A DNA stretch of 64,000 nucleotides from an uncultured Rhizobiaceae group bacterium (GTDB taxonomy: Bacteria > Pseudomonadota > Alphaproteobacteria > Rhizobiales > Rhizobiaceae). The DNA is taken from the NCBI GenBank assembly GCA_947501445.1, contig CANMVS010000011.1:62001-126000 (forward strand). Direction: 5' to 3'. Below, piece by piece: positions 1 through 64,000 of the stretch (within the stretch, counting starts at the first letter, position 1; each line of letters starts with the position of its first letter). The notes beneath the pieces were generated by a model, which ran no database searches, was not told where the DNA came from, and saw only the letters and a program-made list of their open reading frames with translations. Position numbers and translations under genes: made by a program.

Positions 1-65
1 CGGTGTTGGCCTCTGGTTTTGTTGATGCATTCAGGTTTTGCCGATTCCGTCAAAACCTGAATTGC
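1..65 (+). repeat. Dispersed 100-bp repeat, copy 1 (cut by window edge)
   Basis: This is the right-hand two thirds of the dispersed element described in the findings. It includes GTTGATGCATT and the complete right hairpin CAGGTTTTG-N10-CAAAACCTG, followed by ATTGC. It lies 6 bp beyond the stop codon of the autotransporter gene, so that gene's transcript would read into the hairpin first. Confidence 0.9.
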
Positions 66-71
66 TCCAGT

Positions 72-2741
72 TCAAAAAATTGCCAGCATGCGCGCATTGA
101 AGCCATGGGCCGTTGCACCATCACCATATTGGCCCTCATAGGAAGCACCGATCATCACATTGTCCGTGACGTTGACATCTAGTCCCAGTTCCGTGACGGC
201 TGCATCCTCGGCGATTGGTGCGCCAAGCACCGTGAAAGGCGTGCTGCCTGCAATGGTAAATGTCGATGCCGGATCAACATCGCCAAAAGCATGACGCCAG
301 CCAACCATGCCTCTTGTGTTGACCCTGTCAGCCAATTGCAGGCTGCTACGCAGACCAAGCGTTGTGTAGGTCGTGTCATTGGTTTGCGTGCCTGCCGACA
401 GCGCGGAAATACCACCGGTTTCGCTGTAAGCATCTGTCTTCAGGTTGATGTAGCTGACACCGGCAAATGGCTCCAGTGCGAACCTGTCTGTTTTGACCTC
501 ATAGCCGGCTTCAGCAAAGAACTGGTAGGAGCGTGCATCATAGTCGCCAGCCAGTGTTTCTGTAACCGGAATGGTCACCTGCCGTGTGGTTTCAATGGAA
601 TGCCACGTATAGAGCGCGCCAAAGCTGATACCGGCCGTGCCGTTTCCGGTGCTCTTTTCTGCACCGCCATAGACACCTATTGTATAGCTGTCGGCATCAC
701 CCGACGAGGCGAGCGCGTCGACACGGGTGGATGTCTGGCTATAGCCACCCAACAGACCGAGGCGGGCATTGTTACCGACCTCGCGGTCGATGCCGGCAAC
801 AAATCCACCAAGCGTGTTATCCATCTGGGCGGTATTGGACGTCGCATCCGTATCGGTCCAATTGCCATAGCCGGTGAGCCAGAAGCCGTTTTCGCCATCA
901 ATTGTGTCACCATAGGCGGCGGTGGAGCGCTCACCCGCTTCTGCCTCAAAGGTTGCATGAATGCGGTCATTCACTGCGCTGACTGCCTGCTGGCTATTTT
1001 CCATCAACGCTCCCATCAGCGATGCATGGGCTTCACCTGACATTTGGTCATAGGCATCGCGGGCAGCCCCCTCGGATTCCAGCAGGATCAACGTATCAAA
1101 CAGCGAATTGCCGGATGCCAAGGTGTCGAGACCACTTGCGAGGGATCTCTGGTTGTGCGTTTGTGCCAGGTCACCAAACGCAACGGTTTGATCAACAGTA
1201 ACTTTGACATAATGGGCTCCAGCTGTTGACGTGTCATAGTTCAAAGTTGGTGTCATAAAGACAGACGGCACTACGACATCAGCGAATGTTGATCCGAACC
1301 CTGGACTTGTGAGGATCACGATTTCCTGACCCAATTGTGCATCATAATCGCCAGTCAGCATTACAGTACCAGCAAGTGATGCTCCAACACCGACGGTCAG
1401 ACCCTGATCCGCGTGCGTGCCGTCCATTTCTACAAGGTAGTACGAGCCCGTGTTAAATGCGAGTTTGCCACTTGCAGTGCCAGTGCCTGACACAGTACCG
1501 CCGTCCGTAACTGTGATGTAGCCACCCAAAATATTGTCGATTGCAAGCGTGCCACCATGGATATTTGTCGGCATGCCACTCGCACTGCTATCACCTGTCA
1601 GCCGGGTGAAGCCGGCATAATGGTCAATCGCTGTTGTGCCGCTGCCACTGCTGATACCGGGGGTGAATGCATAGGTGCCCGTCACGTCGGTGTGATTAAA
1701 GACCAATGAGCCGGTTCCTGAACCGAATTGGACCAATGCTGTGTTCAGTGTGCCGGGAGCGATGGCGGCTTCACGCGCAGCAGCGCCGATGTTCACAGTA
1801 CCAGTGGAACTTCCAGATCTCGCAACATACGTGGTGCCAGCGACATCGACGAAGCCGCCATCCCCGATCGTCATGGTGCCGATGCCGGTGCCTACACTGC
1901 CGACAGTAAGACTTAGAGAATTGATCCATCTGGAGCCCGGACCGGTGACCATTACAGCGCCGTTAGAACCGGAATCGCGACCAATTGTGGCATCTGCGTT
2001 ACTGACTGTCCCGCCATTTTCAATCATCAATATGCTCTTACCCAGGTCGCTTACTAAAAATCTGCCGGACATGGTCCATTTGGACTGGGGGCCGCTGACT
2101 GTGACCGCGCCATCAGACCCGGATTGGACACCGATTAAGCCCCACGAACTGCTGACTGCCCCGCCATCCTCTATTATCATCGTGCCTGTGCCGGTTCTGC
2201 CGACCGAAATTGAGTTGGAATTGGCAGTCCAGTTGGAGCCCACGCCGGAGACTGTAACGAGGCCATTGGAACCGGATAAGCGACCAACTCTACCGTCGAG
2301 ACTGCTGACCGTCCCTCCGTCCCTGATTGTCAATGCACCAGTGCCTCCATAACCAATTTCGAGAAAATGGGAACTGGTCCACGTGGACCCCGGGCCGGTG
2401 ACTGTGAGAATGCCTTCCGACCCGGATGCAAAACCAATTCGGCTCAATCCGCTGCTGACCGTCCCACCGTCCCTGATCGTCAACATGCCGGTGGCTTCAT
2501 TGCCGACATAAAGAATGCCGAGAATAGGTGTCGGACCACCGCTTACTATTGTCGGATTGGACGTGATGGTGTCGATGATAATGTTTTCAGCCTCGATCGG
2601 CGCAGAGCCGTTGACCCAGTTTTCACCGTCGAACCAGTCCGTCGAAGTATCCCCATCCCATTCTGCGGCAAGAGCCAATGCGGAAGTCGAAAGAAAAAGA
2701 GGAAGCGGTAGCAGTCGCAGTTTTGTGTTGATTGAACTCAT
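72..2741 (-). CDS. Autotransporter (type Va secretion) with T5SS/PEP-CTERM-type passenger repeats
   Basis: An 889-aa type V secretion protein, predicted to span the outer membrane with its passenger outside. A signal peptide (hydrophobic LLPLPLFLSTSALALA, cleavage near ALA-AE) is followed by about five degenerate repeats of about 50 residues between residues 85 and 320. Their pattern is LTIRDGGTVSS, then IG..SGS.G.VTVSGPGS.W, then a SIGYGGTG-like turn, as in T5SS/PEP-CTERM-associated repeats. These should form a beta-helix. The C-terminal 270 residues, from about GFWLTGYGNW, are an autotransporter beta-barrel ending in phenylalanine. I chose the ATG at 2741 because GGAAAA lies upstream and the signal peptide then starts cleanly; an in-frame GTG lies at 2765. 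The cargo role is unknown; adhesion is an inference. The gene stands alone behind a long AT-rich region. Confidence 0.9.
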   Translation of the reverse strand: MSSINTKLRLLPLPLFLSTSALALAAEWDGDTSTDWFDGENWVNGSAPIEAENIIIDTITSNPTIVSGGPTPILGILYVGNEATGMLTIRDGGTVSSGLSRIGFASGSEGILTVTGPGSTWTSSHFLEIGYGGTGALTIRDGGTVSSLDGRVGRLSGSNGLVTVSGVGSNWTANSNSISVGRTGTGTMIIEDGGAVSSSWGLIGVQSGSDGAVTVSGPQSKWTMSGRFLVSDLGKSILMIENGGTVSNADATIGRDSGSNGAVMVTGPGSRWINSLSLTVGSVGTGIGTMTIGDGGFVDVAGTTYVARSGSSTGTVNIGAAAREAAIAPGTLNTALVQFGSGTGSLVFNHTDVTGTYAFTPGISSGSGTTAIDHYAGFTRLTGDSSASGMPTNIHGGTLAIDNILGGYITVTDGGTVSGTGTASGKLAFNTGSYYLVEMDGTHADQGLTVGVGASLAGTVMLTGDYDAQLGQEIVILTSPGFGSTFADVVVPSVFMTPTLNYDTSTAGAHYVKVTVDQTVAFGDLAQTHNQRSLASGLDTLASGNSLFDTLILLESEGAARDAYDQMSGEAHASLMGALMENSQQAVSAVNDRIHATFEAEAGERSTAAYGDTIDGENGFWLTGYGNWTDTDATSNTAQMDNTLGGFVAGIDREVGNNARLGLLGGYSQTSTRVDALASSGDADSYTIGVYGGAEKSTGNGTAGISFGALYTWHSIETTRQVTIPVTETLAGDYDARSYQFFAEAGYEVKTDRFALEPFAGVSYINLKTDAYSETGGISALSAGTQTNDTTYTTLGLRSSLQLADRVNTRGMVGWRHAFGDVDPASTFTIAGSTPFTVLGAPIAEDAAVTELGLDVNVTDNVMIGASYEGQYGDGATAHGFNARMLAIF

Positions 2742-3257
2742 TATTCGAAATTTTCCAGTGAACACTTGCTTGGGCGGAAATATCCGAGCGTGCGATTTGC
2801 TAATACTTACTTAAAGTCGCACAAATAACTTTGTTCAGTGTCGATAATCTTGATGAGTTCAATTTATTGTTTATGTTATTATTCAAGCAAGTAGATATGC
2901 ATTATAATATAGCTTATTAATCATATTGGCAGCGTGACTATTCGGTGTTTTATCAATTGTTGTAAATATGTAACAATATTGTTTGCAGATATGTATAAAT
3001 AAGTCGTAAAAAATAACAAAAAAACACATAATCTTGGATAGAGCTACACGTAAAATCGGTGTGTATTAATACTCGATATCTATATAAGTGTTTGCCGTGT
3101 GTATTCAGATCAGAGCAGGAATTGGTCAAATTAAATCAGGTCACGCCCGAATTGCCACCGACAGTAATAGCTATGTCCGTTTTCCAATTACGAACCTGCC
3201 GGAGTGATCTCGAAATGGGCCTCGTCAGGGCGAGACACGAAATATTGACGGGTCAGC
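2742..3257. other. AT-rich intergenic region upstream of the autotransporter
   Basis: About 500 bases without a convincing gene. The stretch 2810-3060 is far richer in A+T than anything nearby, with many TATAAT-like and A/T-run sequences. It would hold the autotransporter promoter. No clear operator palindrome or hairpin was found. An 89-codon frame from 3059 has no homology I recognise and no good ribosome site, so I treat it as chance. Confidence 0.5.
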
Positions 3258-3446
3258 TCAGCGGAATAGCGATTCCGCTGCGTTTTTGCTCTTGTGTTTG
3301 GTGGCTATTTCAGCCTCAATCCGGATGATTTCCTGTTGAAGAATGCCAATGCGCTCGGTCAGTTCATCGACCGATATCATCGACAGATCACCACCTATTA
3401 CATGGTCAACAGGTTTTTTATCCGGCTCTTCGTCGAAAAGTGACAT
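3258..3446 (-). CDS. DUF1192 family small protein
   Basis: A 62-aa acidic protein starting MSLFDEEPDKK. A central segment with the pattern LSVDELTERI.ILQQEI.RIEAEI is predicted to be an amphipathic helix or short coiled coil. This matches the DUF1192 family of about 60 residues, common in Hyphomicrobiales. No biochemical function is established. It is transcribed divergently from the quinone oxidoreductase gene, a neighbourhood I recall from other rhizobial genomes. AGGA lies upstream of the ATG at 3446. Confidence 0.8.
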   Translation of the reverse strand: MSLFDEEPDKKPVDHVIGGDLSMISVDELTERIGILQQEIIRIEAEIATKHKSKNAAESLFR

Positions 3447-3551
3447 GATTTTCCTCCATGTGCTTTGTCTGTCATGAATGATAAGGGATGTGCTGTGGCG
3501 TTTTCAACTGATATGAACAAGTTCGATCCGAACGTGAAGCAGGGAATCAAG

Positions 3552-4535
3552 ATGAAGGCAGTTCAAATTCGCGAACCCGGTGGTCCCGATGTGCTGGAGC
3601 TGGTTGAACGGCCAACACCTGATGCGGCAACAGGGGAATTGCTGATTGGCGTCAAGGCAGCTGGTGTAAACAGGCCCGATTGCCTGCAACGTCAGGGTGC
3701 TTATCCGCCGCCGCCCGGTGCCTCTGATATTCCGGGCCTTGAGGTGGCCGGTGAGGTTCTTGCAACAGGTGAGGGGGCCAGCGCTTTTGCTATTGGTGAC
3801 AAAGTCTGTGCGCTTGTGCCTGGCGGCGGTTATGCAACCCATTGCACGGTCCATGAAAGCAATGCCCTGCCTATGCCCGCCGGATTGGGCTTTAGTGAAG
3901 CCGCCGGTGTTCCGGAGACCTATTTCACCGTCTGGCACAATGTTTTTCAGCGTGGTGCACTACGACGGGGTCAATGCCTGCTTGTGCACGGCGGTTCGTC
4001 GGGGATTGGCACAACGGCCATCCAACTGGCCAAGGCCTTCGGTGCAACAGTGATTGCGACGGCCGGCTCTGAAGACAAATGCAATGCCTGTCGGGATCTT
4101 GGTGCCGACCATGTGGTCAACTATCGCAGCGATGATTTTGTTGCCGCTGTCAAGGAGGCGACGCAGGGCAAGGGTGCCGATGTTATTCTGGATATGGTGG
4201 GGGGCGACTATATCTCGCGCAATTATGATGCTGCGGCTGTGGACGGGCGTATTGTACAAATTGCCTTTTTGAACGGGCGCGTGGCACAGGCTGATTTTTC
4301 AAAACTGATGATGAAGAGGTTGACCCACACGGGTTCGACATTGCGTGCCCGCTCGATTGACTTCAAGGCGGGCATCGCCCGTGAGCTCAAAAAACTCGTG
4401 TGGCCACTGCTGGAAAAGCGCACGATCGCACCCGTTATGGATACACTCTTTCCGATTGACCGTGCATCAGCCGCCCATGCCCGCATGGAAGAAGGGCATC
4501 ATATCGGGAAGATTGTCCTCGACGTGCAGGAATGA
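3552..4535 (+). CDS. NAD(P)H-quinone oxidoreductase, PIG3-type zinc-independent MDR
   Basis: A 327-aa member of the quinone-oxidoreductase branch of the medium-chain dehydrogenase family, predicted to reduce quinones with NADPH in the cytosol. The N-terminal GroES-like domain carries AAGVNRPDCLQRQG and GLEVAGEV. The Rossmann half has VHGGSSGIGTTAIQLAK and the ending HIGKIVL. No structural-zinc cysteine cluster is seen. The ATG at 3552 is preferred over the in-frame TTG at 3465: AGGGA lies 6 bases upstream and the resulting length matches PIG3-type proteins (about 325-330 aa). The next gene, a 51-aa membrane protein, follows within 20 bp and is probably cotranscribed. Confidence 0.9.
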   Translation: MKAVQIREPGGPDVLELVERPTPDAATGELLIGVKAAGVNRPDCLQRQGAYPPPPGASDIPGLEVAGEVLATGEGASAFAIGDKVCALVPGGGYATHCTVHESNALPMPAGLGFSEAAGVPETYFTVWHNVFQRGALRRGQCLLVHGGSSGIGTTAIQLAKAFGATVIATAGSEDKCNACRDLGADHVVNYRSDDFVAAVKEATQGKGADVILDMVGGDYISRNYDAAAVDGRIVQIAFLNGRVAQADFSKLMMKRLTHTGSTLRARSIDFKAGIARELKKLVWPLLEKRTIAPVMDTLFPIDRASAAHARMEEGHHIGKIVLDVQE

Positions 4536-4554
4536 TTGCGCAGGGGATGACCTA

Positions 4555-4710
4555 TTGACCAAAGCTATTGCCATCGTGCTTTTGCTGGCGATGATTGCGC
4601 ACCTCATCAAGCCTATCGGCCTGCCCGGCCTTAAAAAACGCGGCGATTTCTGGAAAATCGCCGTATTCGCCTTTATTGCGATGATGAGTGTTGTCGTCAT
4701 TCAGATGTAG
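4555..4710 (+). CDS. Small two-helix membrane protein (51 aa)
   Basis: A very short gene directly behind the quinone oxidoreductase. Starting at TTG 4555, it encodes a hydrophobic segment (AIAIVLLLAMIAHLI), a basic turn (KPIGLPGLKKRGDFWK), and a second hydrophobic segment (IAVFAFIAMMSVVVIQ). The strong ribosome site AGGGG, about 8 bases upstream, decides the start. It is probably an inner-membrane hairpin with both ends on the same side. I know no function. The 19-bp gap to the upstream stop suggests one operon with the oxidoreductase. Confidence 0.65.
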   Translation: MTKAIAIVLLLAMIAHLIKPIGLPGLKKRGDFWKIAVFAFIAMMSVVVIQM

Positions 4711-4719
4711 CGGTCACAC

Positions 4720-5463
4720 CTATTCCGGTTCAGGTTCCAGCGGCGCCTGGGTGAGGATTGTTTCAGCCAAAAGTTCGGCCCAGAAGCGATAGCCCTTTGG
4801 CCCGGCGTGAAACCCGTCACTGGCAAAGCCTGATGCATCCGGTGGCTGCAACTGCGTGGCCGCGATGGCATAGCGTTCCCGACATAGACGCTCACCCATG
4901 CCATTGATAAGCAAAAGCCTCAGACGCAGAATATTGGCCAGTGCAGTGGGCAGGCTTGGTACCGTGCGTGTATCCACTGCCGGTGACCAAATGAGTGTGG
5001 CGTCCGGCCATTTTGCCTTCAATGCATAAAGCAGCCCACCGAAGCCCTTTTTGAAGCTGCTGACTGTGACAAAATTCTTCATATCATTTGTGCCGACGGC
5101 GATAATGATATGGGTATAATCCAGAGCCTGAAGGTTGGGCACAACATGGTCGCGCACCTGCGCACTGATGGCCGAATTTGAACCGGCGTTGCGCCAGCTT
5201 GCCGGATGTCCTGTTTGCTGGTGTAAAATCTTCGCCAACTGCGCGCCAACGGTTTCACTAACATCATCAGCACCAACCCCTGCAGCTGATGAATCGCCAA
5301 CCACCAGGATACGATAGCCTGACGTGTCTTCAGACCCGTAATGCCCATAGGGACGGCCCGTGGGTGGTGCCAGTCGCTGGGTTCGGGCACGCACCTGCAG
5401 ACCCTGCACAAGCGCAATGGGGGCAAGCAGCCAACTGGCAAGACTATAGACAAGTGTATTCAT
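4720..5463 (-). CDS. SGNH/GDSL-family hydrolase
   Basis: A 247-aa esterase/lipase-like protein of the SGNH hydrolase superfamily. Block I is VVGDSSAAGVG (the nucleophile is the Ser of GDS), block II an NAGSNSA-type glycine/asparagine segment, block III AVGTNDMKN, and block V SDGFHAGPKG, giving the Asp-His pair. The N terminus is hydrophobic (LASWLLAPIALVQGL), suggesting a membrane anchor or export signal. The substrate cannot be told from the sequence. The gene converges on the 51-aa membrane protein gene, with 9 bp between their stops. Confidence 0.85.
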   Translation of the reverse strand: MNTLVYSLASWLLAPIALVQGLQVRARTQRLAPPTGRPYGHYGSEDTSGYRILVVGDSSAAGVGADDVSETVGAQLAKILHQQTGHPASWRNAGSNSAISAQVRDHVVPNLQALDYTHIIIAVGTNDMKNFVTVSSFKKGFGGLLYALKAKWPDATLIWSPAVDTRTVPSLPTALANILRLRLLLINGMGERLCRERYAIAATQLQPPDASGFASDGFHAGPKGYRFWAELLAETILTQAPLEPEPE

Positions 5464-5611
5464 GGGCGTGAACCGATTGTTGTGTGGTTTTATCCAATCT
5501 TCTGAGTGAGAAGAAGAATGGTCCTGGGATTTCGCACAGGGGAATGTCGCCCTGACAATTGCGTTGTGTCAAGCTTGAACAATCCCGGGCTCGCCAGAAT
5601 CTCCGTATCTG

Positions 5612-5708
5612 GATCGTTTCAGGTTTTGTCAGCAACGGGGCAACGGTGTCGGTCGTTGATTTTGTTGAAGCATTGAGGTTTTGCCGATCCCGTCAAAACC
5701 TAAAATGT
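5612..5708 (+). repeat. Dispersed 100-bp repeat, copy 2
   Basis: A full-length but diverged copy. The left hairpin region is GATCGTTTC, with CAACGGGG on the other side, and the right hairpin is GAGGTTTTG-N10-CAAAACCTA. Its right end reads TTCTAAG; the CTA at 5710-5712 is the complement of the TAG stop of the tetR gene, so the element's end supplies that stop. Confidence 0.85.
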
Positions 5709-5709
5709 T

Positions 5710-6321
5710 CTAAGTGCCAATAGACTTCATGATCATTGTTTCAACTGCTTTGCGTGTGTTTGAAGCCGCATTGCCCGTGTCAAATGCCACACGTGTTGCA
5801 GCCGCTTCAATTATGTCCAATAGGAGATGTGCCATCTGCATGGATGTGCAATCAAACTGGAAATCACCCATTTGTTTGCCCTGTTGCAAGGTGTCGGCAA
5901 GCAGGGTGGCCAATCGGTCGCGATTGTCCACGAAGCCTTTGGCAATTCGCGGATTGCGCATGGCTTCTGCCGTTATCTCGGCTGAGAGAATTGCAGTCTC
6001 AGGCTGGCAGAGCGTATCAAAATAGGATCCGGCAAATTTTTTTGTCCGATCATAGGCCGGGCGGGTCTCTTCCAGGATCGTTTCAATACGGGCAAGGTCT
6101 TCCGTCTCCAGTGTTGCTATTTCAGCGATCAGTGCCGCCTTGCTGTCAAAATGATTATAGAGATTGCCAAGGCTGATGCCCGCCTTCGCGGAGATGTCAC
6201 GCACACTGGTCTGGTGAAAACCCTGTTCGATGAAACAGGCTGCGGCCGATTCAACAATATGCCGTCGGCGCTTCAGGGTCGCTTCGTCTCGCTGCGTGGC
6301 TGGAGGCGGTTTTTTTGTCAT
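5710..6321 (-). CDS. TetR/AcrR-family transcriptional repressor
   Basis: A 203-aa TetR-family regulator. The N-terminal helix-turn-helix spans roughly residues 15-60, with RRHIVESAAACFIEQGFHQ followed by TSVRDISAKAGISLGNLYNHF. The remainder is an all-helical ligand and dimer domain of usual length. The ATG at 6321 is chosen because AGGA lies 7 bases upstream; an upstream in-frame start at 6375 would overlap the operator. Two near-identical palindromes (6357-6376 and 6509-6529) in the divergent promoter region suggest autoregulation and control of the small membrane protein and hydrolase on the other strand. The ligand is unknown. Confidence 0.9.
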   Translation of the reverse strand: MTKKPPPATQRDEATLKRRRHIVESAAACFIEQGFHQTSVRDISAKAGISLGNLYNHFDSKAALIAEIATLETEDLARIETILEETRPAYDRTKKFAGSYFDTLCQPETAILSAEITAEAMRNPRIAKGFVDNRDRLATLLADTLQQGKQMGDFQFDCTSMQMAHLLLDIIEAAATRVAFDTGNAASNTRKAVETMIMKSIGT

Positions 6322-6356
6322 GTGGAGTCCTGAATTAACAAGATATCCTGTAGCGG

Positions 6357-6377
6357 TGAATGAACGTACGCTCAATA
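6357..6377. promoter_or_regulatory. TetR-type operator, site 1
   Basis: TGAATGAACGTACGCTCA plus AATA matches 19 of 21 positions of site 2 (6509-6529). It lies 36 bp upstream of the tetR start codon, where a bound repressor would block tetR transcription. The ACGT-centred dyad is typical of TetR-family operators; that this TetR binds it is inferred from position. Confidence 0.7.
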
Positions 6378-6494
6378 GATTTCGGGATTCTTCTTGCCAT
6401 ATCGAAACCGTCGGGGGTTGTTAAATCTGTGCCGGGTGAAGGCGACGACCCCGAAGGCGTTTATTTTCAATGGAGTGCTTGTATTTTACCGTCG

Positions 6495-6537
6495 CATCAA
6501 TATATCAGTGAACGAACGTTCGCTCAATATATTGATG
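6495..6537. promoter_or_regulatory. TetR-type operator, site 2, inside a larger dyad
   Basis: The core TGAACGAACGTTCGCTCA (6509-6526) is an 18-bp palindrome with one mismatched pair. It is flanked by a perfect 11-bp inverted repeat, CATCAATATAT (6495-6505) and ATATATTGATG (6527-6537). The dyad ends 11 bp before the start of the 63-aa membrane protein, so a bound repressor would block that operon. Confidence 0.7.
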
Positions 6538-6548
6538 AGGTCATCCAA

Positions 6549-6740
6549 ATGAAAATGCAAACGCACTGGTATCTTGGTTTCCTGGGGTTGATTGGTCTTT
6601 GGAAGCTGCCAATCATTCTGGCATCATTTGATGGGGCAATTGCGTGGTGGGGCCTGTCAAATGCCCTTTGGTTCCTGTGGTTTTTAAACTTCATCCCCGA
6701 AGAGGCCGGTTCAACACCTGAAAATAAAACCATCGAATAA
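6549..6740 (+). CDS. Small membrane protein (63 aa) divergent from tetR
   Basis: Starts at the ATG at 6549, with GAGG about 8 bases upstream. It encodes MKMQTHWYLGFLGLIGLWK, then aromatic-rich hydrophobic stretches (LPIILASF and WWGLSNALWFLWFLNFI) and a charged tail (PEEAGSTPENKTIE). One or two membrane helices are likely. I do not recognise a named family. Its promoter region carries TetR operator site 2, and it precedes the beta-lactamase-fold hydrolase by 67 bp, so the two may form a repressor-controlled unit. Confidence 0.6.
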   Translation: MKMQTHWYLGFLGLIGLWKLPIILASFDGAIAWWGLSNALWFLWFLNFIPEEAGSTPENKTIE

Positions 6741-6807
6741 TGCCCCGGGCGGTTGGCTAATCTGCGGTGTATGGAACGACACATTTTATCAAAGAGAGTG
6801 AAGACAA

Positions 6808-7965
6808 TTGAAAATCATGATCCTGCTCATGCTGGCAGTTGTGATGGTTGCCGTTGTGGTTTTTATCATTGCAGAATTTGCAGCCTATAAAACACCTGAC
6901 ATCAAATGGCAGGCTCATGCGTCCCGTGACGGCAATTTATTTGCAATCCACCAGTGGGTGAAGAGGCTGGAGCGGGATGGCAAGTTCAACGGAACGGTTG
7001 TGATCGCCGATGGCAGTGAGATTATCCTGCATGCCAATGCCGGTTTTACGGATTGGCGCCGTGATAAGACAATTGGAGATCGAACATCCTTCAATCTGGC
7101 TTCTGTTTCAAAACATATGACAGCCTTTGCCCTATTGATGCTGGCTTATGAGAAGAAATTGTCCCGTACGGATCTGATTGTCCGCACGCTGCCCGAACTG
7201 GCGCATTATCGCGCTGTGACAATTGACCATCTGCTCTATCACACCTCCGGTATTGCGGATTATGTCAGGCTGTTGAACGGCAGGTATCATGCACCGCAAT
7301 ATCTGACACCGAACGGTTTGATATCAGCATTGAGCGATGTTGATCTGCATTTTGTGCCAGGTGAAAAGGAACGCTACAGCAACAGCAATTATGTCCTGCT
7401 TGCCGAGATCATTGCCCGGGTATCGGGCATGTCCTTTGCAAGGTTCATGGGTGAGCGGGTGTTTGGCCCACTTGGTATGGATGATACGGCGGTTGTCAAT
7501 TTAGTCGAAAATACAATGCGGCTGGAAGACAGAGCCTATGGGTTCCGCAGAAAATACATCCATGCCGGCCGTCCTATTGTCCACGATCTCAATTACCTGG
7601 ACGGTGTTGCAGGCGACAGCAACATTTATGCATCAGCGCGTGATTTGGTGAAATGGGATGCGTCCCTGCGCGATGGTGCACTTCTGCCAGCCGATTATTA
7701 TGAACAGGCCTATGTCGCGCACCGGCTTAACAATGGTGATATTTCCACCGAAAACTGGTGGGGTACTCCGTTGCAATCGGGGCTGGGTTGGAATGTTCAG
7801 GACATGCCCGTCGTCACCACATATGGTGCGTGGCAGGGTGCGTCCAACTACTATCGACGCGATCTTGAACGCGATACGGTTCTTGTGGTCCTCAGCAACA
7901 GCGGATTTTTCCTGCGCACAGCATCAATTGGCGAAAAACTAGCTGATGCAGTTTCAAAATTGTGA
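6808..7965 (+). CDS. Membrane-anchored serine hydrolase, class C beta-lactamase/PBP fold
   Basis: A 385-aa protein with an N-terminal hydrophobic anchor (ILLMLAVVMVAVVVFIIAEF) and a beta-lactamase-related domain facing the periplasm. The catalytic SxxK is SVSK within FNLASVSKHMTAF, the YxN is YSN within ERYSNSNYVLLAE, and HTSGIADY is the usual loop after the first helix. The C-terminal third has no obvious KTG; a degenerate equivalent lies near TYGAWQGASN. Such proteins are esterases or peptidases as often as beta-lactamases, so resistance should not be assumed. TTG at 6808 follows AGAGAG; ATG at 6817 is the alternative start. Confidence 0.8.
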   Translation: MKIMILLMLAVVMVAVVVFIIAEFAAYKTPDIKWQAHASRDGNLFAIHQWVKRLERDGKFNGTVVIADGSEIILHANAGFTDWRRDKTIGDRTSFNLASVSKHMTAFALLMLAYEKKLSRTDLIVRTLPELAHYRAVTIDHLLYHTSGIADYVRLLNGRYHAPQYLTPNGLISALSDVDLHFVPGEKERYSNSNYVLLAEIIARVSGMSFARFMGERVFGPLGMDDTAVVNLVENTMRLEDRAYGFRRKYIHAGRPIVHDLNYLDGVAGDSNIYASARDLVKWDASLRDGALLPADYYEQAYVAHRLNNGDISTENWWGTPLQSGLGWNVQDMPVVTTYGAWQGASNYYRRDLERDTVLVVLSNSGFFLRTASIGEKLADAVSKL

Positions 7966-7993
7966 TGTTCCGGACCGATTGAAGAATGGCTGT

Positions 7994-8026
7994 CAGGCGC
8001 GTTGTCACAACGGATCACCGCGCCTG
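7994..8026. terminator. Hairpin between convergent genes
   Basis: CAGGCGCG and CGCGCCTG form an 8-bp GC-rich stem around a 17-base loop. The hairpin lies between the convergent stops of the serine hydrolase and the aldolase genes. There is no strong T-run on either side, so it may be a weak bidirectional terminator or only a 3' stabilising hairpin. Confidence 0.5.
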
Positions 8027-8038
8027 ATTGTATTTGGT

Positions 8039-9064
8039 TCAGGCAGCCTGTTCCTGCGTCTGGTTCCAGTTGCCCATCGCAGCAAGCCCATTCATGCGTG
8101 CCCGGTGTGCAAAGGCTCTCTGGCCCGCAGCGACATTTTCGGTTTTTCCGCTCCAGGCTTTCAAACAGGCAGCCTGCAGTGCCCGGCCGTAAGAGAAGGT
8201 CAATTGCCAAGGCAGATCATGGGACGCGTTCATCGCCGACAGATGCGCAGTGGCTTCCTCGTCCGATTGTCCGCCGGACAAAAATGCAATGCCAGGAACG
8301 GATGCCGGAACCGTTGCCTTCAGGCAGCGCACGGTTTTGTCCGCGACTTCATCAACACTGGCGGTGCGGGCATTCTTGCCATCAATGACCATATTGGGCT
8401 TGAGGATCATGCCTTCAAGACTGACGCGCGCATCATATAGTTCAGCAAAGACCGTGCGCAGAACCTGTTCACTTACCTCAAGACACCGATCAATCGAGTG
8501 ATCACCCGGCACCCCGTCCATGGTGATTTCAGGCTCCACGATCGGCACGATGCCGTTCTCCTGACAAAGGGCCGCATAGCGTGCCAGCGCATGGGCATTG
8601 GCCTGGATGGCGCTGCATGTTGGCAGGCTGCCTGATATGGCTATGACGCCGCGCCATTTGGCAAAGCGTGCACCCAGGCCATGATACTCAACAAGTCTTT
8701 CGCGCAAGCCGTCGAGCCCCTCGGTTACTGTTTCACCTGCAAATCCGGGAAGTGGCTTGGCGCCACCATCAACCTTGATGCCGGCAACAGCGCCGGTTGA
8801 TCTGATGACATCGACCAGCGGCGTGCCATCGGCTGCCTTTTGGCGCAGGGTTTCATCAAACAGGATCACCCCTGATATGTGATCGCTCATGGCTTCGCGG
8901 GTGCGGAACAACATTTCACGATAATCGCGGCGATTTTCCTCGGTGCTGGCAACATTGATGCCGTCGAAGCGCTTCTTGATGGTGCCACTGGATTCGTCGG
9001 CGGCCAATATGCCTTTGCCCGGGGTTACCATTGCTGCGGCAATATCTTCAAGACGTTCGCTCAT
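8039..9064 (-). CDS. fba: Fructose-bisphosphate aldolase, class I
   Basis: A 341-aa class I aldolase that cleaves fructose 1,6-bisphosphate into DHAP and glyceraldehyde 3-phosphate through a lysine Schiff base. Visible signatures are GILAADESSGTIKKRF near the N terminus, VEPEI, the Schiff-base segment GMILKPNMV and FLSGGQSDEEA. The start at 9064 (MSERLEDIAAAM) has AAGGAGT 8 bases upstream. It is last in the tkt-gap-pgk-fba run on the minus strand, with 280 bp to pgk. Two LacI-type operator-like sites lie in that gap, suggesting separate control by a sugar-responsive regulator. Confidence 0.95.
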   Translation of the reverse strand: MSERLEDIAAAMVTPGKGILAADESSGTIKKRFDGINVASTEENRRDYREMLFRTREAMSDHISGVILFDETLRQKAADGTPLVDVIRSTGAVAGIKVDGGAKPLPGFAGETVTEGLDGLRERLVEYHGLGARFAKWRGVIAISGSLPTCSAIQANAHALARYAALCQENGIVPIVEPEITMDGVPGDHSIDRCLEVSEQVLRTVFAELYDARVSLEGMILKPNMVIDGKNARTASVDEVADKTVRCLKATVPASVPGIAFLSGGQSDEEATAHLSAMNASHDLPWQLTFSYGRALQAACLKAWSGKTENVAAGQRAFAHRARMNGLAAMGNWNQTQEQAA

Positions 9065-9218
9065 GGGGTTAGACTCCTTGCTGCGGTGTTGGCCGCTCGT
9101 TTTCTTGTTCGAAACAGGCCAAAGGCGCAATCAGCCACCGTTTGACCTGCTCGCGGACAGGCGCGTTTGCACTGCGGATAACAGAAGTCTTTTGTCAGGA
9201 AAATGGGGGGACGCCCAA

Positions 9219-9251
9219 TTGAATCGATTGAAATATATTCAATCGTTTGAA
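9219..9251. promoter_or_regulatory. Paired LacI-type operator-like sites upstream of fba
   Basis: TTGAATCGATTGAA (9219-9232) and TTCAATCGTTTGAA (9238-9251) both have a central CG and matching outer TTnAA/TTGAA arms, with centres 19 bp apart. GATTGAA-ATATA-TTCAATC forms a perfect dyad between them. They lie about 155 bp upstream of the fba start. LacI-family repressors prefer operators with a central CG; the regulator itself is not identified. Confidence 0.45.
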
Positions 9252-9344
9252 ATCCTCAGATCATTTTCGTCACCGGAGCGAAGCGGGAAAAAGCGGGTGA
9301 AATATGCTTTCCCCAACAGGCATTCGGGATATCGGTGAACAGCC

Positions 9345-10538
9345 TCAAGCCAGCGCGTTGACGCCCGGAAGTGGCTTGCCTTCCATCCATTCAAGGAACG
9401 CACCACCGGCCGTGGAGACATAGCTGAATTCATCGCCAACACCGGCATGATTGAGCGCCGCGACCGTGTCACCACCGCCGGCAACTGATACCAACAGGCC
9501 CTCGCTGGTTTGATGTGCCGCAAATCTGGCTGCATCCACGGTGGCAGTATCAAATGGCTCAATTTCAAAAGCACCAAGCGGGCCGTTCCATACGAGCGTT
9601 TTGGCCCGGCCAATCCAGTCATTGATGACCGCAACAGATTGTGGGCCAACATCAAGGATCATGCCCTGCGGATCAATGGCATCGACCGAGACTGTTTCAT
9701 TGTCAGCACCCGCCTTGAATTCGCGTGCAACGACGCCATCAACCGGCAGCACAAGCGCGCAATTGTTGGTTGCCGCCTCAATCATGATCTGTTTTGCGGT
9801 TGCTGCAAGATCGTGCTCGCACAGGGATTTGCCGACATCGGTTCCCTTGGCAGCCAGAAAAGTATTGGCCATGCCGCCACCGATCACCAGCGCGTCAACC
9901 TGTTTTACAAGGTTCATCAGCAGGTCCAGTTTTGTGGACACTTTCGCGCCGCCCACGATGGCTACAACGGGATGCTGGGGCTTGCCGAGACCTTTTTCCA
10001 GGGCTTCCAGTTCAGCCTGCATGGTGCGACCTGCATAGGCCGGGAGCAAATGGGCAATACCCTCGGTTGACGCATGTGCCCGGTGGGCAGCTGAAAAGGC
10101 ATCATTGACATAAATATCGCCATTGGCGGCCAATTGAGCGGCGAAGCCGGCCTCATTTTGCTCTTCACCGGCATGGAACCGAACATTCTCCAGCAGCAGA
10201 ATATCACCATCAGCCATTTCGCTGATGGCCTTCGTTGCCGTGTCACCGATGCAATCGGCTGCAAAATGCAACCGATGATCAATGGTTTCTTCAACAACCC
10301 CGGAAATGGGCTCAAGCGACAGGCCGGGAACCGGCTGTCCCGCTGGTCTGCCAAAATGGGCCATGAGGATGACTTTGGCGCCTTTACCGGACAATTCCAT
10401 CAGGGTGGGTGCAACCCGTTCTATGCGCGTTGTATCGCTGACGACACCATCTTTTACGGGCACATTCAAATCGACACGCACCAGCACATGTTTTCCTGCA
10501 AGCTCGCTCAGTTGATCAAGGGTTTTGAAGTTTGTCAT
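9345..10538 (-). CDS. pgk: Phosphoglycerate kinase
   Basis: A 397-aa monomeric kinase that transfers phosphate from 1,3-bisphosphoglycerate to ADP. The signature [14 protein letters not shown] is at the N terminus, with MAHFGRP, then [26 protein letters not shown] for the hinge and nucleotide side, and [16 protein letters not shown] near the C terminus. Length is standard. It is preceded by the DUF1272 gene with only 2 bp between stop and start, so the two are translationally close and probably coupled. Confidence 0.97.
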
Positions 10539-10540
10539 AT

Positions 10541-10849
10541 TTATCGCTCGTCTGGCGGGATATCGGAAAGGGTTCGGATAAATGCTGGCAGTTGATCACG
10601 TGCGTATTTCAATGCGCGGCGCTGCGTTGATGCGGGCGAATTGACGAGACCGGTGCCGGTCCGGTGGGCAGATTGCGGCCGAATTGGCCGTTTTTCAAAA
10701 CCACCACCGCAGTTCGGACACACGTTGTGCAGCTGATTATCAACGCAGGATACACAAAAGGTGCATTCATAGGAGCATATCATCGCGTCGGGCGCATTGG
10801 CAGGCAGGTCCTTGTCGCAATATTCGCAATTTGGCCTGATCTCAAGCAT
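10541..10849 (-). CDS. DUF1272 zinc-ribbon-like protein between gap and pgk
   Basis: A 102-aa protein beginning [16 protein letters not shown] and carrying a dense cysteine array (CEYC, CSYEC, CVSC, CPNCGGG) within its first 50 residues, as in DUF1272 proteins of unknown function. The cysteines almost certainly bind zinc. The rest of the chain, with [15 protein letters not shown] near the end, is basic and unassigned. The usual DUF1272 protein is shorter, so the C-terminal 40 residues are an extension. The ATG at 10849 is preferred; an in-frame TTG at 10882 would add 11 residues. It sits inside the glycolytic operon, 2 bp before pgk. Confidence 0.8.
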
Positions 10850-10911
10850 GCGCCCGCACCTGTTGACTGTGTTTACCCTCAATCCATGAGGCAGACTGAG
10901 GGTAAAATCCG

Positions 10912-11913
10912 TTAGATAAGTTTACCCATTGCAACCGCCGTATCGGACATGCGGTTTGAAAAGCCCCATTCGTTATCATACCACGTCAGGATACGCACAA
11001 ATGTGCCGTCAAGAACCTTGGTCTGATCCATGTGGAATATGGAAGAATGCGGGTCGTGGTTCATGTCCACGGAAACCAGTGGCTCATCGGTAAAGCCGAG
11101 AATACCCTTCAGCTCGCCATTGGCCGCTTCACGGATTGCAGCGTTGACCTCATCAATGCTGGTTTCGCGGCTGGCAATGAAATTCAGGTCCACAACCGAG
11201 ACATTTGGCGTTGGCACACGGATGGCGACACCATCAAGCTTGCCATTAAGTTCAGGCAATACAAGGCCAACAGCTTTGGCCGCACCGGTAGAGGTGGGGA
11301 TCATGGACATGGCAGCAGCACGGCCGCGGTAAAGATCCTTGTGCATTGTGTCCAGTGTTGGCTGGTCACCTGTGTAGGAATGGATCGTTGTCATGAAACC
11401 GCGTTCAATACCAATGGCATTGTTGAGCACATAGGCGACCGGCGAAAGACAATTGGTGGTGCATGATGCATTGGAAACAACCAGATCATCGCTGGTCAGG
11501 GCCTTGTCATTGACACCAAAAACGATTGTTTTGTCCGCCCCGCCGGCTGGTGCTGAAACCAGTACCCGTTTGGATCCGTTTTCCAGATGGAGCGCAGCCT
11601 TTTCACGGCTGGCGAAAATGCCGGTGCATTCCAGAGCGACATCGACATTGCCCCATGGCAGGTCTTTCGGGTCGCGGATCGCGGTTACCCTGATTGGTCC
11701 CTGACCAACGTCAATGGTATCGCCGTCAACTGTTACAGTGCCGGGAAAACGACCATGGACGCTGTCATAGCGGATCAAATGCGCATTTGTTTCCACCGGG
11801 CCTAGATCATTGATGGCAACGACTTCAATATCGGTGCGGCCGGATTCAATGATGGCGCGCAAAACATTACGGCCGATGCGACCAAATCCGTTGATGGCAA
11901 CTTTGACAGTCAT
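10912..11913 (-). CDS. gap: Glyceraldehyde-3-phosphate dehydrogenase, type I
   Basis: A 333-aa homotetrameric GAPDH that oxidises glyceraldehyde 3-phosphate with NAD and phosphate. [17 protein letters not shown] is the dinucleotide-binding start, SNASCTTNC contains the catalytic cysteine, and [12 protein letters not shown] is the C-terminal signature. The ATG at 11913 has GGAG 8 bases upstream; an in-frame TTG lies 6 bases earlier. It lies 57 bp downstream of tkt and 62 bp upstream of the DUF1272 gene, all in one direction, so it probably belongs to the tkt operon. Confidence 0.97.
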
Positions 11914-11970
11914 GAACAATTCTCCGATCTGTAGTTATAGGATATGCAGCGTGCTGCAAATTTATTGATG

Positions 11971-13974
11971 TCAGCCGTTTTGTCCGGCAAGACTTTCCAG
12001 CCTTGCCTCAACGGCTTCAAATGCTGCGTCGGCGGTTATGCCAAAATGGCTGTAGAGCTCCTTATAGGGACCCGATGCACCAAAGCCATGCATGCCAATG
12101 AAAATACCGTCGTTATTGATGAACCTGTCCCAGCCCTGACGCACGCCCGCTTCAATGGCGACCTTGACGGGTGAGGTGCCCAAAATGGCTTCCTTGTACT
12201 CTTGCGACTGTTCTTCAAACAGCTCAAAGCACGGTACTGATACCACCCGCGCCGTATGGCCGGATGCTTCGATTTTTCTGGCGGCCTCCAGTGCGATCTC
12301 AATCTCCGAGCCGGATGCAAACAGCGTCACCGTTGCATCACTTGCCGGCACCAGGTCATAGGCGCCATAGGCACACATGTTTTCTTCGATGTAGCTGGTT
12401 CGCACCGTTGGCAGGTTCTGGCGGGTGAGCGCAATGCCTGACGGGCGGCTGTCTGATTCCAGCGCCAGCTGCCAGCACTCTGCAGTTTCTGTGGCATCAG
12501 CGGGCCGGAAAGTCAGCAGATTTGGGATGGCGCGCAGGGATGCAAGATGTTCAACCGGCTGGTGGGTTGGCCCATCTTCGCCAAGGCCGATGGAATCATG
12601 GGTTAAAACGTGAATAACACGTATGCCCATCAATGCGGCAAGGCGGATGGACGGGCGGCAGTAATCGGAAAAGATCAGAAAGCCACCGGAATAGGGGATA
12701 AGTCCCCCATGCAGTGCGATGCCATTCATGGCCGCGGCCATGCCGTGTTCGCGAATACCATAATGGATATAGCGACCGGAGAAATCATCCGGCGTAATCG
12801 ATTGCGTTTGCACAGTCTTGGTGTTGTTTGAACCGGTCAGATCGGCAGACCCGCCAATTGTCTCAGGCACCACACCGTTGATAACGTTCAAGGCAGCTTC
12901 TGATGATTTACGGGTTGCCATGGTGGGCTTTTCATCAGCGAGTTTTTTCTTGTAGGCATCGATTGCGCCATCAAAACCACCGGGCAGATCGCCCTTCATG
13001 CGGCGCGTGAAAGCTGTACGCTGCTCTGTTTCGCAGGCGGCGAGTTTTTCTTCCCAGGCCTTACGTTGCTTGGTTGAGCGCAGGCCGGTCAAACGCCAGC
13101 AGTCAAGAACATCGGATGGAACCTCGAAGGGTTCAGCGGTCCAGCCCAGCGCTTCACGTGCGCCGGCAATTTCGTCTGCGCCCAGCGGTGAACCATGGGC
13201 TTTGGCAGTTCCTGCCTTGTGTGGCGCACCAAATCCAATCTGCGTCTTGCAGGCAATCATGGTTGGCTTGTCGGAATTTTGCGCCGCTTCAAGTGCGGCG
13301 GCGATGGCTTCCGGATCGTGGCCATCAACAGCGTCGGTATTCCAGCCACAGGCCTTGAAACGGGCAATCTGATCGGTCGAATCCGACAGGCTGACCGCAC
13401 CATCAATGGAGATGGCATTATCGTCCCACAGGACGATCAGCTTGTTGAGCTTGAGGTGCCCGGCAAGCGTAATGGCTTCCTGGCTGATGCCTTCCATCAG
13501 GCAGCCATCGCCAGCCAGCGCGTAGGTATGGTGGTCAACGATGTCGCTGCCGAATTCATCGGCCAGTTTACGTTCGGCAATCGCCATGCCGACAGCATTT
13601 CCAAGGCCCTGGCCCAAAGGACCGGTGGTTGTTTCAATGCCGGCTGCGTGGCCGTATTCGGGATGACCAGCGGTTTTGAAACCCAATTGGCGGAAATTGC
13701 GGATTTCCTCAATCGTGATGTCTTCGTAACCAAGCAGATATAACAGCGAGTACATCAACATGGAGCCGTGACCGGCAGACAGTACAAACCGGTCGCGGTT
13801 TGGCCAGTCGGGGCGCTTTGGATCAAATGTCATGAACCTGTTGAATAATACGGTTGCTACGTCGGCAGCGCCCATGGGAAGGCCTGGATGGCCGGAATTG
13901 GCCTTTTCGACAGCATCCATTGAGAGAAAACGGATTGCGTTGGCCATCCGATCATGTTTTTCGCGTGAGATCAT
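11971..13974 (-). CDS. tkt: Transketolase
   Basis: A 667-aa thiamine-diphosphate enzyme of the pentose-phosphate pathway that moves two-carbon units between sugar phosphates. [15 protein letters not shown] and [14 protein letters not shown] lie in the N-terminal domain, [13 protein letters not shown] is the ThDP/metal motif, [19 protein letters not shown] lies in the Pyr domain, and [19 protein letters not shown] is also present. The start at [17 protein letters not shown] (13974) matches family starts; further upstream residues are rich in non-conserved sequence. It heads the run tkt-gap-DUF1272-pgk-fba. Confidence 0.96.
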
Positions 13975-14401
13975 GACTTTTTTCAGCTTTATCAGGTGTC
14001 TTGTGGGAACCGGGGTCGGGCTCTGTTTGAAAGCAGGTGACACATAGCAGGTGCGCTCGTGGAGTCAATAAATGATCCCCTCACAAGCCGTGTTTGCCGC
14101 CTTTGAGACATGCAATTGGCTGGGGATAGAGGGGAAAACATGGCGCTTCTGCCCCGTTGTTGCCTAAATCACGGTGGAAGACGGTAAAGCCAAGGCAGTT
14201 GCATAGTGATTCATTTCAGTCCGCAATGCAGCATATTTGGCTGTGTTCAGCTGCATTGGCGTAATGGGAGGGGTTATCCCCAATCGAATTTGATACAATC
14301 GGCAACACGATTGACGATTGCTTCCTGTAGCGCTTAATCTTTGCTGCATAAGTGTCCGGGAATCAAAAGAATTGTGTACTCGCAGGGCACGGGACGGAAC
14401 A
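13975..14401. other. Divergent promoter region between tkt and the zapA operon
   Basis: About 430 bases without a supported gene. On the plus strand a possible sigma-70 promoter is TTGACG (14311-14316) with TTAATC about 17 bases later (14334-14339), which would serve the DUF4164-zapA genes. No repeat copy and no RNA gene were recognised. The tkt promoter must also lie here but no clear box stands out. Confidence 0.4.
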
Positions 14402-14674
14402 ATGCCAGGGGCGAAAACAGCAAAATCAGCACTCGACGGTCTCAGCAAGGTACTTTCGCGACTTGAAAATGCCGTGGATGGCCGTATGGAAAAAGAGCGT
14501 GACTTTGCCGATGCCGAAGAAGAGGTGCAACGTCTCAATACTGATCGTTCCCGCCTTGCTCAGGATCTGGACCAGTCGGAAGAACGGGCGATGCGACTGG
14601 AAGAGGCCAATCGCGAAGTCTCCCGCAGGTTGGTGACGGCTATGGAGACAATTCGGGCAGTTTTGGATCGATAG
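14402..14674 (+). CDS. DUF4164 coiled-coil protein upstream of zapA
   Basis: A 90-aa highly charged helical protein (residues LSRLENAVDGRMEKERDF, then DAEEEVQRLNTDRSRLAQDL and EERAMRLEEANREVSRRL). Heptad spacing suggests a coiled coil over most of its length. It fits the DUF4164 family, found just before zapA in Hyphomicrobiales. The ATG at 14402 follows GGACGGAAC. It ends 9 bp before zapA, so the two are one operon. A role in division is inferred only from this linkage. Confidence 0.8.
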   Translation: MPGAKTAKSALDGLSKVLSRLENAVDGRMEKERDFADAEEEVQRLNTDRSRLAQDLDQSEERAMRLEEANREVSRRLVTAMETIRAVLDR

Positions 14675-14683
14675 GGCAGGCAT

Positions 14684-15043
14684 ATGGCACAGGTCACAGT
14701 AAATATTGACGGCAAGGCCTACCGCATGGCCTGTGAAGAAGGCCAGGAAGAGCACCTGACCGAACTGGCGGCCAAATTTGATCGCTACGTCAATCATCTC
14801 AAGGGTGAATTTGGCGAAATAGGTGATCTGCGGCTGACGGTTATGGCCGGCATTCTTGTCATGGATGAATTGAGCGAAGTGCAACGCAAACTGCGCGGTC
14901 TTGAAAGTGAAGTCGGCAGCTTGAAAAAAACCCGGGATACGGCACTGGCTCAAGTCGAGGAAACCGAAGCCGCATTGGCCAAAAGCGTGCTGCAGGTAAC
15001 CGAACAGGTCGAGCGTATTGCCACCAAACTGGAAAAGACCTGA
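14684..15043 (+). CDS. zapA: Cell division protein ZapA
   Basis: A 119-aa FtsZ-ring-associated protein that bundles FtsZ protofilaments. The N-terminal globular part (VTVNIDGKAYRMACEEGQEE, HLTELAAKFDRYVNHLK) matches ZapA. GEIGDLRLTVMAGILVMDEL is followed by a long C-terminal coiled coil (EVQRKLRGLESEVGSLKK and onwards). The latter is typical of alphaproteobacterial ZapA. The gene follows the DUF4164 gene and precedes a LacI remnant and 6S RNA. Confidence 0.92.
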   Translation: MAQVTVNIDGKAYRMACEEGQEEHLTELAAKFDRYVNHLKGEFGEIGDLRLTVMAGILVMDELSEVQRKLRGLESEVGSLKKTRDTALAQVEETEAALAKSVLQVTEQVERIATKLEKT

Positions 15044-15060
15044 ACACCGGCAAATCCCTG

Positions 15061-15435
15061 GTACGCCGGGAAGGGAAAACACCACAGAACGGCTACCAAC
15101 TGACCTGTGATCTCCTCGGGCACGACAAACAACCTGACATCATCGTGGCTGCAACTGACAGCCTTGCCATTGGTGCCTATGTGGCACTCAAGGATGCAGG
15201 AAAACGAATCGGCGAAGATGTCGCCGTCGTTGCTTTCAACGATATCCCGGCAGCACGCCATTTGATGCCCCCGCTGACCATCGTAAAACTTCCTGCTGAA
15301 CTCATTGGCAAAACCGCTGTTGAATTGCTTCGCGAGCGCGCCGAAGGGCGCGTAACGACAAAGCGGGTCATTCTTGGGTCGGAAATTGTCTGGCGAGAGA
15401 GTTGCCGGAAACCTGACAAACAGCCTGACCGGTAG
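15061..15435 (+). pseudogene. Remnant of a LacI-family regulator (C-terminal sugar-binding half)
   Basis: An open frame reading NGYQLTCDLLGHDKQPDII, VAATDSLAIGAYVALKDAGK, RIGEDVAVVAFNDIP and LPAELIGKTAVELLRERAEG matches the periplasmic-binding-protein-like C-terminal domain of LacI-family repressors. The DNA-binding domain and about half of the effector domain are missing, and the frame runs back into the end of zapA without a credible start other than GTG 15145. I read this as a decayed gene, not a functional small protein. Confidence 0.75.
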
Positions 15436-15574
15436 CCTGATACCTGTCTGCGCCTGAATTAACCCCATTGCACAACCCGGTGGCAATCCAGCCCGCTGAG
15501 CAACAGTAATGATTTAAACAACCGTGCATTTTTGCACTGGCGCTTTGCAGGGCGCATCCTTATATTCGCCTCGC

Positions 15575-15735
15575 GTTCTGTGCCTCTCGACAGGAATCTC
15601 AATCCCCGGGGCCTTAATTGATCCTAAGGGAGCTGTCCCTGTTTAGACCCGTGGGTTTTTACATACGGCGCCCACCTACTTTGTAGGTTCCCGGGATCGT
15701 CATATTCCACCGTTTGATGCGGATCGCACCCATTT
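15575..15735 (+). ncRNA. ssrS: 6S RNA
   Basis: The stretch between the LacI remnant and the cyclo-ligase gene has the alphaproteobacterial 6S position and look. A TTATAT-type -10 box ends near 15565. The central part can pair: ATCCCCGGGG (about 15602-15611) with TTCCCGGGAT (about 15689-15698), enclosing a large GC-poor internal region with GGGAGCTGTCCC, CCCGTGGG and CCTACTTTGTAGG hairpins. 6S RNA binds RNA polymerase holoenzyme and mimics an open promoter. Exact ends are estimates. Confidence 0.7.
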
Positions 15736-15845
15736 CCAGGTTCCTTTGGTGTGAGTACAAAACCCCTCAGGAACAGATTCCAAATCGGTTGGTGCAACAA
15801 ACAGGCATTCCACCCGTTCGCCCTGATTGTCAGGAAAGCCCCCAC

Positions 15846-16433
15846 ATGGATAATCGTGAGCTTAAAGCCCAATTGCGCCGCGCAGCGCTTGCCAGTCGCG
15901 ACGCGATGAGTGTTGAGGCGCGTATCGAGGCCAGCCTGGCGATTGAGCAGCACGGACGCGCAGCCATTGGTTCGGTGAGTGGTGCCATCATATCCGGGTT
16001 CTGGCCTATCCGTTCCGAGGTGGACATCAGGCCGTTGCTCTTTGCCTTCCAGCAGGCGAATGCACGGCTTTGCCTGCCTGTTGTCATTGATAAACAAACC
16101 ATTGTCTTTCGTGAATTGTTGCGTGGCGCACCGATGATTGACACAGGTTTTGGTATTGCCGGACCGGGACCGGAAGCCGTAGTGCTGGATCCGACCATCA
16201 TGCTGGTACCATTGGCCGCATTTGATGCAAAAGGCCACCGCATCGGCTATGGCGCGGGCTATTATGACAGGGCAATAACCGCACTGCACGACAAGGGACA
16301 TGCACCGAAACTCATCGGTGTTGCTTTCGATGGACAGGAAGTCGAAGCAGTGCCCCACGAGCCACACGATGTGGCATTGAGCGCAATATTAACACAAAGC
16401 GGGTTGCGACAGGTGCCTGCGGACGGGTCGTAG
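15846..16433 (+). CDS. 5-formyltetrahydrofolate cyclo-ligase
   Basis: A 195-aa ATP-dependent enzyme (5-FCL, MTHFS) converting 5-formyl-THF to 5,10-methenyl-THF. It begins MDNRELKAQLRRAALASRD; the ATP and folate signature appears as MLVPLAAFDAKGHRIGYGAG followed by YYDRAI, the usual GxGxGYYDR motif. ATG 15846 has AGGAAAG upstream. The linkage of 6S RNA and this gene (ygfA in gammaproteobacteria) is widely conserved. Four bases separate it from ymdB. Confidence 0.93.
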   Translation: MDNRELKAQLRRAALASRDAMSVEARIEASLAIEQHGRAAIGSVSGAIISGFWPIRSEVDIRPLLFAFQQANARLCLPVVIDKQTIVFRELLRGAPMIDTGFGIAGPGPEAVVLDPTIMLVPLAAFDAKGHRIGYGAGYYDRAITALHDKGHAPKLIGVAFDGQEVEAVPHEPHDVALSAILTQSGLRQVPADGS

Positions 16434-16437
16434 ATAT

Positions 16438-17256
16438 ATGAGATTTCTGTTTTTGGGTGACATGGTCGGTCGGTCCGGTCGCACCGCCGTATGGGACAGG
16501 TTGCCGGGGCTGATCAGTGACTACAATTTTGATTTTGTTGTCGTCAATGGTGAGAATGCGGCGGGTGGATTCGGTATTACCGAGGAGATTTTTGTCAAAA
16601 CCATTGATGCCGGTGCTGACGTTGTGACAACCGGCAATCATGTCTGGGACCAGCGCGAGGCGCTGGGTTTTTGTGAGCGACATGAGCGCTTTATCCGCCC
16701 GGCCAATTATCCGGCGGGCACACCGGGGCATGGTTCGGGCCTGTTTATCGCGCGCAACGGTGCCCGGGTTCTGGTGAGCAATATTATGGGGCGCGTATTC
16801 ATGCACCCCGATCTGGATGATCCATTCATGGCTGCCGAGCGCGAGCTTTCCGCCTGTCCACTTGGTGATCAGGCCGATGCGGTGATTTTTGACTTCCACG
16901 CTGAAGCCACCAGCGAAAAACAGTGCTTTGCCCATTTTGTTGATGGTCGCGCCAGTCTGGTTGTTGGCACCCATACCCATGTACCCACTGCTGATCACCA
17001 GATTCTGAACGGTGGTACGGCCTATATGTCGGACGCAGGCATGTGCGGTGATTATGATTCGTCCCTTGGCATGGAAAAGGAGGAACCGATCAACCGGTTT
17101 ATCTCCAAAGTCCCCAAGGGTCGTTTTGAGGCGGCTACGGGACCGGCGACAATCTGCGGCGTGGCAGTGGAGATATCAGACCGCACAGGCCTGGCGACAA
17201 GCATTCAGCCATTGCGGATGGGTGCGCGACTGGCTGAGGCATTGCCTGTTTTTTGA
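16438..17256 (+). CDS. YmdB-family metallophosphoesterase
   Basis: A 272-aa calcineurin-like phosphoesterase of the TIGR00282/YmdB family, whose studied members hydrolyse 2',3'-cyclic nucleotides. Metal-binding motifs are RFLFLGDMVGRSGR (Asp), VVVNGENAAGGFG (Asn-Glu), TTGNHVWDQRE (Asn-His), FDFHAEATSEK (His) and VVGTHTHVPTAD (His pair). All expected ligands are present and length is standard. It is coupled to the cyclo-ligase gene with a 4-bp gap. Confidence 0.92.
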   Translation: MRFLFLGDMVGRSGRTAVWDRLPGLISDYNFDFVVVNGENAAGGFGITEEIFVKTIDAGADVVTTGNHVWDQREALGFCERHERFIRPANYPAGTPGHGSGLFIARNGARVLVSNIMGRVFMHPDLDDPFMAAERELSACPLGDQADAVIFDFHAEATSEKQCFAHFVDGRASLVVGTHTHVPTADHQILNGGTAYMSDAGMCGDYDSSLGMEKEEPINRFISKVPKGRFEAATGPATICGVAVEISDRTGLATSIQPLRMGARLAEALPVF

Positions 17257-17437
17257 CGGATTGATGCCCGTTCTGCCTCGCATACGACATCACTTCACCA
17301 CCTGTCAGATAGCCAATTTGCTCGGTGAAGCCGCTGCCATATAAAAAAATATCAATCAAATGTCGATTTCGTCATTGCCCGTTCGTCTGGTTAGTACAGA
17401 CGCACGAAGCTTCTGTTTTGAGACAGGGAGAAATGAC

Positions 17438-17791
17438 ATGCAGTATATGTGCCTAATCTATTCAGGCGAAGGAACCGGACCTCAGCCAGATACGCCGGAA
17501 ATTGGAGCCTATATGCAGGCCTATGGAGCCTTTACCGAAAAGGTCAGAGCTGATGGTAAATTTGTAGGCGGCGATGCCTTGCAGCCGATTGCAACAGCAA
17601 CCACCGTATCCGTGCGCGATGGCAAAACAGAAACCATGGATGGTCCGTTTGCCGAAACCAAGGAACAATTAGGCGGATATTACCTGCTTGATTGTGCGGA
17701 TCTGGATGAAGCCATTAAATATGCTGCGATGATCCCAACGGCCACCCATGGTCGTATCGAGGTGCGGCCTGTGGTTGTCTGGGACAATTAG
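17438..17791 (+). CDS. DGPF-domain YciI-family protein
   Basis: A 117-aa ferredoxin-fold protein of the YCII-related/DGPF family: MQYMCLIYSGEG, then ETMDGPFAETKEQLGGYYLL, and PTATHGRIEVRPVV. DGPF proteins are typically encoded next to ECF42-type sigma factors, and one such sigma gene lies 1.4 kb downstream (19199). ATG 17438 follows GGGAG. The stop codon TAG (17789-17791) is the first triplet of repeat copy 3, so this gene's 3' end coincides with an inserted element. Confidence 0.88.
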   Translation: MQYMCLIYSGEGTGPQPDTPEIGAYMQAYGAFTEKVRADGKFVGGDALQPIATATTVSVRDGKTETMDGPFAETKEQLGGYYLLDCADLDEAIKYAAMIPTATHGRIEVRPVVVWDN

Positions 17792-17792
17792 G

Positions 17793-17889
17793 GCACTTCA
17801 GGTTTTGACGGTATCGGCAAAACCTGAATGCATCAACAAAATCAAAGGCCGACACCGTTGTCCCGTTTCTGACAAAACGTGAATCGGTC
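17793..17889 (-). repeat. Dispersed 100-bp repeat, copy 3
   Basis: A full-length copy on the minus strand, running from the TA of the YciI stop codon (17789-17790) to a TA at 17890-17891, 103 bp from TA to TA. Reading with the YciI transcript, a hairpin with arms CAGGTTTTG and CAAAACCTG comes directly after the stop. Confidence 0.9.
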
Positions 17890-18026
17890 TAACCACCTTT
17901 CAACGTAACTGAAATCTCGAATCCGTCCCCGTTGATCGGGGGCGCCCTTTCGCTCGCGAATTGAGCAGCACTTAGCGTTGCATGCTCAGCATCGCTCAAA
18001 GCATTTAATTGAGGTGAGGACATACA

Positions 18027-18470
18027 ATGGAATCCATTCTGCAATCATTGCCGCAACTGCTTGCCTATCAGCCCGCACTGGTCGCCATGGTGTTGCTATG
18101 CATCTATATCATTATTCAAAGTGTCATTGCCGGGGTTCTGGGGCTGGGCATTGGTGATGAAGTGCCCGGACGACCGCTGAAAGGCGGCCATGTGGACAGA
18201 AGTTTCCGGGTTCTGCGCGTCTATGCGAACTCAACAGAAAATCTGGCTTTTTTCGTAACGGTGGCTTTCATTGCCATTGTGGCTGGTGTCAGTCCTGTCT
18301 GGGTAAACGGGCTGGTTGGCCTGCACGTATTTTTCCGGGTGCTTTACTCGCTGATTTATTACCGTGGTGCCGGCAAGGTCGGCGGGGGCCTGAGAACCAT
18401 TGTTTATGTGCTCGGTTTGCTGATGAATTTCATATTGGCTGTAATGACGGCATACGCAATGATGGGTTGA
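18027..18470 (+). CDS. MAPEG-family membrane protein
   Basis: A 147-aa four-helix integral membrane protein of the MAPEG superfamily (membrane-associated proteins in eicosanoid and glutathione metabolism). It has hydrophobic segments near residues 15-38, 70-92, 95-112 and 122-145, and between them the family pattern GGHVDRSFRVLRVYANSTEN followed by LVGLHVFFRVLYSLIYYRG. Bacterial members may conjugate glutathione to hydrophobic electrophiles; the substrate is unknown. A GFA (glutathione-linked) gene follows. Confidence 0.88.
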   Translation: MESILQSLPQLLAYQPALVAMVLLCIYIIIQSVIAGVLGLGIGDEVPGRPLKGGHVDRSFRVLRVYANSTENLAFFVTVAFIAIVAGVSPVWVNGLVGLHVFFRVLYSLIYYRGAGKVGGGLRTIVYVLGLLMNFILAVMTAYAMMG

Positions 18471-18673
18471 ATGGCCGTGCGATAATATTGCATGTTCAAA
18501 CAACGTGTTCAGCACCGAAGCAAATCCAATTTGCGTCGGTGCCGTCCGGCTTGAGAAAGATCAGGTCGGGATATGTTCTCAAAGACGATGTAGCTGGCGA
18601 AGATGACGCCTTGAAAATATTTTATGTTCACTGTATGTTCTGTTCTTGGTATCAGCAGCACACAGGATAAAAG

Positions 18674-19078
18674 ATGATCAAGGGAAGCTGTCTTTGCGGC
18701 AATGTGAAGTTTCAAATCACTGGCGAGCCATATGCGCTAAGCTATTGTCATTGTTCAAGATGCCGTAAAGCTGCGGGCATATTCTCTGCGGTTCTGGTTG
18801 GCAAAGCTGATGACCTTCTGGTTACACAGGGTCAGGATGACATCGCCAAGTTCAAGCCCGGTCCGGACATGAAGTTTGAGCGCTGTTTTTGCAGGGAATG
18901 CGGCACTTCCCTGGGCGACATGGCAACAGGCGACATATATGTGGTCGCTGCGTCTGCCCTCGATGATGATCCGAAAATACGGCCGACAGTGCATATCCAT
19001 ACGGCGTCAAAACCTGATTGGTATGAGATCAATGACGATTTACAGAAATTTGAAGGGGATTATGTCCCGCCAAAATAA
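18674..19078 (+). CDS. GFA-family protein (CENP-V/GFA zinc fold)
   Basis: A 134-aa protein with the zinc-binding cysteine pattern of the GFA family: GSCLCGNVKF, then YCHCSRCRK (CxCxxC) and RCFCRECGTSLG. The founding member was reported to help glutathione add to formaldehyde, but most members are uncharacterised. Length and cysteines are complete. It lies between the MAPEG gene and the sigma factor gene, all on the plus strand, with 203 bp of unassigned sequence before it. Confidence 0.88.
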   Translation: MIKGSCLCGNVKFQITGEPYALSYCHCSRCRKAAGIFSAVLVGKADDLLVTQGQDDIAKFKPGPDMKFERCFCRECGTSLGDMATGDIYVVAASALDDDPKIRPTVHIHTASKPDWYEINDDLQKFEGDYVPPK

Positions 19079-19198
19079 GCGGCTGATTTGCTGTAACCTG
19101 TGAACTGTGTGCAAAATGCTGAACGTAAATTGGTGCTGATTGCTCAAACGACCTTCGAAACAGCGCCGCAAACCTTGCGTTATCAAAAGAGTATTCTC

Positions 19199-20464
19199 AT
19201 GCAACTGTCGCTGACGCCCGGACAAATAATTGAAAAAACCGTGCGTGAGGAATGGGGCCGTATCTTGGCCTCGCTGGTGAAAATGCTGGGTGATTTTCAA
19301 CTGGCAGAGGACTGTCTGCAGGACGCTGTGGTCTCCGCCATGCACCATTGGGGCAGGAACGGTTTACCCAATTCACCGGCCGCATGGCTGATTACAACCG
19401 CGCGCAGAAAGGCGATAGACCGGTTGCGCCGGGATAAGAATGCCGCAAGCAAGCAGGATGAGATTTCCTACCTTCTTGATCTGGAAAACCAGACAATGGG
19501 AGAAACAGAAACAGATGTTTTTCCGGACAAGCGTCTGGAAATGATCTTTACCTGTTGTCACCCCGCACTGGAGGAAAAGACCCGCGTTGCTCTGACATTG
19601 CGAACACTTGGTGGCCTGACAACGGAGGAAATCGCCGGCGCGTTTTTGGACAGGCCTGAAGCCATGGCTCAGCGACTTGTGCGCGCCAAAAAGAAAATTT
19701 CCCTGGCCGGAATTCCCTATGCCATTCCGGATGGCGATGTCCTGCCTGAGCGTATCTCATCCGTATTGCGCGTTATTTACCTGATCTTCAATGAAGGTTA
19801 TTCGGCCACTGCAGGTGATACATTGATGCGTAGCGACCTGAGCGAAGAAGCAATACGGCTGGCCCGTATTGTTTATCAGCTGCTGCCGGAGGAAACCGAA
19901 GTTTCCGGCCTTCTTGCTCTCATGCTCCTGCACGATTCACGACGCTTTGCCCGTGTGGGTGAACACGGACAAATGGTCGCTCTGGAGGAACAGGATCGCA
20001 GTCTTTGGGATAGCGGGAAAATGCGTGAGGGTTCTGCATTGCTCAGAGCCAGCTTGCCCAAACGCCGTCTTGGGCCATACCAGCTGCAGGCAGCCATCAG
20101 TGCCGTGCACGCGGAAAGCCCGCACTGGTCGCAAACCGATTGGCCGCAGATCGAAGCGCTGTATGATCTTTTGTATTCCATCCAGCCGTCTGCAGTCGTG
20201 CGGGTAAATCAGGCCATTGCCGTGTCCCATGCCCGCTGTGTTGAGGTGGGCCTTAAAATGCTGAATGCCGCAGGTCACGATGGCAGGCTTGAACGCTATC
20301 AGCCATTCCATGCGGCAAAGGCTGACCTGTTGGCCAGATCAGGAAATTTGAGTGAGGCAGCAGGCTGCCTGAGAACCGCAATAGACCTGACGGAAAATGA
20401 TCTGGAGTGTGCTTTTTTGCAGGCAAAGCTTGAAAAACTCGGTGGCAATGGGCCGCATCAGTGA
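19199..20464 (+). CDS. ECF42-type RNA polymerase sigma factor with C-terminal TPR-like extension
   Basis: A 421-aa sigma factor, about twice the usual ECF length. Region 2 contains LGDFQLAEDCLQDAVVSAM and WLITTARRKAIDRLRRDK. Region 4 has LTLRTLGGLTTEEIAGAFL, followed by EAMAQRLVRAKKKI. The C-terminal 230 residues, with FNEGYSATAGD and repeated helices, form the extension typical of ECF42 proteins, which usually lack an anti-sigma factor and sit beside DGPF genes. The start at 19199 (MQLSLTPGQ) is a choice among weak sites; an upstream start at 19100 is possible. Its likely DGPF partner is at 17438. Confidence 0.87.
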   Translation: MQLSLTPGQIIEKTVREEWGRILASLVKMLGDFQLAEDCLQDAVVSAMHHWGRNGLPNSPAAWLITTARRKAIDRLRRDKNAASKQDEISYLLDLENQTMGETETDVFPDKRLEMIFTCCHPALEEKTRVALTLRTLGGLTTEEIAGAFLDRPEAMAQRLVRAKKKISLAGIPYAIPDGDVLPERISSVLRVIYLIFNEGYSATAGDTLMRSDLSEEAIRLARIVYQLLPEETEVSGLLALMLLHDSRRFARVGEHGQMVALEEQDRSLWDSGKMREGSALLRASLPKRRLGPYQLQAAISAVHAESPHWSQTDWPQIEALYDLLYSIQPSAVVRVNQAIAVSHARCVEVGLKMLNAAGHDGRLERYQPFHAAKADLLARSGNLSEAAGCLRTAIDLTENDLECAFLQAKLEKLGGNGPHQ

Positions 20465-20500
20465 TGTGCGTGCTGCAATATCAATGCTGACGTTTATTTA

Positions 20501-20596
20501 GACCGTTTTACGTTTTGTCAGAAACGGGACAATGGCTTCGGCCTTTGAGTTTGTTGATGCATTCAGTTTTGCCGATTGCGCTAAAACCTGAATTGC
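20501..20596 (+). repeat. Dispersed 100-bp repeat, copy 4
   Basis: A full-length copy with a preserved left end (TTAGACCGTTTTACG) and both hairpin regions. The right stem is weakened: CAGTTTTG faces TAAAACCTG, with one base lost. It lies between the convergent sigma factor and DUF817 genes, its hairpin end 13 bp beyond the DUF817 stop. Confidence 0.88.
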
Positions 20597-20608
20597 CCTG
20601 GCCGAAAT

Positions 20609-21439
20609 CTATTCGACGAACCGGCCTGACCTGATGGATCTGCGGTACAGCAGCGAGACAAGTACAAAACTCACAATCATCAAAAGAAACCATGCACCCA
20701 TTTTGTGGGGTGAAACCAGCGTCCACAGTTGTTGTTGTGAAGGATAAAGCCAGACATTGGCATAGGTGGCGATGTTTTCGGCGATCCAGACAAAAAACGA
20801 AATCAGCAGGAAGCCCAACAGCAAAGGCATTCTGCGTTCGAAAATGACGGTGAAATGAACCTGTGTGCGATGGAAGATCATTACCGTTGCCGCGACAAGA
20901 ATATAGCGCACGTCATAGACAAAATGATGGGTGAAAAAATTCACATAGATGGCGATACAAAGCAGATAGGTCCAACGCAATTTCGGATAGTTGGTAAATC
21001 TGAGCCGCAGTAGCTTCCATGCACGCGCTATGTAGCTGCCCACAGCAGAATACATAAACCCGGCAAACAGTGGCACATTCCATAGGGCAAACCAGGCTGG
21101 CCCGGGGTAGTTCCATGAACCAATCAGCGCAGATGTCTTGTAAAGTTCCATGACCGTGGCGACGACATGAAATCCGAAAATGACCATTACTTCCCGACGC
21201 GTTTCCAGACCGGACAGTATGAGGAACAGCTGGGTAATGATGGCAAACAGGAATATCGTGTCATAGCGATGAAATGGTGGCAGATCGACGAAATGGGTCA
21301 AGAGCATGAATGTGAGAAGCAGACCGCCAAACAACGCCGCGTTGGCCTGTTTGAGGGTGAAGACGACTAATTCATTAAGCAGTGCAGTCAGGTAATCCGA
21401 GGTGCCGGTGCGTGTGGACAATGGAACAAATTCCCGCAT
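20609..21439 (-). CDS. DUF817 integral membrane protein
   Basis: A 276-aa polytopic membrane protein with about seven or eight hydrophobic helices and the family segments LYKTSALIGSWNYPGPAW, VPLFAGFMYSAVGSYIARAW and NFFTHHFVYDVRYIL, which match DUF817. No function is known for the family. The conserved His-His and the WNYPG motif look like possible functional sites in or near the membrane. It stands alone, convergent with the sigma factor gene. Confidence 0.87.
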   Translation of the reverse strand: MREFVPLSTRTGTSDYLTALLNELVVFTLKQANAALFGGLLLTFMLLTHFVDLPPFHRYDTIFLFAIITQLFLILSGLETRREVMVIFGFHVVATVMELYKTSALIGSWNYPGPAWFALWNVPLFAGFMYSAVGSYIARAWKLLRLRFTNYPKLRWTYLLCIAIYVNFFTHHFVYDVRYILVAATVMIFHRTQVHFTVIFERRMPLLLGFLLISFFVWIAENIATYANVWLYPSQQQLWTLVSPHKMGAWFLLMIVSFVLVSLLYRRSIRSGRFVE

Positions 21440-21599
21440 ATTCGCCAGTATTGGTGGGTGTGGAAATATAGCCAGCCAATTATGGTGGCAATTGGGGTGC
21501 GCGGTGGTTTTACATCAGGCTGTGAGGCTGGCTCTTGCGGTGGGATCGTAATTGGCCGATGTTTGTCCACGTGATGTTGAGCAAAGGAGCGCAAACCTG

Positions 21600-22268
21600 A
21601 TGAAACCAATCCTGCTGACCGGGTTTGAAGCCTTTGGCAATACACCTGTTAATCCAGCGCAAAAACTGACTGAAGCCCTGGATGGCGAAAAAATTGGCAA
21701 TATGCAGGTGGTGTCGCGGATTATCCCCAATACATTTTTTGAGTGTATTGACGTCGTGCGTGCTGCCATCGATGAACTTCAGCCTGACAATGTCGTCATG
21801 ATGGGGGAATATGGTGGTCGCTCCATGATGACGGTGGAGCGCATCGCGCAAAATCTCAATGACGGCACGCGTTATGGCCTGCGTGACAATGAAGGGCGTT
21901 CGATGCAGGGTGAGCTGACCGCGCCGGATGGGCCGGCTGCCTATTATACAACACTTCCCGTGCGCGCGATGGTTCGTGCCATGCGCGGCGAAGGAATTCC
22001 AGCTGATATTTCCGATGTCGCGGGGACATTTTGTTGCAACCACCTCATGTATGGTATTTTGCACCATATTGCAGAAAACAGCCTGTCCATACGCGCCGGT
22101 TGGGTTCATCTGCCGCATCTGCCGGAGGTTGCCGCGCTGGATGGAAATCTGGGTGCGCCAAGCATGTCAGTGGAAACCGCAGCGACGGGATTACGTGCCG
22201 CCATAACGGCTATTGGCGCTCATCGTGAGGACAGCAACATTCCAATTTCGTCGCTGCTGCAAATCTGA
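21600..22268 (+). CDS. pcp: Pyroglutamyl-peptidase I
   Basis: A 222-aa cysteine peptidase (family C15) that removes N-terminal pyroglutamate from peptides in the cytosol. MKPILLTGFEAFGNTPVNPA is the N-terminal signature. The catalytic triad is visible as Glu in MGEYGGRSMMTVERIAQN, Cys in VAGTFCCNHLMYG and His in WVHLPHLPE. ATG 21600 has AAAGGAG upstream. A POT-family peptide transporter follows after 56 bp, suggesting uptake and trimming of peptides in one operon. Confidence 0.93.
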   Translation: MKPILLTGFEAFGNTPVNPAQKLTEALDGEKIGNMQVVSRIIPNTFFECIDVVRAAIDELQPDNVVMMGEYGGRSMMTVERIAQNLNDGTRYGLRDNEGRSMQGELTAPDGPAAYYTTLPVRAMVRAMRGEGIPADISDVAGTFCCNHLMYGILHHIAENSLSIRAGWVHLPHLPEVAALDGNLGAPSMSVETAATGLRAAITAIGAHREDSNIPISSLLQI

Positions 22269-22324
22269 TGGTCACCGGGGTGTAAAATGGGACAGTCCTC
22301 ACATTCTGTGGAATTGTTTGCGCT

Positions 22325-23794
22325 GTGAACGCTGTCCCAATGAAAGAAAAACAGCCAAGAGCGCTTTATTATCTTTTCCTGACGGAAATGTGGGAGCGTT
22401 TTGGCTATTACACCATGGCCACACTGTTCGTGCTGTATCTGACAACGCAAATGAAAATGGCGGATGACAAGGCGTTTTTGGTTTTCGGTGCCTATACGTC
22501 CTTTGCCTATCTGATGCCCGTTCTTGGCGGCATGATTGCCGATCGGCTGCTTGGCTTTCGTTGGTGTATCAGGATCGGTGCGCTGATGATGAGTGTCGGC
22601 TATGTTCTCCTGCCCATCGGATCGCCGACTGTGATGTTTCTGGGGCTTGGAGTGCTGGCTGTTGGCAACGGTTTTTTCAAGGCCAGCACTGCCGCACTTC
22701 TTGGCCAGTTCTATCGCGAAAATGATCCAAGGCGCAGCAGCGGTTTTACAATTTTCTACATGGGTATCAATATCGGTGCTTTCGCGGCCGCTTTGATAGC
22801 CGGCATCGTTGCCACCCGATTTGGCTATGGCGCTGCTTTTGTAATGGCCGGCCTTGGCAAAATGCTATCGCTGACCACATTTGTTCTGGCCCATCGCCAA
22901 TTGGGCAATCATGGCATGATACCGCAGACATCGGCCCTGATATCCGGCAGGTGGGCACCGTTGTCTATTGCAGTTGTTTTGGCCGCCGGGTGTCTGGGGG
23001 CGATCGGGGTCATCGCATATCTCATCAGGAATAATGTTCTGGATGGCAGGATATTGGGTGTGGCAGCAATTGTTGTCACCGGTTATTTCCTGCTGGAGGT
23101 CTTCAGGGAAAAGCCGGCCTATCGACCCAAACTCATAGCCTTTCTTATATTGCTGATTTTTTCGATTGTGTTTTGGGTTTTCTATATGCAATCGGGCCTT
23201 TCTGTTGTGCTGTATACGGAGCGCGATGTGGATTTGAATGTCCTTGGCTGGGCAATGCCACCGTCAGATGTACAGTCTTTCAACCCGTTGTTTATTCTGA
23301 TGTTTGCACCAATATTTGCCTACATATGGCGCCGCTTTGGCGAGAGCGGTTCGGATGTGTCGGTACCGATGAAATTTGTGCTTGGGCTCCTTTTCATGGG
23401 GTTTGCCTTTCTGTCTCTTCGACTTGGTGGTCTTGCCAGCGGCCCGGGCGAAAGAGTGGATCTTGTGTGGATGGTATTGTTCTTCGCGCTCTACACAATG
23501 GGCGAATTATGTGTGTCACCGGTGGGTTTGTCGATGGCGACGCAATTGCCGCCCAAGAGACTGGCGGGTTTCGCAATGGGCATGTGGTTGCTGGCCATTT
23601 CAGGTGCCAATTATGTCGCCGGACTGGTCGCCGGTATTGCCAATGTACCAGTTGGGACAGCAGGTGCCACCGAGCGACAAACTTACGAATCCGCATTCAC
23701 GGATTTTGGCTGGATGAGCCTGATAGCCGCATTGCTGTTGCTGGCGTTGGTGCCGATGCTTGGGCGAATTGTCGGTTCTGACAACAGGGGCTGA
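22325..23794 (+). CDS. POT/PTR-family proton-dependent oligopeptide transporter
   Basis: A 489-aa major-facilitator protein with about 12-14 helices. The POT signature ExxER appears as TEMWERFGYYTMATLFVLYL, with GGMIADRLLGFRWCI and FYMGINIGAFAAALIAGIVA typical of the PTR2 family. It imports di- and tripeptides with protons. The start is GTG 22325 or ATG 22340; neither has a strong ribosome site. Pairing with pcp supports a peptide-use unit. Repeat copy 5 lies 11 bp after the stop. Confidence 0.92.
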   Translation: MNAVPMKEKQPRALYYLFLTEMWERFGYYTMATLFVLYLTTQMKMADDKAFLVFGAYTSFAYLMPVLGGMIADRLLGFRWCIRIGALMMSVGYVLLPIGSPTVMFLGLGVLAVGNGFFKASTAALLGQFYRENDPRRSSGFTIFYMGINIGAFAAALIAGIVATRFGYGAAFVMAGLGKMLSLTTFVLAHRQLGNHGMIPQTSALISGRWAPLSIAVVLAAGCLGAIGVIAYLIRNNVLDGRILGVAAIVVTGYFLLEVFREKPAYRPKLIAFLILLIFSIVFWVFYMQSGLSVVLYTERDVDLNVLGWAMPPSDVQSFNPLFILMFAPIFAYIWRRFGESGSDVSVPMKFVLGLLFMGFAFLSLRLGGLASGPGERVDLVWMVLFFALYTMGELCVSPVGLSMATQLPPKRLAGFAMGMWLLAISGANYVAGLVAGIANVPVGTAGATERQTYESAFTDFGWMSLIAALLLLALVPMLGRIVGSDNRG

Positions 23795-23805
23795 TATGGA
23801 CAAAG

Positions 23806-23870
23806 GCAATTCAAGTTTTGACGGAATCGGCAAAATCTCAACGCGTCAACAGATCAAAGGCCGACACCGT
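23806..23870 (-). repeat. Dispersed repeat, copy 5 (truncated, decayed)
   Basis: About two thirds of the element: the hairpin end GCAATTCAAGTTTTGACGG is followed by CGCGTCAACAGATCAAAGG and CCGACACCGT, after which similarity stops. The hairpin arm is damaged (CAAGTTTTG facing CAAAATCTC). It lies just downstream of the POT transporter stop. Confidence 0.75.
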
Positions 23871-23891
23871 CTGGTCAGCGCTAGCCAATCC

Positions 23892-24722
23892 CTACAGAGT
23901 TTCGCAGGACATCCAGATTTCTCCATAGATGGCAATCGCTGTGCTGTCAGGCTGTCGATCAGTTACTTTGTGCAGTGACCGGGTCCGCCAGGCGTTTGAG
24001 ATTTGAGGGGTCATGGTGCAATCTTCGCTCGAAGATGCATCTGTGCAAGGGATGAACCGAACCGGCATAAAGGGTTCAACAGCCAATCCCCTGTTTGTTC
24101 TGGTAACGAGAATAGCCAAACCGTGACCGGAGCGCGGACACCAGGGGCAAATCATCCGGCCACCCATTTTGAGCGCATCCAGCCATCGGACTGGTGGTCG
24201 TGATACGCCTGCGTTGACGTAGATCACATCGGATGGTGGCAAAGGCTGCGTTACAGCATTGCCCTGGATTATTGCAGCATTTTCAAACGGCCTAAGGTTG
24301 ATTTTGGCCATTGCAGCCAGATTTTCGTCGATTTCAAAAGCCGTTACATGCCCGTCGGGTAGCGCCAGGACAGACAGGATTGCAGTATAGTAGCCGGTCC
24401 CCGCGCCAATATGGGTTATGGTGTCGCCACCCTTTGGGGCAGACAGGCCCAGCCATTTGGCGTGGAGAAATGGTTCACCATTGTTGATGCCCTTGGCGGC
24501 ATTCAACGCCACCAGGGTGTTTTGGTACAAATAGACTGGATTTGCGCTGGGGGTGAGTACGTAAGAACGTCCGGCACGTATTTTCCAGGGGCCCTTTCCA
24601 ACAAATGCCTCGCGTGGCACAAGCTCAAAGGCGCGCTCCAGACGCGGATCAGTGGATTCACTGGCTGCGGCCAACATTTTTGCATAAAACTCACGGGCTT
24701 CATCCAGCTCCGGCACGGTCAA
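23892..24722 (-). CDS. PCMT-like SAM-dependent methyltransferase
   Basis: A 276-aa class I methyltransferase resembling protein-L-isoaspartate O-methyltransferase. Before the SAM fold it has VPREAFVGKGPWKI (compare VPRE.FV in PCMT). Motif I is THIGAGTGYYTAILSVLA, with HVTAFEIDENLAAMAKINL as the next acidic strand and DVIYVNAGVSRPP as motif II. The C-terminal 60 residues differ from true PCMT, so the substrate may not be isoaspartate. It faces the POT gene with repeat copy 5 between. Confidence 0.8.
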   Translation of the reverse strand: MTVPELDEAREFYAKMLAAASESTDPRLERAFELVPREAFVGKGPWKIRAGRSYVLTPSANPVYLYQNTLVALNAAKGINNGEPFLHAKWLGLSAPKGGDTITHIGAGTGYYTAILSVLALPDGHVTAFEIDENLAAMAKINLRPFENAAIIQGNAVTQPLPPSDVIYVNAGVSRPPVRWLDALKMGGRMICPWCPRSGHGLAILVTRTNRGLAVEPFMPVRFIPCTDASSSEDCTMTPQISNAWRTRSLHKVTDRQPDSTAIAIYGEIWMSCETL

Positions 24723-24839
24723 CAGGGTGCCTCCATAATGAAATTACCGGGTCTATCTGTGCGCAAATCTACATAAAAAAGCGGCCGGGAACAATGTGCC
24801 TGCATGGTGATACTGGTGACAGCCACCGGTGCTTGTCGT

Positions 24840-25730
24840 TTAAACATCTGCCCTGATTTCCTCAAACAGCCAATCCCGGAACGCCTTGACCTTGGGGCGG
24901 TTGGCATTGGTTTTCGGACATACGACATAATAGGCGAATTGAACCGGCAGGGCCATGTCGAACGGTTTTACAAGCCTGCCTGCGGCCAGTGCGCCTGATA
25001 CAAGGACACTGCGGGCCAGCGCAACGCCATCACCCTGTTCTGCTGCCTGCACGACCAGATTGGAATGTTGATAACTCGGTCCCTTTTGCGAGTCCACACC
25101 GGGTTCACCGGCCGCCATCAGCCACATGCGCCAATCAACCCGCATGTCATCATGCAGGAGCGTGTGATGGCGAAGATCAGCCGGGCTGTTTAACGGTGGT
25201 CCGGACGCAAGCAATGCCGGTGAGCAGACGGGGAAAGCTTCCTCCGTCATCAGATGTTCAACATGAAGGCCGGGCCAGTCACCGGATCCATAGCGCACGG
25301 CCATATCCACATTGACCCGGGCAAAGTCCACACTGTCGTCGGAGGTTGTGATGCGAATATCAATGTCCGGATGGGCCTTTCGAAATCGACCAAGGCGCGG
25401 CACCAGCCAGGTGGCTGCAAAGGAATCCATGGTGGTGATCGCCAGTTCTCCGGTTCGGTCGTGGCGATGCAGGCGATCAACGGCCGTGGCCATAATGTCA
25501 ATCGCCTCGCTTATGGCCGGATAGAGAGCTGTTCCGGCGTCGGTCAACATCAGTGCCCGGTTGAGACGACGAAACATGGGCATGCCCAGATGTGCCTCCA
25601 GTGACTTTATCTGATGGCTTACCGCAGCCTGTGTGACATGCAGCTCCTCTGCAGCCCGGGTAAAGCTCAAATGTCGTGCTGCCGCTTCAAAGGCACGCAA
25701 TGCATTCAGTGGTGGCAATCGTCGGCTCAT
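24840..25730 (-). CDS. LysR-family regulator, GcvA-like
   Basis: A 296-aa LysR-type regulator. The helix-turn-helix spans residues 6-65 (RLPPLNALRAFEAAARHLSF, TRAAEELHVTQAAVSHQIKS, LEAHLGMPMFRRLNRALMLT), the pattern of the GcvA subgroup. An effector-binding domain follows. It diverges from the DUF1127 gene, and a perfect 15-bp palindrome at 25861-25875 lies between them. The target is unknown; glycine-cleavage control is not implied by the context. Confidence 0.88.
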   Translation of the reverse strand: MSRRLPPLNALRAFEAAARHLSFTRAAEELHVTQAAVSHQIKSLEAHLGMPMFRRLNRALMLTDAGTALYPAISEAIDIMATAVDRLHRHDRTGELAITTMDSFAATWLVPRLGRFRKAHPDIDIRITTSDDSVDFARVNVDMAVRYGSGDWPGLHVEHLMTEEAFPVCSPALLASGPPLNSPADLRHHTLLHDDMRVDWRMWLMAAGEPGVDSQKGPSYQHSNLVVQAAEQGDGVALARSVLVSGALAAGRLVKPFDMALPVQFAYYVVCPKTNANRPKVKAFRDWLFEEIRADV

Positions 25731-25860
25731 GATTTTTGATAAGAAATAATAACCCGCTGGTCAATTGTTTTGAGGGTTGGTCGACGTAAATTACCATGAA
25801 AAGAGCGGATTATGGGGATGGTTTCGATTTATAGCATCAAAAAAACTAATGCGAACTGCA

Positions 25861-25875
25861 ACAAACGTCGTTTGT
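25861..25875. promoter_or_regulatory. Perfect palindrome ACAAACG-T-CGTTTGT
   Basis: Seven-base arms around a single T, between the divergent LysR gene and the DUF1127 gene, 97 bp upstream of the latter. LysR sites are usually T-N11-A dyads, so this could be an operator for LysR or for another regulator of the small-protein genes. Confidence 0.4.
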
Positions 25876-25971
25876 CAGCATTCAAGCGGCGCGCTAAGTT
25901 CTGATCACTGGACGCGCTGCACATCTTTAAAAGCAGATGCGTTGGATGCCAATAAAATCAGGAGACGTACC

Positions 25972-26196
25972 ATGTCGTCATCACCCATGACCACCACTGA
26001 AACTATGGTTGTAACAACGCGTATCAGCTCCGACACAATGACGTTCAATTCTGTAAAACGCCTACCGGGTTTATGGCGGGAGCGGGCCGCTCAGCGCCGC
26101 CAATTGCGCGCGTTGGATGACTGGCAGCTCAATGATCTTGGATTGACGCGCGCAAATGCGGATCTGGAGAGCCGTAAGCCATTCTGGCGGGCGTGA
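25972..26196 (+). CDS. DUF1127 small protein
   Basis: A 74-aa protein. Its C-terminal half, LWRERAAQRRQLRALDDWQL then NDLGLTRANADLESRKPFW, is the DUF1127 (YjiS-like) motif, an arginine-rich helical segment. Some DUF1127 proteins have been linked to RNA metabolism and phosphate or stress responses. ATG 25972 has GGAG about 7 bases upstream; longer readings from 25777 lack a good start. The next gene begins about 70 bp downstream. Confidence 0.85.
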   Translation: MSSSPMTTTETMVVTTRISSDTMTFNSVKRLPGLWRERAAQRRQLRALDDWQLNDLGLTRANADLESRKPFWRA

Positions 26197-26267
26197 CGCA
26201 GCAAGCCAATGCACGCAGGGCGCGTCGAAGCGCTGAGTTTCAAGACACAAGTTCGAAAGAGATGACC

Positions 26268-26489
26268 ATGACTGACGCACAGATCCTGCCAGTTTCAAGT
26301 TTTGCAAAGCGTGATCAACAGACCAGGCCCGGTTGGAGCATGTTTGTGGTAACCGGCCTTTTGACAGTGGTGATTGCTTTTGCCATTGCCGATATTGTCA
26401 ACGGTCCGGACGCGGCGACCGACCAGCTGCAGACACAGCAAATCAACAAGCTGGACGGTCGGGGAAAATGGTCCGGTTATATGCAATAG
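26268..26489 (+). CDS. Small single-helix membrane protein (73 aa)
   Basis: Begins MTDAQILPVSSFAKRDQQTR. One clear membrane helix follows (WSMFVVTGLLTVVIAFAIADIV) and then a polar tail ending GRGKWSGYMQ. ATG 26262 or 26268, just after GAAAGAG, is likely. It follows the DUF1127 gene on the same strand. I do not recognise a family. Its TAG stop (26487-26489) overlaps the left terminus of the MITE-like element, so the original C terminus may have been altered by that insertion. Confidence 0.6.
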   Translation: MTDAQILPVSSFAKRDQQTRPGWSMFVVTGLLTVVIAFAIADIVNGPDAATDQLQTQQINKLDGRGKWSGYMQ

Positions 26490-26645
26490 AGCCTGTCTCT
26501 TTTAAATGGAAACATTTGACCGGGCGATTTTGGTCGCTGACAATACCTATCTTCGCTTCCGCGAAGATAGGTCCCGATCCCTTTTTGGCGCACTGTCCCA
26601 TCGGAAAACTGTTCACATGTTTCCATTTAAGAAAGACAGGCTCTG
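26488..26645. mobile_element. 158-bp MITE-like element with 28-bp terminal inverted repeats
   Basis: The left end AGAGCCTGTCTCTTTTAAAT continuing GGAAACAT, and the complement of the right end, agree at 26 of 28 positions. Inside is a perfect 12-bp hairpin, ACCTATCTTCGC-TTCC-GCGAAGATAGGT (26545-26572). There is no coding capacity. This is the build of a non-autonomous DNA element mobilised in trans. It occurs once here and is unrelated to the 100-bp repeat. Confidence 0.75.
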
Positions 26646-26723
26646 AAGCAAACAGGATTACTCATTGGGTCTGTCATCGGCAGACCCAACAGTTTGTTCA
26701 TCGAAGTGCTTAACCGGCAAAGG

Positions 26724-27536
26724 CTATTGTGTTGGTGGCTGATCGGTTGTGGTGCCAGCCGAATGTATGATGAGCGTCTTATACACAAACCCTTCTTGTC
26801 CCAGATAGACTGCCCGACACCAGTGAACGCAGTCCTCTTCCGCAAGGATTGTTGATTTGGCCGGAATGATTTCAAGTACCTGTGCATCATTGTCCGGCCC
26901 TGCGCGCAGATTGGCAAATTTGGTTGTCTGACCTTTCCTCAAATCGGCGGGTGGACGGCTTGCGACCGCAATTGATTTTGTGGGCAATCTAAAATGCTCG
27001 ACATTCAGTGCAGCCATTTTAATCTCGATATCAATGGTGTCCGCTTCCGTTTCGGCGATATCAATGATCGGCGGTCTTGAAAAAACACTTGCCACAATGT
27101 GGTCATCTGTTTGATCTGGTTTGTCCGTTGCAGCGATTATTTGCGATGGCGCAATCGCTTGATGTGCGCTTTTTTGTGCTGTTCGGCCTGGCACCGGGTC
27201 GGCAATGTCTGAAGAATTGCCCGCAATGATGGAGGGCGCAGCACCATTAATTTTAGCAGCTTCCGATGTTTCTTCGAACGAAGGTTTGTTTTTTGTCAGG
27301 GCCCTGCGTGCCTTAAAATCGGTGGCAGGCACCATGGCATGCTGGTCCTGGTCACCAGCCTGTGGGGGATCCTGTTTGATGACACGGTAAAAATTCGCGC
27401 CGAACGCCGTGCCGATGGCAAGGCTTGCCAGTGCAACAATCGCCACAATGGCGATGTGGTGCCGCTGGTACCCTGCTGTCTTTGCGCGCTTTCGACCGGG
27501 TCTGTAATCGGGGTGGGATTTGAACAAAGGTGCCAT
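26724..27536 (-). CDS. Single-pass membrane protein with C-terminal SH3b domain
   Basis: A 270-aa protein. It has a basic cytoplasmic start (HPDYRPGRKRAKTAGYQRHH), one membrane helix (IAIVAIVALASLAIGTAFGA), a long low-complexity linker, and a bacterial SH3-type domain in the last 70 residues (KFANLRAGPDNDAQVLEII, HWCRAVYLGQEGFVYKTLI). SH3b domains bind peptidoglycan or peptides in the periplasm. ATG 27536 has GGAG 8 bases upstream. The gene stands alone between the MITE-like element and repeat copy 6. Confidence 0.8.
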   Translation of the reverse strand: MAPLFKSHPDYRPGRKRAKTAGYQRHHIAIVAIVALASLAIGTAFGANFYRVIKQDPPQAGDQDQHAMVPATDFKARRALTKNKPSFEETSEAAKINGAAPSIIAGNSSDIADPVPGRTAQKSAHQAIAPSQIIAATDKPDQTDDHIVASVFSRPPIIDIAETEADTIDIEIKMAALNVEHFRLPTKSIAVASRPPADLRKGQTTKFANLRAGPDNDAQVLEIIPAKSTILAEEDCVHWCRAVYLGQEGFVYKTLIIHSAGTTTDQPPTQ

Positions 27537-28460
27537 AACGCATACTCCACACATATCAACAGTGTGGCGGCCGGTTGCTGGAAGTGACCTGTACCGCCAC
27601 GTATGGAGTGCTATGTGACACTCAATACCAGTCAAAATTTAGAGTGAAGTGGTTGAATGGCGTCACATTGCGTTTCCAGGAAAAACGGCTCGTGATGCCG
27701 ATAGTGATCTGTCTTTAGGCCGATTCACGTTTTGCCAGAAACGGGACAAGGGTGTCGACCTTTGATTTTGTTGATGCATTCAGCTTTTGTCGATCCCGTC
27801 AAAACCTGTATTGCGCTGGCCAACAGGCGAAAATCGACTTTGGAGTGTGGACGTTGTCCGGGTGTTTTTACCGTCGGGTACGGGTTCCGATCAGCTGGAG
27901 TTTTTAAAAACTGATCCGCAAATGTTTGGCAATTGTGGCTGGCGCGCCCTTGTCAGCACACCTTATTACCGGAGAACGCAACCGCTTCATTGTGCGTCGA
28001 TACGTGCCGCACCCGTGTTGATGACAACGGCTCCAAGCTATTGGCCCGGCTGTTTCGTATGGTGCCAAAAATCAGATATCGAATGTATTTGCTTCCAATC
28101 TGCAATCTTCTTTCGAAGGCGTTTCGCTTGCCTGTCGGGAAATCTCGATAAAGCGCTTTTGCAAAAGACAGCACAAAACTGACAGCACGCAGGCAAAACA
28201 AAGTGATGGATTTTCCAAATGGCTGAAGGAAACGCAGGCCCAGATCTTACCCCGTTTCAGATTGCCAAGAGATTTGCGGCGTGACCATCGTTGTAAATAT
28301 ATGTGTCTCTAGCCAGTGCAGTCAGAAGTATGGTACATAGACAAATATATATTTGATTGTAGTGGGAATAATGACGGTGTAAAAAGTGGTTTGACTTTCG
28401 AAGTAACCCGCGCGTGTTTTAATATTTGATTGCATAAGTATAAAGGTCAGGAGCTTGTAG
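27537..28460. other. Intergenic region with repeat copy 6 and no supported gene
   Basis: Over 900 bases. Repeat copy 6 occupies 27718-27814. From 27815 to 28200 there are overlapping open frames on both strands (for example 27787-28182 plus and 27953-28201 minus) with atypical composition and no recognisable domain; this may be a decayed gene. From 28290 to 28445 the sequence is AT-rich and includes TTGACT (28391-28396), a possible -35 box for the gene at 28461. Confidence 0.4.
27718..27814 (+). repeat. Dispersed 100-bp repeat, copy 6
   Basis: A full-length copy with left end TTTAGGCCGATTCACG and right hairpin CAGCTTTTG facing CAAAACCTG, leaving one C-C mismatch. It is not next to any stop codon; it sits 182 bp upstream of the SH3b protein gene start. 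It may mark the edge of a decayed gene. Confidence 0.88.
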
Positions 28461-29261
28461 GTGACAATAACTCAACTATACGAACCGCTGGATCTGGCAC
28501 CCAGATCCATGCCGTTGCTTGTCGGATTGGTATTGCTGGAAACAGACCATACAACGGAGCTGGAGTTTGCCCGGCATATGCCTCACGATTTTGTTGGTAC
28601 CCATGCAAACCGCGTTACCTATGTGAACCCGTCAACACCGGAGAACCTTCGCGCGACAATGCCGCTGCTGCGAAAGGGTGCAGAAATGATCCTGCCCGGT
28701 GCTGATCTGGATGTGATCTATTATGGCTGCACATCCGCTTCCATTGTTATTGGCGATGACGTGGTCAAAAACGAGCTTCTGGCTGCAAAACCGGGCGCTA
28801 CCGTTATAACACCAACAATAGCAGCTTTTGAGGCCTGTCAGCATTTGGCAGTTCACAAACTGGCCGTTCTCACACCCTATCTTCCCGAGACCAGCGCACC
28901 CCTGCAGCCTTATTTTGAGCAGGCCGGTTTTGAGGTCGTCAATCATGTATGTCTTGGAATGGCGGATGATCGTGAAATGGCTCGCCTGTCGTCGGATACA
29001 CTGATACGCGCCGCGGTGATGGCTGATGTACCCGATGCCGATGCCCTGTTTATATCCTGCACCGCACTTCGTTCTCTGGAGGTCGCCGGACAGATTGAAA
29101 CGGCGATCGGCAAACCGGTCATTACCAGCAATCAGGCGGCAGTCTGGATGACCCTGCGCAGTCTTGGGCTCGGTCATCCAGGCCGCAACCATTGTCGCCT
29201 TTTTGATTCATTGTCACGGAGTGAAAAATCCCTTTTGGGAAATCGCACGATGTCAAAATGA
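28461..29261 (+). CDS. EutA/maleate-isomerase-like Asp/Glu racemase-superfamily enzyme
   Basis: A 266-aa member of the cysteine-pair racemase superfamily. The two catalytic cysteines are seen in VIYYGCTSASIVIG and DALFISCTALRSL. The pattern GLVLLETDHTTELEFARHMP resembles EutA of ectoine utilisation and maleate cis-trans isomerases. No other ectoine-degradation gene (doeA, doeB, eutBCDE) is near, so the substrate is open. GTG 28461 follows GGAG. An XRE-cupin regulator and an acetyltransferase follow on the same strand. Confidence 0.8.
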   Translation: MTITQLYEPLDLAPRSMPLLVGLVLLETDHTTELEFARHMPHDFVGTHANRVTYVNPSTPENLRATMPLLRKGAEMILPGADLDVIYYGCTSASIVIGDDVVKNELLAAKPGATVITPTIAAFEACQHLAVHKLAVLTPYLPETSAPLQPYFEQAGFEVVNHVCLGMADDREMARLSSDTLIRAAVMADVPDADALFISCTALRSLEVAGQIETAIGKPVITSNQAAVWMTLRSLGLGHPGRNHCRLFDSLSRSEKSLLGNRTMSK

Positions 29262-29313
29262 CTGGCACGCTGTGCCCCGCCAGCATTTAGCTGATTGACA
29301 TATTTTCGTATTT

Positions 29314-29326
29314 GAGAAATATTCTC
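29314..29326. promoter_or_regulatory. Small dyad GAGAA-ATA-TTCTC before the XRE-cupin gene
   Basis: Perfect 5-base arms end 4 bp before the ATG at 29331. Position over the translation start suits autoregulation by the XRE protein, but the dyad is short and could be chance. Confidence 0.3.
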
Positions 29327-29330
29327 CAAT

Positions 29331-29897
29331 ATGGAATCAGAGCAATTGACAGATCATGATGTAAGGCTTGCCGACCGCCTCAGGCAGTTGCGGCTGGCGC
29401 GCGGTTGGTCATTGGATGAACTGGCGAGAGAAAGCAACATCAGCCGGGCAACGCTGTCGCGGCTGGAAAATTGCTCTGTCAGCCCAACCGCCAGCGTTCT
29501 GGGCCGCCTTTGTGCCTCCTATGAACTCACCATGTCACGGCTGATGTCGATGGTTGAAGAGCATCACACACCCATGGTGGCGCGCGCCAAGCAGGCTTTA
29601 TGGGTGGACGCCAACAATGGATTTGAAAGAAGATCTGTTTCACCACCGGCCGAAAGTCTGACGTGCGAGGTGGTTGAATGCCGACTGCCTGCGGATACAC
29701 AGATCGAATATGATGCACCCGCAAGACCCGGACTTGAGCACCACCTGATTTTGCGGGAGGGCGAACTTGAGATGGTGATCGAGGGGCACAATTACCTGCT
29801 CAAGGAAGGAGATTGTCTGCGCTATAAACTCCATGGCGCAAGCCGGTTCAAAGCCCATCGTTTGCTGGGTGCAAAATATATGCTCGTCATCGTGTGA
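29331..29897 (+). CDS. XRE-family regulator with C-terminal cupin domain
   Basis: A 188-aa regulator. The helix-turn-helix spans residues 11-66 (RLADRLRQLRLARGWSLDEL, ARESNISRATLSRLENC, SVSPTASVLGRLCASYELT). A cupin domain covers about 110-188 (RPGLEHHLILREGELEMVIE, YLLKEGDCLRYKLHGASRFK). This architecture often senses small metabolites and controls a neighbouring catabolic gene. It lies between the EutA-like gene (69 bp upstream) and the GNAT gene (6 bp downstream). Confidence 0.9.
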   Translation: MESEQLTDHDVRLADRLRQLRLARGWSLDELARESNISRATLSRLENCSVSPTASVLGRLCASYELTMSRLMSMVEEHHTPMVARAKQALWVDANNGFERRSVSPPAESLTCEVVECRLPADTQIEYDAPARPGLEHHLILREGELEMVIEGHNYLLKEGDCLRYKLHGASRFKAHRLLGAKYMLVIV

Positions 29898-29903
29898 GGT
29901 TTC

Positions 29904-30437
29904 ATGACAAGCCCTGTAACAATCTCATGCCTGGACCTGCCTGCCATGGACCACAATCTGCCAGGATTAACCGACCTGTTGCACAGCTGCGTGCTTGCGG
30001 GTGCCAGCGTCAATTTCATTATGCCATTCACGCCGGATGCCGCGCGGGAATTCTGGATAAGCAAAGTGCGTCCGGGCGTGGCAGATGGTGACATCATTCT
30101 CATGGTGGCCAGCCTGGGTGAGACATTGGCCGGCACGGTTCAGCTCCAGTGCAACACGCCGCCAAACCAACCCCACAGGGCCGATGTCGGCAAATTGCTT
30201 GTAGCACCACAGTATCAACGGCGCGGCATCGCGCGCGCGCTGATGCTTGAGCTGGAATTGCAGTCCGCCAGCCGCAATCGCAGCCTTATAACGCTCGATA
30301 CCCGCACCGGTGACAAGGCAGAAAAACTCTATGTTTCACTTGGATATCAAACGGTTGGCATAATCCCGGGATTTTCAAAAGATCCCTTTGCAGATCACCT
30401 TGACAGCACAACACTCATGTTCAAGCAGCTCCACTGA
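29904..30437 (+). CDS. GNAT-family N-acetyltransferase
   Basis: A 177-aa acetyltransferase. The acetyl-CoA loop is GKLLVAPQYQRRGIARALML, the Q/RxxGxG/A motif, with TLDTRTGDKAEKLYVSLGYQ after it. The acceptor is unknown. GAGG just before ATG 29904 and the 6-bp gap to the XRE-cupin gene imply translation from the same message. Confidence 0.9.
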   Translation: MTSPVTISCLDLPAMDHNLPGLTDLLHSCVLAGASVNFIMPFTPDAAREFWISKVRPGVADGDIILMVASLGETLAGTVQLQCNTPPNQPHRADVGKLLVAPQYQRRGIARALMLELELQSASRNRSLITLDTRTGDKAEKLYVSLGYQTVGIIPGFSKDPFADHLDSTTLMFKQLH

Positions 30438-30781
30438 CGGTGTCAAAGTCAGCACTCCCGTGATTGGCAAATTTCATATTCGATGTTTGGCACCAAAATT
30501 TCCGTAGCACGTTGATCAACAATTTTCTCAACGGTTCTAACATTCCCTGGTTTGCAAGCAGATGCTCAAGGAGCACTATTTAGCTATGATATTCCAGGAT
30601 CAAAACTGTGGGTTTTGAGGTGTTATCCCAAAAACGTCATTAGGGATCACCAGGCATCTGTGTAGAATTAACTCAGTGATGGGGACGACAGGACGAAAGA
30701 CAGCTCATATGTCCAACGGGTGGCATTTGGCTTTCATATGAGGCATTGGCAGACATTCCGGCAGGATTGGGGGATCCGACG
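30438..30781. other. Intergenic region before the RND operon
   Basis: About 340 bases with no gene I can support. It contains an 8-bp inverted repeat, CTCATATG (30704-30711) and CATATGAG (30735-30742), 40-78 bp upstream of the next start, a possible operator. No dispersed repeat is present. Confidence 0.4.
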
Positions 30782-31516
30782 ATGGCTGAACAGAAACACG
30801 ATGTTGCAAACAGTCCCATGTTTGCGGATGGATTTGGTGCGCAACAGGTGCTGGCGCGTCTCGATGCCTGTGCTTCATCTGAAGCAGCCTTTGAAATGGC
30901 ATCCAAAAAACACGCACTATTCTCGCGTCTCTACTATTTTACAACTCGGCAGTGGCTCAATTATGCGCAAAATTGCGTTGACCCGGAATTGGTTCTCCTG
31001 ATGGTGGAACATTTTTTTGAACTCTATGAGGACTATGTTCTGAACACGTCTGATCGCTCGAACAGTCCTTATGCACATCATTGGCACATACACGTAAAGT
31101 TGCTCTCGCACCAAGACCACAAACCAGCAATGGCTTTACGTGGGATTGCACTTTTCTTTGGAATTCGAGCGCATACGCGATTTGATCTGGCCGAGGCTAT
31201 TTGCCGGTCGCGGGCGAGTTATATCAGGCGGCACGGCAAGGAACCTGACATGACCCTGTTTCGTTCATTGCTCTTTGGAAAGGAGGTCAACCGGCTCTTT
31301 CGCGATGCCAGTCTGGATTTCATAGCATCCAGCTCGCCGCCCAACGCCCGAAATACCTCTGTGATCAAATTGGCGGCCTTAACATCGTGGATGTGGATGC
31401 CGTTGTTTCAATCTGCACGCAGAGCTGCTTGGCGAGAGGCCATTAACAGCATTACCCTGGGCAAGGTTATTTGCCGATCCCCTCCTCAATCTGCTGCCGG
31501 CTGTTCCTATGACTAG
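30782..31516 (+). CDS. Uncharacterised protein, possibly DUF5995-like, first gene of an RND operon
   Basis: A 244-aa soluble-looking, helix-rich protein. Recognisable stretches are HALFSRLYYFTTRQWLNYAQ, MVEHFFELYEDYVLN and GIALFFGIRAHTRFDLAEAI, which recall DUF5995 (F..LY..VT, then G.NAH...DL..A), but I am not certain. ATG 30782 has GGGGGA 8 bases upstream. Its end overlaps the RND exporter start by 8 bp, so the two are translationally coupled. Confidence 0.65.
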   Translation: MAEQKHDVANSPMFADGFGAQQVLARLDACASSEAAFEMASKKHALFSRLYYFTTRQWLNYAQNCVDPELVLLMVEHFFELYEDYVLNTSDRSNSPYAHHWHIHVKLLSHQDHKPAMALRGIALFFGIRAHTRFDLAEAICRSRASYIRRHGKEPDMTLFRSLLFGKEVNRLFRDASLDFIASSSPPNARNTSVIKLAALTSWMWMPLFQSARRAAWREAINSITLGKVICRSPPQSAAGCSYD

Positions 31517-33734
31517 GTTTTCGCTGCTCGTATTACCAGCGCGCTTTGCCCTGTCCTCACCGCGTATCGCAGCCGTAGTCCTTTTGCTTGCATTGGCAAT
31601 TTGTGCGGTGTCACTGACCCGGCTCGCCTTTGAGGACGACATAACCAAAAGCTTCGCATCGGGCAGTGTCTTCAGCCAGGAGTATGAAGCGCTGATTGAT
31701 GCTTTGCCATCCGAGCCGACAGAAATTATTGTTGTCGCTCAAAGTTCAACACCTTTCGACGCTCGCGATTTTGCAACTTTGCGGGATGTTGCTTTCGAGC
31801 TGGAGTTAGCCGAGGGAGTTGGCTCGGTATATTCCATCGCCTCTGTCAGGTTTCCGAATACCCATATCGCATATCCTGGTGCTTTACTCCTGCCGGTTCA
31901 AATCAATGCTGGAGAGGTCGGTGAACGACTTGATGCAATTCAATTGGCGGGTATCCACTCACCTGTGTCCAATGATCGTCGCTCCACGCTTTTTTCCATT
32001 TCACTTGACGCCCAGGAGGATGCCAGTAGTCGCTCGGACAAGGTCGATATCAGCCCGGTGGTCGATACAATCAGAAACATTATCTCTGCTTTCGGAGGAC
32101 AACAGATCAGCTATAGTCTGGCCGGGGAATCTCTCATAGGCCCCGACATGATCAGAGCGCTGCAACGTGATTTGATTGCCTATAATATCGTTGGCGGTGC
32201 ATTGGCATTTGTTCTGGCGTTACTGATTCTTGGAAACCTCAAACTGGTGGCGATTGCTGTCATTCCGGCTTTTTTGGCTGCTTTTGTATCGCTGTCGGTA
32301 TTTTCAGTGCTGGATTTCCCGATCACAGTGCTGAATACGATTATGCCAACGCTGGTTCTTGTTTTGGCGCTGGCTGACAGTGTGCACCTGACGTTGCACC
32401 TCAGGGACAATGATCCAGGCAACGCACTGCGTATCCGTGTCGCAAAATCAATTGACGAAATTGGCCCGGCCTGTGCCCTGACCGCGCTGACCACGAGTAT
32501 TGCCTTTGCATCGATTGCATTTAGTGAAAACCAGCAGTTGAGAGACATGGCCATAATTGGCGCATTATCTGTGCTGTTGGCCTATCTTGTTGTTTTAGTG
32601 TCATTTCCATTGCTCGCTCGGTTTGTGGGCGTTTCGCAGCAGATCGTACACAGGCGCAAATGGGCATTGGTTTCTGCTGGAATGGTGCATTGGATTTTGC
32701 GCAAGACCAGATTTTTGCTTGCATCGGGGTTTGCGGTGACAATGCTGGCGATAGTCGGGCTCTTTTTTCTACATCCCTGGTTCATTCTTGATGAAAATTT
32801 GCCCACAACCAGCAGTGTGCGGGCGGCAAACCAGGTTGTTGCACATGAGTTCGGCGGTTTTTACCGCATATGGTCTGAACTGGAATATTCCAATGCCGAT
32901 GAAATCGATACACAGAAGGGTTGGGCAAGGCTGGTGGACCTCACAACGGCGATAGAAAATGCGGCACCCGATTACACGGTGCTCTCTCTTGCAACGCTAT
33001 CGCGCTGGTGGGGACATGCCGATCAGCCACCAACCGAACAGGAATTGGATGAACTGCCACGCGACCTGATTGCACAACTTGTGTCACAAAACCCGGCAAG
33101 CGCTCGGGTCATTACGCGCGTACCGGAAGCCATGCTCACACCCGCGACACTCAAAACCCAAATGGCTATAGAAACCGCAGCCATTTCCGCCAATGCAACG
33201 CGCACAGTCGGAATTCCAATTATCATACGTCACGAGGCTGTTTCAATCATTCGGCAGCTTTCAATTGGTCTTGGCATCGCCTGTGTGATTTCGGTGATAG
33301 TGCTCGCTGTCTTTTACCAATGGCCCATTCTTGCTATTGTCCTGCTTTTGCCAAACCTTTTGCCTTTGATTGTAACAGCATCATCGCTGGTAATTTTCAA
33401 TGGTGGTCAGCTTACACCCGTTGCCATGTTGGCACTAACTGTTGCCTTTGGCATTGCAATCGATGATTCCATTCACTTTGTGAACCGCTACATTGTTGAA
33501 AGACAAAGGGGGCTTGGGTCAGATGCTGCTCTTGGTGTTTCTATCCAGGAAACAGGCAAAGCCATGATCGCCACCACAGCCCTTATCTGCGCGGGCATGG
33601 GCGTGACAATGATGAGTTCATTTGAGACCATTCGAATGTTTGGCGGGATGCTAATATTGGCATTCATCGTAGCGCTCTTTGCAGACTTGCTATTGTTGCC
33701 GTCCTTATTGCGCATGAGAGTTTTTCAACGATGA
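31509..33734 (+). CDS. RND-superfamily (MMPL-type) exporter
   Basis: A 741-aa inner-membrane protein with two repeats, each with one helix, a large periplasmic loop and five clustered helices (first cluster about residues 220-370, second about 590-735). TIMPTLVLVLALADSVHLTL and VAFGIAIDDSIHFVNRYI carry the Asp-bearing RND signature, as in MMPL and HpnN-like exporters that move lipids. No gene for an outer-membrane channel is near. It overlaps both neighbours (8 bp before, 4 bp after), forming a tight three-gene operon. Confidence 0.85.
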   Translation: MTRFSLLVLPARFALSSPRIAAVVLLLALAICAVSLTRLAFEDDITKSFASGSVFSQEYEALIDALPSEPTEIIVVAQSSTPFDARDFATLRDVAFELELAEGVGSVYSIASVRFPNTHIAYPGALLLPVQINAGEVGERLDAIQLAGIHSPVSNDRRSTLFSISLDAQEDASSRSDKVDISPVVDTIRNIISAFGGQQISYSLAGESLIGPDMIRALQRDLIAYNIVGGALAFVLALLILGNLKLVAIAVIPAFLAAFVSLSVFSVLDFPITVLNTIMPTLVLVLALADSVHLTLHLRDNDPGNALRIRVAKSIDEIGPACALTALTTSIAFASIAFSENQQLRDMAIIGALSVLLAYLVVLVSFPLLARFVGVSQQIVHRRKWALVSAGMVHWILRKTRFLLASGFAVTMLAIVGLFFLHPWFILDENLPTTSSVRAANQVVAHEFGGFYRIWSELEYSNADEIDTQKGWARLVDLTTAIENAAPDYTVLSLATLSRWWGHADQPPTEQELDELPRDLIAQLVSQNPASARVITRVPEAMLTPATLKTQMAIETAAISANATRTVGIPIIIRHEAVSIIRQLSIGLGIACVISVIVLAVFYQWPILAIVLLLPNLLPLIVTASSLVIFNGGQLTPVAMLALTVAFGIAIDDSIHFVNRYIVERQRGLGSDAALGVSIQETGKAMIATTALICAGMGVTMMSSFETIRMFGGMLILAFIVALFADLLLLPSLLRMRVFQR

Positions 33735-34231
33735 TTAGAACGGTGTTCGCAATTTCTATTCTGGCAGCAGCTATTCAATTGCCAGACACAGCGTTGGCCG
33801 GGTCTATTTTGGAGAGGGCGGCCGGAAAATGGTCGGGAACGGGTTGGGCCCGGCGTGACGCAAATGCCCCCCGTGAGTTGGTGAAATGTCGGCTTTCTGC
33901 AAAATTCGTAAAAAAACAAAATAGGCTATCCGTATCTGGAAAATGCACGGGCGGCGGACGGTCTGTTCGGTTATCCGGTCGTTTTGTTGACGAGGGGGCA
34001 GGCGATTTTTCAGGGAAATGGTCGACTGGTTCACGCCTCGGAGCTGATCAGATGACAGGCCGACAGAACGGTAATAAAATACGCTTCAACTGGCAGTCGC
34101 GTAATCAAAAGACGGGCAAGGTAACCGGGTATTTTACCCAGTGGAATGTACAAAAATCAAAGCTGTCAGTTGCAACAGGTCTTCGTGATAACAGCGCGCC
34201 ACTGATGGTGGAAATTAATTTCACGCGTTGA
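33731..34231 (+). CDS. Exported small beta-rich protein
   Basis: A 166-aa protein with a signal peptide (AISILAAAIQLPDTALA-GS). The mature part opens ILERAAGKWSGTGWARRD, continues LVKCRLSAKF...LSVSGKC with two cysteines that may bond, and has alternating strands such as GRFVDEGAGDFSGKW. This suggests a small lipocalin-like barrel, a pattern I recall in unannotated rhizobial proteins. The start overlaps the RND stop (ATGA), so it may be the periplasmic partner of that exporter. Confidence 0.75.
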   Translation: MIRTVFAISILAAAIQLPDTALAGSILERAAGKWSGTGWARRDANAPRELVKCRLSAKFVKKQNRLSVSGKCTGGGRSVRLSGRFVDEGAGDFSGKWSTGSRLGADQMTGRQNGNKIRFNWQSRNQKTGKVTGYFTQWNVQKSKLSVATGLRDNSAPLMVEINFTR

Positions 34232-34252
34232 ATTCGTCTGAACCTCTAGGGA

Positions 34253-34349
34253 GGAATTCAGGTCTTGCCGGAATCAGCAAGACCAGAATGCGTCAACAAA
34301 ATCAAAGACCCACACCGTTGTTTCGTTTCTGACAAAACGTGAAATGGTC
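34253..34349 (-). repeat. Dispersed 100-bp repeat, copy 7
   Basis: A full-length copy with a compensated stem: GGTCTTG faces CAAGACC, where other copies have GGTTTTG and CAAAACC. Its left terminus (TAGACC) supplies the TAG stop of the minus-strand gene ending at 34349. Its other end lies 21 bp after the stop of the exported protein gene. Confidence 0.9.
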
Positions 34350-34576
34350 TAGGTGCGATCCATCGCCTCGACCATTTGCTTGATCTTTACGGCCTTTTCG
34401 AAATGATCGAGCTCATGGGTTTTGATCCACCATTCTGCAGCTTCCATCAATAGTGCCGGGTTGTCGTTTCTGTTGGCAAAAAATGCATAAAATGAAAGGC
34501 CGACATTCGGTCCCTTTTGCTCAATTTTGCTATTGCACACCTGGATGATCTTGTTGCGTAGTATCTCTCTCATGGC
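34349..34576 (-). CDS. Conserved-looking small protein (75 aa)
   Basis: The segment MREILRNKIIQVCNSKIEQK, then GPNVGLSFYAFFANRNDNPA and LLMEAAEWWIKTHELDHFEK, has codon use and amino-acid balance of a real protein and looks like short rhizobial proteins of unknown function. The frame stays open upstream to 34717, so a longer form is possible; the ribosome site for 34576 is weak. Its stop codon TAG is the terminal TAG of repeat copy 7, so the natural C terminus may have been changed. Confidence 0.5.
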   Translation of the reverse strand, partial: AMREILRNKIIQVCNSKIEQKGPNVGLSFYAFFANRNDNPALLMEAAEWWIKTHELDHFEKAVKIKQMVEAMDRT

Positions 34577-34726
34577 TTGGGTGTTACCTGGAACTATTGT
34601 TTGTGAAAGGTCATTGTGCGGCTCGGAACAGGCGCTTTGTATCTCATCCTGGTCAATTAAAAAATACGGCTGACTTGAAAAGCACATAAGGCCCCGATGG
34701 AGGTTGCGCCGCTGCAAAGATATGTC

Positions 34727-34899
34727 GGATCCGCAATACTGTTGCCTGCAGTATTTCCCAACACGGGATCAGTGTGATTTGTGCAGCGGCAAACAATAGT
34801 GCCGGTGCGGGACTTGTGGCAACAGGCGTGGCAGCCTATATCAGCGCTCAAATTGAAAACCTTCCCGATCTGAATGAACATGCAAGGAAATAAATCGCA
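34727..34899 (+). other. Possible small-gene remnant before htpG
   Basis: A frame from GTG 34774 reads VICAAANNSAGAGLVATGVA then AYISAQIENLPDLNEHARK and stops 9 bp before htpG. In a second frame just upstream, MEVAPLQRYVGSAILLPAVF stops at 34778. Together they could be one frameshifted small gene. No family recognised; chance is not excluded. AGGAAAT near the end is the htpG ribosome site. Confidence 0.3.
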
Positions 34900-36765
34900 A
34901 TGAGTGATACCGCCAGCAAAGAAACCTTTTCGTTTCAAACGGAAGTCGGCCGACTGCTCGACATCGTCGCCGGCTCTTTGTATTCAAACCGTGAAATATT
35001 CTTGCGCGAGTTGGTTTCCAATGCCTCTGATGCCTGCGACAAGCTGCGTCACCGGGCGCTGACCGAACCCACCCTCGTTGAAGGTGATCAGGAATTCAAG
35101 ATATCGCTTGATGTTGATGCCAAGGCCAAGACCATCACAATTTCCGACAACGGCATTGGTCTGAACCACGATGATCTGCTTGAAACGCTCGGCACAATAG
35201 CCAAGTCAGGCACCGGCGCATTTCTGGAGCAACTGGGCAAAGACGACAAAAGTGATGTCAGCCTTATCGGTCAATTTGGTGTTGGCTTCTATTCAGCATT
35301 CATGGTGGCAGACAAGGTTGATGTCATCACCCGCAAGGCAGGTGAAAAAGAGGCGTGGCTTTGGTCTTCCGATGGCAAGGGGCAATTCAGCATTGAACCT
35401 GCTGAACGTGAAGAACGCGGCACCACCGTTGTTTTGCACACCAAAAAGGATGCAAAGGAATTTCTGGAAGATGCCCGCATCCGTCACATCATCAAGACCT
35501 ATTCAGATCACATCGCCTTTCCGGTGATGTATGGCGACGAGATACTTAATGCGGCCTCTGCCATTTGGACCCGCGCTGCCAAAGAGATCACAGAAGAACA
35601 ATATACCGAGTTCTATCACCATATTGCCCATGCCTATGATCAGCCGTGGCTGACAATGCATAACCGCGTTGAAGGGTTGGTCAGTTATACCAATCTGCTT
35701 TTTGTGCCGTCCACGCCACCGTTCGATCTGTATGAGCCGGAGCGCAAAGGACATGTGAAGCTTTATGTGAACCGTGTCTTTATTACTGAAGATACCAAGG
35801 GTCTGTTGCCGACCTATCTGCGGTTTCTGCGCGGTGTTGTGGATTCAGAAGATCTGTCGCTCAACATCTCCCGCGAAATGCTGCAGACCGATCCGAAGCT
35901 GGCCAAAATCCGCACCGGACTGACCAAAAAAATCATTGGTGAGCTGAAGAAGAAAGCCACCAAAAGCCCGGAAGAATATGCTGTGTTCTGGCGTAATTTC
36001 GGCGCTGTGATGAAGGAAGGTCTTGTTGAGGACAGTGATCTGCGTGACCGCATTCTTGCCATCTGCCGCTTTGCCTCGACGCGTGACGATCAATTGACCA
36101 GCCTTGCTGATTATGTCGGGCGCATGAAAGAGGGCCAGGAGGCAATTTATTATATTGCCGGTGAGGATGCGACAAAGATTGCCCAGTCGCCACATCTTGA
36201 AGGTTTTCGCGCAAAGGGTGTCGAGGTGCTGCTGCTTTCTGACTCTGTGGATGAGTTCTGGATGCAGCATGTTACTGAATTTGAGGGCAAGACGCTCAAT
36301 TCGGTTACACGCGGCGCTGCCGATCTTGATGGTGTCAAAAGTGATGATGCCAGCGATGACAAAAAAGATGAAACGGATGAATCGGCTCTCGACGGTCTGA
36401 TTGCTGCAATCAAGCTGGAACTGGGCGAGGCGGTCAAGGATGTTCGTCCATCCAAACGGTTGACCGAAAGTCCGGTTTGTCTGATCGCTGATGATGGCGA
36501 TATGGATGTTAATCTGCAACGCCTGTTGCAGCGGCATGGGCAGATGCATGGTGGCATGCCGCGCGTGCTGGAAATCAACCCTGGCCACGCGATTATCAAA
36601 AAGCTTGCCGAGCGGGCTGAATTGGAAGGTGCCGCCAGCGATGAACTGTTGAAGGATGCCTCGCATTTGCTTCTGGATCAGGCACGCATTGCTGATGGTG
36701 AAGCACCGAGTGATCCGGCTGAATTCGGACGCCGGTTAAGCGCTGTCATGACGAGCGCGCTTTAA
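34900..36765 (+). CDS. htpG: Chaperone protein HtpG (Hsp90)
   Basis: A 621-aa homodimeric ATP-dependent chaperone. N-terminal GHKL ATPase motifs are YSNREIFLRELVSNASDACD, ISDNGIGLNHDDLL, GTIAKSGTGAF and GQFGVGFYSAFMVADKV. The middle domain carries the VNRVFI and NISREMLQTDPKLAKIRTGL segments, and the usual dimerisation domain follows. Length is normal and no cofactor gene is nearby. A GC-rich hairpin (36789-36815) follows the stop. Confidence 0.96.
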   Translation: MSDTASKETFSFQTEVGRLLDIVAGSLYSNREIFLRELVSNASDACDKLRHRALTEPTLVEGDQEFKISLDVDAKAKTITISDNGIGLNHDDLLETLGTIAKSGTGAFLEQLGKDDKSDVSLIGQFGVGFYSAFMVADKVDVITRKAGEKEAWLWSSDGKGQFSIEPAEREERGTTVVLHTKKDAKEFLEDARIRHIIKTYSDHIAFPVMYGDEILNAASAIWTRAAKEITEEQYTEFYHHIAHAYDQPWLTMHNRVEGLVSYTNLLFVPSTPPFDLYEPERKGHVKLYVNRVFITEDTKGLLPTYLRFLRGVVDSEDLSLNISREMLQTDPKLAKIRTGLTKKIIGELKKKATKSPEEYAVFWRNFGAVMKEGLVEDSDLRDRILAICRFASTRDDQLTSLADYVGRMKEGQEAIYYIAGEDATKIAQSPHLEGFRAKGVEVLLLSDSVDEFWMQHVTEFEGKTLNSVTRGAADLDGVKSDDASDDKKDETDESALDGLIAAIKLELGEAVKDVRPSKRLTESPVCLIADDGDMDVNLQRLLQRHGQMHGGMPRVLEINPGHAIIKKLAERAELEGAASDELLKDASHLLLDQARIADGEAPSDPAEFGRRLSAVMTSAL

Positions 36766-36788
36766 GCCCGAACAAAGTCGGGTCTACA

Positions 36789-36815
36789 CCTCAGCACTGC
36801 CCGCAGGTGCTGAGG
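36789..36815 (+). terminator. Hairpin downstream of htpG
   Basis: CCTCAGCAC and GTGCTGAGG form a 9-bp stem with a 9-base loop, 24 bp after the htpG stop. No T-run follows, so it may protect the 3' end or act with Rho. Confidence 0.45.
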
Positions 36816-36827
36816 ATCCGAAACCTG

Positions 36828-36924
36828 GACCGTTTCACGTTTTGTCAGAAACGGGACACCGGTGCCGGTCATTGCTTTTGCTGATGCATTCAGGTTTTGC
36901 CAGATCCGTCAAAAACTGAATTGC
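36828..36924 (+). repeat. Dispersed 100-bp repeat, copy 8
   Basis: A full-length copy with an intact left hairpin (CCGTTTC, GAAACGG) and a right hairpin with one shifted base (CAGGTTTTG, CAAAAACTG). The right terminal CTA (36926-36928) is the complement of the TAG stop of the metallo-hydrolase gene. Confidence 0.9.
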
Positions 36925-36925
36925 G

Positions 36926-37783
36926 CTACACACCGTCCAGAACAATAATTGTTGGTTGTTTGGGAAGGTTTCGCAGTGAGACTGTCACATTGTCCTGCCG
37001 GCGGAACTCACTGGCAAAATTACTGCCAAACAGATCAATGAAGGATGCAATGGATGCACCGCGCCGGTGCATTGGCAAGATAATCGACGACCGCAGCCGT
37101 TTAACAATGTCACTCATCGGTTTTTGACCAATTGTAAGGCCGCCATCAATGGGAACCATCAAAACATCAAGCCTGCCGATCTGGGCAAAATCACTGTCAT
37201 CGAGTTCATGGTGCAGATGCCCAAGATGGCCAATGCACAGGCCTGCCACTTCGAATATGAAGATGGAATTGGCATCAGGTTCCGCACCGCCAAACCCCGA
37301 ACGGATGTCGGTTGTCACGTTGCGAATATAGGTATCACCAACGACAAGGTTATAGTCGATGGAACCGCCGTTGGGGTTCCATCCGGGCAGAACATGTTCG
37401 ATGTTAGGATCGGGCTGCAGCGTGAAGTGGCTTCCATGGGCCTTGTTCATCGTTGCCACAGTCGGTGGCGGGTTTTGGCCGACATAGCCATTGTAGTCGG
37501 TGACAATACGAACACCCTGCGGTGTTTCGATCTGATAGGTTGAATGGCCGATGTAGGACAGGCGCACTTCATTGCGTTCAAGGGGGGTGCCTGCTGCCAG
37601 TTGCACATGACGGCCGGGGGATAGGCCGGCAATTGCCTGACAGGTGGACACCGGTTTGGGCGACAATGTTTCACTGACATCGGTCACGGCAATGGTTTCG
37701 GGCAGGACTGCAAACCCGCTCACAAGAATCAGGCTGCCAATCAGCGCCCCTGCAACCAGTCGATCGGGTACCTTGATCTTCAT
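36926..37783 (-). CDS. Exported MBL-fold metallo-hydrolase, UlaG-like
   Basis: A 285-aa protein with an N-terminal hydrophobic segment (VAGALIGSLILVSGFAVL) that suggests export or anchoring. The fold start is VRLSYIGHSTYQIETPQGVR. The first metal motif is unusual: MNKAHGSHF stands where HxHxDH is expected, so one metal site may be altered. AGLCIGHLGHLHHEL and LDVLMVPIDGGLTIG match UlaG-like lactonases. The stop TAG comes from repeat copy 8, so the C terminus VLDGV may be truncated or extended relative to the ancestor. Confidence 0.8.
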   Translation of the reverse strand: MKIKVPDRLVAGALIGSLILVSGFAVLPETIAVTDVSETLSPKPVSTCQAIAGLSPGRHVQLAAGTPLERNEVRLSYIGHSTYQIETPQGVRIVTDYNGYVGQNPPPTVATMNKAHGSHFTLQPDPNIEHVLPGWNPNGGSIDYNLVVGDTYIRNVTTDIRSGFGGAEPDANSIFIFEVAGLCIGHLGHLHHELDDSDFAQIGRLDVLMVPIDGGLTIGQKPMSDIVKRLRSSIILPMHRRGASIASFIDLFGSNFASEFRRQDNVTVSLRNLPKQPTIIVLDGV

Positions 37784-38025
37784 CTCGTCCGTCCTGTGCC
37801 GTTGCCGCCAATGGGGGATACACGTTCATTCTAACCCCATGGGGGACGGAATCCAACCAATTGAACCGGGCAAACATCAAAGCGGCGAAAACAGAACTGC
37901 AGCGATACCACATCAGGCAACGGTACAAAACAGAATGCGCATTGTTGAGACTGTATGGACGATTGCGCCGGACTTGCCTATAAGGCGGCGCAACAGATCG
38001 TATTCAGACAGGTGAGCGGAGCGCC

Positions 38026-38775
38026 ATGGCAGGCCATTCAAAATTCAAGAATATCATGCATCGCAAAGGGCGGCAGGACTCGGTGCGCTCTAAGCTTTTT
38101 TCCAAACTATCCAAGGAAATCACGGTTGCCGCCAAAATGGGCGGTGGTGATATTGACGGCAATCCGCGTCTGCGATTGGCTGTGCAGAATGCCAAAGGGC
38201 AATCCATGCCCAAGGACAACATTCAGCGTGCCATCAACAAGGGCGCCGGTGGTGATACGGAAGACTATGAGGAAATCCGCTACGAGGGTTATGGATCTGG
38301 TGGTGTTGCGATAATTGTTGAGGTGCTGACGGACAACCGAAACCGTTCCGCCTCCAATGTACGGGCCTGTTTTTCCAAAAATGGCGGCGCCCTGGGCGAA
38401 ACCGGCTCGGTTGCTTTCATGTTCGATAGGGTGGGCGAAATTGTCTACAAGGCCGAGGCCGGTGACGAGGACACCATGATGGAGGCCGCCATTGATGCAG
38501 GTGCAGATGATGTGGTGTCCGGCGAAGATGGCCACACAATTGCATGTGCTTTCGAATCCATTGGCGAAGTCTCCAGTGCGCTGGAAGCGGCGTTGGGTGA
38601 AGCTGAATCGGTAAAGCCTGTCTGGAAGCCACAAAACAACATCGAGGTCGATGAGCAAAAGGCCTCCACGCTGCTGAAGCTGATGGATGCGCTCGAAGAT
38701 GATGATGATGTTCAAAATGTTTATGCCAATTTTGATATATCTGAAGAAGTGATGGCCAAACTTGCCGATGCCTGA
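38026..38775 (+). CDS. yebC: YebC/PmpR-family protein
   Basis: A 249-aa protein of the YebC/TACO1 family, begun by [18 protein letters not shown], with [38 protein letters not shown], and [20 protein letters not shown]. Some members act as transcription regulators and others aid ribosomes at polyproline stretches. CGGAG precedes the ATG. A terminator follows, separating it from ruvC although they are adjacent in many alphaproteobacteria. Confidence 0.94.
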
Positions 38776-38800
38776 TTATCGCTGTCGGTAATGTAATCTG

Positions 38801-38827
38801 AACCCGGGTCGTAGTATCCGGGTTTTT
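38801..38827 (+). terminator. Rho-independent terminator after yebC
   Basis: AACCCGG (38801-38807) pairs with CCGGGTT (38818-38824) around a 10-base loop, followed by TTT and G. It ends the yebC message before the ruvC promoter region. Confidence 0.7.
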
Positions 38828-38907
38828 TGTGCAAATTTTACGAAATGTTTTTGTTTTGTTCGCATATCTGTGGCATAGGATTGTGGCGGCGGATAGTGGA
38901 TTAAAAC

Positions 38908-39429
38908 ATGGCACAGGCTGAATTAACGCGCATTGTCGGAATAGACCCGGGCTTGCGCCGTACCGGATGGGGCATCGTCGAGAGTCTTGGAAATACGCTG
39001 CGTTTTGTGGATTCGGGCACAATACGCTCCGATGCCAGTCTTGATCTGGCTTCGCGGTTGTGCCAATTGCATGATGGACTTGCACAGATCGTCCACAGCC
39101 AGACCCCCCACGAAGCAGCCGTCGAGAATACCTTTGTCAACAAGGATGCAACGGCAACGCTGAAACTTGGGCAAGCCCGCGGCATTGCGCTATTGGTACC
39201 CGCTTTGGCCGGGTTATCGGTTGCCGAATATGCCCCAAACGCGGTGAAGAAATCTGTGATTGGTGTTGGCCATGGGGACAAGAAACAAATTCACATGATG
39301 GTCAAAGTCCTGCTGCCAAAAGCACAGTTCGACACCGATGATGCAGCTGATGCGCTGGCCATCGCAATATGCCATGCGCACCACAGGCAGAGTATTGTCG
39401 GAAGACTGAAGATTGCAGCAGCCGGCTGA
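38908..39429 (+). CDS. ruvC: Holliday junction endonuclease RuvC
   Basis: A 173-aa dimeric resolvase that cuts four-way DNA junctions. The catalytic acidic residues appear in [17 protein letters not shown] (Asp), [20 protein letters not shown] (Glu) and [15 protein letters not shown] (two Asp). Length is standard. It leads ruvC-ruvA-ruvB with 15-bp and 27-bp gaps to the next genes. Confidence 0.96.
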
Positions 39430-39444
39430 TAGATTGGGACAGGC

Positions 39445-40062
39445 ATGATTGGAAAACTCAAGGGTACGATAGATGAGATTGGTGATGATCATGTGCTGAT
39501 TGATGTGCATGGCGTCTGCTATGTCGCATTTTGCTCGGCGCGTACGCTGGCGGGGCTTGGGCGCGCTGGTGAAGCTGCCATATTGCACATCGAAACATTT
39601 GTACGTGAGGATCAGCTGAAGCTGTTTGGATTTGCCTCAGCGCTTGAGCGCGAGTGGTTTCGTCTGCTGCAAAGTGTGCAGGGTGTGGGAGCCAAGGTGG
39701 CACTGGCCGTACTTTCAACCTTTTCCGCCGCAGATCTGGCCAACGCCATAGCGCTGCAGGACAAGGCCATGGTGGCCAGAGCGCCTGGCATTGGACCAAA
39801 GGTGGCCCAGCGCATTGTGACAGAGTTAAAGAACAAGGTACCGGCATTTGCCGGTGATGCCGGCGCGGCCATGGGCCTCAAACAGGAACTTGGAGACGGT
39901 GTGGCTGGCGGTCCGGTGACCGATGCGGTTTCTGCATTGTCCAATCTTGGTTATTCGCGTGATCAGGCGGCCAATGCGGTTGCTGCCGCGCTGAAAACGG
40001 CCGGTGAAAATGCAGATTCCGCTGTCCTGATCCGCCTGGGTCTGAAGGAGCTGGCGCAATGA
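39445..40062 (+). CDS. ruvA: Holliday junction branch-migration protein RuvA
   Basis: A 205-aa tetrameric junction-binding subunit. [20 protein letters not shown] starts the OB domain. The tandem helix-hairpin-helix lies at [20 protein letters not shown] and [20 protein letters not shown]. The C-terminal UBA-like domain ([20 protein letters not shown]) contacts RuvB. No oddities. Confidence 0.96.
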
Positions 40063-40089
40063 ATGTGACTGGGATATGTGGAACAACAT

Positions 40090-41127
40090 ATGAGTGAGCA
40101 TGATCGCATAGTTTCGGCAGAGACACAGGGTGAGGATTACGAAGTCTCGCTGCGTCCTCAAAGCCTTGATGAATTTACCGGTCAGGCTGACGCGCGTGCA
40201 AACCTGAAGATTTTTATCGAAGCTGCCAAGGCGCGCGGTGAAGCACTGGATCACGTGTTGTTTGTCGGACCACCGGGGCTGGGCAAGACAACGCTCGCAC
40301 AGATCATGGCAAAGGAGCTTGGTGTCAATTTTCGTTCAACCTCCGGTCCTGTGATTGCCAAAGCCGGCGATCTGGCGGCATTGCTGACCAACCTTGAAGA
40401 ACGTGATGTATTGTTCATAGACGAGATTCACCGGCTCAATCCGGCAGTGGAGGAAATTCTTTACCCTGCGATGGAAGACTACCAGCTTGATCTGATCATC
40501 GGCGAGGGACCCGCGGCACGGTCCGTCAAGATTGATCTTGCCAAATTCACGCTGGTGGCTGCCACAACCCGGTTGGGACTATTGACAAACCCGTTGCGTG
40601 ACCGGTTTGGAATTCCGGTTCGGTTGAACTTCTATACGGTTGAAGAGCTGGAGCTGATTGTTCTCCGGGGTGCCCGGATTATGGGACTTGGCATGACGGA
40701 TGAAGGGGCGCTGGAAATCGCCCGCCGCGCCCGTGGAACACCGCGAATTGCAGGCCGGTTGCTGCGCCGGGTGCGTGATTTTGCCGAAGTTGCGCGGGCA
40801 GAAGCGGTTACCCGCACCATTGCAGATGATGCATTGACCCGGCTTTCGGTGGACAAAATGGGGCTGGACCAGCTGGATCTGCGTTATCTGACGATGATTG
40901 CCCATAATTTTGGTGGTGGTCCAGTGGGTGTTGAGACAATTGCAGCCGGTCTGTCCGAGCCGCGCGATGCGATTGAAGACATTATTGAACCCTATCTGAT
41001 CCAGCAGGGTTTTATTCAGCGAACCCCGCGTGGACGTCTGTTAACGTCATCGGCCTGGCGGCATATGGGGCTAGATGTGCCAAAGGACCTGGTTCAGCAG
41101 CAGATCCACCTGTTTGAGGAAGAGTAA
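40090..41127 (+). CDS. ruvB: Holliday junction helicase RuvB
   Basis: A 345-aa AAA+ motor. Walker A is [20 protein letters not shown], Walker [12 protein letters not shown], sensor 1 [19 protein letters not shown], and a winged-helix C terminus ends the chain ([20 protein letters not shown]). ATG 40090 ([11 protein letters not shown]) is preferred over GTG 40078, which adds four residues. It converges on sqdC, with 5 bp between their stops. Confidence 0.97.
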
Positions 41128-41132
41128 TATCG

Positions 41133-42032
41133 CTATGTATTGGTCAGCATGGCAACGACCGAGGATTGTAACAAAGGCAATCCTCCCGGTTTCCAGCCGT
41201 AGTTCGAGATTTTTTCTGTCGCCATCAGGTTGTAGGCGGAAGGGTCTGCCGCAGGCGGCAATGGGTGCCTGCAGCCTGTATGCGATTTGACGATGGCAAG
41301 CAGGTCCCGGCGATCAACCAGCAGGTCTGAAACGTTGAAAGTCTGATCACGAACCGTGCGATCGGGATGTTCCAGGATCAACCTGACGGCCCTGGCCACA
41401 TCCAGTCCGTGCACTTCGCCGCCGCAGCGTGGTTCAATTGTATTGCCCTGCAGATAATCATCGAAAAGTGGCGCCCATTTTCCTTTGCCGGAACCATGAG
41501 CATTGGCGTAAACGCCTGTCACACGCAGACTGGAAACCGACATTTGCGATGTTTGGGAAAGCGATGCCAGATGTTTTTCGCAGGCGAGTTTGACTGCGCC
41601 ATAATGCGTATCGGGATGACAGGCCATCGCTTCATCAAGTGTGGCCCCGGGTTCTTGAACCCCGTACACCGCGCGACTTGAAAGAAATACTGACCGTTTT
41701 ACACCTGTGCGTTCAGCGGCGTTGAACAGCAGCAGGGTGGCGAGAAAATTCTGCCGCCAGAACCCGGCAACATCCTCACCTTCGCCGCCACGGTAGCGGC
41801 CCGGAACATGGGCAAATGCGCCATGGACAAAGCAGTCGAATCCGGCCGTGACATCGTCAAATGGCGCACCCGGGTCAAGGACAAGCGGAATAAAGTCAAC
41901 CGGCGCGCTGAAGGATGCAGCAGGTGTTTTTGAACGCCCGGTTATTGTTACTTCATAGTCATTGGCAATGAGGTGCTCAACAATGAAGCGACCGACGATG
42001 CCCGTTCCACCGGTGACAAGGGCGCGTTTCAC
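41133..42032 (-). CDS. sqdC: NAD-dependent epimerase/reductase-like protein, SqdC
   Basis: A 299-aa extended short-chain dehydrogenase: RALVTGGTGIVGRFIVEHLI is the nucleotide-binding start, with FLSSRAVYGVQEPG and HYGAVKLACEKHL giving the YxxxK-like site. It starts at GTG 42032, sharing one base with the TAG stop of the gene upstream. Third in a sqdB-sqdD-sqdC run, the order of the sulfolipid (SQDG) operon known in Sinorhizobium; SqdC's exact step is not settled. Confidence 0.82.
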   Translation of the reverse strand: MKRALVTGGTGIVGRFIVEHLIANDYEVTITGRSKTPAASFSAPVDFIPLVLDPGAPFDDVTAGFDCFVHGAFAHVPGRYRGGEGEDVAGFWRQNFLATLLLFNAAERTGVKRSVFLSSRAVYGVQEPGATLDEAMACHPDTHYGAVKLACEKHLASLSQTSQMSVSSLRVTGVYANAHGSGKGKWAPLFDDYLQGNTIEPRCGGEVHGLDVARAVRLILEHPDRTVRDQTFNVSDLLVDRRDLLAIVKSHTGCRHPLPPAADPSAYNLMATEKISNYGWKPGGLPLLQSSVVAMLTNT

Positions 42033-42862
42033 TATCTGGCTACCGGATTGGCAAGATCGCTGATATCGGGAATATCATTGCCGGTGTAATACGCCCACCA
42101 CAGATCAATCAACGGCTGCAGTTGCCTGGCCTTCGGGTGGTCTTTTTCCCATGGTTTTTCGTACTGATAGTGCAGCACACCAATTGACGACCAATCCCAA
42201 AGATCAGGCATGTTGAACCAGGCATATTGCAGCATGTTGCAAAAGACCGGCAGTCCGTGCCAATCGGGAAAATAGTGCTGCAGAAATGTCTGATCGGTGC
42301 GCGGCCAGAATGTGTCGGGCTGATCAAGTGCCGTGATCATGTCGGCAAAAGTGTCGAGCGACGGTTCTGCAACAAAAACGCCCGAATTCAACCGATGAAA
42401 ATCGCCCAGTGATTCATAGACATTGGCGGCTGCTGAAAACTGCGGATAGTCAAACAGCCGGTCTATGTTGCGCAGGACCAGTGCGTCTGCGTCAATAAAA
42501 ATGCAGCGCTGATATTCAACCAGCTGCCACAGGCGCAGCTTGACGAAATTGTCCAGAGGTGTGTGGAATTCCGGTTTGCGTCCTTTGGTAAAAGGGGCAT
42601 CTTTGTGCAGCCTGGCGCGCCCGTGGCGATGATTGAATGCTTCGCAGGTCGCCAGCAAATCAGCCTGAACAAGCCTGGCACCCAATTGCACCACGGGTGC
42701 AAGCTGTTTGGCAGACACCGCGCCTGTATGAAGGACAACAATGTCCGCTTTGGTGCCTGTCAATCGAATGGACCGGACAAGTGCCAGCGCGCCGCCAATA
42801 TAATCGTCGTTGGTCACCAGCGTGACAAAGGCAAATTTGCTGTGCGCAATTTTATTCGTTGT
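42032..42862 (-). CDS. sqdD: GT8-family glycosyltransferase, SqdD (sulfolipid synthesis)
   Basis: A glycogenin-like GT8 enzyme of 276 aa from TTG 42862 (or 291 aa from ATG 42907). Signature segments are FVTLVTNDDYIGGALALVRS and RCIFIDADALVLRNIDRLFD with the DxD-type metal motif, SGVFVAEPSLDTFADM, and YAWFNMP. In sqd operons the GT8 protein is the proposed transferase of sulfoquinovose from UDP to diacylglycerol. TTG 42862 is favoured by AGGGA upstream. The adjoining genes support the assignment. Confidence 0.85.
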   Translation of the reverse strand, partial: TTNKIAHSKFAFVTLVTNDDYIGGALALVRSIRLTGTKADIVVLHTGAVSAKQLAPVVQLGARLVQADLLATCEAFNHRHGRARLHKDAPFTKGRKPEFHTPLDNFVKLRLWQLVEYQRCIFIDADALVLRNIDRLFDYPQFSAAANVYESLGDFHRLNSGVFVAEPSLDTFADMITALDQPDTFWPRTDQTFLQHYFPDWHGLPVFCNMLQYAWFNMPDLWDWSSIGVLHYQYEKPWEKDHPKARQLQPLIDLWWAYYTGNDIPDISDLANPVAR

Positions 42863-42949
42863 CAATATCCGTATCCCTGGCCTAGGCCTTTTGCCACACA
42901 CCCACATCTTGCGGGGTAGTATAAAAACAAGGCGCTTTCCGCATCCAGA

Positions 42950-44170
42950 TCAGGAAGCCGACTTAAGCTTCTTGCCTTCCGGATCGCGGTTGAGTGTTGG
43001 CTCAATCTCACGCGTCCAGGCCGAAACAGCAGGAATGCGGCTGCGATCAACGCGGTAGGCATATTTTCTTGCCACCTCCACAACTTCATCCAGCAGGCCG
43101 TTTTCCAGTGTGATCGGGTCGAGGCCAAGTTCCAGGAACTTGTTGTTTTGAACAACCAGTTCGTTCTCGGCAGCTTCCTTGCGCGGGTTGGGCAGATAAG
43201 CAATTTCAGCGTCCGTCAGTTTCGCAACCAGCTTGGCCAGGTCTCTTACCCGGTGCGTTTCGGTCATCTGGTTGAATATTTTAACTTTTTCTCCGCGCTC
43301 AGGTGCGTTTTTCAATGCAAGTTCCACACATCGAACGGAGTCCTGAATGTGAATGAATGCCCGGGTCTGACCGCCCGTTCCGTGCACTGTCAGCGGGTAG
43401 CCAATGGCGGCCTGGATCAGGAAGCGGTTCAGCACGGTGCCATAATCGCCATCATAGTCAAACCGGTTTATCAGCTGTTCGTGCCGGCGCGTCTGTTTTG
43501 TATGGGTACCCCAGACAATGCCCTGATGAAGATCGGTAATACGCACACCATCATTTTTGGCGTAGAATTGAAACAAAAGCTGATCGAGGCATTTTGTCAT
43601 GTGGTAGATTGAACCCGGATTGGCCGGATACAGGATATCCTGCTGGACAACATCGCCCTCCATGGTTTCAATGCCGACCGGCAGATAACCTTCAGGGATT
43701 GCTGCGCCAACAGTGGAATAGCCGTAAACACCCATTGTTCCCAGATGCACCAGATGCGCATCGACACCGGTTTCCACAATGGCATTCAGCAGATTATGAG
43801 TGCCGTTGACGTTATTATTAACTGTGTAATTTTTGTGCCGATCCGATTTCATGGAGTAGGGCGCTGCACGCTGCTCTGCAAAGTGCACAATTGCATCAGG
43901 CTGATGCTCCGACAACCAGGCTTTCAGCAGATCGTAATCGCGCGCGATGTCGAGGAGATGAAAATGGATACGCCGTCCTGTTTCGTGATGCCAGATACGG
44001 GTGCGTTCCTGAATGGAATCCATTGGTGTCAGTGATTGCACACCCAGCTCGGTGTCGATCCAGCGCCGGGACAGATTATCGACAATGTGAACGTCATGAC
44101 CCTGTTCCGACAAATGCAGGGCTGTTGGCCAGCCCACAAATCCATCACCACCAAGAACTGCTATTTTCAT
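42950..44170 (-). CDS. sqdB: UDP-sulfoquinovose synthase SqdB
   Basis: A 406-aa extended SDR enzyme that makes UDP-sulfoquinovose from UDP-glucose and sulfite with bound NAD. MKIAVLGGDGFVGWPTALHL is the Rossmann start; DNLSRRWIDTELGVQSLTPM and HFAEQRAAPYSMKSDRHKNY are highly specific for SqdB. HLGTMGVYGYS and YHMTKCLDQLLFQFY contain the catalytic Thr and YxxxK. ATG 44170 has a strong GGAGGT. Product feeds sulfolipid formation at the membrane. A lone CTGTCAT (complement of 44220-44226), half of a Pho box, lies 50 bp upstream. Confidence 0.94.
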   Translation of the reverse strand: MKIAVLGGDGFVGWPTALHLSEQGHDVHIVDNLSRRWIDTELGVQSLTPMDSIQERTRIWHHETGRRIHFHLLDIARDYDLLKAWLSEHQPDAIVHFAEQRAAPYSMKSDRHKNYTVNNNVNGTHNLLNAIVETGVDAHLVHLGTMGVYGYSTVGAAIPEGYLPVGIETMEGDVVQQDILYPANPGSIYHMTKCLDQLLFQFYAKNDGVRITDLHQGIVWGTHTKQTRRHEQLINRFDYDGDYGTVLNRFLIQAAIGYPLTVHGTGGQTRAFIHIQDSVRCVELALKNAPERGEKVKIFNQMTETHRVRDLAKLVAKLTDAEIAYLPNPRKEAAENELVVQNNKFLELGLDPITLENGLLDEVVEVARKYAYRVDRSRIPAVSAWTREIEPTLNRDPEGKKLKSAS

Positions 44171-44353
44171 GGAAACCACCTCCAAATGCGTCATTTGCGA
44201 CGAGCGTTAGCCCGCAATTATGACAGGAATACAACGCTGCAAAGCCTGTTGTTCTGCCCAAGTGCCAATCATTCACTGATCTGGCATTGATCTGGCAACC
44301 AAATTGTGTTCCGTCAACAGCAACCATGCGTATAGTTGTTGATGGAGGGGCTG

Positions 44354-44821
44354 TTGTCCAATTTACCTGCCGGATCAGTGGCGAATTGTTTGGCTGGAAC
44401 GATCGAGGGAGATCATCACCGGCTTTTTCAGCGGGTCTATTATGAAGATACGGATTTCTCCGGCGCTGTTTACCACGCCCGCTATCTGCATTTTCTTGAA
44501 CGCGGGCGAACCGATTATCTTCGCTGTCTGGGGGTCAGTCAGGGGGCCCTGGCGCAGCGTGATGACGATGGGCTTGCCTTTGTCGTGCGTCATATGGAAC
44601 TCGATTTTTGCACGCCAGCCAGGATGGACGACGTGCTCGAAATACGAACCTCCACAAAACGCACACAGGGTGCACGGATTTTTATGGAGCAGCAGATATA
44701 TTGCAACACGAGGCTGCTTATCAGCGCCAAAGTCACCGTAGCTGTTATCAATGAACTTGGGCGCGCGCGGCGTTTACCCGACGAATTCATCAGTTTGTTC
44801 GAAACGAAGGTCGATCCATGA
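44354..44821 (+). CDS. ybgC: Tol-Pal-associated acyl-CoA thioesterase YbgC
   Basis: A hot-dog-fold thioesterase of about 155 aa. FQRVYYEDTDFSGAVYHARY followed by LHFLERGRTDYLRCLGV is the 4-hydroxybenzoyl-CoA thioesterase/YbgC signature, with the catalytic Asp in EDTDFSG. A GGAGGGG at 44344-44350 marks the start area; TTG 44354 is close to it, and TTG 44336 or ATG 42 bases upstream-type alternatives cannot be excluded. Its stop overlaps the aminotransferase start by 4 bp (ATGA). Confidence 0.88.
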   Translation: MSNLPAGSVANCLAGTIEGDHHRLFQRVYYEDTDFSGAVYHARYLHFLERGRTDYLRCLGVSQGALAQRDDDGLAFVVRHMELDFCTPARMDDVLEIRTSTKRTQGARIFMEQQIYCNTRLLISAKVTVAVINELGRARRLPDEFISLFETKVDP

Positions 44822-45954
44822 CAATGCTGCCGGATTTCAAACTCGAAACTCATTTTTCCAAATGGGAATTCAAGGCGCGTCACCATTTGACTGCGTCTGA
44901 TGCACAATGCATTTCGATGGCTGATCTGTTGGCCATGGCTTCGCCAGAGGAGCGTGATGCATTCAACAATTTGTGGCTTGGATACACCGAAACCTTCGGG
45001 GCACCGGATTTGCGCCGCACAATTGCGGACACATTTGAGCACCGGTCAATGGACGAGATCTTGTGTTTTGCAGGGGCCAGCGAAGGTATTTTTGCAGCCA
45101 ATTCGGTTCTGCTGGACAAAGACAGCCATGCAATTGTCGTCACACCAAACTATCAGTCCCATGAAACACTGCCGCTTGCCATTTGCGAAGCCAGCGGTAT
45201 TCCATTGGATCCCGACGATGGATGGTCATTGGATATCGACCGGGTCGCTGCAGCAATCAGACCGAATACAAAGTTGATGACAATCAACTTCCCGCATAAT
45301 CCAACCGGTGCAATATTGCCGCGTGATCGCTATCAGGCCCTTATCGAATTGTGCCGGAAGCACGGCATTTACATTCTGCATGATGAAATTTTTAATGGTC
45401 TGGGACGCACCGGTGCTGAGCATTTGCCATTTATTGCTGATGTTTATGAACGTGGTCTTTCACTGAATGTGACGTCCAAGTCACTGGGACTGCCCGGGCT
45501 GCGCATCGGGTGGATTGCCTGTCAGGATGGTCAGGTCATCTCGAAAATGGAGCGCATGAAGCACTATCTGTCGATATGCAATTCAGCGCCGAGTGAACGT
45601 CTTGCAATGATCGCGCTTAACAACCGCGCGCAGTTGCTTGCGCGAAACCGTGCCATAATTGATGAGAATCTGCCCAAATGGACGGCGTTTTTCAATCGTC
45701 ATCCAGATCTGTTCGAATGGCGCATTCCCGATGGGTCCTGCATGGGGTTTCCGCGCTATCTTGGACCGGAAGGGGCAGAGGCCTTTGCTCAATCGCTGGT
45801 GGAGGATAGCGGTGTCTTGGTGCTGCCGGGGTCAATTTATTCAACACGGCTGGGTGACATGACGCCGGATCATTTTCGCATTGGATATGGACGTGATGGC
45901 CTGGATGAGGGCATTCGTGCAATGGAAAATCATGTCATGAGAAACAAAGGCTGA
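44818..45954 (+). CDS. PLP-dependent aminotransferase, class I/II, between ybgC and tolQ
   Basis: A 378-aa fold-type I enzyme. FAGASEGIFAANSVLL and NFPHNPTGAILPRDRY are in the large domain, YILHDEIFNGLGRTG holds the PLP-contacting Asp, TSKSLGLPGLRIGW contains the Schiff-base Lys, and FRIGYGRDG provides the carboxylate-binding Arg. The closest pattern I know is the VioD/capreomycidine-synthase-like subgroup, but the substrate is unknown. It starts within the ybgC stop (ATGA), so it is translationally coupled. ybgC is normally next to tolQ, making this an insertion into that junction. Confidence 0.85.
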   Translation: MTMLPDFKLETHFSKWEFKARHHLTASDAQCISMADLLAMASPEERDAFNNLWLGYTETFGAPDLRRTIADTFEHRSMDEILCFAGASEGIFAANSVLLDKDSHAIVVTPNYQSHETLPLAICEASGIPLDPDDGWSLDIDRVAAAIRPNTKLMTINFPHNPTGAILPRDRYQALIELCRKHGIYILHDEIFNGLGRTGAEHLPFIADVYERGLSLNVTSKSLGLPGLRIGWIACQDGQVISKMERMKHYLSICNSAPSERLAMIALNNRAQLLARNRAIIDENLPKWTAFFNRHPDLFEWRIPDGSCMGFPRYLGPEGAEAFAQSLVEDSGVLVLPGSIYSTRLGDMTPDHFRIGYGRDGLDEGIRAMENHVMRNKG

Positions 45955-46307
45955 CCTATCCAGGCTCGAGGTGCGATGCCAAAGGCGAATGAGCGCAGCA
46001 ATATTTGCCCCGTCAGAACCGCAAGACGGGCATGTTGTTGTGAATTAAACTGTTCAAGCTTTTGTTATCCGTTTCCTCTTGCCATAAATACTAACCAGTC
46101 ATTAACCATAACCATGTCTTAATGAAATTTGAGGGAAGGTGTGCGATATACGCGCCTTCCTTTGACCAAATTTTGCCGCGAAAAGGCGGGTTGGGTGTAT
46201 GAGACATAAATTAGAGCGTGCGAAACCGGACCGCGCGTCGGACAATTGCTGACGCTGCCAATTGGGCTGCGCGGTTTCCGGTTTATCGGGATCAAGGGTT
46301 GAAGCGA
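45955..46307 (+). promoter_or_regulatory. tolQ upstream region with a CtrA-like box
   Basis: About 350 bases without a gene. CTAA-CCAGTCA-TTAACC (46091-46107) fits the CtrA motif TTAA-N7-TTAACC with one mismatch. A GC-rich hairpin-like segment, CCCCGTC with GACGGG (about 46008-46030), may end the aminotransferase message. The box lies about 200 bp upstream of the tolQ ATG. Confidence 0.5.
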
Positions 46308-47024
46308 ATGGAACAGGTAGGATTGGCGGCCACAAGTGAAGTGACGCTCTGGTCTCTTTTCATACAAGCCGGTTTTGTGGTGAAACTTGTCATGGTGGGA
46401 TTGGTGGGCGCATCGATCTGGACCTGGGCGATTATCGTCGACAAAAGCATCAATTACCTGCGTGCACGTCGGCAATTTGATCGCTTTGAGCAGGTGTTCT
46501 GGTCCGGGCAGTCGCTGGAAGAACTTTACCAGATGCTGTCGGATCGCAGCACCAGCGGCATGAGCGCAATCTTTGTTTCCGCCATGCGTGAATGGAAAAA
46601 ATCCTTTGAACGCGGTGCCCGCTCTCCCATGGGTCTGCAGATGCGTATCGACAAGGCAATGGATGTGACGCTGGCGCGGGAGGCTGAAAAACTCGAAGCG
46701 CGTTTGGGTTCTCTTGCATCCATCGGTTCTGCTGCACCCTTTATAGGCCTGTTCGGAACGGTCGTGGGTATCATGACGTCCTTTCAGGCGATCGCCGGAT
46801 CGAAATCAACCAATCTTGCGGTGGTCGCACCGGGTATTGCCGAAGCATTGCTGGCAACGGCGATTGGCTTGCTGGCGGCGATCCCAGCGGTTATTGCCTA
46901 TAATAAATTTACCTCGGATGCGGGCAAGCTGACCGGGCGCATGGAGGGGTTTGCGGATGAATTTTCCGGCATCCTGTCGCGCCAGATTGACGAGAAATCG
47001 CAACAACGCCAGGCGGCAGAATAG
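46308..47024 (+). CDS. tolQ: Tol-Pal inner-membrane protein TolQ
   Basis: A 238-aa MotA/TolQ/ExbB-family protein with three membrane helices (about residues 18-38, 135-157 and 170-192). LGSLASIGSAAPFIGLFGTV and VGIMTSFQAIA then ALLATAIGLLAAIPAVIAYN are the proton-channel helices. With TolR it uses the proton gradient to pull on TolA and constrict the outer membrane at division. ATG 46308 gives the standard length. Confidence 0.95.
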   Translation: MEQVGLAATSEVTLWSLFIQAGFVVKLVMVGLVGASIWTWAIIVDKSINYLRARRQFDRFEQVFWSGQSLEELYQMLSDRSTSGMSAIFVSAMREWKKSFERGARSPMGLQMRIDKAMDVTLAREAEKLEARLGSLASIGSAAPFIGLFGTVVGIMTSFQAIAGSKSTNLAVVAPGIAEALLATAIGLLAAIPAVIAYNKFTSDAGKLTGRMEGFADEFSGILSRQIDEKSQQRQAAE

Positions 47025-47035
47025 AGGCACGATCC

Positions 47036-47494
47036 ATGGCCATGGGGACTCAAAATGCTGCTGGTGGAAGGCGTCGCGGTAATGGACACCGTCAGGGGCG
47101 AAAACGCCAGCCAATGAGTGAAATCAACGTCACACCCTTTGTGGATGTGATGCTGGTCCTGCTGATCATATTTATGGTGGCAGCGCCTCTGCTGACTGTT
47201 GGTGTTCCCATTGAGTTGCCGGAAACAGAAGCCAATTCGCTCAATTCCGAAACGCAACCGATTACCGTCTCGGTCAATCAGGATGGCAATATCTATTTGC
47301 AGGAAACTGAAATCCCGCTCGATGAAGTTGTTGCCAAGCTTCAGGCAATTGCGACAACAGGTTACCAGGAACGTATCTATGTGCGCGGCGACCGAAATGC
47401 TGATTACGGGACAGTCATGAAAGTCATGGCGCGTATCTCCTCAGCCGGTTATAAAAACCTTGGTCTTGTGACGCTCCAGGAGCAGGATGGTTGA
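47036..47494 (+). CDS. tolR: Tol-Pal inner-membrane protein TolR
   Basis: A 152-aa ExbD/TolR-family protein with one membrane helix (VDVMLVLLIIFMVAAPLLTV). The preceding MSEINVTPFVDVMLVLL segment contains the essential proton-binding Asp. The periplasmic domain (VSVNQDGNIYLQETEIPL, RIYVRGDRNADYGTVMKVM) is complete. The first 26 residues are basic and rich in Gly and Arg, a normal alphaproteobacterial extension. It follows tolQ by 11 bp. Confidence 0.95.
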   Translation: MAMGTQNAAGGRRRGNGHRQGRKRQPMSEINVTPFVDVMLVLLIIFMVAAPLLTVGVPIELPETEANSLNSETQPITVSVNQDGNIYLQETEIPLDEVVAKLQAIATTGYQERIYVRGDRNADYGTVMKVMARISSAGYKNLGLVTLQEQDG

Positions 47495-47503
47495 TCGCCG
47501 ACG

Positions 47504-48559
47504 ATGAAAATCGGAATTTTCATATCTGGACTGAGCCATGTGTTGCTTCTTAGCTGGGGCCTGTTCTGGCTGTCAGCGCCGCCGACCCACGAGACGCTTG
47601 AGATAGAAGCGCTGCCGGTGGATATTATTCCTGTTTCCTCCATCACACAGATCCAGCAGGGTGAGCGCACGGCTCCGGCTGAAGAAAAAGCCGCGCCGCT
47701 TCCAACAGACAGGCCAGAGCCTGTTGAGGATGCACAAAACACCGGTGACAATACGGTTGACCTGAAATCCACACGTGCTGAAAAACAGTCTGATACAACA
47801 GTGGAAGCAGCAGCGGAACCTGAAAAGGCCGATATTGCCGAGCCGATCCCATCGACAGAACCCAAAGCCGAGCCCCAGCCTGCCGAAAAACCCGAACCGG
47901 TAACCGCCACTGAGGTTGCGGCACTTCCCGAGCCGCAGCAGAAGGTCCTGCCTGATCCGGTGGCAGAAGCAATCGCGCAGTCTGCGGACGTGAAGCCAAA
48001 ATTTGAAACCCTGACAGACAATGTTCCCACACCAACGGCACGTCCGGAAAAACCCAAAGCCCAAACTGCCAAAACGCCGGAACGCAAGAATAATCAGGAC
48101 CGCAAGAAGACCACTAAAACCGCATCTGCCCAGGATAGTGATTTCAGTGCCGACGAAGTGGCAGCACTGCTGAACAGGCAGGACCCTGCGGGTGGTGGCG
48201 CCAAACGAAATCAACGTGAAGCAGCACTTGGCGGGCGTACGACGACGACTGGTTCAGAATTGTCGCAAAGTGAAATGGACGCACTTCGCGGCCAGATTCA
48301 ACGTTGCTGGCAGATCGTTCCGGGCTTGTCTGATGCTGCAGACGTGCGTATTCAGGTTACGATGCGGCTTGATCCATCGGGGAAAATCGAAGGGCAGCCA
48401 AGTGTCACTGCATCAGGCGGTTCCGACCAGGTGAGGCGAGTCCTTTCTGGCGGTGCACGGCGTGCAGTTCTACGGTGTGCTCCCTACGATCTTCCAGTAG
48501 AAAAATATGATGCCTGGGCGGATGTCATCGTGAATTTTGACCCAAGCCAGATGTTTTGA
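47504..48559 (+). CDS. tolA: Tol-Pal protein TolA
   Basis: A 351-aa protein anchored by one N-terminal helix ([19 protein letters not shown]). A long Pro/Glu/Ala/Lys-rich stretch (about residues 45-215) spans the periplasm, and the C-terminal domain (about 250-351: [40 protein letters not shown]) binds TolB and Pal side partners. The linker is proline-rich instead of the alanine/lysine helix of E. coli TolA. It precedes tolB by 10 bp. Confidence 0.93.
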
Positions 48560-48569
48560 GGAAACGACC

Positions 48570-49916
48570 TTGAACCTTTTTAAGAAAACCAACGCAAAGC
48601 CGGTAACGGCCGGGCTTCACAAAATCGTCCTCTTTTGGATTGTAGTGATGTCCGGGCTCTCTCTGGCTCACAATACTGCCTATGCCGTTGTTGAAATTGA
48701 CATCACTCAGGGCAATGTCGAGCCGCTGCCAATGGCGGTAACGGACTTTGTCTCCGATGATGACATTGGCACCAAAATTTCCGGGGTCATTGCCGAGGAT
48801 CTCAGGAGATCCGGCCTGTTTGCGCCTATTAACAAGGCAGCCTTCATTCAGAATATTTCCAATCCGGATGTGTCGCCACGTTTTGAAGATTGGCGCATAA
48901 TCAACGCTCAGGCTCTGGTTGTGGGGCGCGTCAGTCGGGAAACCGATGGCCGTTTGCGTACCGAGTTTCGTTTGTGGGACACATTTGCTGCAGAACAATT
49001 GCTTGGACAGCAGTTTTTCACCCGACCGGAAAACTGGCGCCGGGTCGCCCATATCATTGCTGACGCCATTTATGAAAAGCTGACCGGCGAACATGGTTAT
49101 TTCGATACACGGGTTGTTTTTGTATCCGAAAGCGGGCCCCGCAATGATCGCAAGAAACAACTTGCCATTATGGACCAGGATGGAGAAAACCTGCGCTTTT
49201 TGACCAATGGTGATGATCTGGTGCTGACACCACGGTTTTCACCCAGCCGCCAGGAAGTTACCTACATGTCTTTTGCGCAGGGCCAGCCAAGGGTCTACCT
49301 GTTGCAGCTCGAGACAGGTCAACGGGAGATTGTCGGAAATTTCCCCGGCATGACATTTTCACCGAGGTTTTCACCTGATGGTCAAAAAGTGATCATGAGC
49401 CTTGAGCAGGATGGCAATGCCAATATTTACACCATGGACCTGCGCTCCAGAAAGACCACGCGACTGTCCAATACCTCCGCCATCGATACCTCACCCTCCT
49501 ATTCACCCGACAGCAACCAGATCGTGTTTGAATCGGACAGGGGCGGCAGGCAGCAGCTCTATGTGATGAATGCCGATGGCAGCGATCAAAAGCGCATTTC
49601 CTTTGGTGATGGTTCCTATTCCACGCCGGTCTGGTCACCGCGCGGTGATCTGATTGCCTTTACAAAACAGTCCGGTGGAAAATTTTCGATTGGCGTGATG
49701 CGCCCTGATGGTTCGGGTGAACGTATTTTGACAACCGGATTTCATAATGAAGGGCCAACATGGTCACCAAACGGCCGTGTCATCATGTTTTTCAGGCAAC
49801 CGGCTGGAGCGTCGGGGCCGCAACTTTATTCGATTGATCTGACCGGCTATAACGAACAAAGGGTTGATACACCCAATTTTGGATCGGACCCGGCCTGGTC
49901 ACCGCTGCTGAAATGA
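48570..49916 (+). CDS. tolB: Tol-Pal periplasmic beta-propeller TolB
   Basis: A 448-aa exported protein. A signal peptide ([21 protein letters not shown]) is followed by the N-terminal domain ([17 protein letters not shown]) and a six-bladed propeller with repeats like [40 protein letters not shown] and [20 protein letters not shown]. It binds Pal and TolA. TTG 48570, behind GAGGAAAC, is preferred over TTG 48537, which would overlap tolA. Confidence 0.95.
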
Positions 49917-50091
49917 CGGACTTGACTGCATAAACACGCCAAAACATGCGTGTTTAGTGTTTTTATGCGGGATAATCTGTCGCAACCATGCCGTAATCTG
50001 CTGTATAAGAGGTCGGCAACCCACAATGGACCATGCGGATGTCCATGGTGGAATATATTTTGAATAAGTCGTCAATTCGAGGAGACTGACT

Positions 50092-50598
50092 ATGAACCTG
50101 CTGATGAGCGTATCGCGTAATCCGGTTGCGCTTGGGCTTGCTGTTGCGCTTGCCCTGACTGGATGTGCGTCGAAAAATTCGCTGCCCAACAGCCCCGGTG
50201 AACTTGGTCTTGCGGCAAATGGCGCAAAACCGGGATCCCAACAGGATCTGACACTGAACGTCGGAGACAGGATCTTTTTTGACACGGATTCGGCTGCCAT
50301 AAGGGCCGATTCGGCGGCAACGCTGACACGTCAGGCGCAATGGTTGGCAAAATACTCCAATGAGAACGTAACCATTGACGGCCATGCGGATGAACGCGGC
50401 ACACGTGAATACAATCTGGCTCTTGGCGCACGCCGCGCGGCTGCCGCCCGATCGTTTTTGATCTCCAAGGGAGTTGCGGCCAACCGGATCAAGACGATTT
50501 CCTACGGCAAGGAAAGACCCGTTGCGGTTTGTGATGACATTTCCTGCTGGTCGCAAAACAGACGTGCGGTTACAGTTGTAAAGGGCGCTGGAAGCTGA
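50092..50598 (+). CDS. pal: Peptidoglycan-associated lipoprotein Pal
   Basis: A 168-aa outer-membrane lipoprotein. The lipobox is LTGC (LALTGCASK), with cysteine near residue 24. The OmpA-like peptidoglycan-binding domain is seen in IFFDTDSAAIRADSAATLTR and NVTIDGHADERGTREYNLAL followed by GARRAAAARSFL. GAGGAGA precedes the ATG. Repeat copy 9 lies between pal and the next operon gene, cpoB. Confidence 0.96.
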   Translation: MNLLMSVSRNPVALGLAVALALTGCASKNSLPNSPGELGLAANGAKPGSQQDLTLNVGDRIFFDTDSAAIRADSAATLTRQAQWLAKYSNENVTIDGHADERGTREYNLALGARRAAAARSFLISKGVAANRIKTISYGKERPVAVCDDISCWSQNRRAVTVVKGAGS

Positions 50599-50686
50599 AC
50601 CGTCATGATCGTGTGAACAATATATGATCTGTGTGGCTCGTCTCATCTGGTCTGAATAATATTGGTCGCCCTGGTTTTGACCACTG

Positions 50687-50783
50687 GTCCGTTGCACGTA
50701 TTGTCAGAAACGGGACAATGGTGTCGGCCTTTTATATTGTTGGTGCATTCAGGTTTTGCCGATTCCGTCAAAACCTGAATTGC
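50687..50783 (+). repeat. Dispersed 100-bp repeat, copy 9, inside the tol-pal operon
   Basis: A full-length copy with a perfect right hairpin CAGGTTTTG-N10-CAAAACCTG and right end ATTGCTCTA. It lies 88 bp after the pal stop and 60 bp before the cpoB start, with its hairpins in the orientation met last by transcription from pal. Confidence 0.92.
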
Positions 50784-50843
50784 TCTATAGTGCTGGCCGG
50801 TAAAGTGCTTGCTGTCGTGTTGAATGAAACAGGTAACAACGAA

Positions 50844-51800
50844 ATGACTGTGTATCCCCGACTAATTGCTGCATGTGTTGCGAGTTTGCTGTTGCCAGGT
50901 CTGGCACAGGCCGCACTGTCTTCATCGGCGCAGCAAATGCAGATCAATGCATCGCCGCCGCTCCATGTTTCGTCCGCTAAAATCATCTCTCCTGCTGAGC
51001 CGGTCGGCGCGCCGGTTCTATTGGCGCAGGCGGGAGACAATACCTTTCGGCTTGGACAGCTTGAAGAGCGTGTACGCGATTTGACCGGCAGACTTGAAGA
51101 ACAGAATTTTCTGCTGCTGGAAATGCAGGAACGCATGCGCCAGATGCAGGAAGACAATGAGTTTCGCTTTCAGGAAATTGAAAGCAAGGGCACAGACAGA
51201 AGTGACGCGGGTGATGCTGCTCCTGCCCAAAAAAATACCGATGTTGCAGTTATTGCCCAACCGGATGAGACAAATGACCCATCCGTATCCTCAGGCACAC
51301 TTGGCACCGTGACTTTTGATCAGGATGGCAATCTGGTTGATGGGCAGGTCGATGGCCAGGTCGACGGACAGCAGGATATCGCTCAGGACCCGACCAAAAC
51401 AGCGTCTTTACCTGAAAGCGGTCCTGCAAGGCTCTATGCAACCGGTTATAATCATATTCTGACAGGAGACTATGCGCAGGCAGAGGCGGCATTTGCCCAA
51501 TATGTGGCGGAATACCCCCAGGGTGAACAGGTATCCGATGCCTATTTCTGGCTCGGTGAGGCACAATATGGTCAGACGTCCTATCATCAGGCGGCCAAAA
51601 CCCTGTTGAGCGCGCACAAGAAATATCCCGAATCGCCCAAGGCACCGGAGATGCTGTTGAAGCTGGGAATGTCGCTTGCCGCTCTGGACAACAGAGATAC
51701 AGCCTGTGCCACCTACCGCGAAGTACTGACCCGGTATCCCGGGTCAAGCGAAGCCGTCAAAAACAAAGTTGCGGTTGAACAGAGCCGTATGAGTTGTTAG
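50844..51800 (+). CDS. cpoB: Cell division coordinator CpoB (YbgF)
   Basis: A 318-aa periplasmic protein. It has a signal peptide (LIAACVASLLLPGLAQA), an N-terminal trimerising coiled coil (FRLGQLEERVRDLTGRLEEQ and NFLLLEMQERMRQMQEDNEF), a linker with a short tandem run DGQVDGQVDGQ, and C-terminal tetratricopeptide repeats (ILTGDYAQAEAAFAQYVAEY; DAYFWLGEAQYGQTSYHQAA; DNRDTACATYREVLTRYPGS). It ties peptidoglycan synthesis to Tol constriction. ATG 50844 has AGGTAA upstream. Confidence 0.92.
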   Translation: MTVYPRLIAACVASLLLPGLAQAALSSSAQQMQINASPPLHVSSAKIISPAEPVGAPVLLAQAGDNTFRLGQLEERVRDLTGRLEEQNFLLLEMQERMRQMQEDNEFRFQEIESKGTDRSDAGDAAPAQKNTDVAVIAQPDETNDPSVSSGTLGTVTFDQDGNLVDGQVDGQVDGQQDIAQDPTKTASLPESGPARLYATGYNHILTGDYAQAEAAFAQYVAEYPQGEQVSDAYFWLGEAQYGQTSYHQAAKTLLSAHKKYPESPKAPEMLLKLGMSLAALDNRDTACATYREVLTRYPGSSEAVKNKVAVEQSRMSC

Positions 51801-51810
51801 CTGAACTGTC

Positions 51811-53136
51811 GTGGCAGACCGTTCACCAGAACTGGCGATAGACGCATTTTTCAAACAACTTTCTCCCTGTGATACTTTATGCGTTGCCGTATCAGGTGGC
51901 AGCGATTCCACAGCGCTTTTGCATCTTTTACATCAGTATCTGGCCGATCATGAGGGCCCGCGGCTGGTTGCTGTAACGGTTGATCATGGCCTGCGGACAG
52001 CAGCGCGCGATGAAGCGCAGCAGGTCGCTGCCTTATGCGCGACGCTGAATATCCAACATCACATCGTCATCTGGGATGGCCAAAAATCAAAAACGGGCGT
52101 GCAGGATGCAGCGCGCAATGCGCGATACGCACTGCTGCGGCAGACCGCACTTGCCTGTGGTGCAGGCGCCATTGTTACAGCGCATACGCGGGATGATCAG
52201 GTTGAAACCATTCGCATGCGCCGACGACGCGGGACGGGGCGCGGATTATCCGGAATGGCGCAAAGTGTGCTCTACAACCGCGATTGCTGGATATTGCGGC
52301 CATTGCTTGAGGTGCGAAAGCAGGCGCTGCGCGACCATTTGAAGCAGGCCGGTATCGGCTGGCTGGATGATCCGAGCAACCTGGATCGCCGGTATGAGCG
52401 TGTGCGTATTCGGCTGGATGAGAGCAATCCGGCAGAGGACGATGAATTGCTCTCCATGGTCTCGGCGATGACGCAGGCACGCCACAAGGAAGCGGAAAGT
52501 CTTGGGCGTTTTCTCAAAGACAACGTTATTGTTCACGCTGACATGATTGTAGAATTGCCGCAAGTGCCTGAAATTCTCTCGGATCATCTGCAGCAGGCTG
52601 TCGCCCTGATGGCGGCGCTGATGGGAGGGCGTGCCTATTTGCCCGGTGCGCGTTCGCAAGATCAGATTGCCCGGTTTTGTGCCGGCGGTGGTGCACCGCG
52701 AATCACGTTAAGCCGTTCCGTGCTTGATCGACGGGCACAGTCGATATTCATCTATCGTGAAACGCGCGGACTGCCGCGTATGTCGATAGAGCCAGACAGC
52801 ACAATTGTTTGGGACGGTCGCCACCAGATTACCAATCTGGCCAGCAGCGGGGCCATTCTTATCGGTCCGGCAGGCAAATGGCAGGATCCATCTTTGGCTG
52901 AATTGCCCGGCAATGTTCCACCGGGCGTAATCTCAAGGGCACGGGGTGCTCAACCGGTAATAATTTCAAGTGGAGATGTGCCTGTGTCAACGAATGCAGT
53001 CAGTGCCGCAGGTCAGGCTTCAATTTCACGCTACCTGACACATTTTGACCTGTTTTTGCCTGATTTTGAGTGTATGGTTGCAAACAGCTGTGCAACAGTT
53101 TTCGGGTTGCCGGCCTATCCGCCGTCGCCTTTGTAG
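51811..53136 (+). CDS. tilS: tRNA(Ile)-lysidine synthase
   Basis: A 441-aa N-type ATP pyrophosphatase that adds lysine to cytidine 34 of tRNA-Ile(CAU). The PP-loop is CVAVSGGSDSTALLHLL; VDHGLRTAARDEAQQVAALC and TAHTRDDQVETIRMRRRRGT are further family signatures (HTxDDQxET). The start is GTG 51811, 10 bp after the cpoB stop, so it is likely in the tol-pal message. Confidence 0.93.
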   Translation: MADRSPELAIDAFFKQLSPCDTLCVAVSGGSDSTALLHLLHQYLADHEGPRLVAVTVDHGLRTAARDEAQQVAALCATLNIQHHIVIWDGQKSKTGVQDAARNARYALLRQTALACGAGAIVTAHTRDDQVETIRMRRRRGTGRGLSGMAQSVLYNRDCWILRPLLEVRKQALRDHLKQAGIGWLDDPSNLDRRYERVRIRLDESNPAEDDELLSMVSAMTQARHKEAESLGRFLKDNVIVHADMIVELPQVPEILSDHLQQAVALMAALMGGRAYLPGARSQDQIARFCAGGGAPRITLSRSVLDRRAQSIFIYRETRGLPRMSIEPDSTIVWDGRHQITNLASSGAILIGPAGKWQDPSLAELPGNVPPGVISRARGAQPVIISSGDVPVSTNAVSAAGQASISRYLTHFDLFLPDFECMVANSCATVFGLPAYPPSPL

Positions 53137-53284
53137 AAAGTCGACAGTAAGTTTCTGCTATTATTTAGCCAAGTTGCGTCTTGGAAGTCTCTGCTGGCCT
53201 TGGCAAGGGGCAAAGAGACACCTATGTTAGGGCTTGTGAGTTTGCCTGCCGTTTTGCAGGCTGTGTGATGTTCCGGGGAACCGT

Positions 53285-55228
53285 ATGAACCCAAATTTCA
53301 GAAATTTTGCCCTCTGGGCAATCATTGCCCTGCTTCTTATAGCTTTGTTCAACATGTTTCAGGGACCGAGTGAGCGCAGCTCCTCGCGGGAAATCTCCTA
53401 TTCCCAGTTTCTGGCGGATGTTGATAATGGCACAATCCGCAAGGTAAAAATTGTCGGTGACACGATTTCCGGCGACTATGCGGAAGGCGGCAAGACCTTT
53501 CAAACCTATTCACCCGGCGATTCAGGTCTCGTTGCCCGTCTGGAAGACAAGGGAGTGGCGATTACTGCTGCACCGGAAGTGGACGGATCAAATACGATCT
53601 TTGGTTATCTGATTTCCTGGTTGCCCATCCTGCTTATTCTGGGTGTGTGGATATTCTTCATGCGTCAGATGCAGGGCGGCTCACGCGGTGCAATGGGCTT
53701 TGGTAAATCAAAAGCCAAATTGCTGACTGAGTCCCACGGGCGTGTGACATTTGATGATGTTGCCGGTGTTGATGAAGCCAAGGAAGATCTCGAAGAGATT
53801 GTTGAGTTTCTGCGTGACCCGCAAAAATTCCAGCGTTTGGGCGGACGCATTCCGCGCGGCGTATTGCTGGTTGGACCTCCCGGTACCGGTAAGACACTTC
53901 TTGCCCGTTCAGTTGCCGGAGAGGCGGCGGTGCCGTTCTTTACGATCTCGGGGTCTGACTTTGTTGAAATGTTTGTCGGTGTCGGCGCAAGCCGCGTGCG
54001 TGACATGTTTGAACAGGCAAAGAAAAATGCACCCTGTATCATTTTCATTGACGAGATCGACGCTGTGGGTAGACACCGTGGCGCTGGTCTTGGCGGCGGT
54101 AATGATGAACGTGAACAGACGCTCAACCAGCTTCTGGTCGAGATGGATGGCTTTGAAGCCAATGAAGGCGTCATTTTGATTGCCGCAACGAACCGTCCCG
54201 ATGTTCTTGATCCGGCGCTGTTGCGGCCTGGTCGTTTTGACCGGCAGGTTGTGGTACCCAATCCTGATATCATCGGCCGTGAACGCATCCTCAAGGTTCA
54301 TGTGCGTAACGTGCCACTGGCGCCAAATGTTGATTTGAAAGTAATCGCACGTGGTACGCCGGGTTTTTCCGGTGCGGATTTGATGAACCTTGTCAATGAA
54401 TCGGCCCTGATGGCTGCAAGGCGCAATAAACGTCTTGTTACGATGCTTGAGTTCGAAGACGCCAAGGATAAGGTGATGATGGGCGCAGAGCGGCGTTCAA
54501 GTGCCATGACGCAGGAAGAGAAAAAGCTGACGGCCTATCATGAAGCCGGCCATGCTATTGTTGCCATGAAAGTGAAATCGGCAGACCCGGTTCACAAGGC
54601 AACGATCATTCCACGCGGACGGGCACTGGGCATGGTGATGCAATTGCCGGAAGGTGATCGCTATTCCATGAGCTACACCTATATGGTTTCCCGTTTGGCG
54701 ATCATGATGGGCGGCCGTGTTGCCGAAGAGCTGACCTTTGGTAAGGAAAATATCACATCCGGCGCGTCTTCAGATATTGAACAGGCGACAAAGCTTGCGC
54801 GTGCGATGGTTACGCAATGGGGCTTTTCGGATAAGCTGGGTCTGGTTTCCTATGGTGAGAACCAGCAGGAGGTCTTCCTTGGACATTCGGTCGCTCAGCA
54901 AAAGAATGTTTCAGAATCAACGGCTCAGACAATCGACAGTGAAGTGCACCGGCTGATTGACGAAGCCTATAAGTCCGCACGAAAAATATTGTCGGAAGAC
55001 AATGATGATTTCAAAACACTTGCGGAAGGATTGCTGGAATATGAGACCCTTTCCGGTGATGAGATAAAGGCTCTGTTGCGGGGTGAAAAACCGGCGCGTG
55101 ATATGGGTGATGATACACCACCGTCACGTGGTTCTGCTGTCCCCAAGACTGGTGGAAAGAGTCAGGAAGACAAGGAAAGCTCTGACGAGAAGAAACCTGA
55201 CGCCGGACTGGAACCTCAGCCACAGTAA
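53285..55228 (+). CDS. ftsH: ATP-dependent zinc metalloprotease FtsH
   Basis: A 647-aa hexameric inner-membrane protease. Helices at about residues 7-25 and 105-125 flank a small periplasmic domain. The AAA domain has [18 protein letters not shown] (Walker A), [17 protein letters not shown] (Walker B) and an SRH ending [11 protein letters not shown]. The zinc protease site is [13 protein letters not shown]. The acidic, lysine-rich C-terminal tail ([16 protein letters not shown]) is disordered. A strong terminator follows. Confidence 0.97.
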
Positions 55229-55251
55229 CGGACCGTCAATATTAAGATGAC

Positions 55252-55281
55252 AAAATGGCCGCATAGTGCGGCCATTTTTTT
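55252..55281 (+). terminator. Rho-independent terminator after ftsH
   Basis: AAAATGGCCGCA (55252-55263), loop TAG, TGCGGCCATTTT (55267-55278) form a perfect 12-bp stem running into a T-tract. This ends the tilS-ftsH message. Confidence 0.9.
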
Positions 55282-55520
55282 ATTCTCGGGACTGGCTGCT
55301 ACTTGGCTGGCTTCGCACAGCATTTGCTGTGATAAAGGTTTTTTGAAATTTTCCTGGTTGGAAAATGGCAAAGCGAATTGAGGTATGTTTTTTAACCCGA
55401 ATTTCGTTGGGGTGATTGGCATGCCGGGAAATGCGTCTGAATGTGATCATAATCCGTTGCTACGGAAGTGATCGAAATGCAAATGGCCCGGTTGAACCGG
55501 GTGGTAAATCGGGGGACTTC

Positions 55521-56873
55521 ATGTCACGTCAATATTTCGGAACTGATGGTATCCGCGGGAAATCAAACACGTTTCCGATGACACCTGATGTTGCCATGCG
55601 GGTTGGTCTTGCTGCCGGCAAGGTGTTTCGCCGTGGTGACCACCGCCACCGGGTGGTGATTGGCAAGGACACACGTCTATCCGGTTACATGATTGAAAAC
55701 GCACTGGTTGCCGGTTTTACCGCTGCCGGAATGGATGTCTTTCTGCTGGGACCCATTCCAACCCCTGCCGTTGCCATGCTGACGCGATCGCTACGGGCTG
55801 ATATCGGCGTGATGATTTCTGCGTCACATAACCCATATGAGGACAATGGCATCAAGCTGTTTGGTCCCGATGGTTATAAATTATCTGATGCGCTTGAATT
55901 GCAGATTGAACGTTTGATAGATGCCGATATTGCCGATCAACTCGCGTCCGCTGCCAATATTGGCCGGGCACAGCGTATTGACGGCGTTCATGACCGCTAT
56001 ATTGAATTTGCCAAACGGACCATGCCGCGCAATGTATCGCTGAAGGGACTTCGCGTAGCAATCGATTGTGCCAATGGTGCTGCCTACAAGGTTGCACCGG
56101 CGGCACTGTGGGAACTGGGTGCGGAGGTGATAACGCTCGGGAATGAACCCAATGGCCACAATATCAACCTCAACTGTGGCTCGACCCATCCGGTCGCGCT
56201 GGCGAAGAAAGTTCATGAGGTGCGCGCCGATATCGGCATCGCTCTTGATGGCGATGCGGACCGCGTACTGATTGTCGATGAAAAGGGTTCCGTTGTTGAT
56301 GGCGATCAGCTTATGGCAGTCATCGCTGAATCCTGGTCCAGTGATGGCCGCCTGTCTGGCAATGGTATCGTTGCGACGATCATGTCCAACCTCGGGCTGG
56401 AGCGCTTCCTGCAGGAGCATGATCTGGCTCTGGCACGCACCAAGGTGGGAGACCGCTATGTCGTGGAACACATGCGCGCCAATGGCTTTAATGTTGGTGG
56501 TGAGCAGTCGGGCCATATCGTTCTGACCGATTTTGCCACGACGGGTGACGGCCTGGTGGCTGCGCTGCAGATTTTAGCCTGTGTTAAACGTATGGACCGT
56601 CCGGTCAGCGATGTCTGCCGGCGGTTTGAGCCGGTACCGCAATTGCTAAAAAATGTTCGTTTTTCCGGCGGCAGGCCGCTCGAGAACAAAGTGGTCAAGG
56701 AATCCATCAAGGATGCGACAAGCGCCCTTGGTTCGACCGGCCGTCTGGTTATTCGACCCTCCGGCACAGAGCCACTCATCCGCGTCATGGCGGAAGGTGA
56801 TGACCATGCACTCGTCGAACGGATTGTTGATGATCTGGTCGATGTTATCTCAGGCGTGCGAACGGCCGCCTGA
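55521..56873 (+). CDS. glmM: Phosphoglucosamine mutase
   Basis: A 450-aa enzyme that converts glucosamine 6-phosphate to glucosamine 1-phosphate for peptidoglycan and [23 protein letters not shown] starts the protein. The phosphoserine loop is [20 protein letters not shown], the metal loop [16 protein letters not shown] and the phosphate-binding loop [16 protein letters not shown] 55521 with GGGGGA upstream is chosen over 55416. Length is standard. Confidence 0.96.
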
Positions 56874-56985
56874 GCTGCAGGCAGTAAAACAAATAAATCA
56901 GCAATCATCACGATGGCACGTGTCGCCGTGTGTGCCGGAATTGTTCCTTGTCATCCCTATGCAACTCATCTGTAGCTGATGGCTG

Positions 56986-57082
56986 AATTGTTTCACATTT
57001 TATCAGAAACGGGACAATGGTGTGGGCCCTTGATCGTGTTGATGCATTCAGGTTTTGCCGATTCCGTCAAAACCTGAATTGC
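56986..57082 (+). repeat. Dispersed 100-bp repeat, copy 10
   Basis: A full-length copy: ATTGTTTCACATTTTATCAG at the left, and a perfect right hairpin CAGGTTTTG-N10-CAAAACCTG ending AATTGCC. It lies 112 bp after glmM and about 100 bp before the CtrA-like box of the next gene. Confidence 0.92.
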
Positions 57083-57183
57083 CCCGATATCATTGCAATC
57101 CAAATGACGGGCAGGCAACCACGTCGCGTCAACGCGGCTTGAAATCATTGGGTTTTTTCTGATTCTTCGGTAAACGGACATAG

Positions 57184-57200
57184 ATAACAGGCTCTTAACC
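57184..57200 (+). promoter_or_regulatory. CtrA-like box upstream of the first omp gene
   Basis: ATAA-CAGGCTC-TTAACC fits TTAA-N7-TTAACC with one mismatch. It lies about 90 bp before ATG 57291. CtrA is reported to control Omp25-type genes in Brucella, which makes the placement meaningful. Confidence 0.5.
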
Positions 57201-57290
57201 TTTTTCCGTCATTATTCATCATGTTCATAATATTGATCGCCATTGCGGGCAACTGTCTTGCAAGCCGTGGTGAGGCGTGGAGCATTTAAG

Positions 57291-58157
57291 ATGAGATATA
57301 TTGCGATTGCAGCTGCAGCGATGGTCGGGGCGACGCCGGCCATGTCTGCAGATGTCTATGGAGATCCTGTCCCGATTATTGATCCGGTACAGGACCCAGT
57401 TTACGACGTGGAAATTCGTGGGTCCAACGATGTGGCGACCAGCGCATGGGAAAATGTCTACATTAAGGGTACGATTGGCTACACCCATCCGGTGATGGAC
57501 GGGATTGACTATGATGTCATCGGCGGCACCAAGGTTTTCGACACGTATGATCTGAGCGACACATGGTCTGCCGGTGCAGGTGTGGGTTATCAGTTCAACC
57601 GTTTTTTCAGAACGGACCTGATGCTGAATTATATTTCCAGTTCAAAATTTGTTGGATCAACATCGGATGCGCTTTATGTATCACAGGATCTGGCAAGTTG
57701 GGGTGCCTATTCACTGATTGCCAGTGTTTATGTTGATCTTGACTTTTTTGGCGGCGGCGGCGGCGGTTCCTCCTTTATCCCCTTTGTCGGCGGCGGTGTC
57801 GGCGGCACTTATGTCACCAATGGGAATCTGACAAATCAGGCCTGTCTGGACGGCGATCCAACACAATGTCAGGACCCATTTGTCCATCCTGGTGAGGATG
57901 AGTGGCGCTTCAGCTGGGAAGTTTCCGGTGGATTTGGTTATGCATTCCGCTGCGATCTTGTTGGTGAAGCGGCCTATACTTACCAGCGTATCGAAGGTGG
58001 CAATATGTTCGGCGTTGCCGGTGGAGCTGGCCCGGGTTATGATCGGGGTATCGATATTCATTCGGTGCAGGCTGGTCTTCGCTTTTACCCGGCGCGTGAC
58101 TGCGACCCTGAGCCGGAACCCTATATTCCGCCTTACATTCCGCCGGTCTACAAATAA
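57291..58157 (+). CDS. Outer-membrane beta-barrel protein, Omp25/31-like
   Basis: A 288-aa exported protein: signal peptide (IAIAAAAMVGATPAMS-AD), then an eight-strand-type barrel with alternating aromatics (ENVYIKGTIGYTHPVMDGID, WSAGAGVGYQFNRFFRTDLM, FIPFVGGGVGGTYVTNGNL). It ends in a Pro/Tyr-rich tail (EPEPYIPPYIPPVYK), which is not the usual terminal aromatic beta strand. Two cysteines (CLDG and CQDP) may bond in a loop. ATG 57291 has GGAG 8 bases upstream. A homologous barrel gene follows. Confidence 0.85.
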   Translation: MRYIAIAAAAMVGATPAMSADVYGDPVPIIDPVQDPVYDVEIRGSNDVATSAWENVYIKGTIGYTHPVMDGIDYDVIGGTKVFDTYDLSDTWSAGAGVGYQFNRFFRTDLMLNYISSSKFVGSTSDALYVSQDLASWGAYSLIASVYVDLDFFGGGGGGSSFIPFVGGGVGGTYVTNGNLTNQACLDGDPTQCQDPFVHPGEDEWRFSWEVSGGFGYAFRCDLVGEAAYTYQRIEGGNMFGVAGGAGPGYDRGIDIHSVQAGLRFYPARDCDPEPEPYIPPYIPPVYK

Positions 58158-58181
58158 GACAGGCAGTCAATTCGGTTTGTG

Positions 58182-58210
58182 GCCGTCCGGGAAACCGGGC
58201 GGCTTTTTTA
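58182..58210 (+). terminator. Rho-independent terminator after first omp gene
   Basis: GCCGTCCGG (58182-58190), loop GAAA, CCGGGCGGC (58195-58203), then seven T residues. It stops transcription 25 bp past the gene. Confidence 0.88.
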
Positions 58211-58248
58211 TTGGCACCCGGGACCAGACCTGTTCTTGCCCATGGTCC

Positions 58249-58288
58249 GGCATTCAGGTTTTGCCGATTGCGTCAAAACCTGAATGCC
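58249..58288. repeat. Hairpin-only derivative of the dispersed repeat, copy 11
   Basis: GGCATTCAGGTTTTG and CAAAACCTGAATGCC form perfect 15-bp arms around CCGATTGCGT. Only the right hairpin of the element is present; the left half is absent. It stands between the terminator and the CtrA box of the second omp gene. Confidence 0.85.
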
Positions 58289-58330
58289 TATGGATAACAA
58301 CCGGTAAACAATCGTGGTGAATGAACATGC

Positions 58331-58347
58331 TTAACCGCAACTTAACC
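58331..58347 (+). promoter_or_regulatory. CtrA box upstream of the second omp gene
   Basis: TTAACCGCAACTTAACC is an exact match to TTAA-N7-TTAACC. It lies 80 bp before ATG 58428, in a position to activate or repress the promoter through the cell-cycle regulator CtrA. Confidence 0.65.
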
Positions 58348-58427
58348 AGTTTGTTGGATAAATGGCATCAACACATTTGCTTTGTGTGTTCTTCAATTCA
58401 CACAGGGCGGGCAAGAGGACGGATAGT

Positions 58428-59273
58428 ATGTTCAAGAAGGTCATGTCGCATTCCATGGTCGTGGCACTGCTGATAGGCAGCGGTAGTGGTGCAATGTCAG
58501 CGGATCTGGATAATATTATCTACGCGCCCGAGCTACCACGAACAGTGCCGGTGGAAATTGGCAATGGGTGGTATCTGCGTGGCGATGTCGGGTATGATTT
58601 TTCAACCGATGGGGATGCAACATCATTCCGCACATTCAATGCCATAGACAGCTCCTACGGCACCCAAAACTATTCATCATCGAGCTTTGATACGGATGTC
58701 AGTGTCGGGTTTGGTGCCGGGTATCAATTTACCGATTGGTTCCGGGCAGAGGGCATGCTTGAATATCAGGCAGGCACATTCAACGCCGCCAGTGGTACAG
58801 GCAGCGTTCCCTGTTCAGGCGTTGTCACAGATACGCTGTGCAGCACAAGCGGTGCAGCAGATTTCAATGCCTACGGGATGATGGCCAACGGCTATTTCGA
58901 TCTGGGTACTTTTTCAGGGTTTACGCCTTATGTGGGCGCCGGTGCAGGCTATACGCTGATTGACTATGATAATTACAATGCCACCGAGACCTGTGTTGAT
59001 GGCGGTGCTGCCTGTGCGGTAACGCCGGTCAATGTTTCTCATACGGGCGAACAGTCGTGGCGCTTCACCTATGCTTTGATGGCCGGGCTTTCCTATGAGT
59101 TCATGCGCAATCTGAAAGCCGATCTGGGGTATCGCTATGTCAATGTTGATGGTGGAGACACCTACGCCTTCGATAGTGCATCCCAGGCCGCAGGAGCATC
59201 AGGCGTACAAAGCTCAGACAATGGTTTCAGCCGCCATGAAATAAAGGCATCCCTGCGCTACGCGCTTTGGTAG
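58428..59273 (+). CDS. Outer-membrane beta-barrel protein
   Basis: A 281-aa exported protein: signal peptide (VMSHSMVVALLIGSGSGAMS-AD), strands such as GWYLRGDVGYDFSTDGDATS, VSVGFGAGYQFTDWFRAEGM, GFTPYVGAGAGYTLIDYDNY and LKADLGYRYVNVDGGDTYAF, with a terminal LRYALW that fits a C-terminal barrel strand. It is a paralogue of the gene 270 bp upstream. Two Cys pairs in loops could bond. ATG 58428 follows GAGGA. Confidence 0.87.
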   Translation: MFKKVMSHSMVVALLIGSGSGAMSADLDNIIYAPELPRTVPVEIGNGWYLRGDVGYDFSTDGDATSFRTFNAIDSSYGTQNYSSSSFDTDVSVGFGAGYQFTDWFRAEGMLEYQAGTFNAASGTGSVPCSGVVTDTLCSTSGAADFNAYGMMANGYFDLGTFSGFTPYVGAGAGYTLIDYDNYNATETCVDGGAACAVTPVNVSHTGEQSWRFTYALMAGLSYEFMRNLKADLGYRYVNVDGGDTYAFDSASQAAGASGVQSSDNGFSRHEIKASLRYALW

Positions 59274-59298
59274 GATGTGAGCCTTCGACAATCACAGG

Positions 59299-59321
59299 GG
59301 CGAGCAATGGCTCGCCTTTTT
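59299..59321 (+). terminator. Rho-independent terminator after second omp gene
   Basis: GGCGAGC (59299-59305), loop AATG, GCTCGCC (59310-59316), then five T residues. It stands 25 bp after the omp stop and before repeat copy 12. Confidence 0.9.
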
Positions 59322-59377
59322 GTTTTATATGTGGGGCAGTGGGCAAACGGTCCGACCCCCATATCCGCAACCCACCG

Positions 59378-59474
59378 GACCGTTTCACGTTTTTTCCGAA
59401 ACGGGACAACGGTGTCGGCCTTTGATTTTGTTGATGCACTCGTGTTTTGCCGATTCCGTCAAAACATGAACTGC
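59378..59474 (+). repeat. Dispersed 100-bp repeat, copy 12
   Basis: A full-length copy. Its right stem has CGTGTTTTG facing CAAAACATG, where the third base pair G-C of the consensus has become T-A, a compensated change. The right terminal CTA (59476-59478) is the complement of the TAG stop of the SRAP gene. Confidence 0.9.
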
Positions 59475-59475
59475 A

Positions 59476-60147
59476 CTATATGGGCCTGATCAAATCAGCG
59501 CCCTTGTTGGCAACTTTACCAACATCGGCCGAGACAGGATGGTAAAGCAGATTCCCACCGCGATTTTCCCGCAGGAGATCAAGCGCATCTTCATTGCTGG
59601 TTTGCGTATTCATCCATGCGGTTAGTGCCTTGCCCTTGAATATGACCGGCATGCGGTTGTGCAATTCTGCAACGTTTTCATCAGCGGCCAATGTAATGAT
59701 CGCAAATGTTACCGTATCCAGGTTTTTGTTACGCCCCATTATGCCGGCAAATGCAAAGGGTTCAAATGTCGGCGGGTCGCCCGGCAGATGGATAAGATAG
59801 GGCTGTTTTATCTTGTCCTGGCTATGCCACTCATAGTAACCGGTTGCGGGTATCAGACATCGCCCATGGGTAAAGGCTGTTCGAAAGAATGGTTTTTCTG
59901 CAACACTCTCTCCGCGTGCGTTGATCATCGCTCGGGTTTTGCTGTCCTTGGCCCAATGGGGGATGAGCCCCCAGCGAACCGGCCTGATGATGCGTTCACC
60001 TTCGCGGTTGGTGATGATTTCCAATTCGCTGGTTGGTGCAACATTATAATTGGGTTGTGGTCCGTTGCGTTTATCTACCTCAGGAGGAAGTATATTGAGG
60101 TACCTGCGGTACTGTGCCCAGGTTCCAGTAGTAATAAAACGACCACA
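59476..60147 (-). CDS. SOS response-associated peptidase (SRAP/HMCES-YedK family)
   Basis: A 223-aa SRAP protein. After removal of Met1, Cys2 (MCGRFITTG) can crosslink to abasic sites in single-stranded DNA. PNYNVAPTSELEII contains the conserved Asn, RWGLIPHWAKD and NARGESVAEKPFFRTAF are family signatures, RCLIPATGYYEWH carries the catalytic Glu and LHNRMPVIFKGKAL the His. Complete active site. ATG 60147 has AGGGA upstream. Its stop TAG is supplied by repeat copy 12. Confidence 0.93.
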   Translation of the reverse strand, partial: CGRFITTGTWAQYRRYLNILPPEVDKRNGPQPNYNVAPTSELEIITNREGERIIRPVRWGLIPHWAKDSKTRAMINARGESVAEKPFFRTAFTHGRCLIPATGYYEWHSQDKIKQPYLIHLPGDPPTFEPFAFAGIMGRNKNLDTVTFAIITLAADENVAELHNRMPVIFKGKALTAWMNTQTSNEDALDLLRENRGGNLLYHPVSADVGKVANKGADLIRPI

Positions 60148-60248
60148 CATCTTCTGATCCCTGTTCAATAGGATTTTGCATCAGTATTTATTGAAGCGTG
60201 CGGCGAATCAACTCCAGTTCCGATGGGAATGTAAACGAGGGTCGCATC

Positions 60249-60497
60249 ATGACAATTAAAACAATTCAGACATTGAAGAATCTACACGATGAAGGCTGGC
60301 ATTGCTGGGCACATTGCACTGGTCGCAATTGTGGTGGTGCAAGCCAAATGGACATCACATCACTGATGAAGCGATTTGGTGCAGAGCATTGCTTCATCAA
60401 TGAAACGCGAATTTCTGCCCGGCTCGTCTGTTCGCAATGTGGCCACAAAGGTGGTCGGCTGTCCATTTCCGCACCAAGCAGTGTGCGGGTGGACTGA
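60249..60497 (+). CDS. Small zinc-ribbon-like protein (82 aa)
   Basis: A protein with two pairs of cysteines: CWAHCTGRNCGG near residue 20, and VCSQCGHKGGRLSIS near 62, which could together hold one zinc. In between is MDITSLMKRFGAEHCFINET. I recall similar short proteins without names in rhizobia. ATG 60249 has GAGG 9 bases upstream. Repeat copy 13 follows 62 bp after its stop. Confidence 0.7.
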   Translation: MTIKTIQTLKNLHDEGWHCWAHCTGRNCGGASQMDITSLMKRFGAEHCFINETRISARLVCSQCGHKGGRLSISAPSSVRVD

Positions 60498-60559
60498 GGA
60501 TTATTGGATAGGTTGCCAATCCAACCTGCAAAGCTGTTCAGACGAAAATGGCGGCCCTA

Positions 60560-60656
60560 GGCTGTTTCACGTTTTGTCAGAAACGGGACAACGGTGTTGG
60601 CCTTTGATTTTGTTGATGCATTCAGGTTTTGCCGATTCCGTCAAAACCTGAATTGC
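60560..60656 (+). repeat. Dispersed 100-bp repeat, copy 13, inside a split palindrome
   Basis: A near-consensus full copy bounded by TA at 60558-60559 and at 60659-60660. Outside it, ATGGCGGCC on the left and GGCCGCCAT on the right are perfect complements, so the element appears to have opened a palindrome at a central TA. Confidence 0.92.
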
Positions 60657-60727
60657 TGTAGGCCGCCATCATGTTTTGGAAATTCTTATTCAGCCGCACA
60701 ACCGTGCTGTCTGAATTTCATCTCAGT

Positions 60728-61399
60728 TCAACGCCGGAGATGTCCTCCACCACCATAATGGGGATGGTAGGGTTGTACCGGATGGTAGGGGTGCACCGGA
60801 TGGTAAGGGTGCACCGGCTGATACGGATGATAGGGGTGCACCGGCTGGTATGGATGATAGGGATGCACCGGCTGGTATGGGTGATAGGGATGCACCGGCT
60901 GATATGGGTGATAGGGATGCACCGGTTGATACGGATGATAGGGATGGCACTCGGGCGCCTGTGGGGCGTGATAGCAATAGGGGCCGGGAACCGGGTGATA
61001 GGGATGATAGTAGCGGTTCCAGCTGTTGTACCAGGGGTAGTTGCGGTAGTGAATATTCCAGTAGTTCTGATTGAACACCACAATGGTGATATTGAGTGAT
61101 GCGCCAAGCGCTGGCGTCAGACCCGTGCGCTGTCCGTTGCTTTCCATCAGAATATAGGAGGATGCCATCCACCCGCGTGTCGAACCATAGGCGATGTCAC
61201 ACCATGTATAGCCCGTTTGGCAGCCATAAACCGTTATCGTTGAATCTTGTGGTACTGTGACAACTGCCGGGTAATTAGTGCCAGGCCCTGCTCTCAGGTG
61301 CACATTTGACGTCGTATAACCAACGGTTTGTGCCATTGCTGTTGCGGCAAACAGGGGCACACATAATGCCACCGCCAGCCCTGTCAGAAATTTCCGCAT
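60728..61399 (-). CDS. Exported SH3b protein with HPYHPYQPV tandem repeats
   Basis: A 223-aa secreted protein: signal peptide (FLTGLAVALCVPLFAATAMA-Q), a bacterial SH3 domain (about residues 25-80: SNVHLRAGPGTNYPAVVTV, CDIAYGSTRGWMASSYI), a Tyr/Trp/Asn-rich segment, and about five copies of a nine-residue His-Pro-Tyr repeat. Histidines at this spacing could bind metal; wall attachment through SH3b is inferred. ATG 61399 has GGA 8 bases upstream. The repeat could vary in copy number by slippage. Confidence 0.82.
   Translation of the reverse strand: MRKFLTGLAVALCVPLFAATAMAQTVGYTTSNVHLRAGPGTNYPAVVTVPQDSTITVYGCQTGYTWCDIAYGSTRGWMASSYILMESNGQRTGLTPALGASLNITIVVFNQNYWNIHYRNYPWYNSWNRYYHPYHPVPGPYCYHAPQAPECHPYHPYQPVHPYHPYQPVHPYHPYQPVHPYHPYQPVHPYHPYQPVHPYHPVHPYHPVQPYHPHYGGGGHLRR
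60765..60952 (-). repeat. 27-bp tandem repeat coding HPYHPYQPV
   Basis: Units of 27 bp, such as GGGATGCACCGGCTGATA then TGGGTGATA, occur about five times with few changes, and decay into 15-bp sub-units (GGTGCACCGGATGGTA) at the 60765 side. The unit is a multiple of three, so copy changes keep frame. Confidence 0.85.
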
Positions 61400-62470
61400 A
61401 AGTTCTGTCCAGTTCAAGTTGATTGACCCGTTTTATTAGATAAGCAGAGTTGAGCCGGGTCAAGTAATTTGAAATTTTTGTATGAATAGGGCTGCTGCAT
61501 TGAGGCGGTTATTTAAGATTCATACACCTGGGAACTTATGTCCATGTCCTGCAATGCCCGCCGGGTGGTAAATCTTACATCGCAGCAATCGCGCTTGTTA
61601 GACAATTGGTGCAAATCAGGTTTTGACGGATTCGGCAAAACCTGAATGCATCAACAAATTAAAAGACCGATGCCGTTGTCCTGATCCGGACAAAACGTGA
61701 AATAGTCTAAGTAAAGGGCCTGTGACAAAATGAGAGTTGATTCAATAGTCGGATTTGCTTTCGCATGGGCAGGAAAGGCGCCGGGAGGCATCTGCTCTGT
61801 TTCGATGGCCTGACAGTGGGTTACGAGCCTGCCAAACTTGTGAGATTCGATGAAGTCGTTGACTTCATTGAAGAGGTCGCGACAACAGCGGACTTCCAGC
61901 TGGTTACTATTGTTGACAAGGAAATTGAGGCAGCCAACCCAGTACCCTGCAAATGTCAAACCCGTTATCAAGAGTGTGTGCACCACAGTTTTTGAGCGCC
62001 GGTCCCTCTGCAATCTGGCAACGAGTAGCGCAATCTTCAGATATTTCGTGTGAGTTGAATTCAAAGGCCACCATGCGTACCTTCGATGAAATCAGAGAAG
62101 AAGCATTCGGATTGATTATTTGCTTCGGCTCAAAAGTCCGACATCCAACAGTGACATGTCGATGTGCCGATTTACCCTCTGTGTCCGTTTCAGTATTTGT
62201 TCCACGTACAGATATCCGTGTTTCCGGCGATATCATCTGGGGTCCCACCGTCAAAGACATCAGGCGTCATCTGTGCCACCTTGTTTGTTTTCGGCTGTGC
62301 CGGATGAATTTGTTGTTTAAATATCGGAATGAAAGCCTGTGCGTGGTCAATGTGATTCCAATGGGCCGATGTGCGACACTTGCGAACGCCTGACCGGTAC
62401 TGAAGTGCTGCAAAAGGAACAGTCAATAACGCTGGAACGGATATTCAATGCTGTCGAGAGGTAGGCTCTA
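61400..62470. other. Gene-poor region with repeat copy 14
   Basis: Over 1,000 bases without a gene I can support. Repeat copy 14 lies at 61611-61707. Between 61740 and 62400 there are overlapping frames on both strands (for example 61953-62393 plus and 61907-62260 minus), none with a recognised domain or a good ribosome site. They look like eroded coding sequence. Confidence 0.4.
61611..61707 (-). repeat. Dispersed 100-bp repeat, copy 14
   Basis: A full-length copy: GCAAATCAGGTTTTGACGG, a perfect stem core, then GCATCAACAAATTAAAAG, and the end GTGAAATAGTCTAA. The left hairpin is damaged (CCGGACAAAACG). It is not near a stop codon of any recognised gene. Confidence 0.88.
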
Positions 62471-62836
62471 TTAGCAGAAAAGGTTGTGACAACTAAAACT
62501 CGCCCGCACCGCCACAACAGTCCCACCAGCTTTTTCACAACTCAGCGCATCTTGTGTAAGCACAGCCACGTCATTAATCGAGCAATGCGTTGCATCTATT
62601 GTCTGGGTGGCCTGTGGTGCATGTGTATGCGGTGGGATCGGTGCTTGCATCTGTTGTGCTGGGACATAGACGGTCATGGAGACCATGCCGGGAGGGGCGG
62701 TGGGGATGGCGAATTTACCGACAACTCCCTGGTGCCTAGGTCGTCCTACAATATCGTCATGTGAAAACGTCTCAACTGCCATACCCGCCACCATCAAGCA
62801 AGTCGCCAGTGCAGTTTTTGCCAATCTTGAAGTCAT
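62471..62836 (-). CDS. Exported small cysteine-bearing protein (121 aa)
   Basis: A short gene with an excellent GGAGGT 8 bases before ATG 62836 and a clear signal peptide (AKTALATCLMVAGMAVETFS). The mature chain is rich in Pro, Thr and His in its middle (PIPPHTHAPQATQTI) and holds four cysteines in its last 40 residues (HCSIND, SCEKAGG, SCHNLFC), which could form two disulfides. No family recognised. It is isolated between gene-poor stretches. Confidence 0.65.
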   Translation of the reverse strand: MTSRLAKTALATCLMVAGMAVETFSHDDIVGRPRHQGVVGKFAIPTAPPGMVSMTVYVPAQQMQAPIPPHTHAPQATQTIDATHCSINDVAVLTQDALSCEKAGGTVVAVRASFSCHNLFC

Positions 62837-63338
62837 GCCTTTGTACCTCCGAGATTACTTATTTCATTAGTAAAGGCATATATATATCAATGAGAATGGT
62901 GTATATGAACATTGTAGCGATTAATGTTTATGCACACTGTTGAATGCCCACAAAAAAACTTGCAGTGGAGTAATTCAGGCCTTGACGGTAACGGCAAAAC
63001 CTGACGGCATCAACAACTTCAAAGGCCGACACTATTGTCCTGTTTCTGACAAAATGTGAAACGGTCTAACTCCATTGTCAGGAGTACAAAATAGGAACAT
63101 GTCGGGGCATTCAATACTATGCGGAAAGAAAGTGATGACACATGTGCAAGGGCAGACGATCCACTTTTATGAGATTCAAGGAAGCCTCTGGAGTGGTCGT
63201 GGCGGTTGCGGTAACTGCGGACTTCAAGCTGGTAGCCTCGGGAGGCACCCGACTTCGTGAAAAAAGTTCGCTTTGTTCGGCGATACTACGCCCATATGAC
63301 AGTTCATTGATGCGATTGGCGCATGCCGTAATCCGGGG
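62837..63338. other. Intergenic region with repeat copy 15
   Basis: About 500 bases. The promoter of the exported small protein should lie at 62840-62940, which is AT-rich. Repeat copy 15 is at 62970-63066. No gene is supported after it up to 63338. Confidence 0.4.
62970..63066 (-). repeat. Dispersed 100-bp repeat, copy 15
   Basis: A full-length copy: CAGGCCTTG faces CAAAACCTG, a partly broken stem. The left hairpin TGTTTC and GAAACGG is mostly intact, ending GGTCTAAC with terminal TA at 63067-63068. Confidence 0.87.
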
Positions 63339-63611
63339 GTGGTCCGGTCTGAAAATTCCGCGCCGGACATTGAATTTTCGACTGAGATCAATGTTCCTGA
63401 CCCGGTGCCAACCGACTATGAACTCAATCCGTTCCAGTTTTTCACGTTCCTGGAGCAAATCGGTTTGAAAGAAGCCAAGGTGGATGCAGCAATTGACTCT
63501 GTTGAAGCTGATCGAAACGAGCGGATAAAGAACAAGCGTAGGTTCCGACATGCAACGTCATATCGACGTGATCACCCGCTGCTTGTTTCTCTGGTTGCTG
63601 CTGTTGGCTAG
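63339..63611 (+). CDS. Hypothetical protein (about 90 aa)
   Basis: From GTG 63339 a frame reads SAPDIEFSTEINVPDPVPTD, YELNPFQFFTFLEQIGLKEA, then KVDAAIDSVEADRNERIKNK and a final LLVSLVAAVG. The acidic and helical balance looks protein-like, but the start is uncertain (the frame is open from 63300) and no family is recognised. It may be the 3' part of a decayed gene, since a different frame just upstream also looks coding. Confidence 0.35.
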   Translation: MVRSENSAPDIEFSTEINVPDPVPTDYELNPFQFFTFLEQIGLKEAKVDAAIDSVEADRNERIKNKRRFRHATSYRRDHPLLVSLVAAVG

Positions 63612-64000
63612 ACACCGGCGTAAATTGATGCTGCATGGATGGAAGCAAAAGACATGCATTGAATGAAGCGCCGGGGTCGCATCGTTTTGGGGGGGGGAGG
63701 CAAGCCCCGGCTAATGCCACACAGCAGGGACGCGTATGGCATATGAGCTACTTGATTATGTGGCTCCATTATTGCCATATAATCGCACGCAAATTTATTT
63801 CAAATTACACTTTTTTAACATACACCATGCGGAAAATATTCACTGGGCCGCATCGGCCCGCATCGTTCAGACGCACTATCCTGCATGGAAATACCAGACC
63901 AGTGACTTAATCTGGTAAACGCAAAGATAGTAGTGGTTTAGTCGGAATGGTTCGCAATAAAGTACCTGTCCGACATGAATTATTTGTATTGAAATTTCAT
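63612..64000. other. Window end with a G9 tract
   Basis: About 390 bases. A run of nine G (63689-63697) is the longest G tract in the window. A 60-codon frame from ATG 63736 (MAYELLDYVAPLLPYNRTQI) follows AGGGA and could be a small gene, but its amino acids are not conserved-looking to me. The rest is AT-rich. Confidence 0.3.

Follow-up and report, generated by a model that had tools for sequence, protein, structure and literature searches.

A two-hairpin repeat in the window and in the genome

The window (the whole 64-kb stretch of DNA analyzed here, from the Rhizobiaceae genome G000) carries a dispersed repeat, made up of two hairpins and a linker, at 15 sites. Twelve of these are full copies that align over 106 model positions (106.1 to 131.4 bits; E value, 4.7e-24 or better). 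Those on the forward strand are located at positions 5608 to 5713, 20497 to 20601, 27714 to 27819, 36824 to 36929, 50683 to 50788, 56982 to 57087, 59374 to 59479, and 60556 to 60661 (the copy that served as the query), and those on the reverse strand at 17788 to 17893, 34248 to 34353, 61606 to 61711, and 62965 to 63070. The other three sites are a copy cut by the edge of the window (1 to 70, +; profile match to model positions 37 to 106), a fragment (23805 to 23870, −; model positions 37 to 103), and a lone right hairpin (58249 to 58286, +; model positions 63 to 100). For the fragment and the lone hairpin, the extents are those of the nhmmer scan; the full-model alignments were longer but weak (45.6 and 38 bits, respectively). 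All 15 sites at which the earlier note had placed a dispersed repeat thus contain the whole repeat or part of it.

Further copies elsewhere in the genome, which the same note had led us to expect, were found. The nhmmer search covered 1.264 Mb of the 6.82-Mb assembly (i.e., the window plus, from each of three further contigs, the initial 400 kb) and resulted in 143 nonoverlapping copies, 106 of them full length. The three contigs contributed 47, 38, and 43 copies and the window contributed 15, indicating that the window is richer in copies (15 in 64 kb versus 128 in 1.2 Mb). By extrapolation from the 1.264 Mb, we estimate a genome total of approximately 700 to 800 copies, with the calculation itself yielding approximately 730 to 770. 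Regarding annotated RNA families, no Rfam family matched the repeat at the gathering score; 6S RNA was the sole match in the window.

Insertion at TA

The repeat consensus is Y-TA-GACCGTTTCACGTTTTGTCAGAAACGGGACAACGGTGTCGGCCTTTGATTTTGTTGATGCATTCAGGTTTTGCCGATTCCGTCAAAACCTGAATTGCTC-TA-R, with a length of 103 bp from TA to TA, and the element ends are TAGACCGTTTCACG and TAGAGCAATTCAGG. The terminal inverted repeats (TAGACCGTTTCACGTTTTG versus TAGAGCAATTCAGGTTTTG) are alike at 15 of 19 positions; both hairpins and the imperfect inversion of the ends agree with the earlier description. Each element end begins with G (TA-GACC...GCTC-TA). Of the 106 full copies, 100 are preceded by a pyrimidine on the left and 85 are followed by a purine on the right, and the flanks beyond this Y/R contained no more than 0.12 bits per position. 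The boundaries were sharp: the information content was 0.7 to 1.7 bits inward from the left Y-TA and 0.3 to 1.5 bits at the right end, versus approximately 0.01 to 0.12 bits outside. These flanks define Y-TA-R as the insertion target.

At least two copies have paralogous empty sites within the genome, in which a single TA in the empty site corresponds to a TA on each side of the element in the filled site. Paralogous sites were used because the intergenic DNA was too diverged for cross-species empty sites, and several rows spanning candidate empty sites were self-overlaps and were dropped. For the window copy at 62965 to 63070, the filled site reads CTTGCAG-TG-[GAG...GTC]-TA-ACTCC, with TG, not TA, on the left side, and the empty site in contig C1 (at approximately 89.4 to 89.6 kb) reads CTTGCAA-TA-GCTCC; the same CTTGCAATAG is present at two further, shorter paralogs in contig C2. 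For the copy at C2:357178, the filled site is CAT-TA-[GATC...GCTC]-TA-GTAATATACATT and the empty site, at approximately 359.3 kb of the same contig, is CAT-TA-GCAATAGACATT. The two empty sites, the sharp ends, and the near-random flanks support the earlier suggestion of a miniature inverted-repeat transposable element (MITE): the repeat behaves as a nonautonomous, MITE-like transposable element that inserts at TA.

In the least diverged quartile of copies, the terminal TA was kept in 17 of 26 on the left and 18 of 26 on the right; even in young copies, it decays through transitions. Where both ends had changed, the types were TG..CA (nine) and CA..TG (six) versus TG..TG (two) and CA..CA (one) (Fisher P = 0.013). 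Simple duplication of TA fails to account for this complementary change of both ends. The loop of the right hairpin has GATTC in the consensus; GANTC was kept in 56 of the 106 copies overall, with 22 of 26 copies of the youngest quartile and 11 of 31 of the oldest retaining it. A CcrM function of this motif was rejected because it is not conserved after insertion.

Fragments of the repeat end preferentially near model positions 37 to 42, 72, and 88 to 89. Isolated repeat ends in the 1.264 Mb were considered as ends of insertion sequences (ISs) and rejected, as they are truncated copies that stop in a hairpin loop; no common sequence was seen beyond these ends.

Coincidence of repeat ends with stop codons

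The earlier statement that copies always lie outside clear genes held only in part. In 4 of the 12 full copies in the window, the terminal TA and the first G of the element serve as the TAG stop of the neighboring open reading frame (ORF): the right ends of the copies starting at 5608, 17788, 36824, and 59374 are the stop codons of ORFs 5710 to 6375 (−), 17360 to 17791 (+), 36926 to 37783 (−), and 59476 to 60168 (−), respectively. In addition, the copy at approximately 50684 to 50787 lies within the called ORF 50631 to 51800, a call that is possibly too long.

On the basis of our own codon-usage gene calls in G000, the terminal TA and the initial G of the element make up exactly the stop codon of a neighboring gene in 29 of the 106 full copies. 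Every other offset from −30 to +14 accounted for three cases at most (a count that included one copy from the congener G002), and the offsets +1 to +105 contained the stops of only two G000 genes. The null expectation over all tolerated sites was 6% at TA (P = 3e-12) and 14% at YTAR (P = 3e-4). In G002, within stretches of which most were chosen for holding strong copies, 14 of 27 full copies ended on a stop codon (null, 62 of 316; P = 2e-4). A related repeat in another genus (G015) had a stop codon at its end in 18 of 22 copies examined out of 26 found (null, 25%; P = 4e-8), and both of its ends were stop codons in four copies. Deposited rhizobial annotation agreed: the end of a related repeat was the stop of a gene at 7 of 11 loci (TAG at six and TAA at one), while four had no stop at the element end, two of these being one locus in two strains. 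These 11 were the usefully annotated loci among 14 fetched, and matches over a feature were favored, so the fraction is not a rate. In a literature search that mostly excluded subscription journals, we recognized no report of these repeats inserting in stop codons.

NCBIfam was run on 20 of the 29 proteins ending on the repeat, and Pfam on 10 of those 20 as well. In 11 of the 20, a family-profile match left at most 6 positions at the end of the profile uncovered and finished no more than 11 residues from the C terminus (e.g., PstB, 272/272; LysR regulator, 291/293; EhuA, 268/271); some of the matches were below the curated cutoff, and nine proteins were uninformative. The orthologs of ORF 36926 to 37783 share the same last codon in five species. 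In G000 and G002, its stop bears the repeat; in G004, G005, and G007, it is TGA, TGA, and TAG, respectively. The presence of a copy at one orthologous stop in both genomes could represent inheritance rather than separate spread.

Copies were concentrated near stops, with 55 of 102 located within 60 bp of one versus 30% of YTAR sites. Within this distance, 29 of the 55 copies were on the stop itself, similar to the YTAR null of 0.50 (P = 0.79). The stop-codon excess is therefore due to the YTAR preference together with clustering near gene 3' ends, and targeting of stop codons as such was dropped as the main claim, since YTAR sites near stops account for the local share. It seems unlikely to us that the element is adapted to stops, its terminal Gs being kept for rebuilding TAG upon insertion in either orientation, and that its transposition complex may prefer TA sites at stops or gene ends. 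If this were the case, the alphaproteobacterial two-hairpin repeats would be a class of stop-codon-sparing transposons, with copies that span the two stops of genes in convergent pairs.

We consider it likely that the repeat is a nonautonomous two-hairpin element of the MITE class, mobilized in trans by a transposase, that inserts at the TA of Y-TA-R and spares the stop codon when it inserts at gene 3' ends. A putative transposase acting in trans would insert the repeat at the TA of Y-TA-R, leaving TA on both sides of the element. Where the target TA lies within a TAA or TAG stop, TA plus G would give TAG in either orientation, because both element ends start with G, and the gene would still have its stop codon. 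At the 3' ends of genes, insertions would be harmless because the rebuilt TAG preserves the stop; these insertions would survive, with selection as the presumed cause of the 3'-end clustering, and the family could reach several hundred copies. The stop-codon link, which extends beyond this genus to another one and to the annotation of deposited rhizobial sequences, offers a simple reason for hundreds of copies without broken genes.

Distribution among relatives

G000 and its congener G002 each had at least 150 matches to the repeat, whereas no copy was found in six other congeners among the best 150 candidates scored per genome, in agreement with a DNA search. An unrooted tree built from FtsH, GlmM, and TolB (1,607 columns; G001 left out) grouped G002 with G003 and set G000 and G004 apart from the rest, all with 100% support; the two copy-rich species are thus not sister species. 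Copies from G000 and G002 were up to 96 to 98% identical, while aligned stretches of the window's own region were mostly 70 to 80% identical. Exact matches to a 50-base pattern were present at 17 places in G000 and 3 places in G002 (reversed control, 0). Given that the two species rich in copies do not form a sister pair and that six congeners are without the repeat, its spread was recent and perhaps horizontal. The sharp difference between congeners with many copies and those with none marks bursts that were recent, and the transposase might still be recovered from them.

Weaker relatives of the repeat occur in other genera of the family. Among 199 genomes of the family, four besides G000 matched the model (30 to 57 bits); the matches listed did not include G002. 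The repeats of G020 and G011 were intermediate (39.7 to 47.4 bits), and that of G015 matched ours weakly (12.6 to 14.9 bits). The G015 repeat, with the ends TAGAGC...GCTCTA, was present in 425 records of plasmids, the majority from Rhizobium and Sinorhizobium; a search of plasmid records with our own copy gave no match. The occurrence of the G015 repeat points to Rhizobiaceae as the probable family.

Mobilization and alternative explanations

A search limited to DDE_3, DDE_Tnp_1, DUF4096, and Y1_Tnp (PF13358, PF01609, PF13340, and PF01797) identified no mobilizing transposase in G000 or G002. An IS with matching terminal repeats, as envisaged in the earlier note, was not seen either: no autonomous partner with the same ends was present among the 16 transposase loci scanned in the two genomes (L188 and L190, which are the places of L064 and L058, were not rescanned). 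The IS630/Tc1-type transposase proposed as mobilizer remains a guess and is unsupported, as DDE_3 had no match in G000 (two in G002) and no transposase locus examined had repeat-like ends. The scan for ends detected only whole copies of the repeat, adjoining L060, L064, and L186. L186 was rejected as a transposase between two inverted copies, the stretch also containing an ABC-transporter gene and, of the IS, no more than a remnant.

The same MITE could instead be moved by an IS5/IS427-type (IS711-like) transposase, a possibility that we consider real but doubtful. G000 has DUF4096/DDE_Tnp_1 transposases, and the element at L064, which we take to belong to the group named IS427, lies exactly on the TA of one repeat copy. 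As described in the available text of PMC3163539, IS711 inserts in Bru-RS1 with duplication of TA at YTAR. The ends of the G000 DDE_Tnp_1 and DUF4096 loci are nevertheless unlike the repeat, including the terminal repeats of the IS at L064 (GGGCCTGTGGACATT) and at L058, and the nearest look-alike (5 to 6 mismatches in 19; L058 and L191) lies where an IS5-like ORF begins rather than at the tips of the IS.

An improbable alternative is that the copies are RNA or DNA structures selected by the host at gene ends, for mRNA 3'-end protection or termination, with dispersal being secondary. Their positions fit this explanation. Of 141 copies with neighbors on both sides, 135 overlapped a called gene by no more than 20 bp, and these intergenic copies were 69 tandem, 53 convergent, and 13 divergent, versus 55, 18, and 27% of intergenic bases, respectively (convergent excess, P = 6e-9; divergent deficit, P = 1e-6); in tandem spaces, 47 of 69 copies ran against the genes (P = 0.0035). 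Changes on both sides of the right hairpin were also in excess (20 versus 8.1 expected), with 11 of the 20 still pairing. However, purging of harmful insertions also gives a 3'-end bias, single-side changes in the right hairpin broke the pair in 145 cases and kept it in 34, double changes in the left stem were near expectation (15 versus 13.3), and the six congeners noted above have no copy. We found no clear case for an RNA constraint on the repeat.

Movement as a REP/BIME-type repeat by a RAYT (Y1, single-strand) transposase is very improbable: the unit does have two hairpins, and G000 has a broken Y1_Tnp gene (one internal TGA; 24.1 bits) that shares its 3.3-kb locus with a repeat copy, but Y1_Tnp had no match in the copy-rich G002, no intact RAYT gene with flanking repeats was detected in G000 or G002, and TA on both sides with a YTAR target is, to our knowledge, not a RAYT pattern.

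Relationship to known repeats

By anatomy, the MITE-like repeat appears to belong with the alphaproteobacterial CIR, RIME, and Bru-RS repeats, to which it is likened by description. RIME are two-palindrome intergenic repeats of Rhizobiaceae. We infer that the G015 repeat is RIME; it shares the stop-codon habit with our repeat, although its weak match is the only sequence tie between the two. The name RIME appears in the available part of PMC2573895.

CIR (CcrM-associated intergenic repeats) of Caulobacter and Brucella are approximately 110 bp in length and intergenic, with two long inverted-repeat arms and a linker, GANTC at the hairpin loop, and TA at the termini, according to the accessible text of PMC2229807. 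Our repeat, compared by description, resembles them in its two arms and linker, size (103 bp), GATTC in the right loop of its consensus, and TA ends. That text gives the target duplication of CIR as unknown and terminal repeats as absent, whereas our repeat has a TA duplication at its empty sites and imperfect inverted ends. The family had not been recognized by name in the earlier note, which agrees with the lack of an Rfam match, but its anatomy is that of CIR as described there. RUP of Streptococcus pneumoniae, described in the same source as a 107-bp repeat with approximately 100 copies, a TA target, and an IS630 element as its proposed mobilizer, resembles our repeat in these features. 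RUP has an IS with matching ends, unlike our repeat at the 16 loci scanned.

The repeat joins a known kind, to which the target duplication and the stop-codon link, shown here from sequence, are added. For the mobility of CIR, RIME, and Bru-RS repeats, the empty sites with TA duplication and the stop-codon link make the question directly testable. Bru-RS1 and Bru-RS2 of Brucella, as far as described in the available portion of PMC10800456, are palindromic, intergenic, and 103 and 106 bp in length. By description, the IS at the end of a repeat copy at L064 resembles IS711 in Bru-RS1.

Additional DNA relative to congeners

Compared with three congeners (G004, G005, and G007), the genome holding the window (G000) has approximately 19 kb of additional DNA at window positions ~17.3 to 36.9 kb, and this stretch includes six of the listed places of the repeat. 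The genes that border it directly adjoin each other in all three congeners. Elsewhere in the window, a 6S RNA gene was detected on the forward strand (15572 to 15729; Rfam RF00013, 69 bits), and tandem 9-bp repeats (60744 to 60959) overlap a reverse-strand open reading frame (60728 to 61417).

Transposase genes and isolated repeat ends

The sole Y1_Tnp (single-strand, RAYT-type transposase domain) match in G000 was a broken Y1 (RAYT-like) transposase gene on contig C12 (locus L035, 1318 to 1671). On contig C2, the terminal TA of one repeat copy is the exact site of an IS5/IS427-like insertion sequence (locus L064, 1075 to 1921; ends, GGGCCTGTGGACATT). Lone right ends of the repeat (~20 to 26 bp), which stop inside the hairpin loop, were found at five places in G000 (C1:163636, C3:30430, C1:151426, C2:335789, and C2:118845).

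In G004, contig C6 carries a CRISPR-like array with a repeat unit of ~36 bp (locus L091, 89 to 1645); stretches resembling this array also occur at 6592 and 6727.
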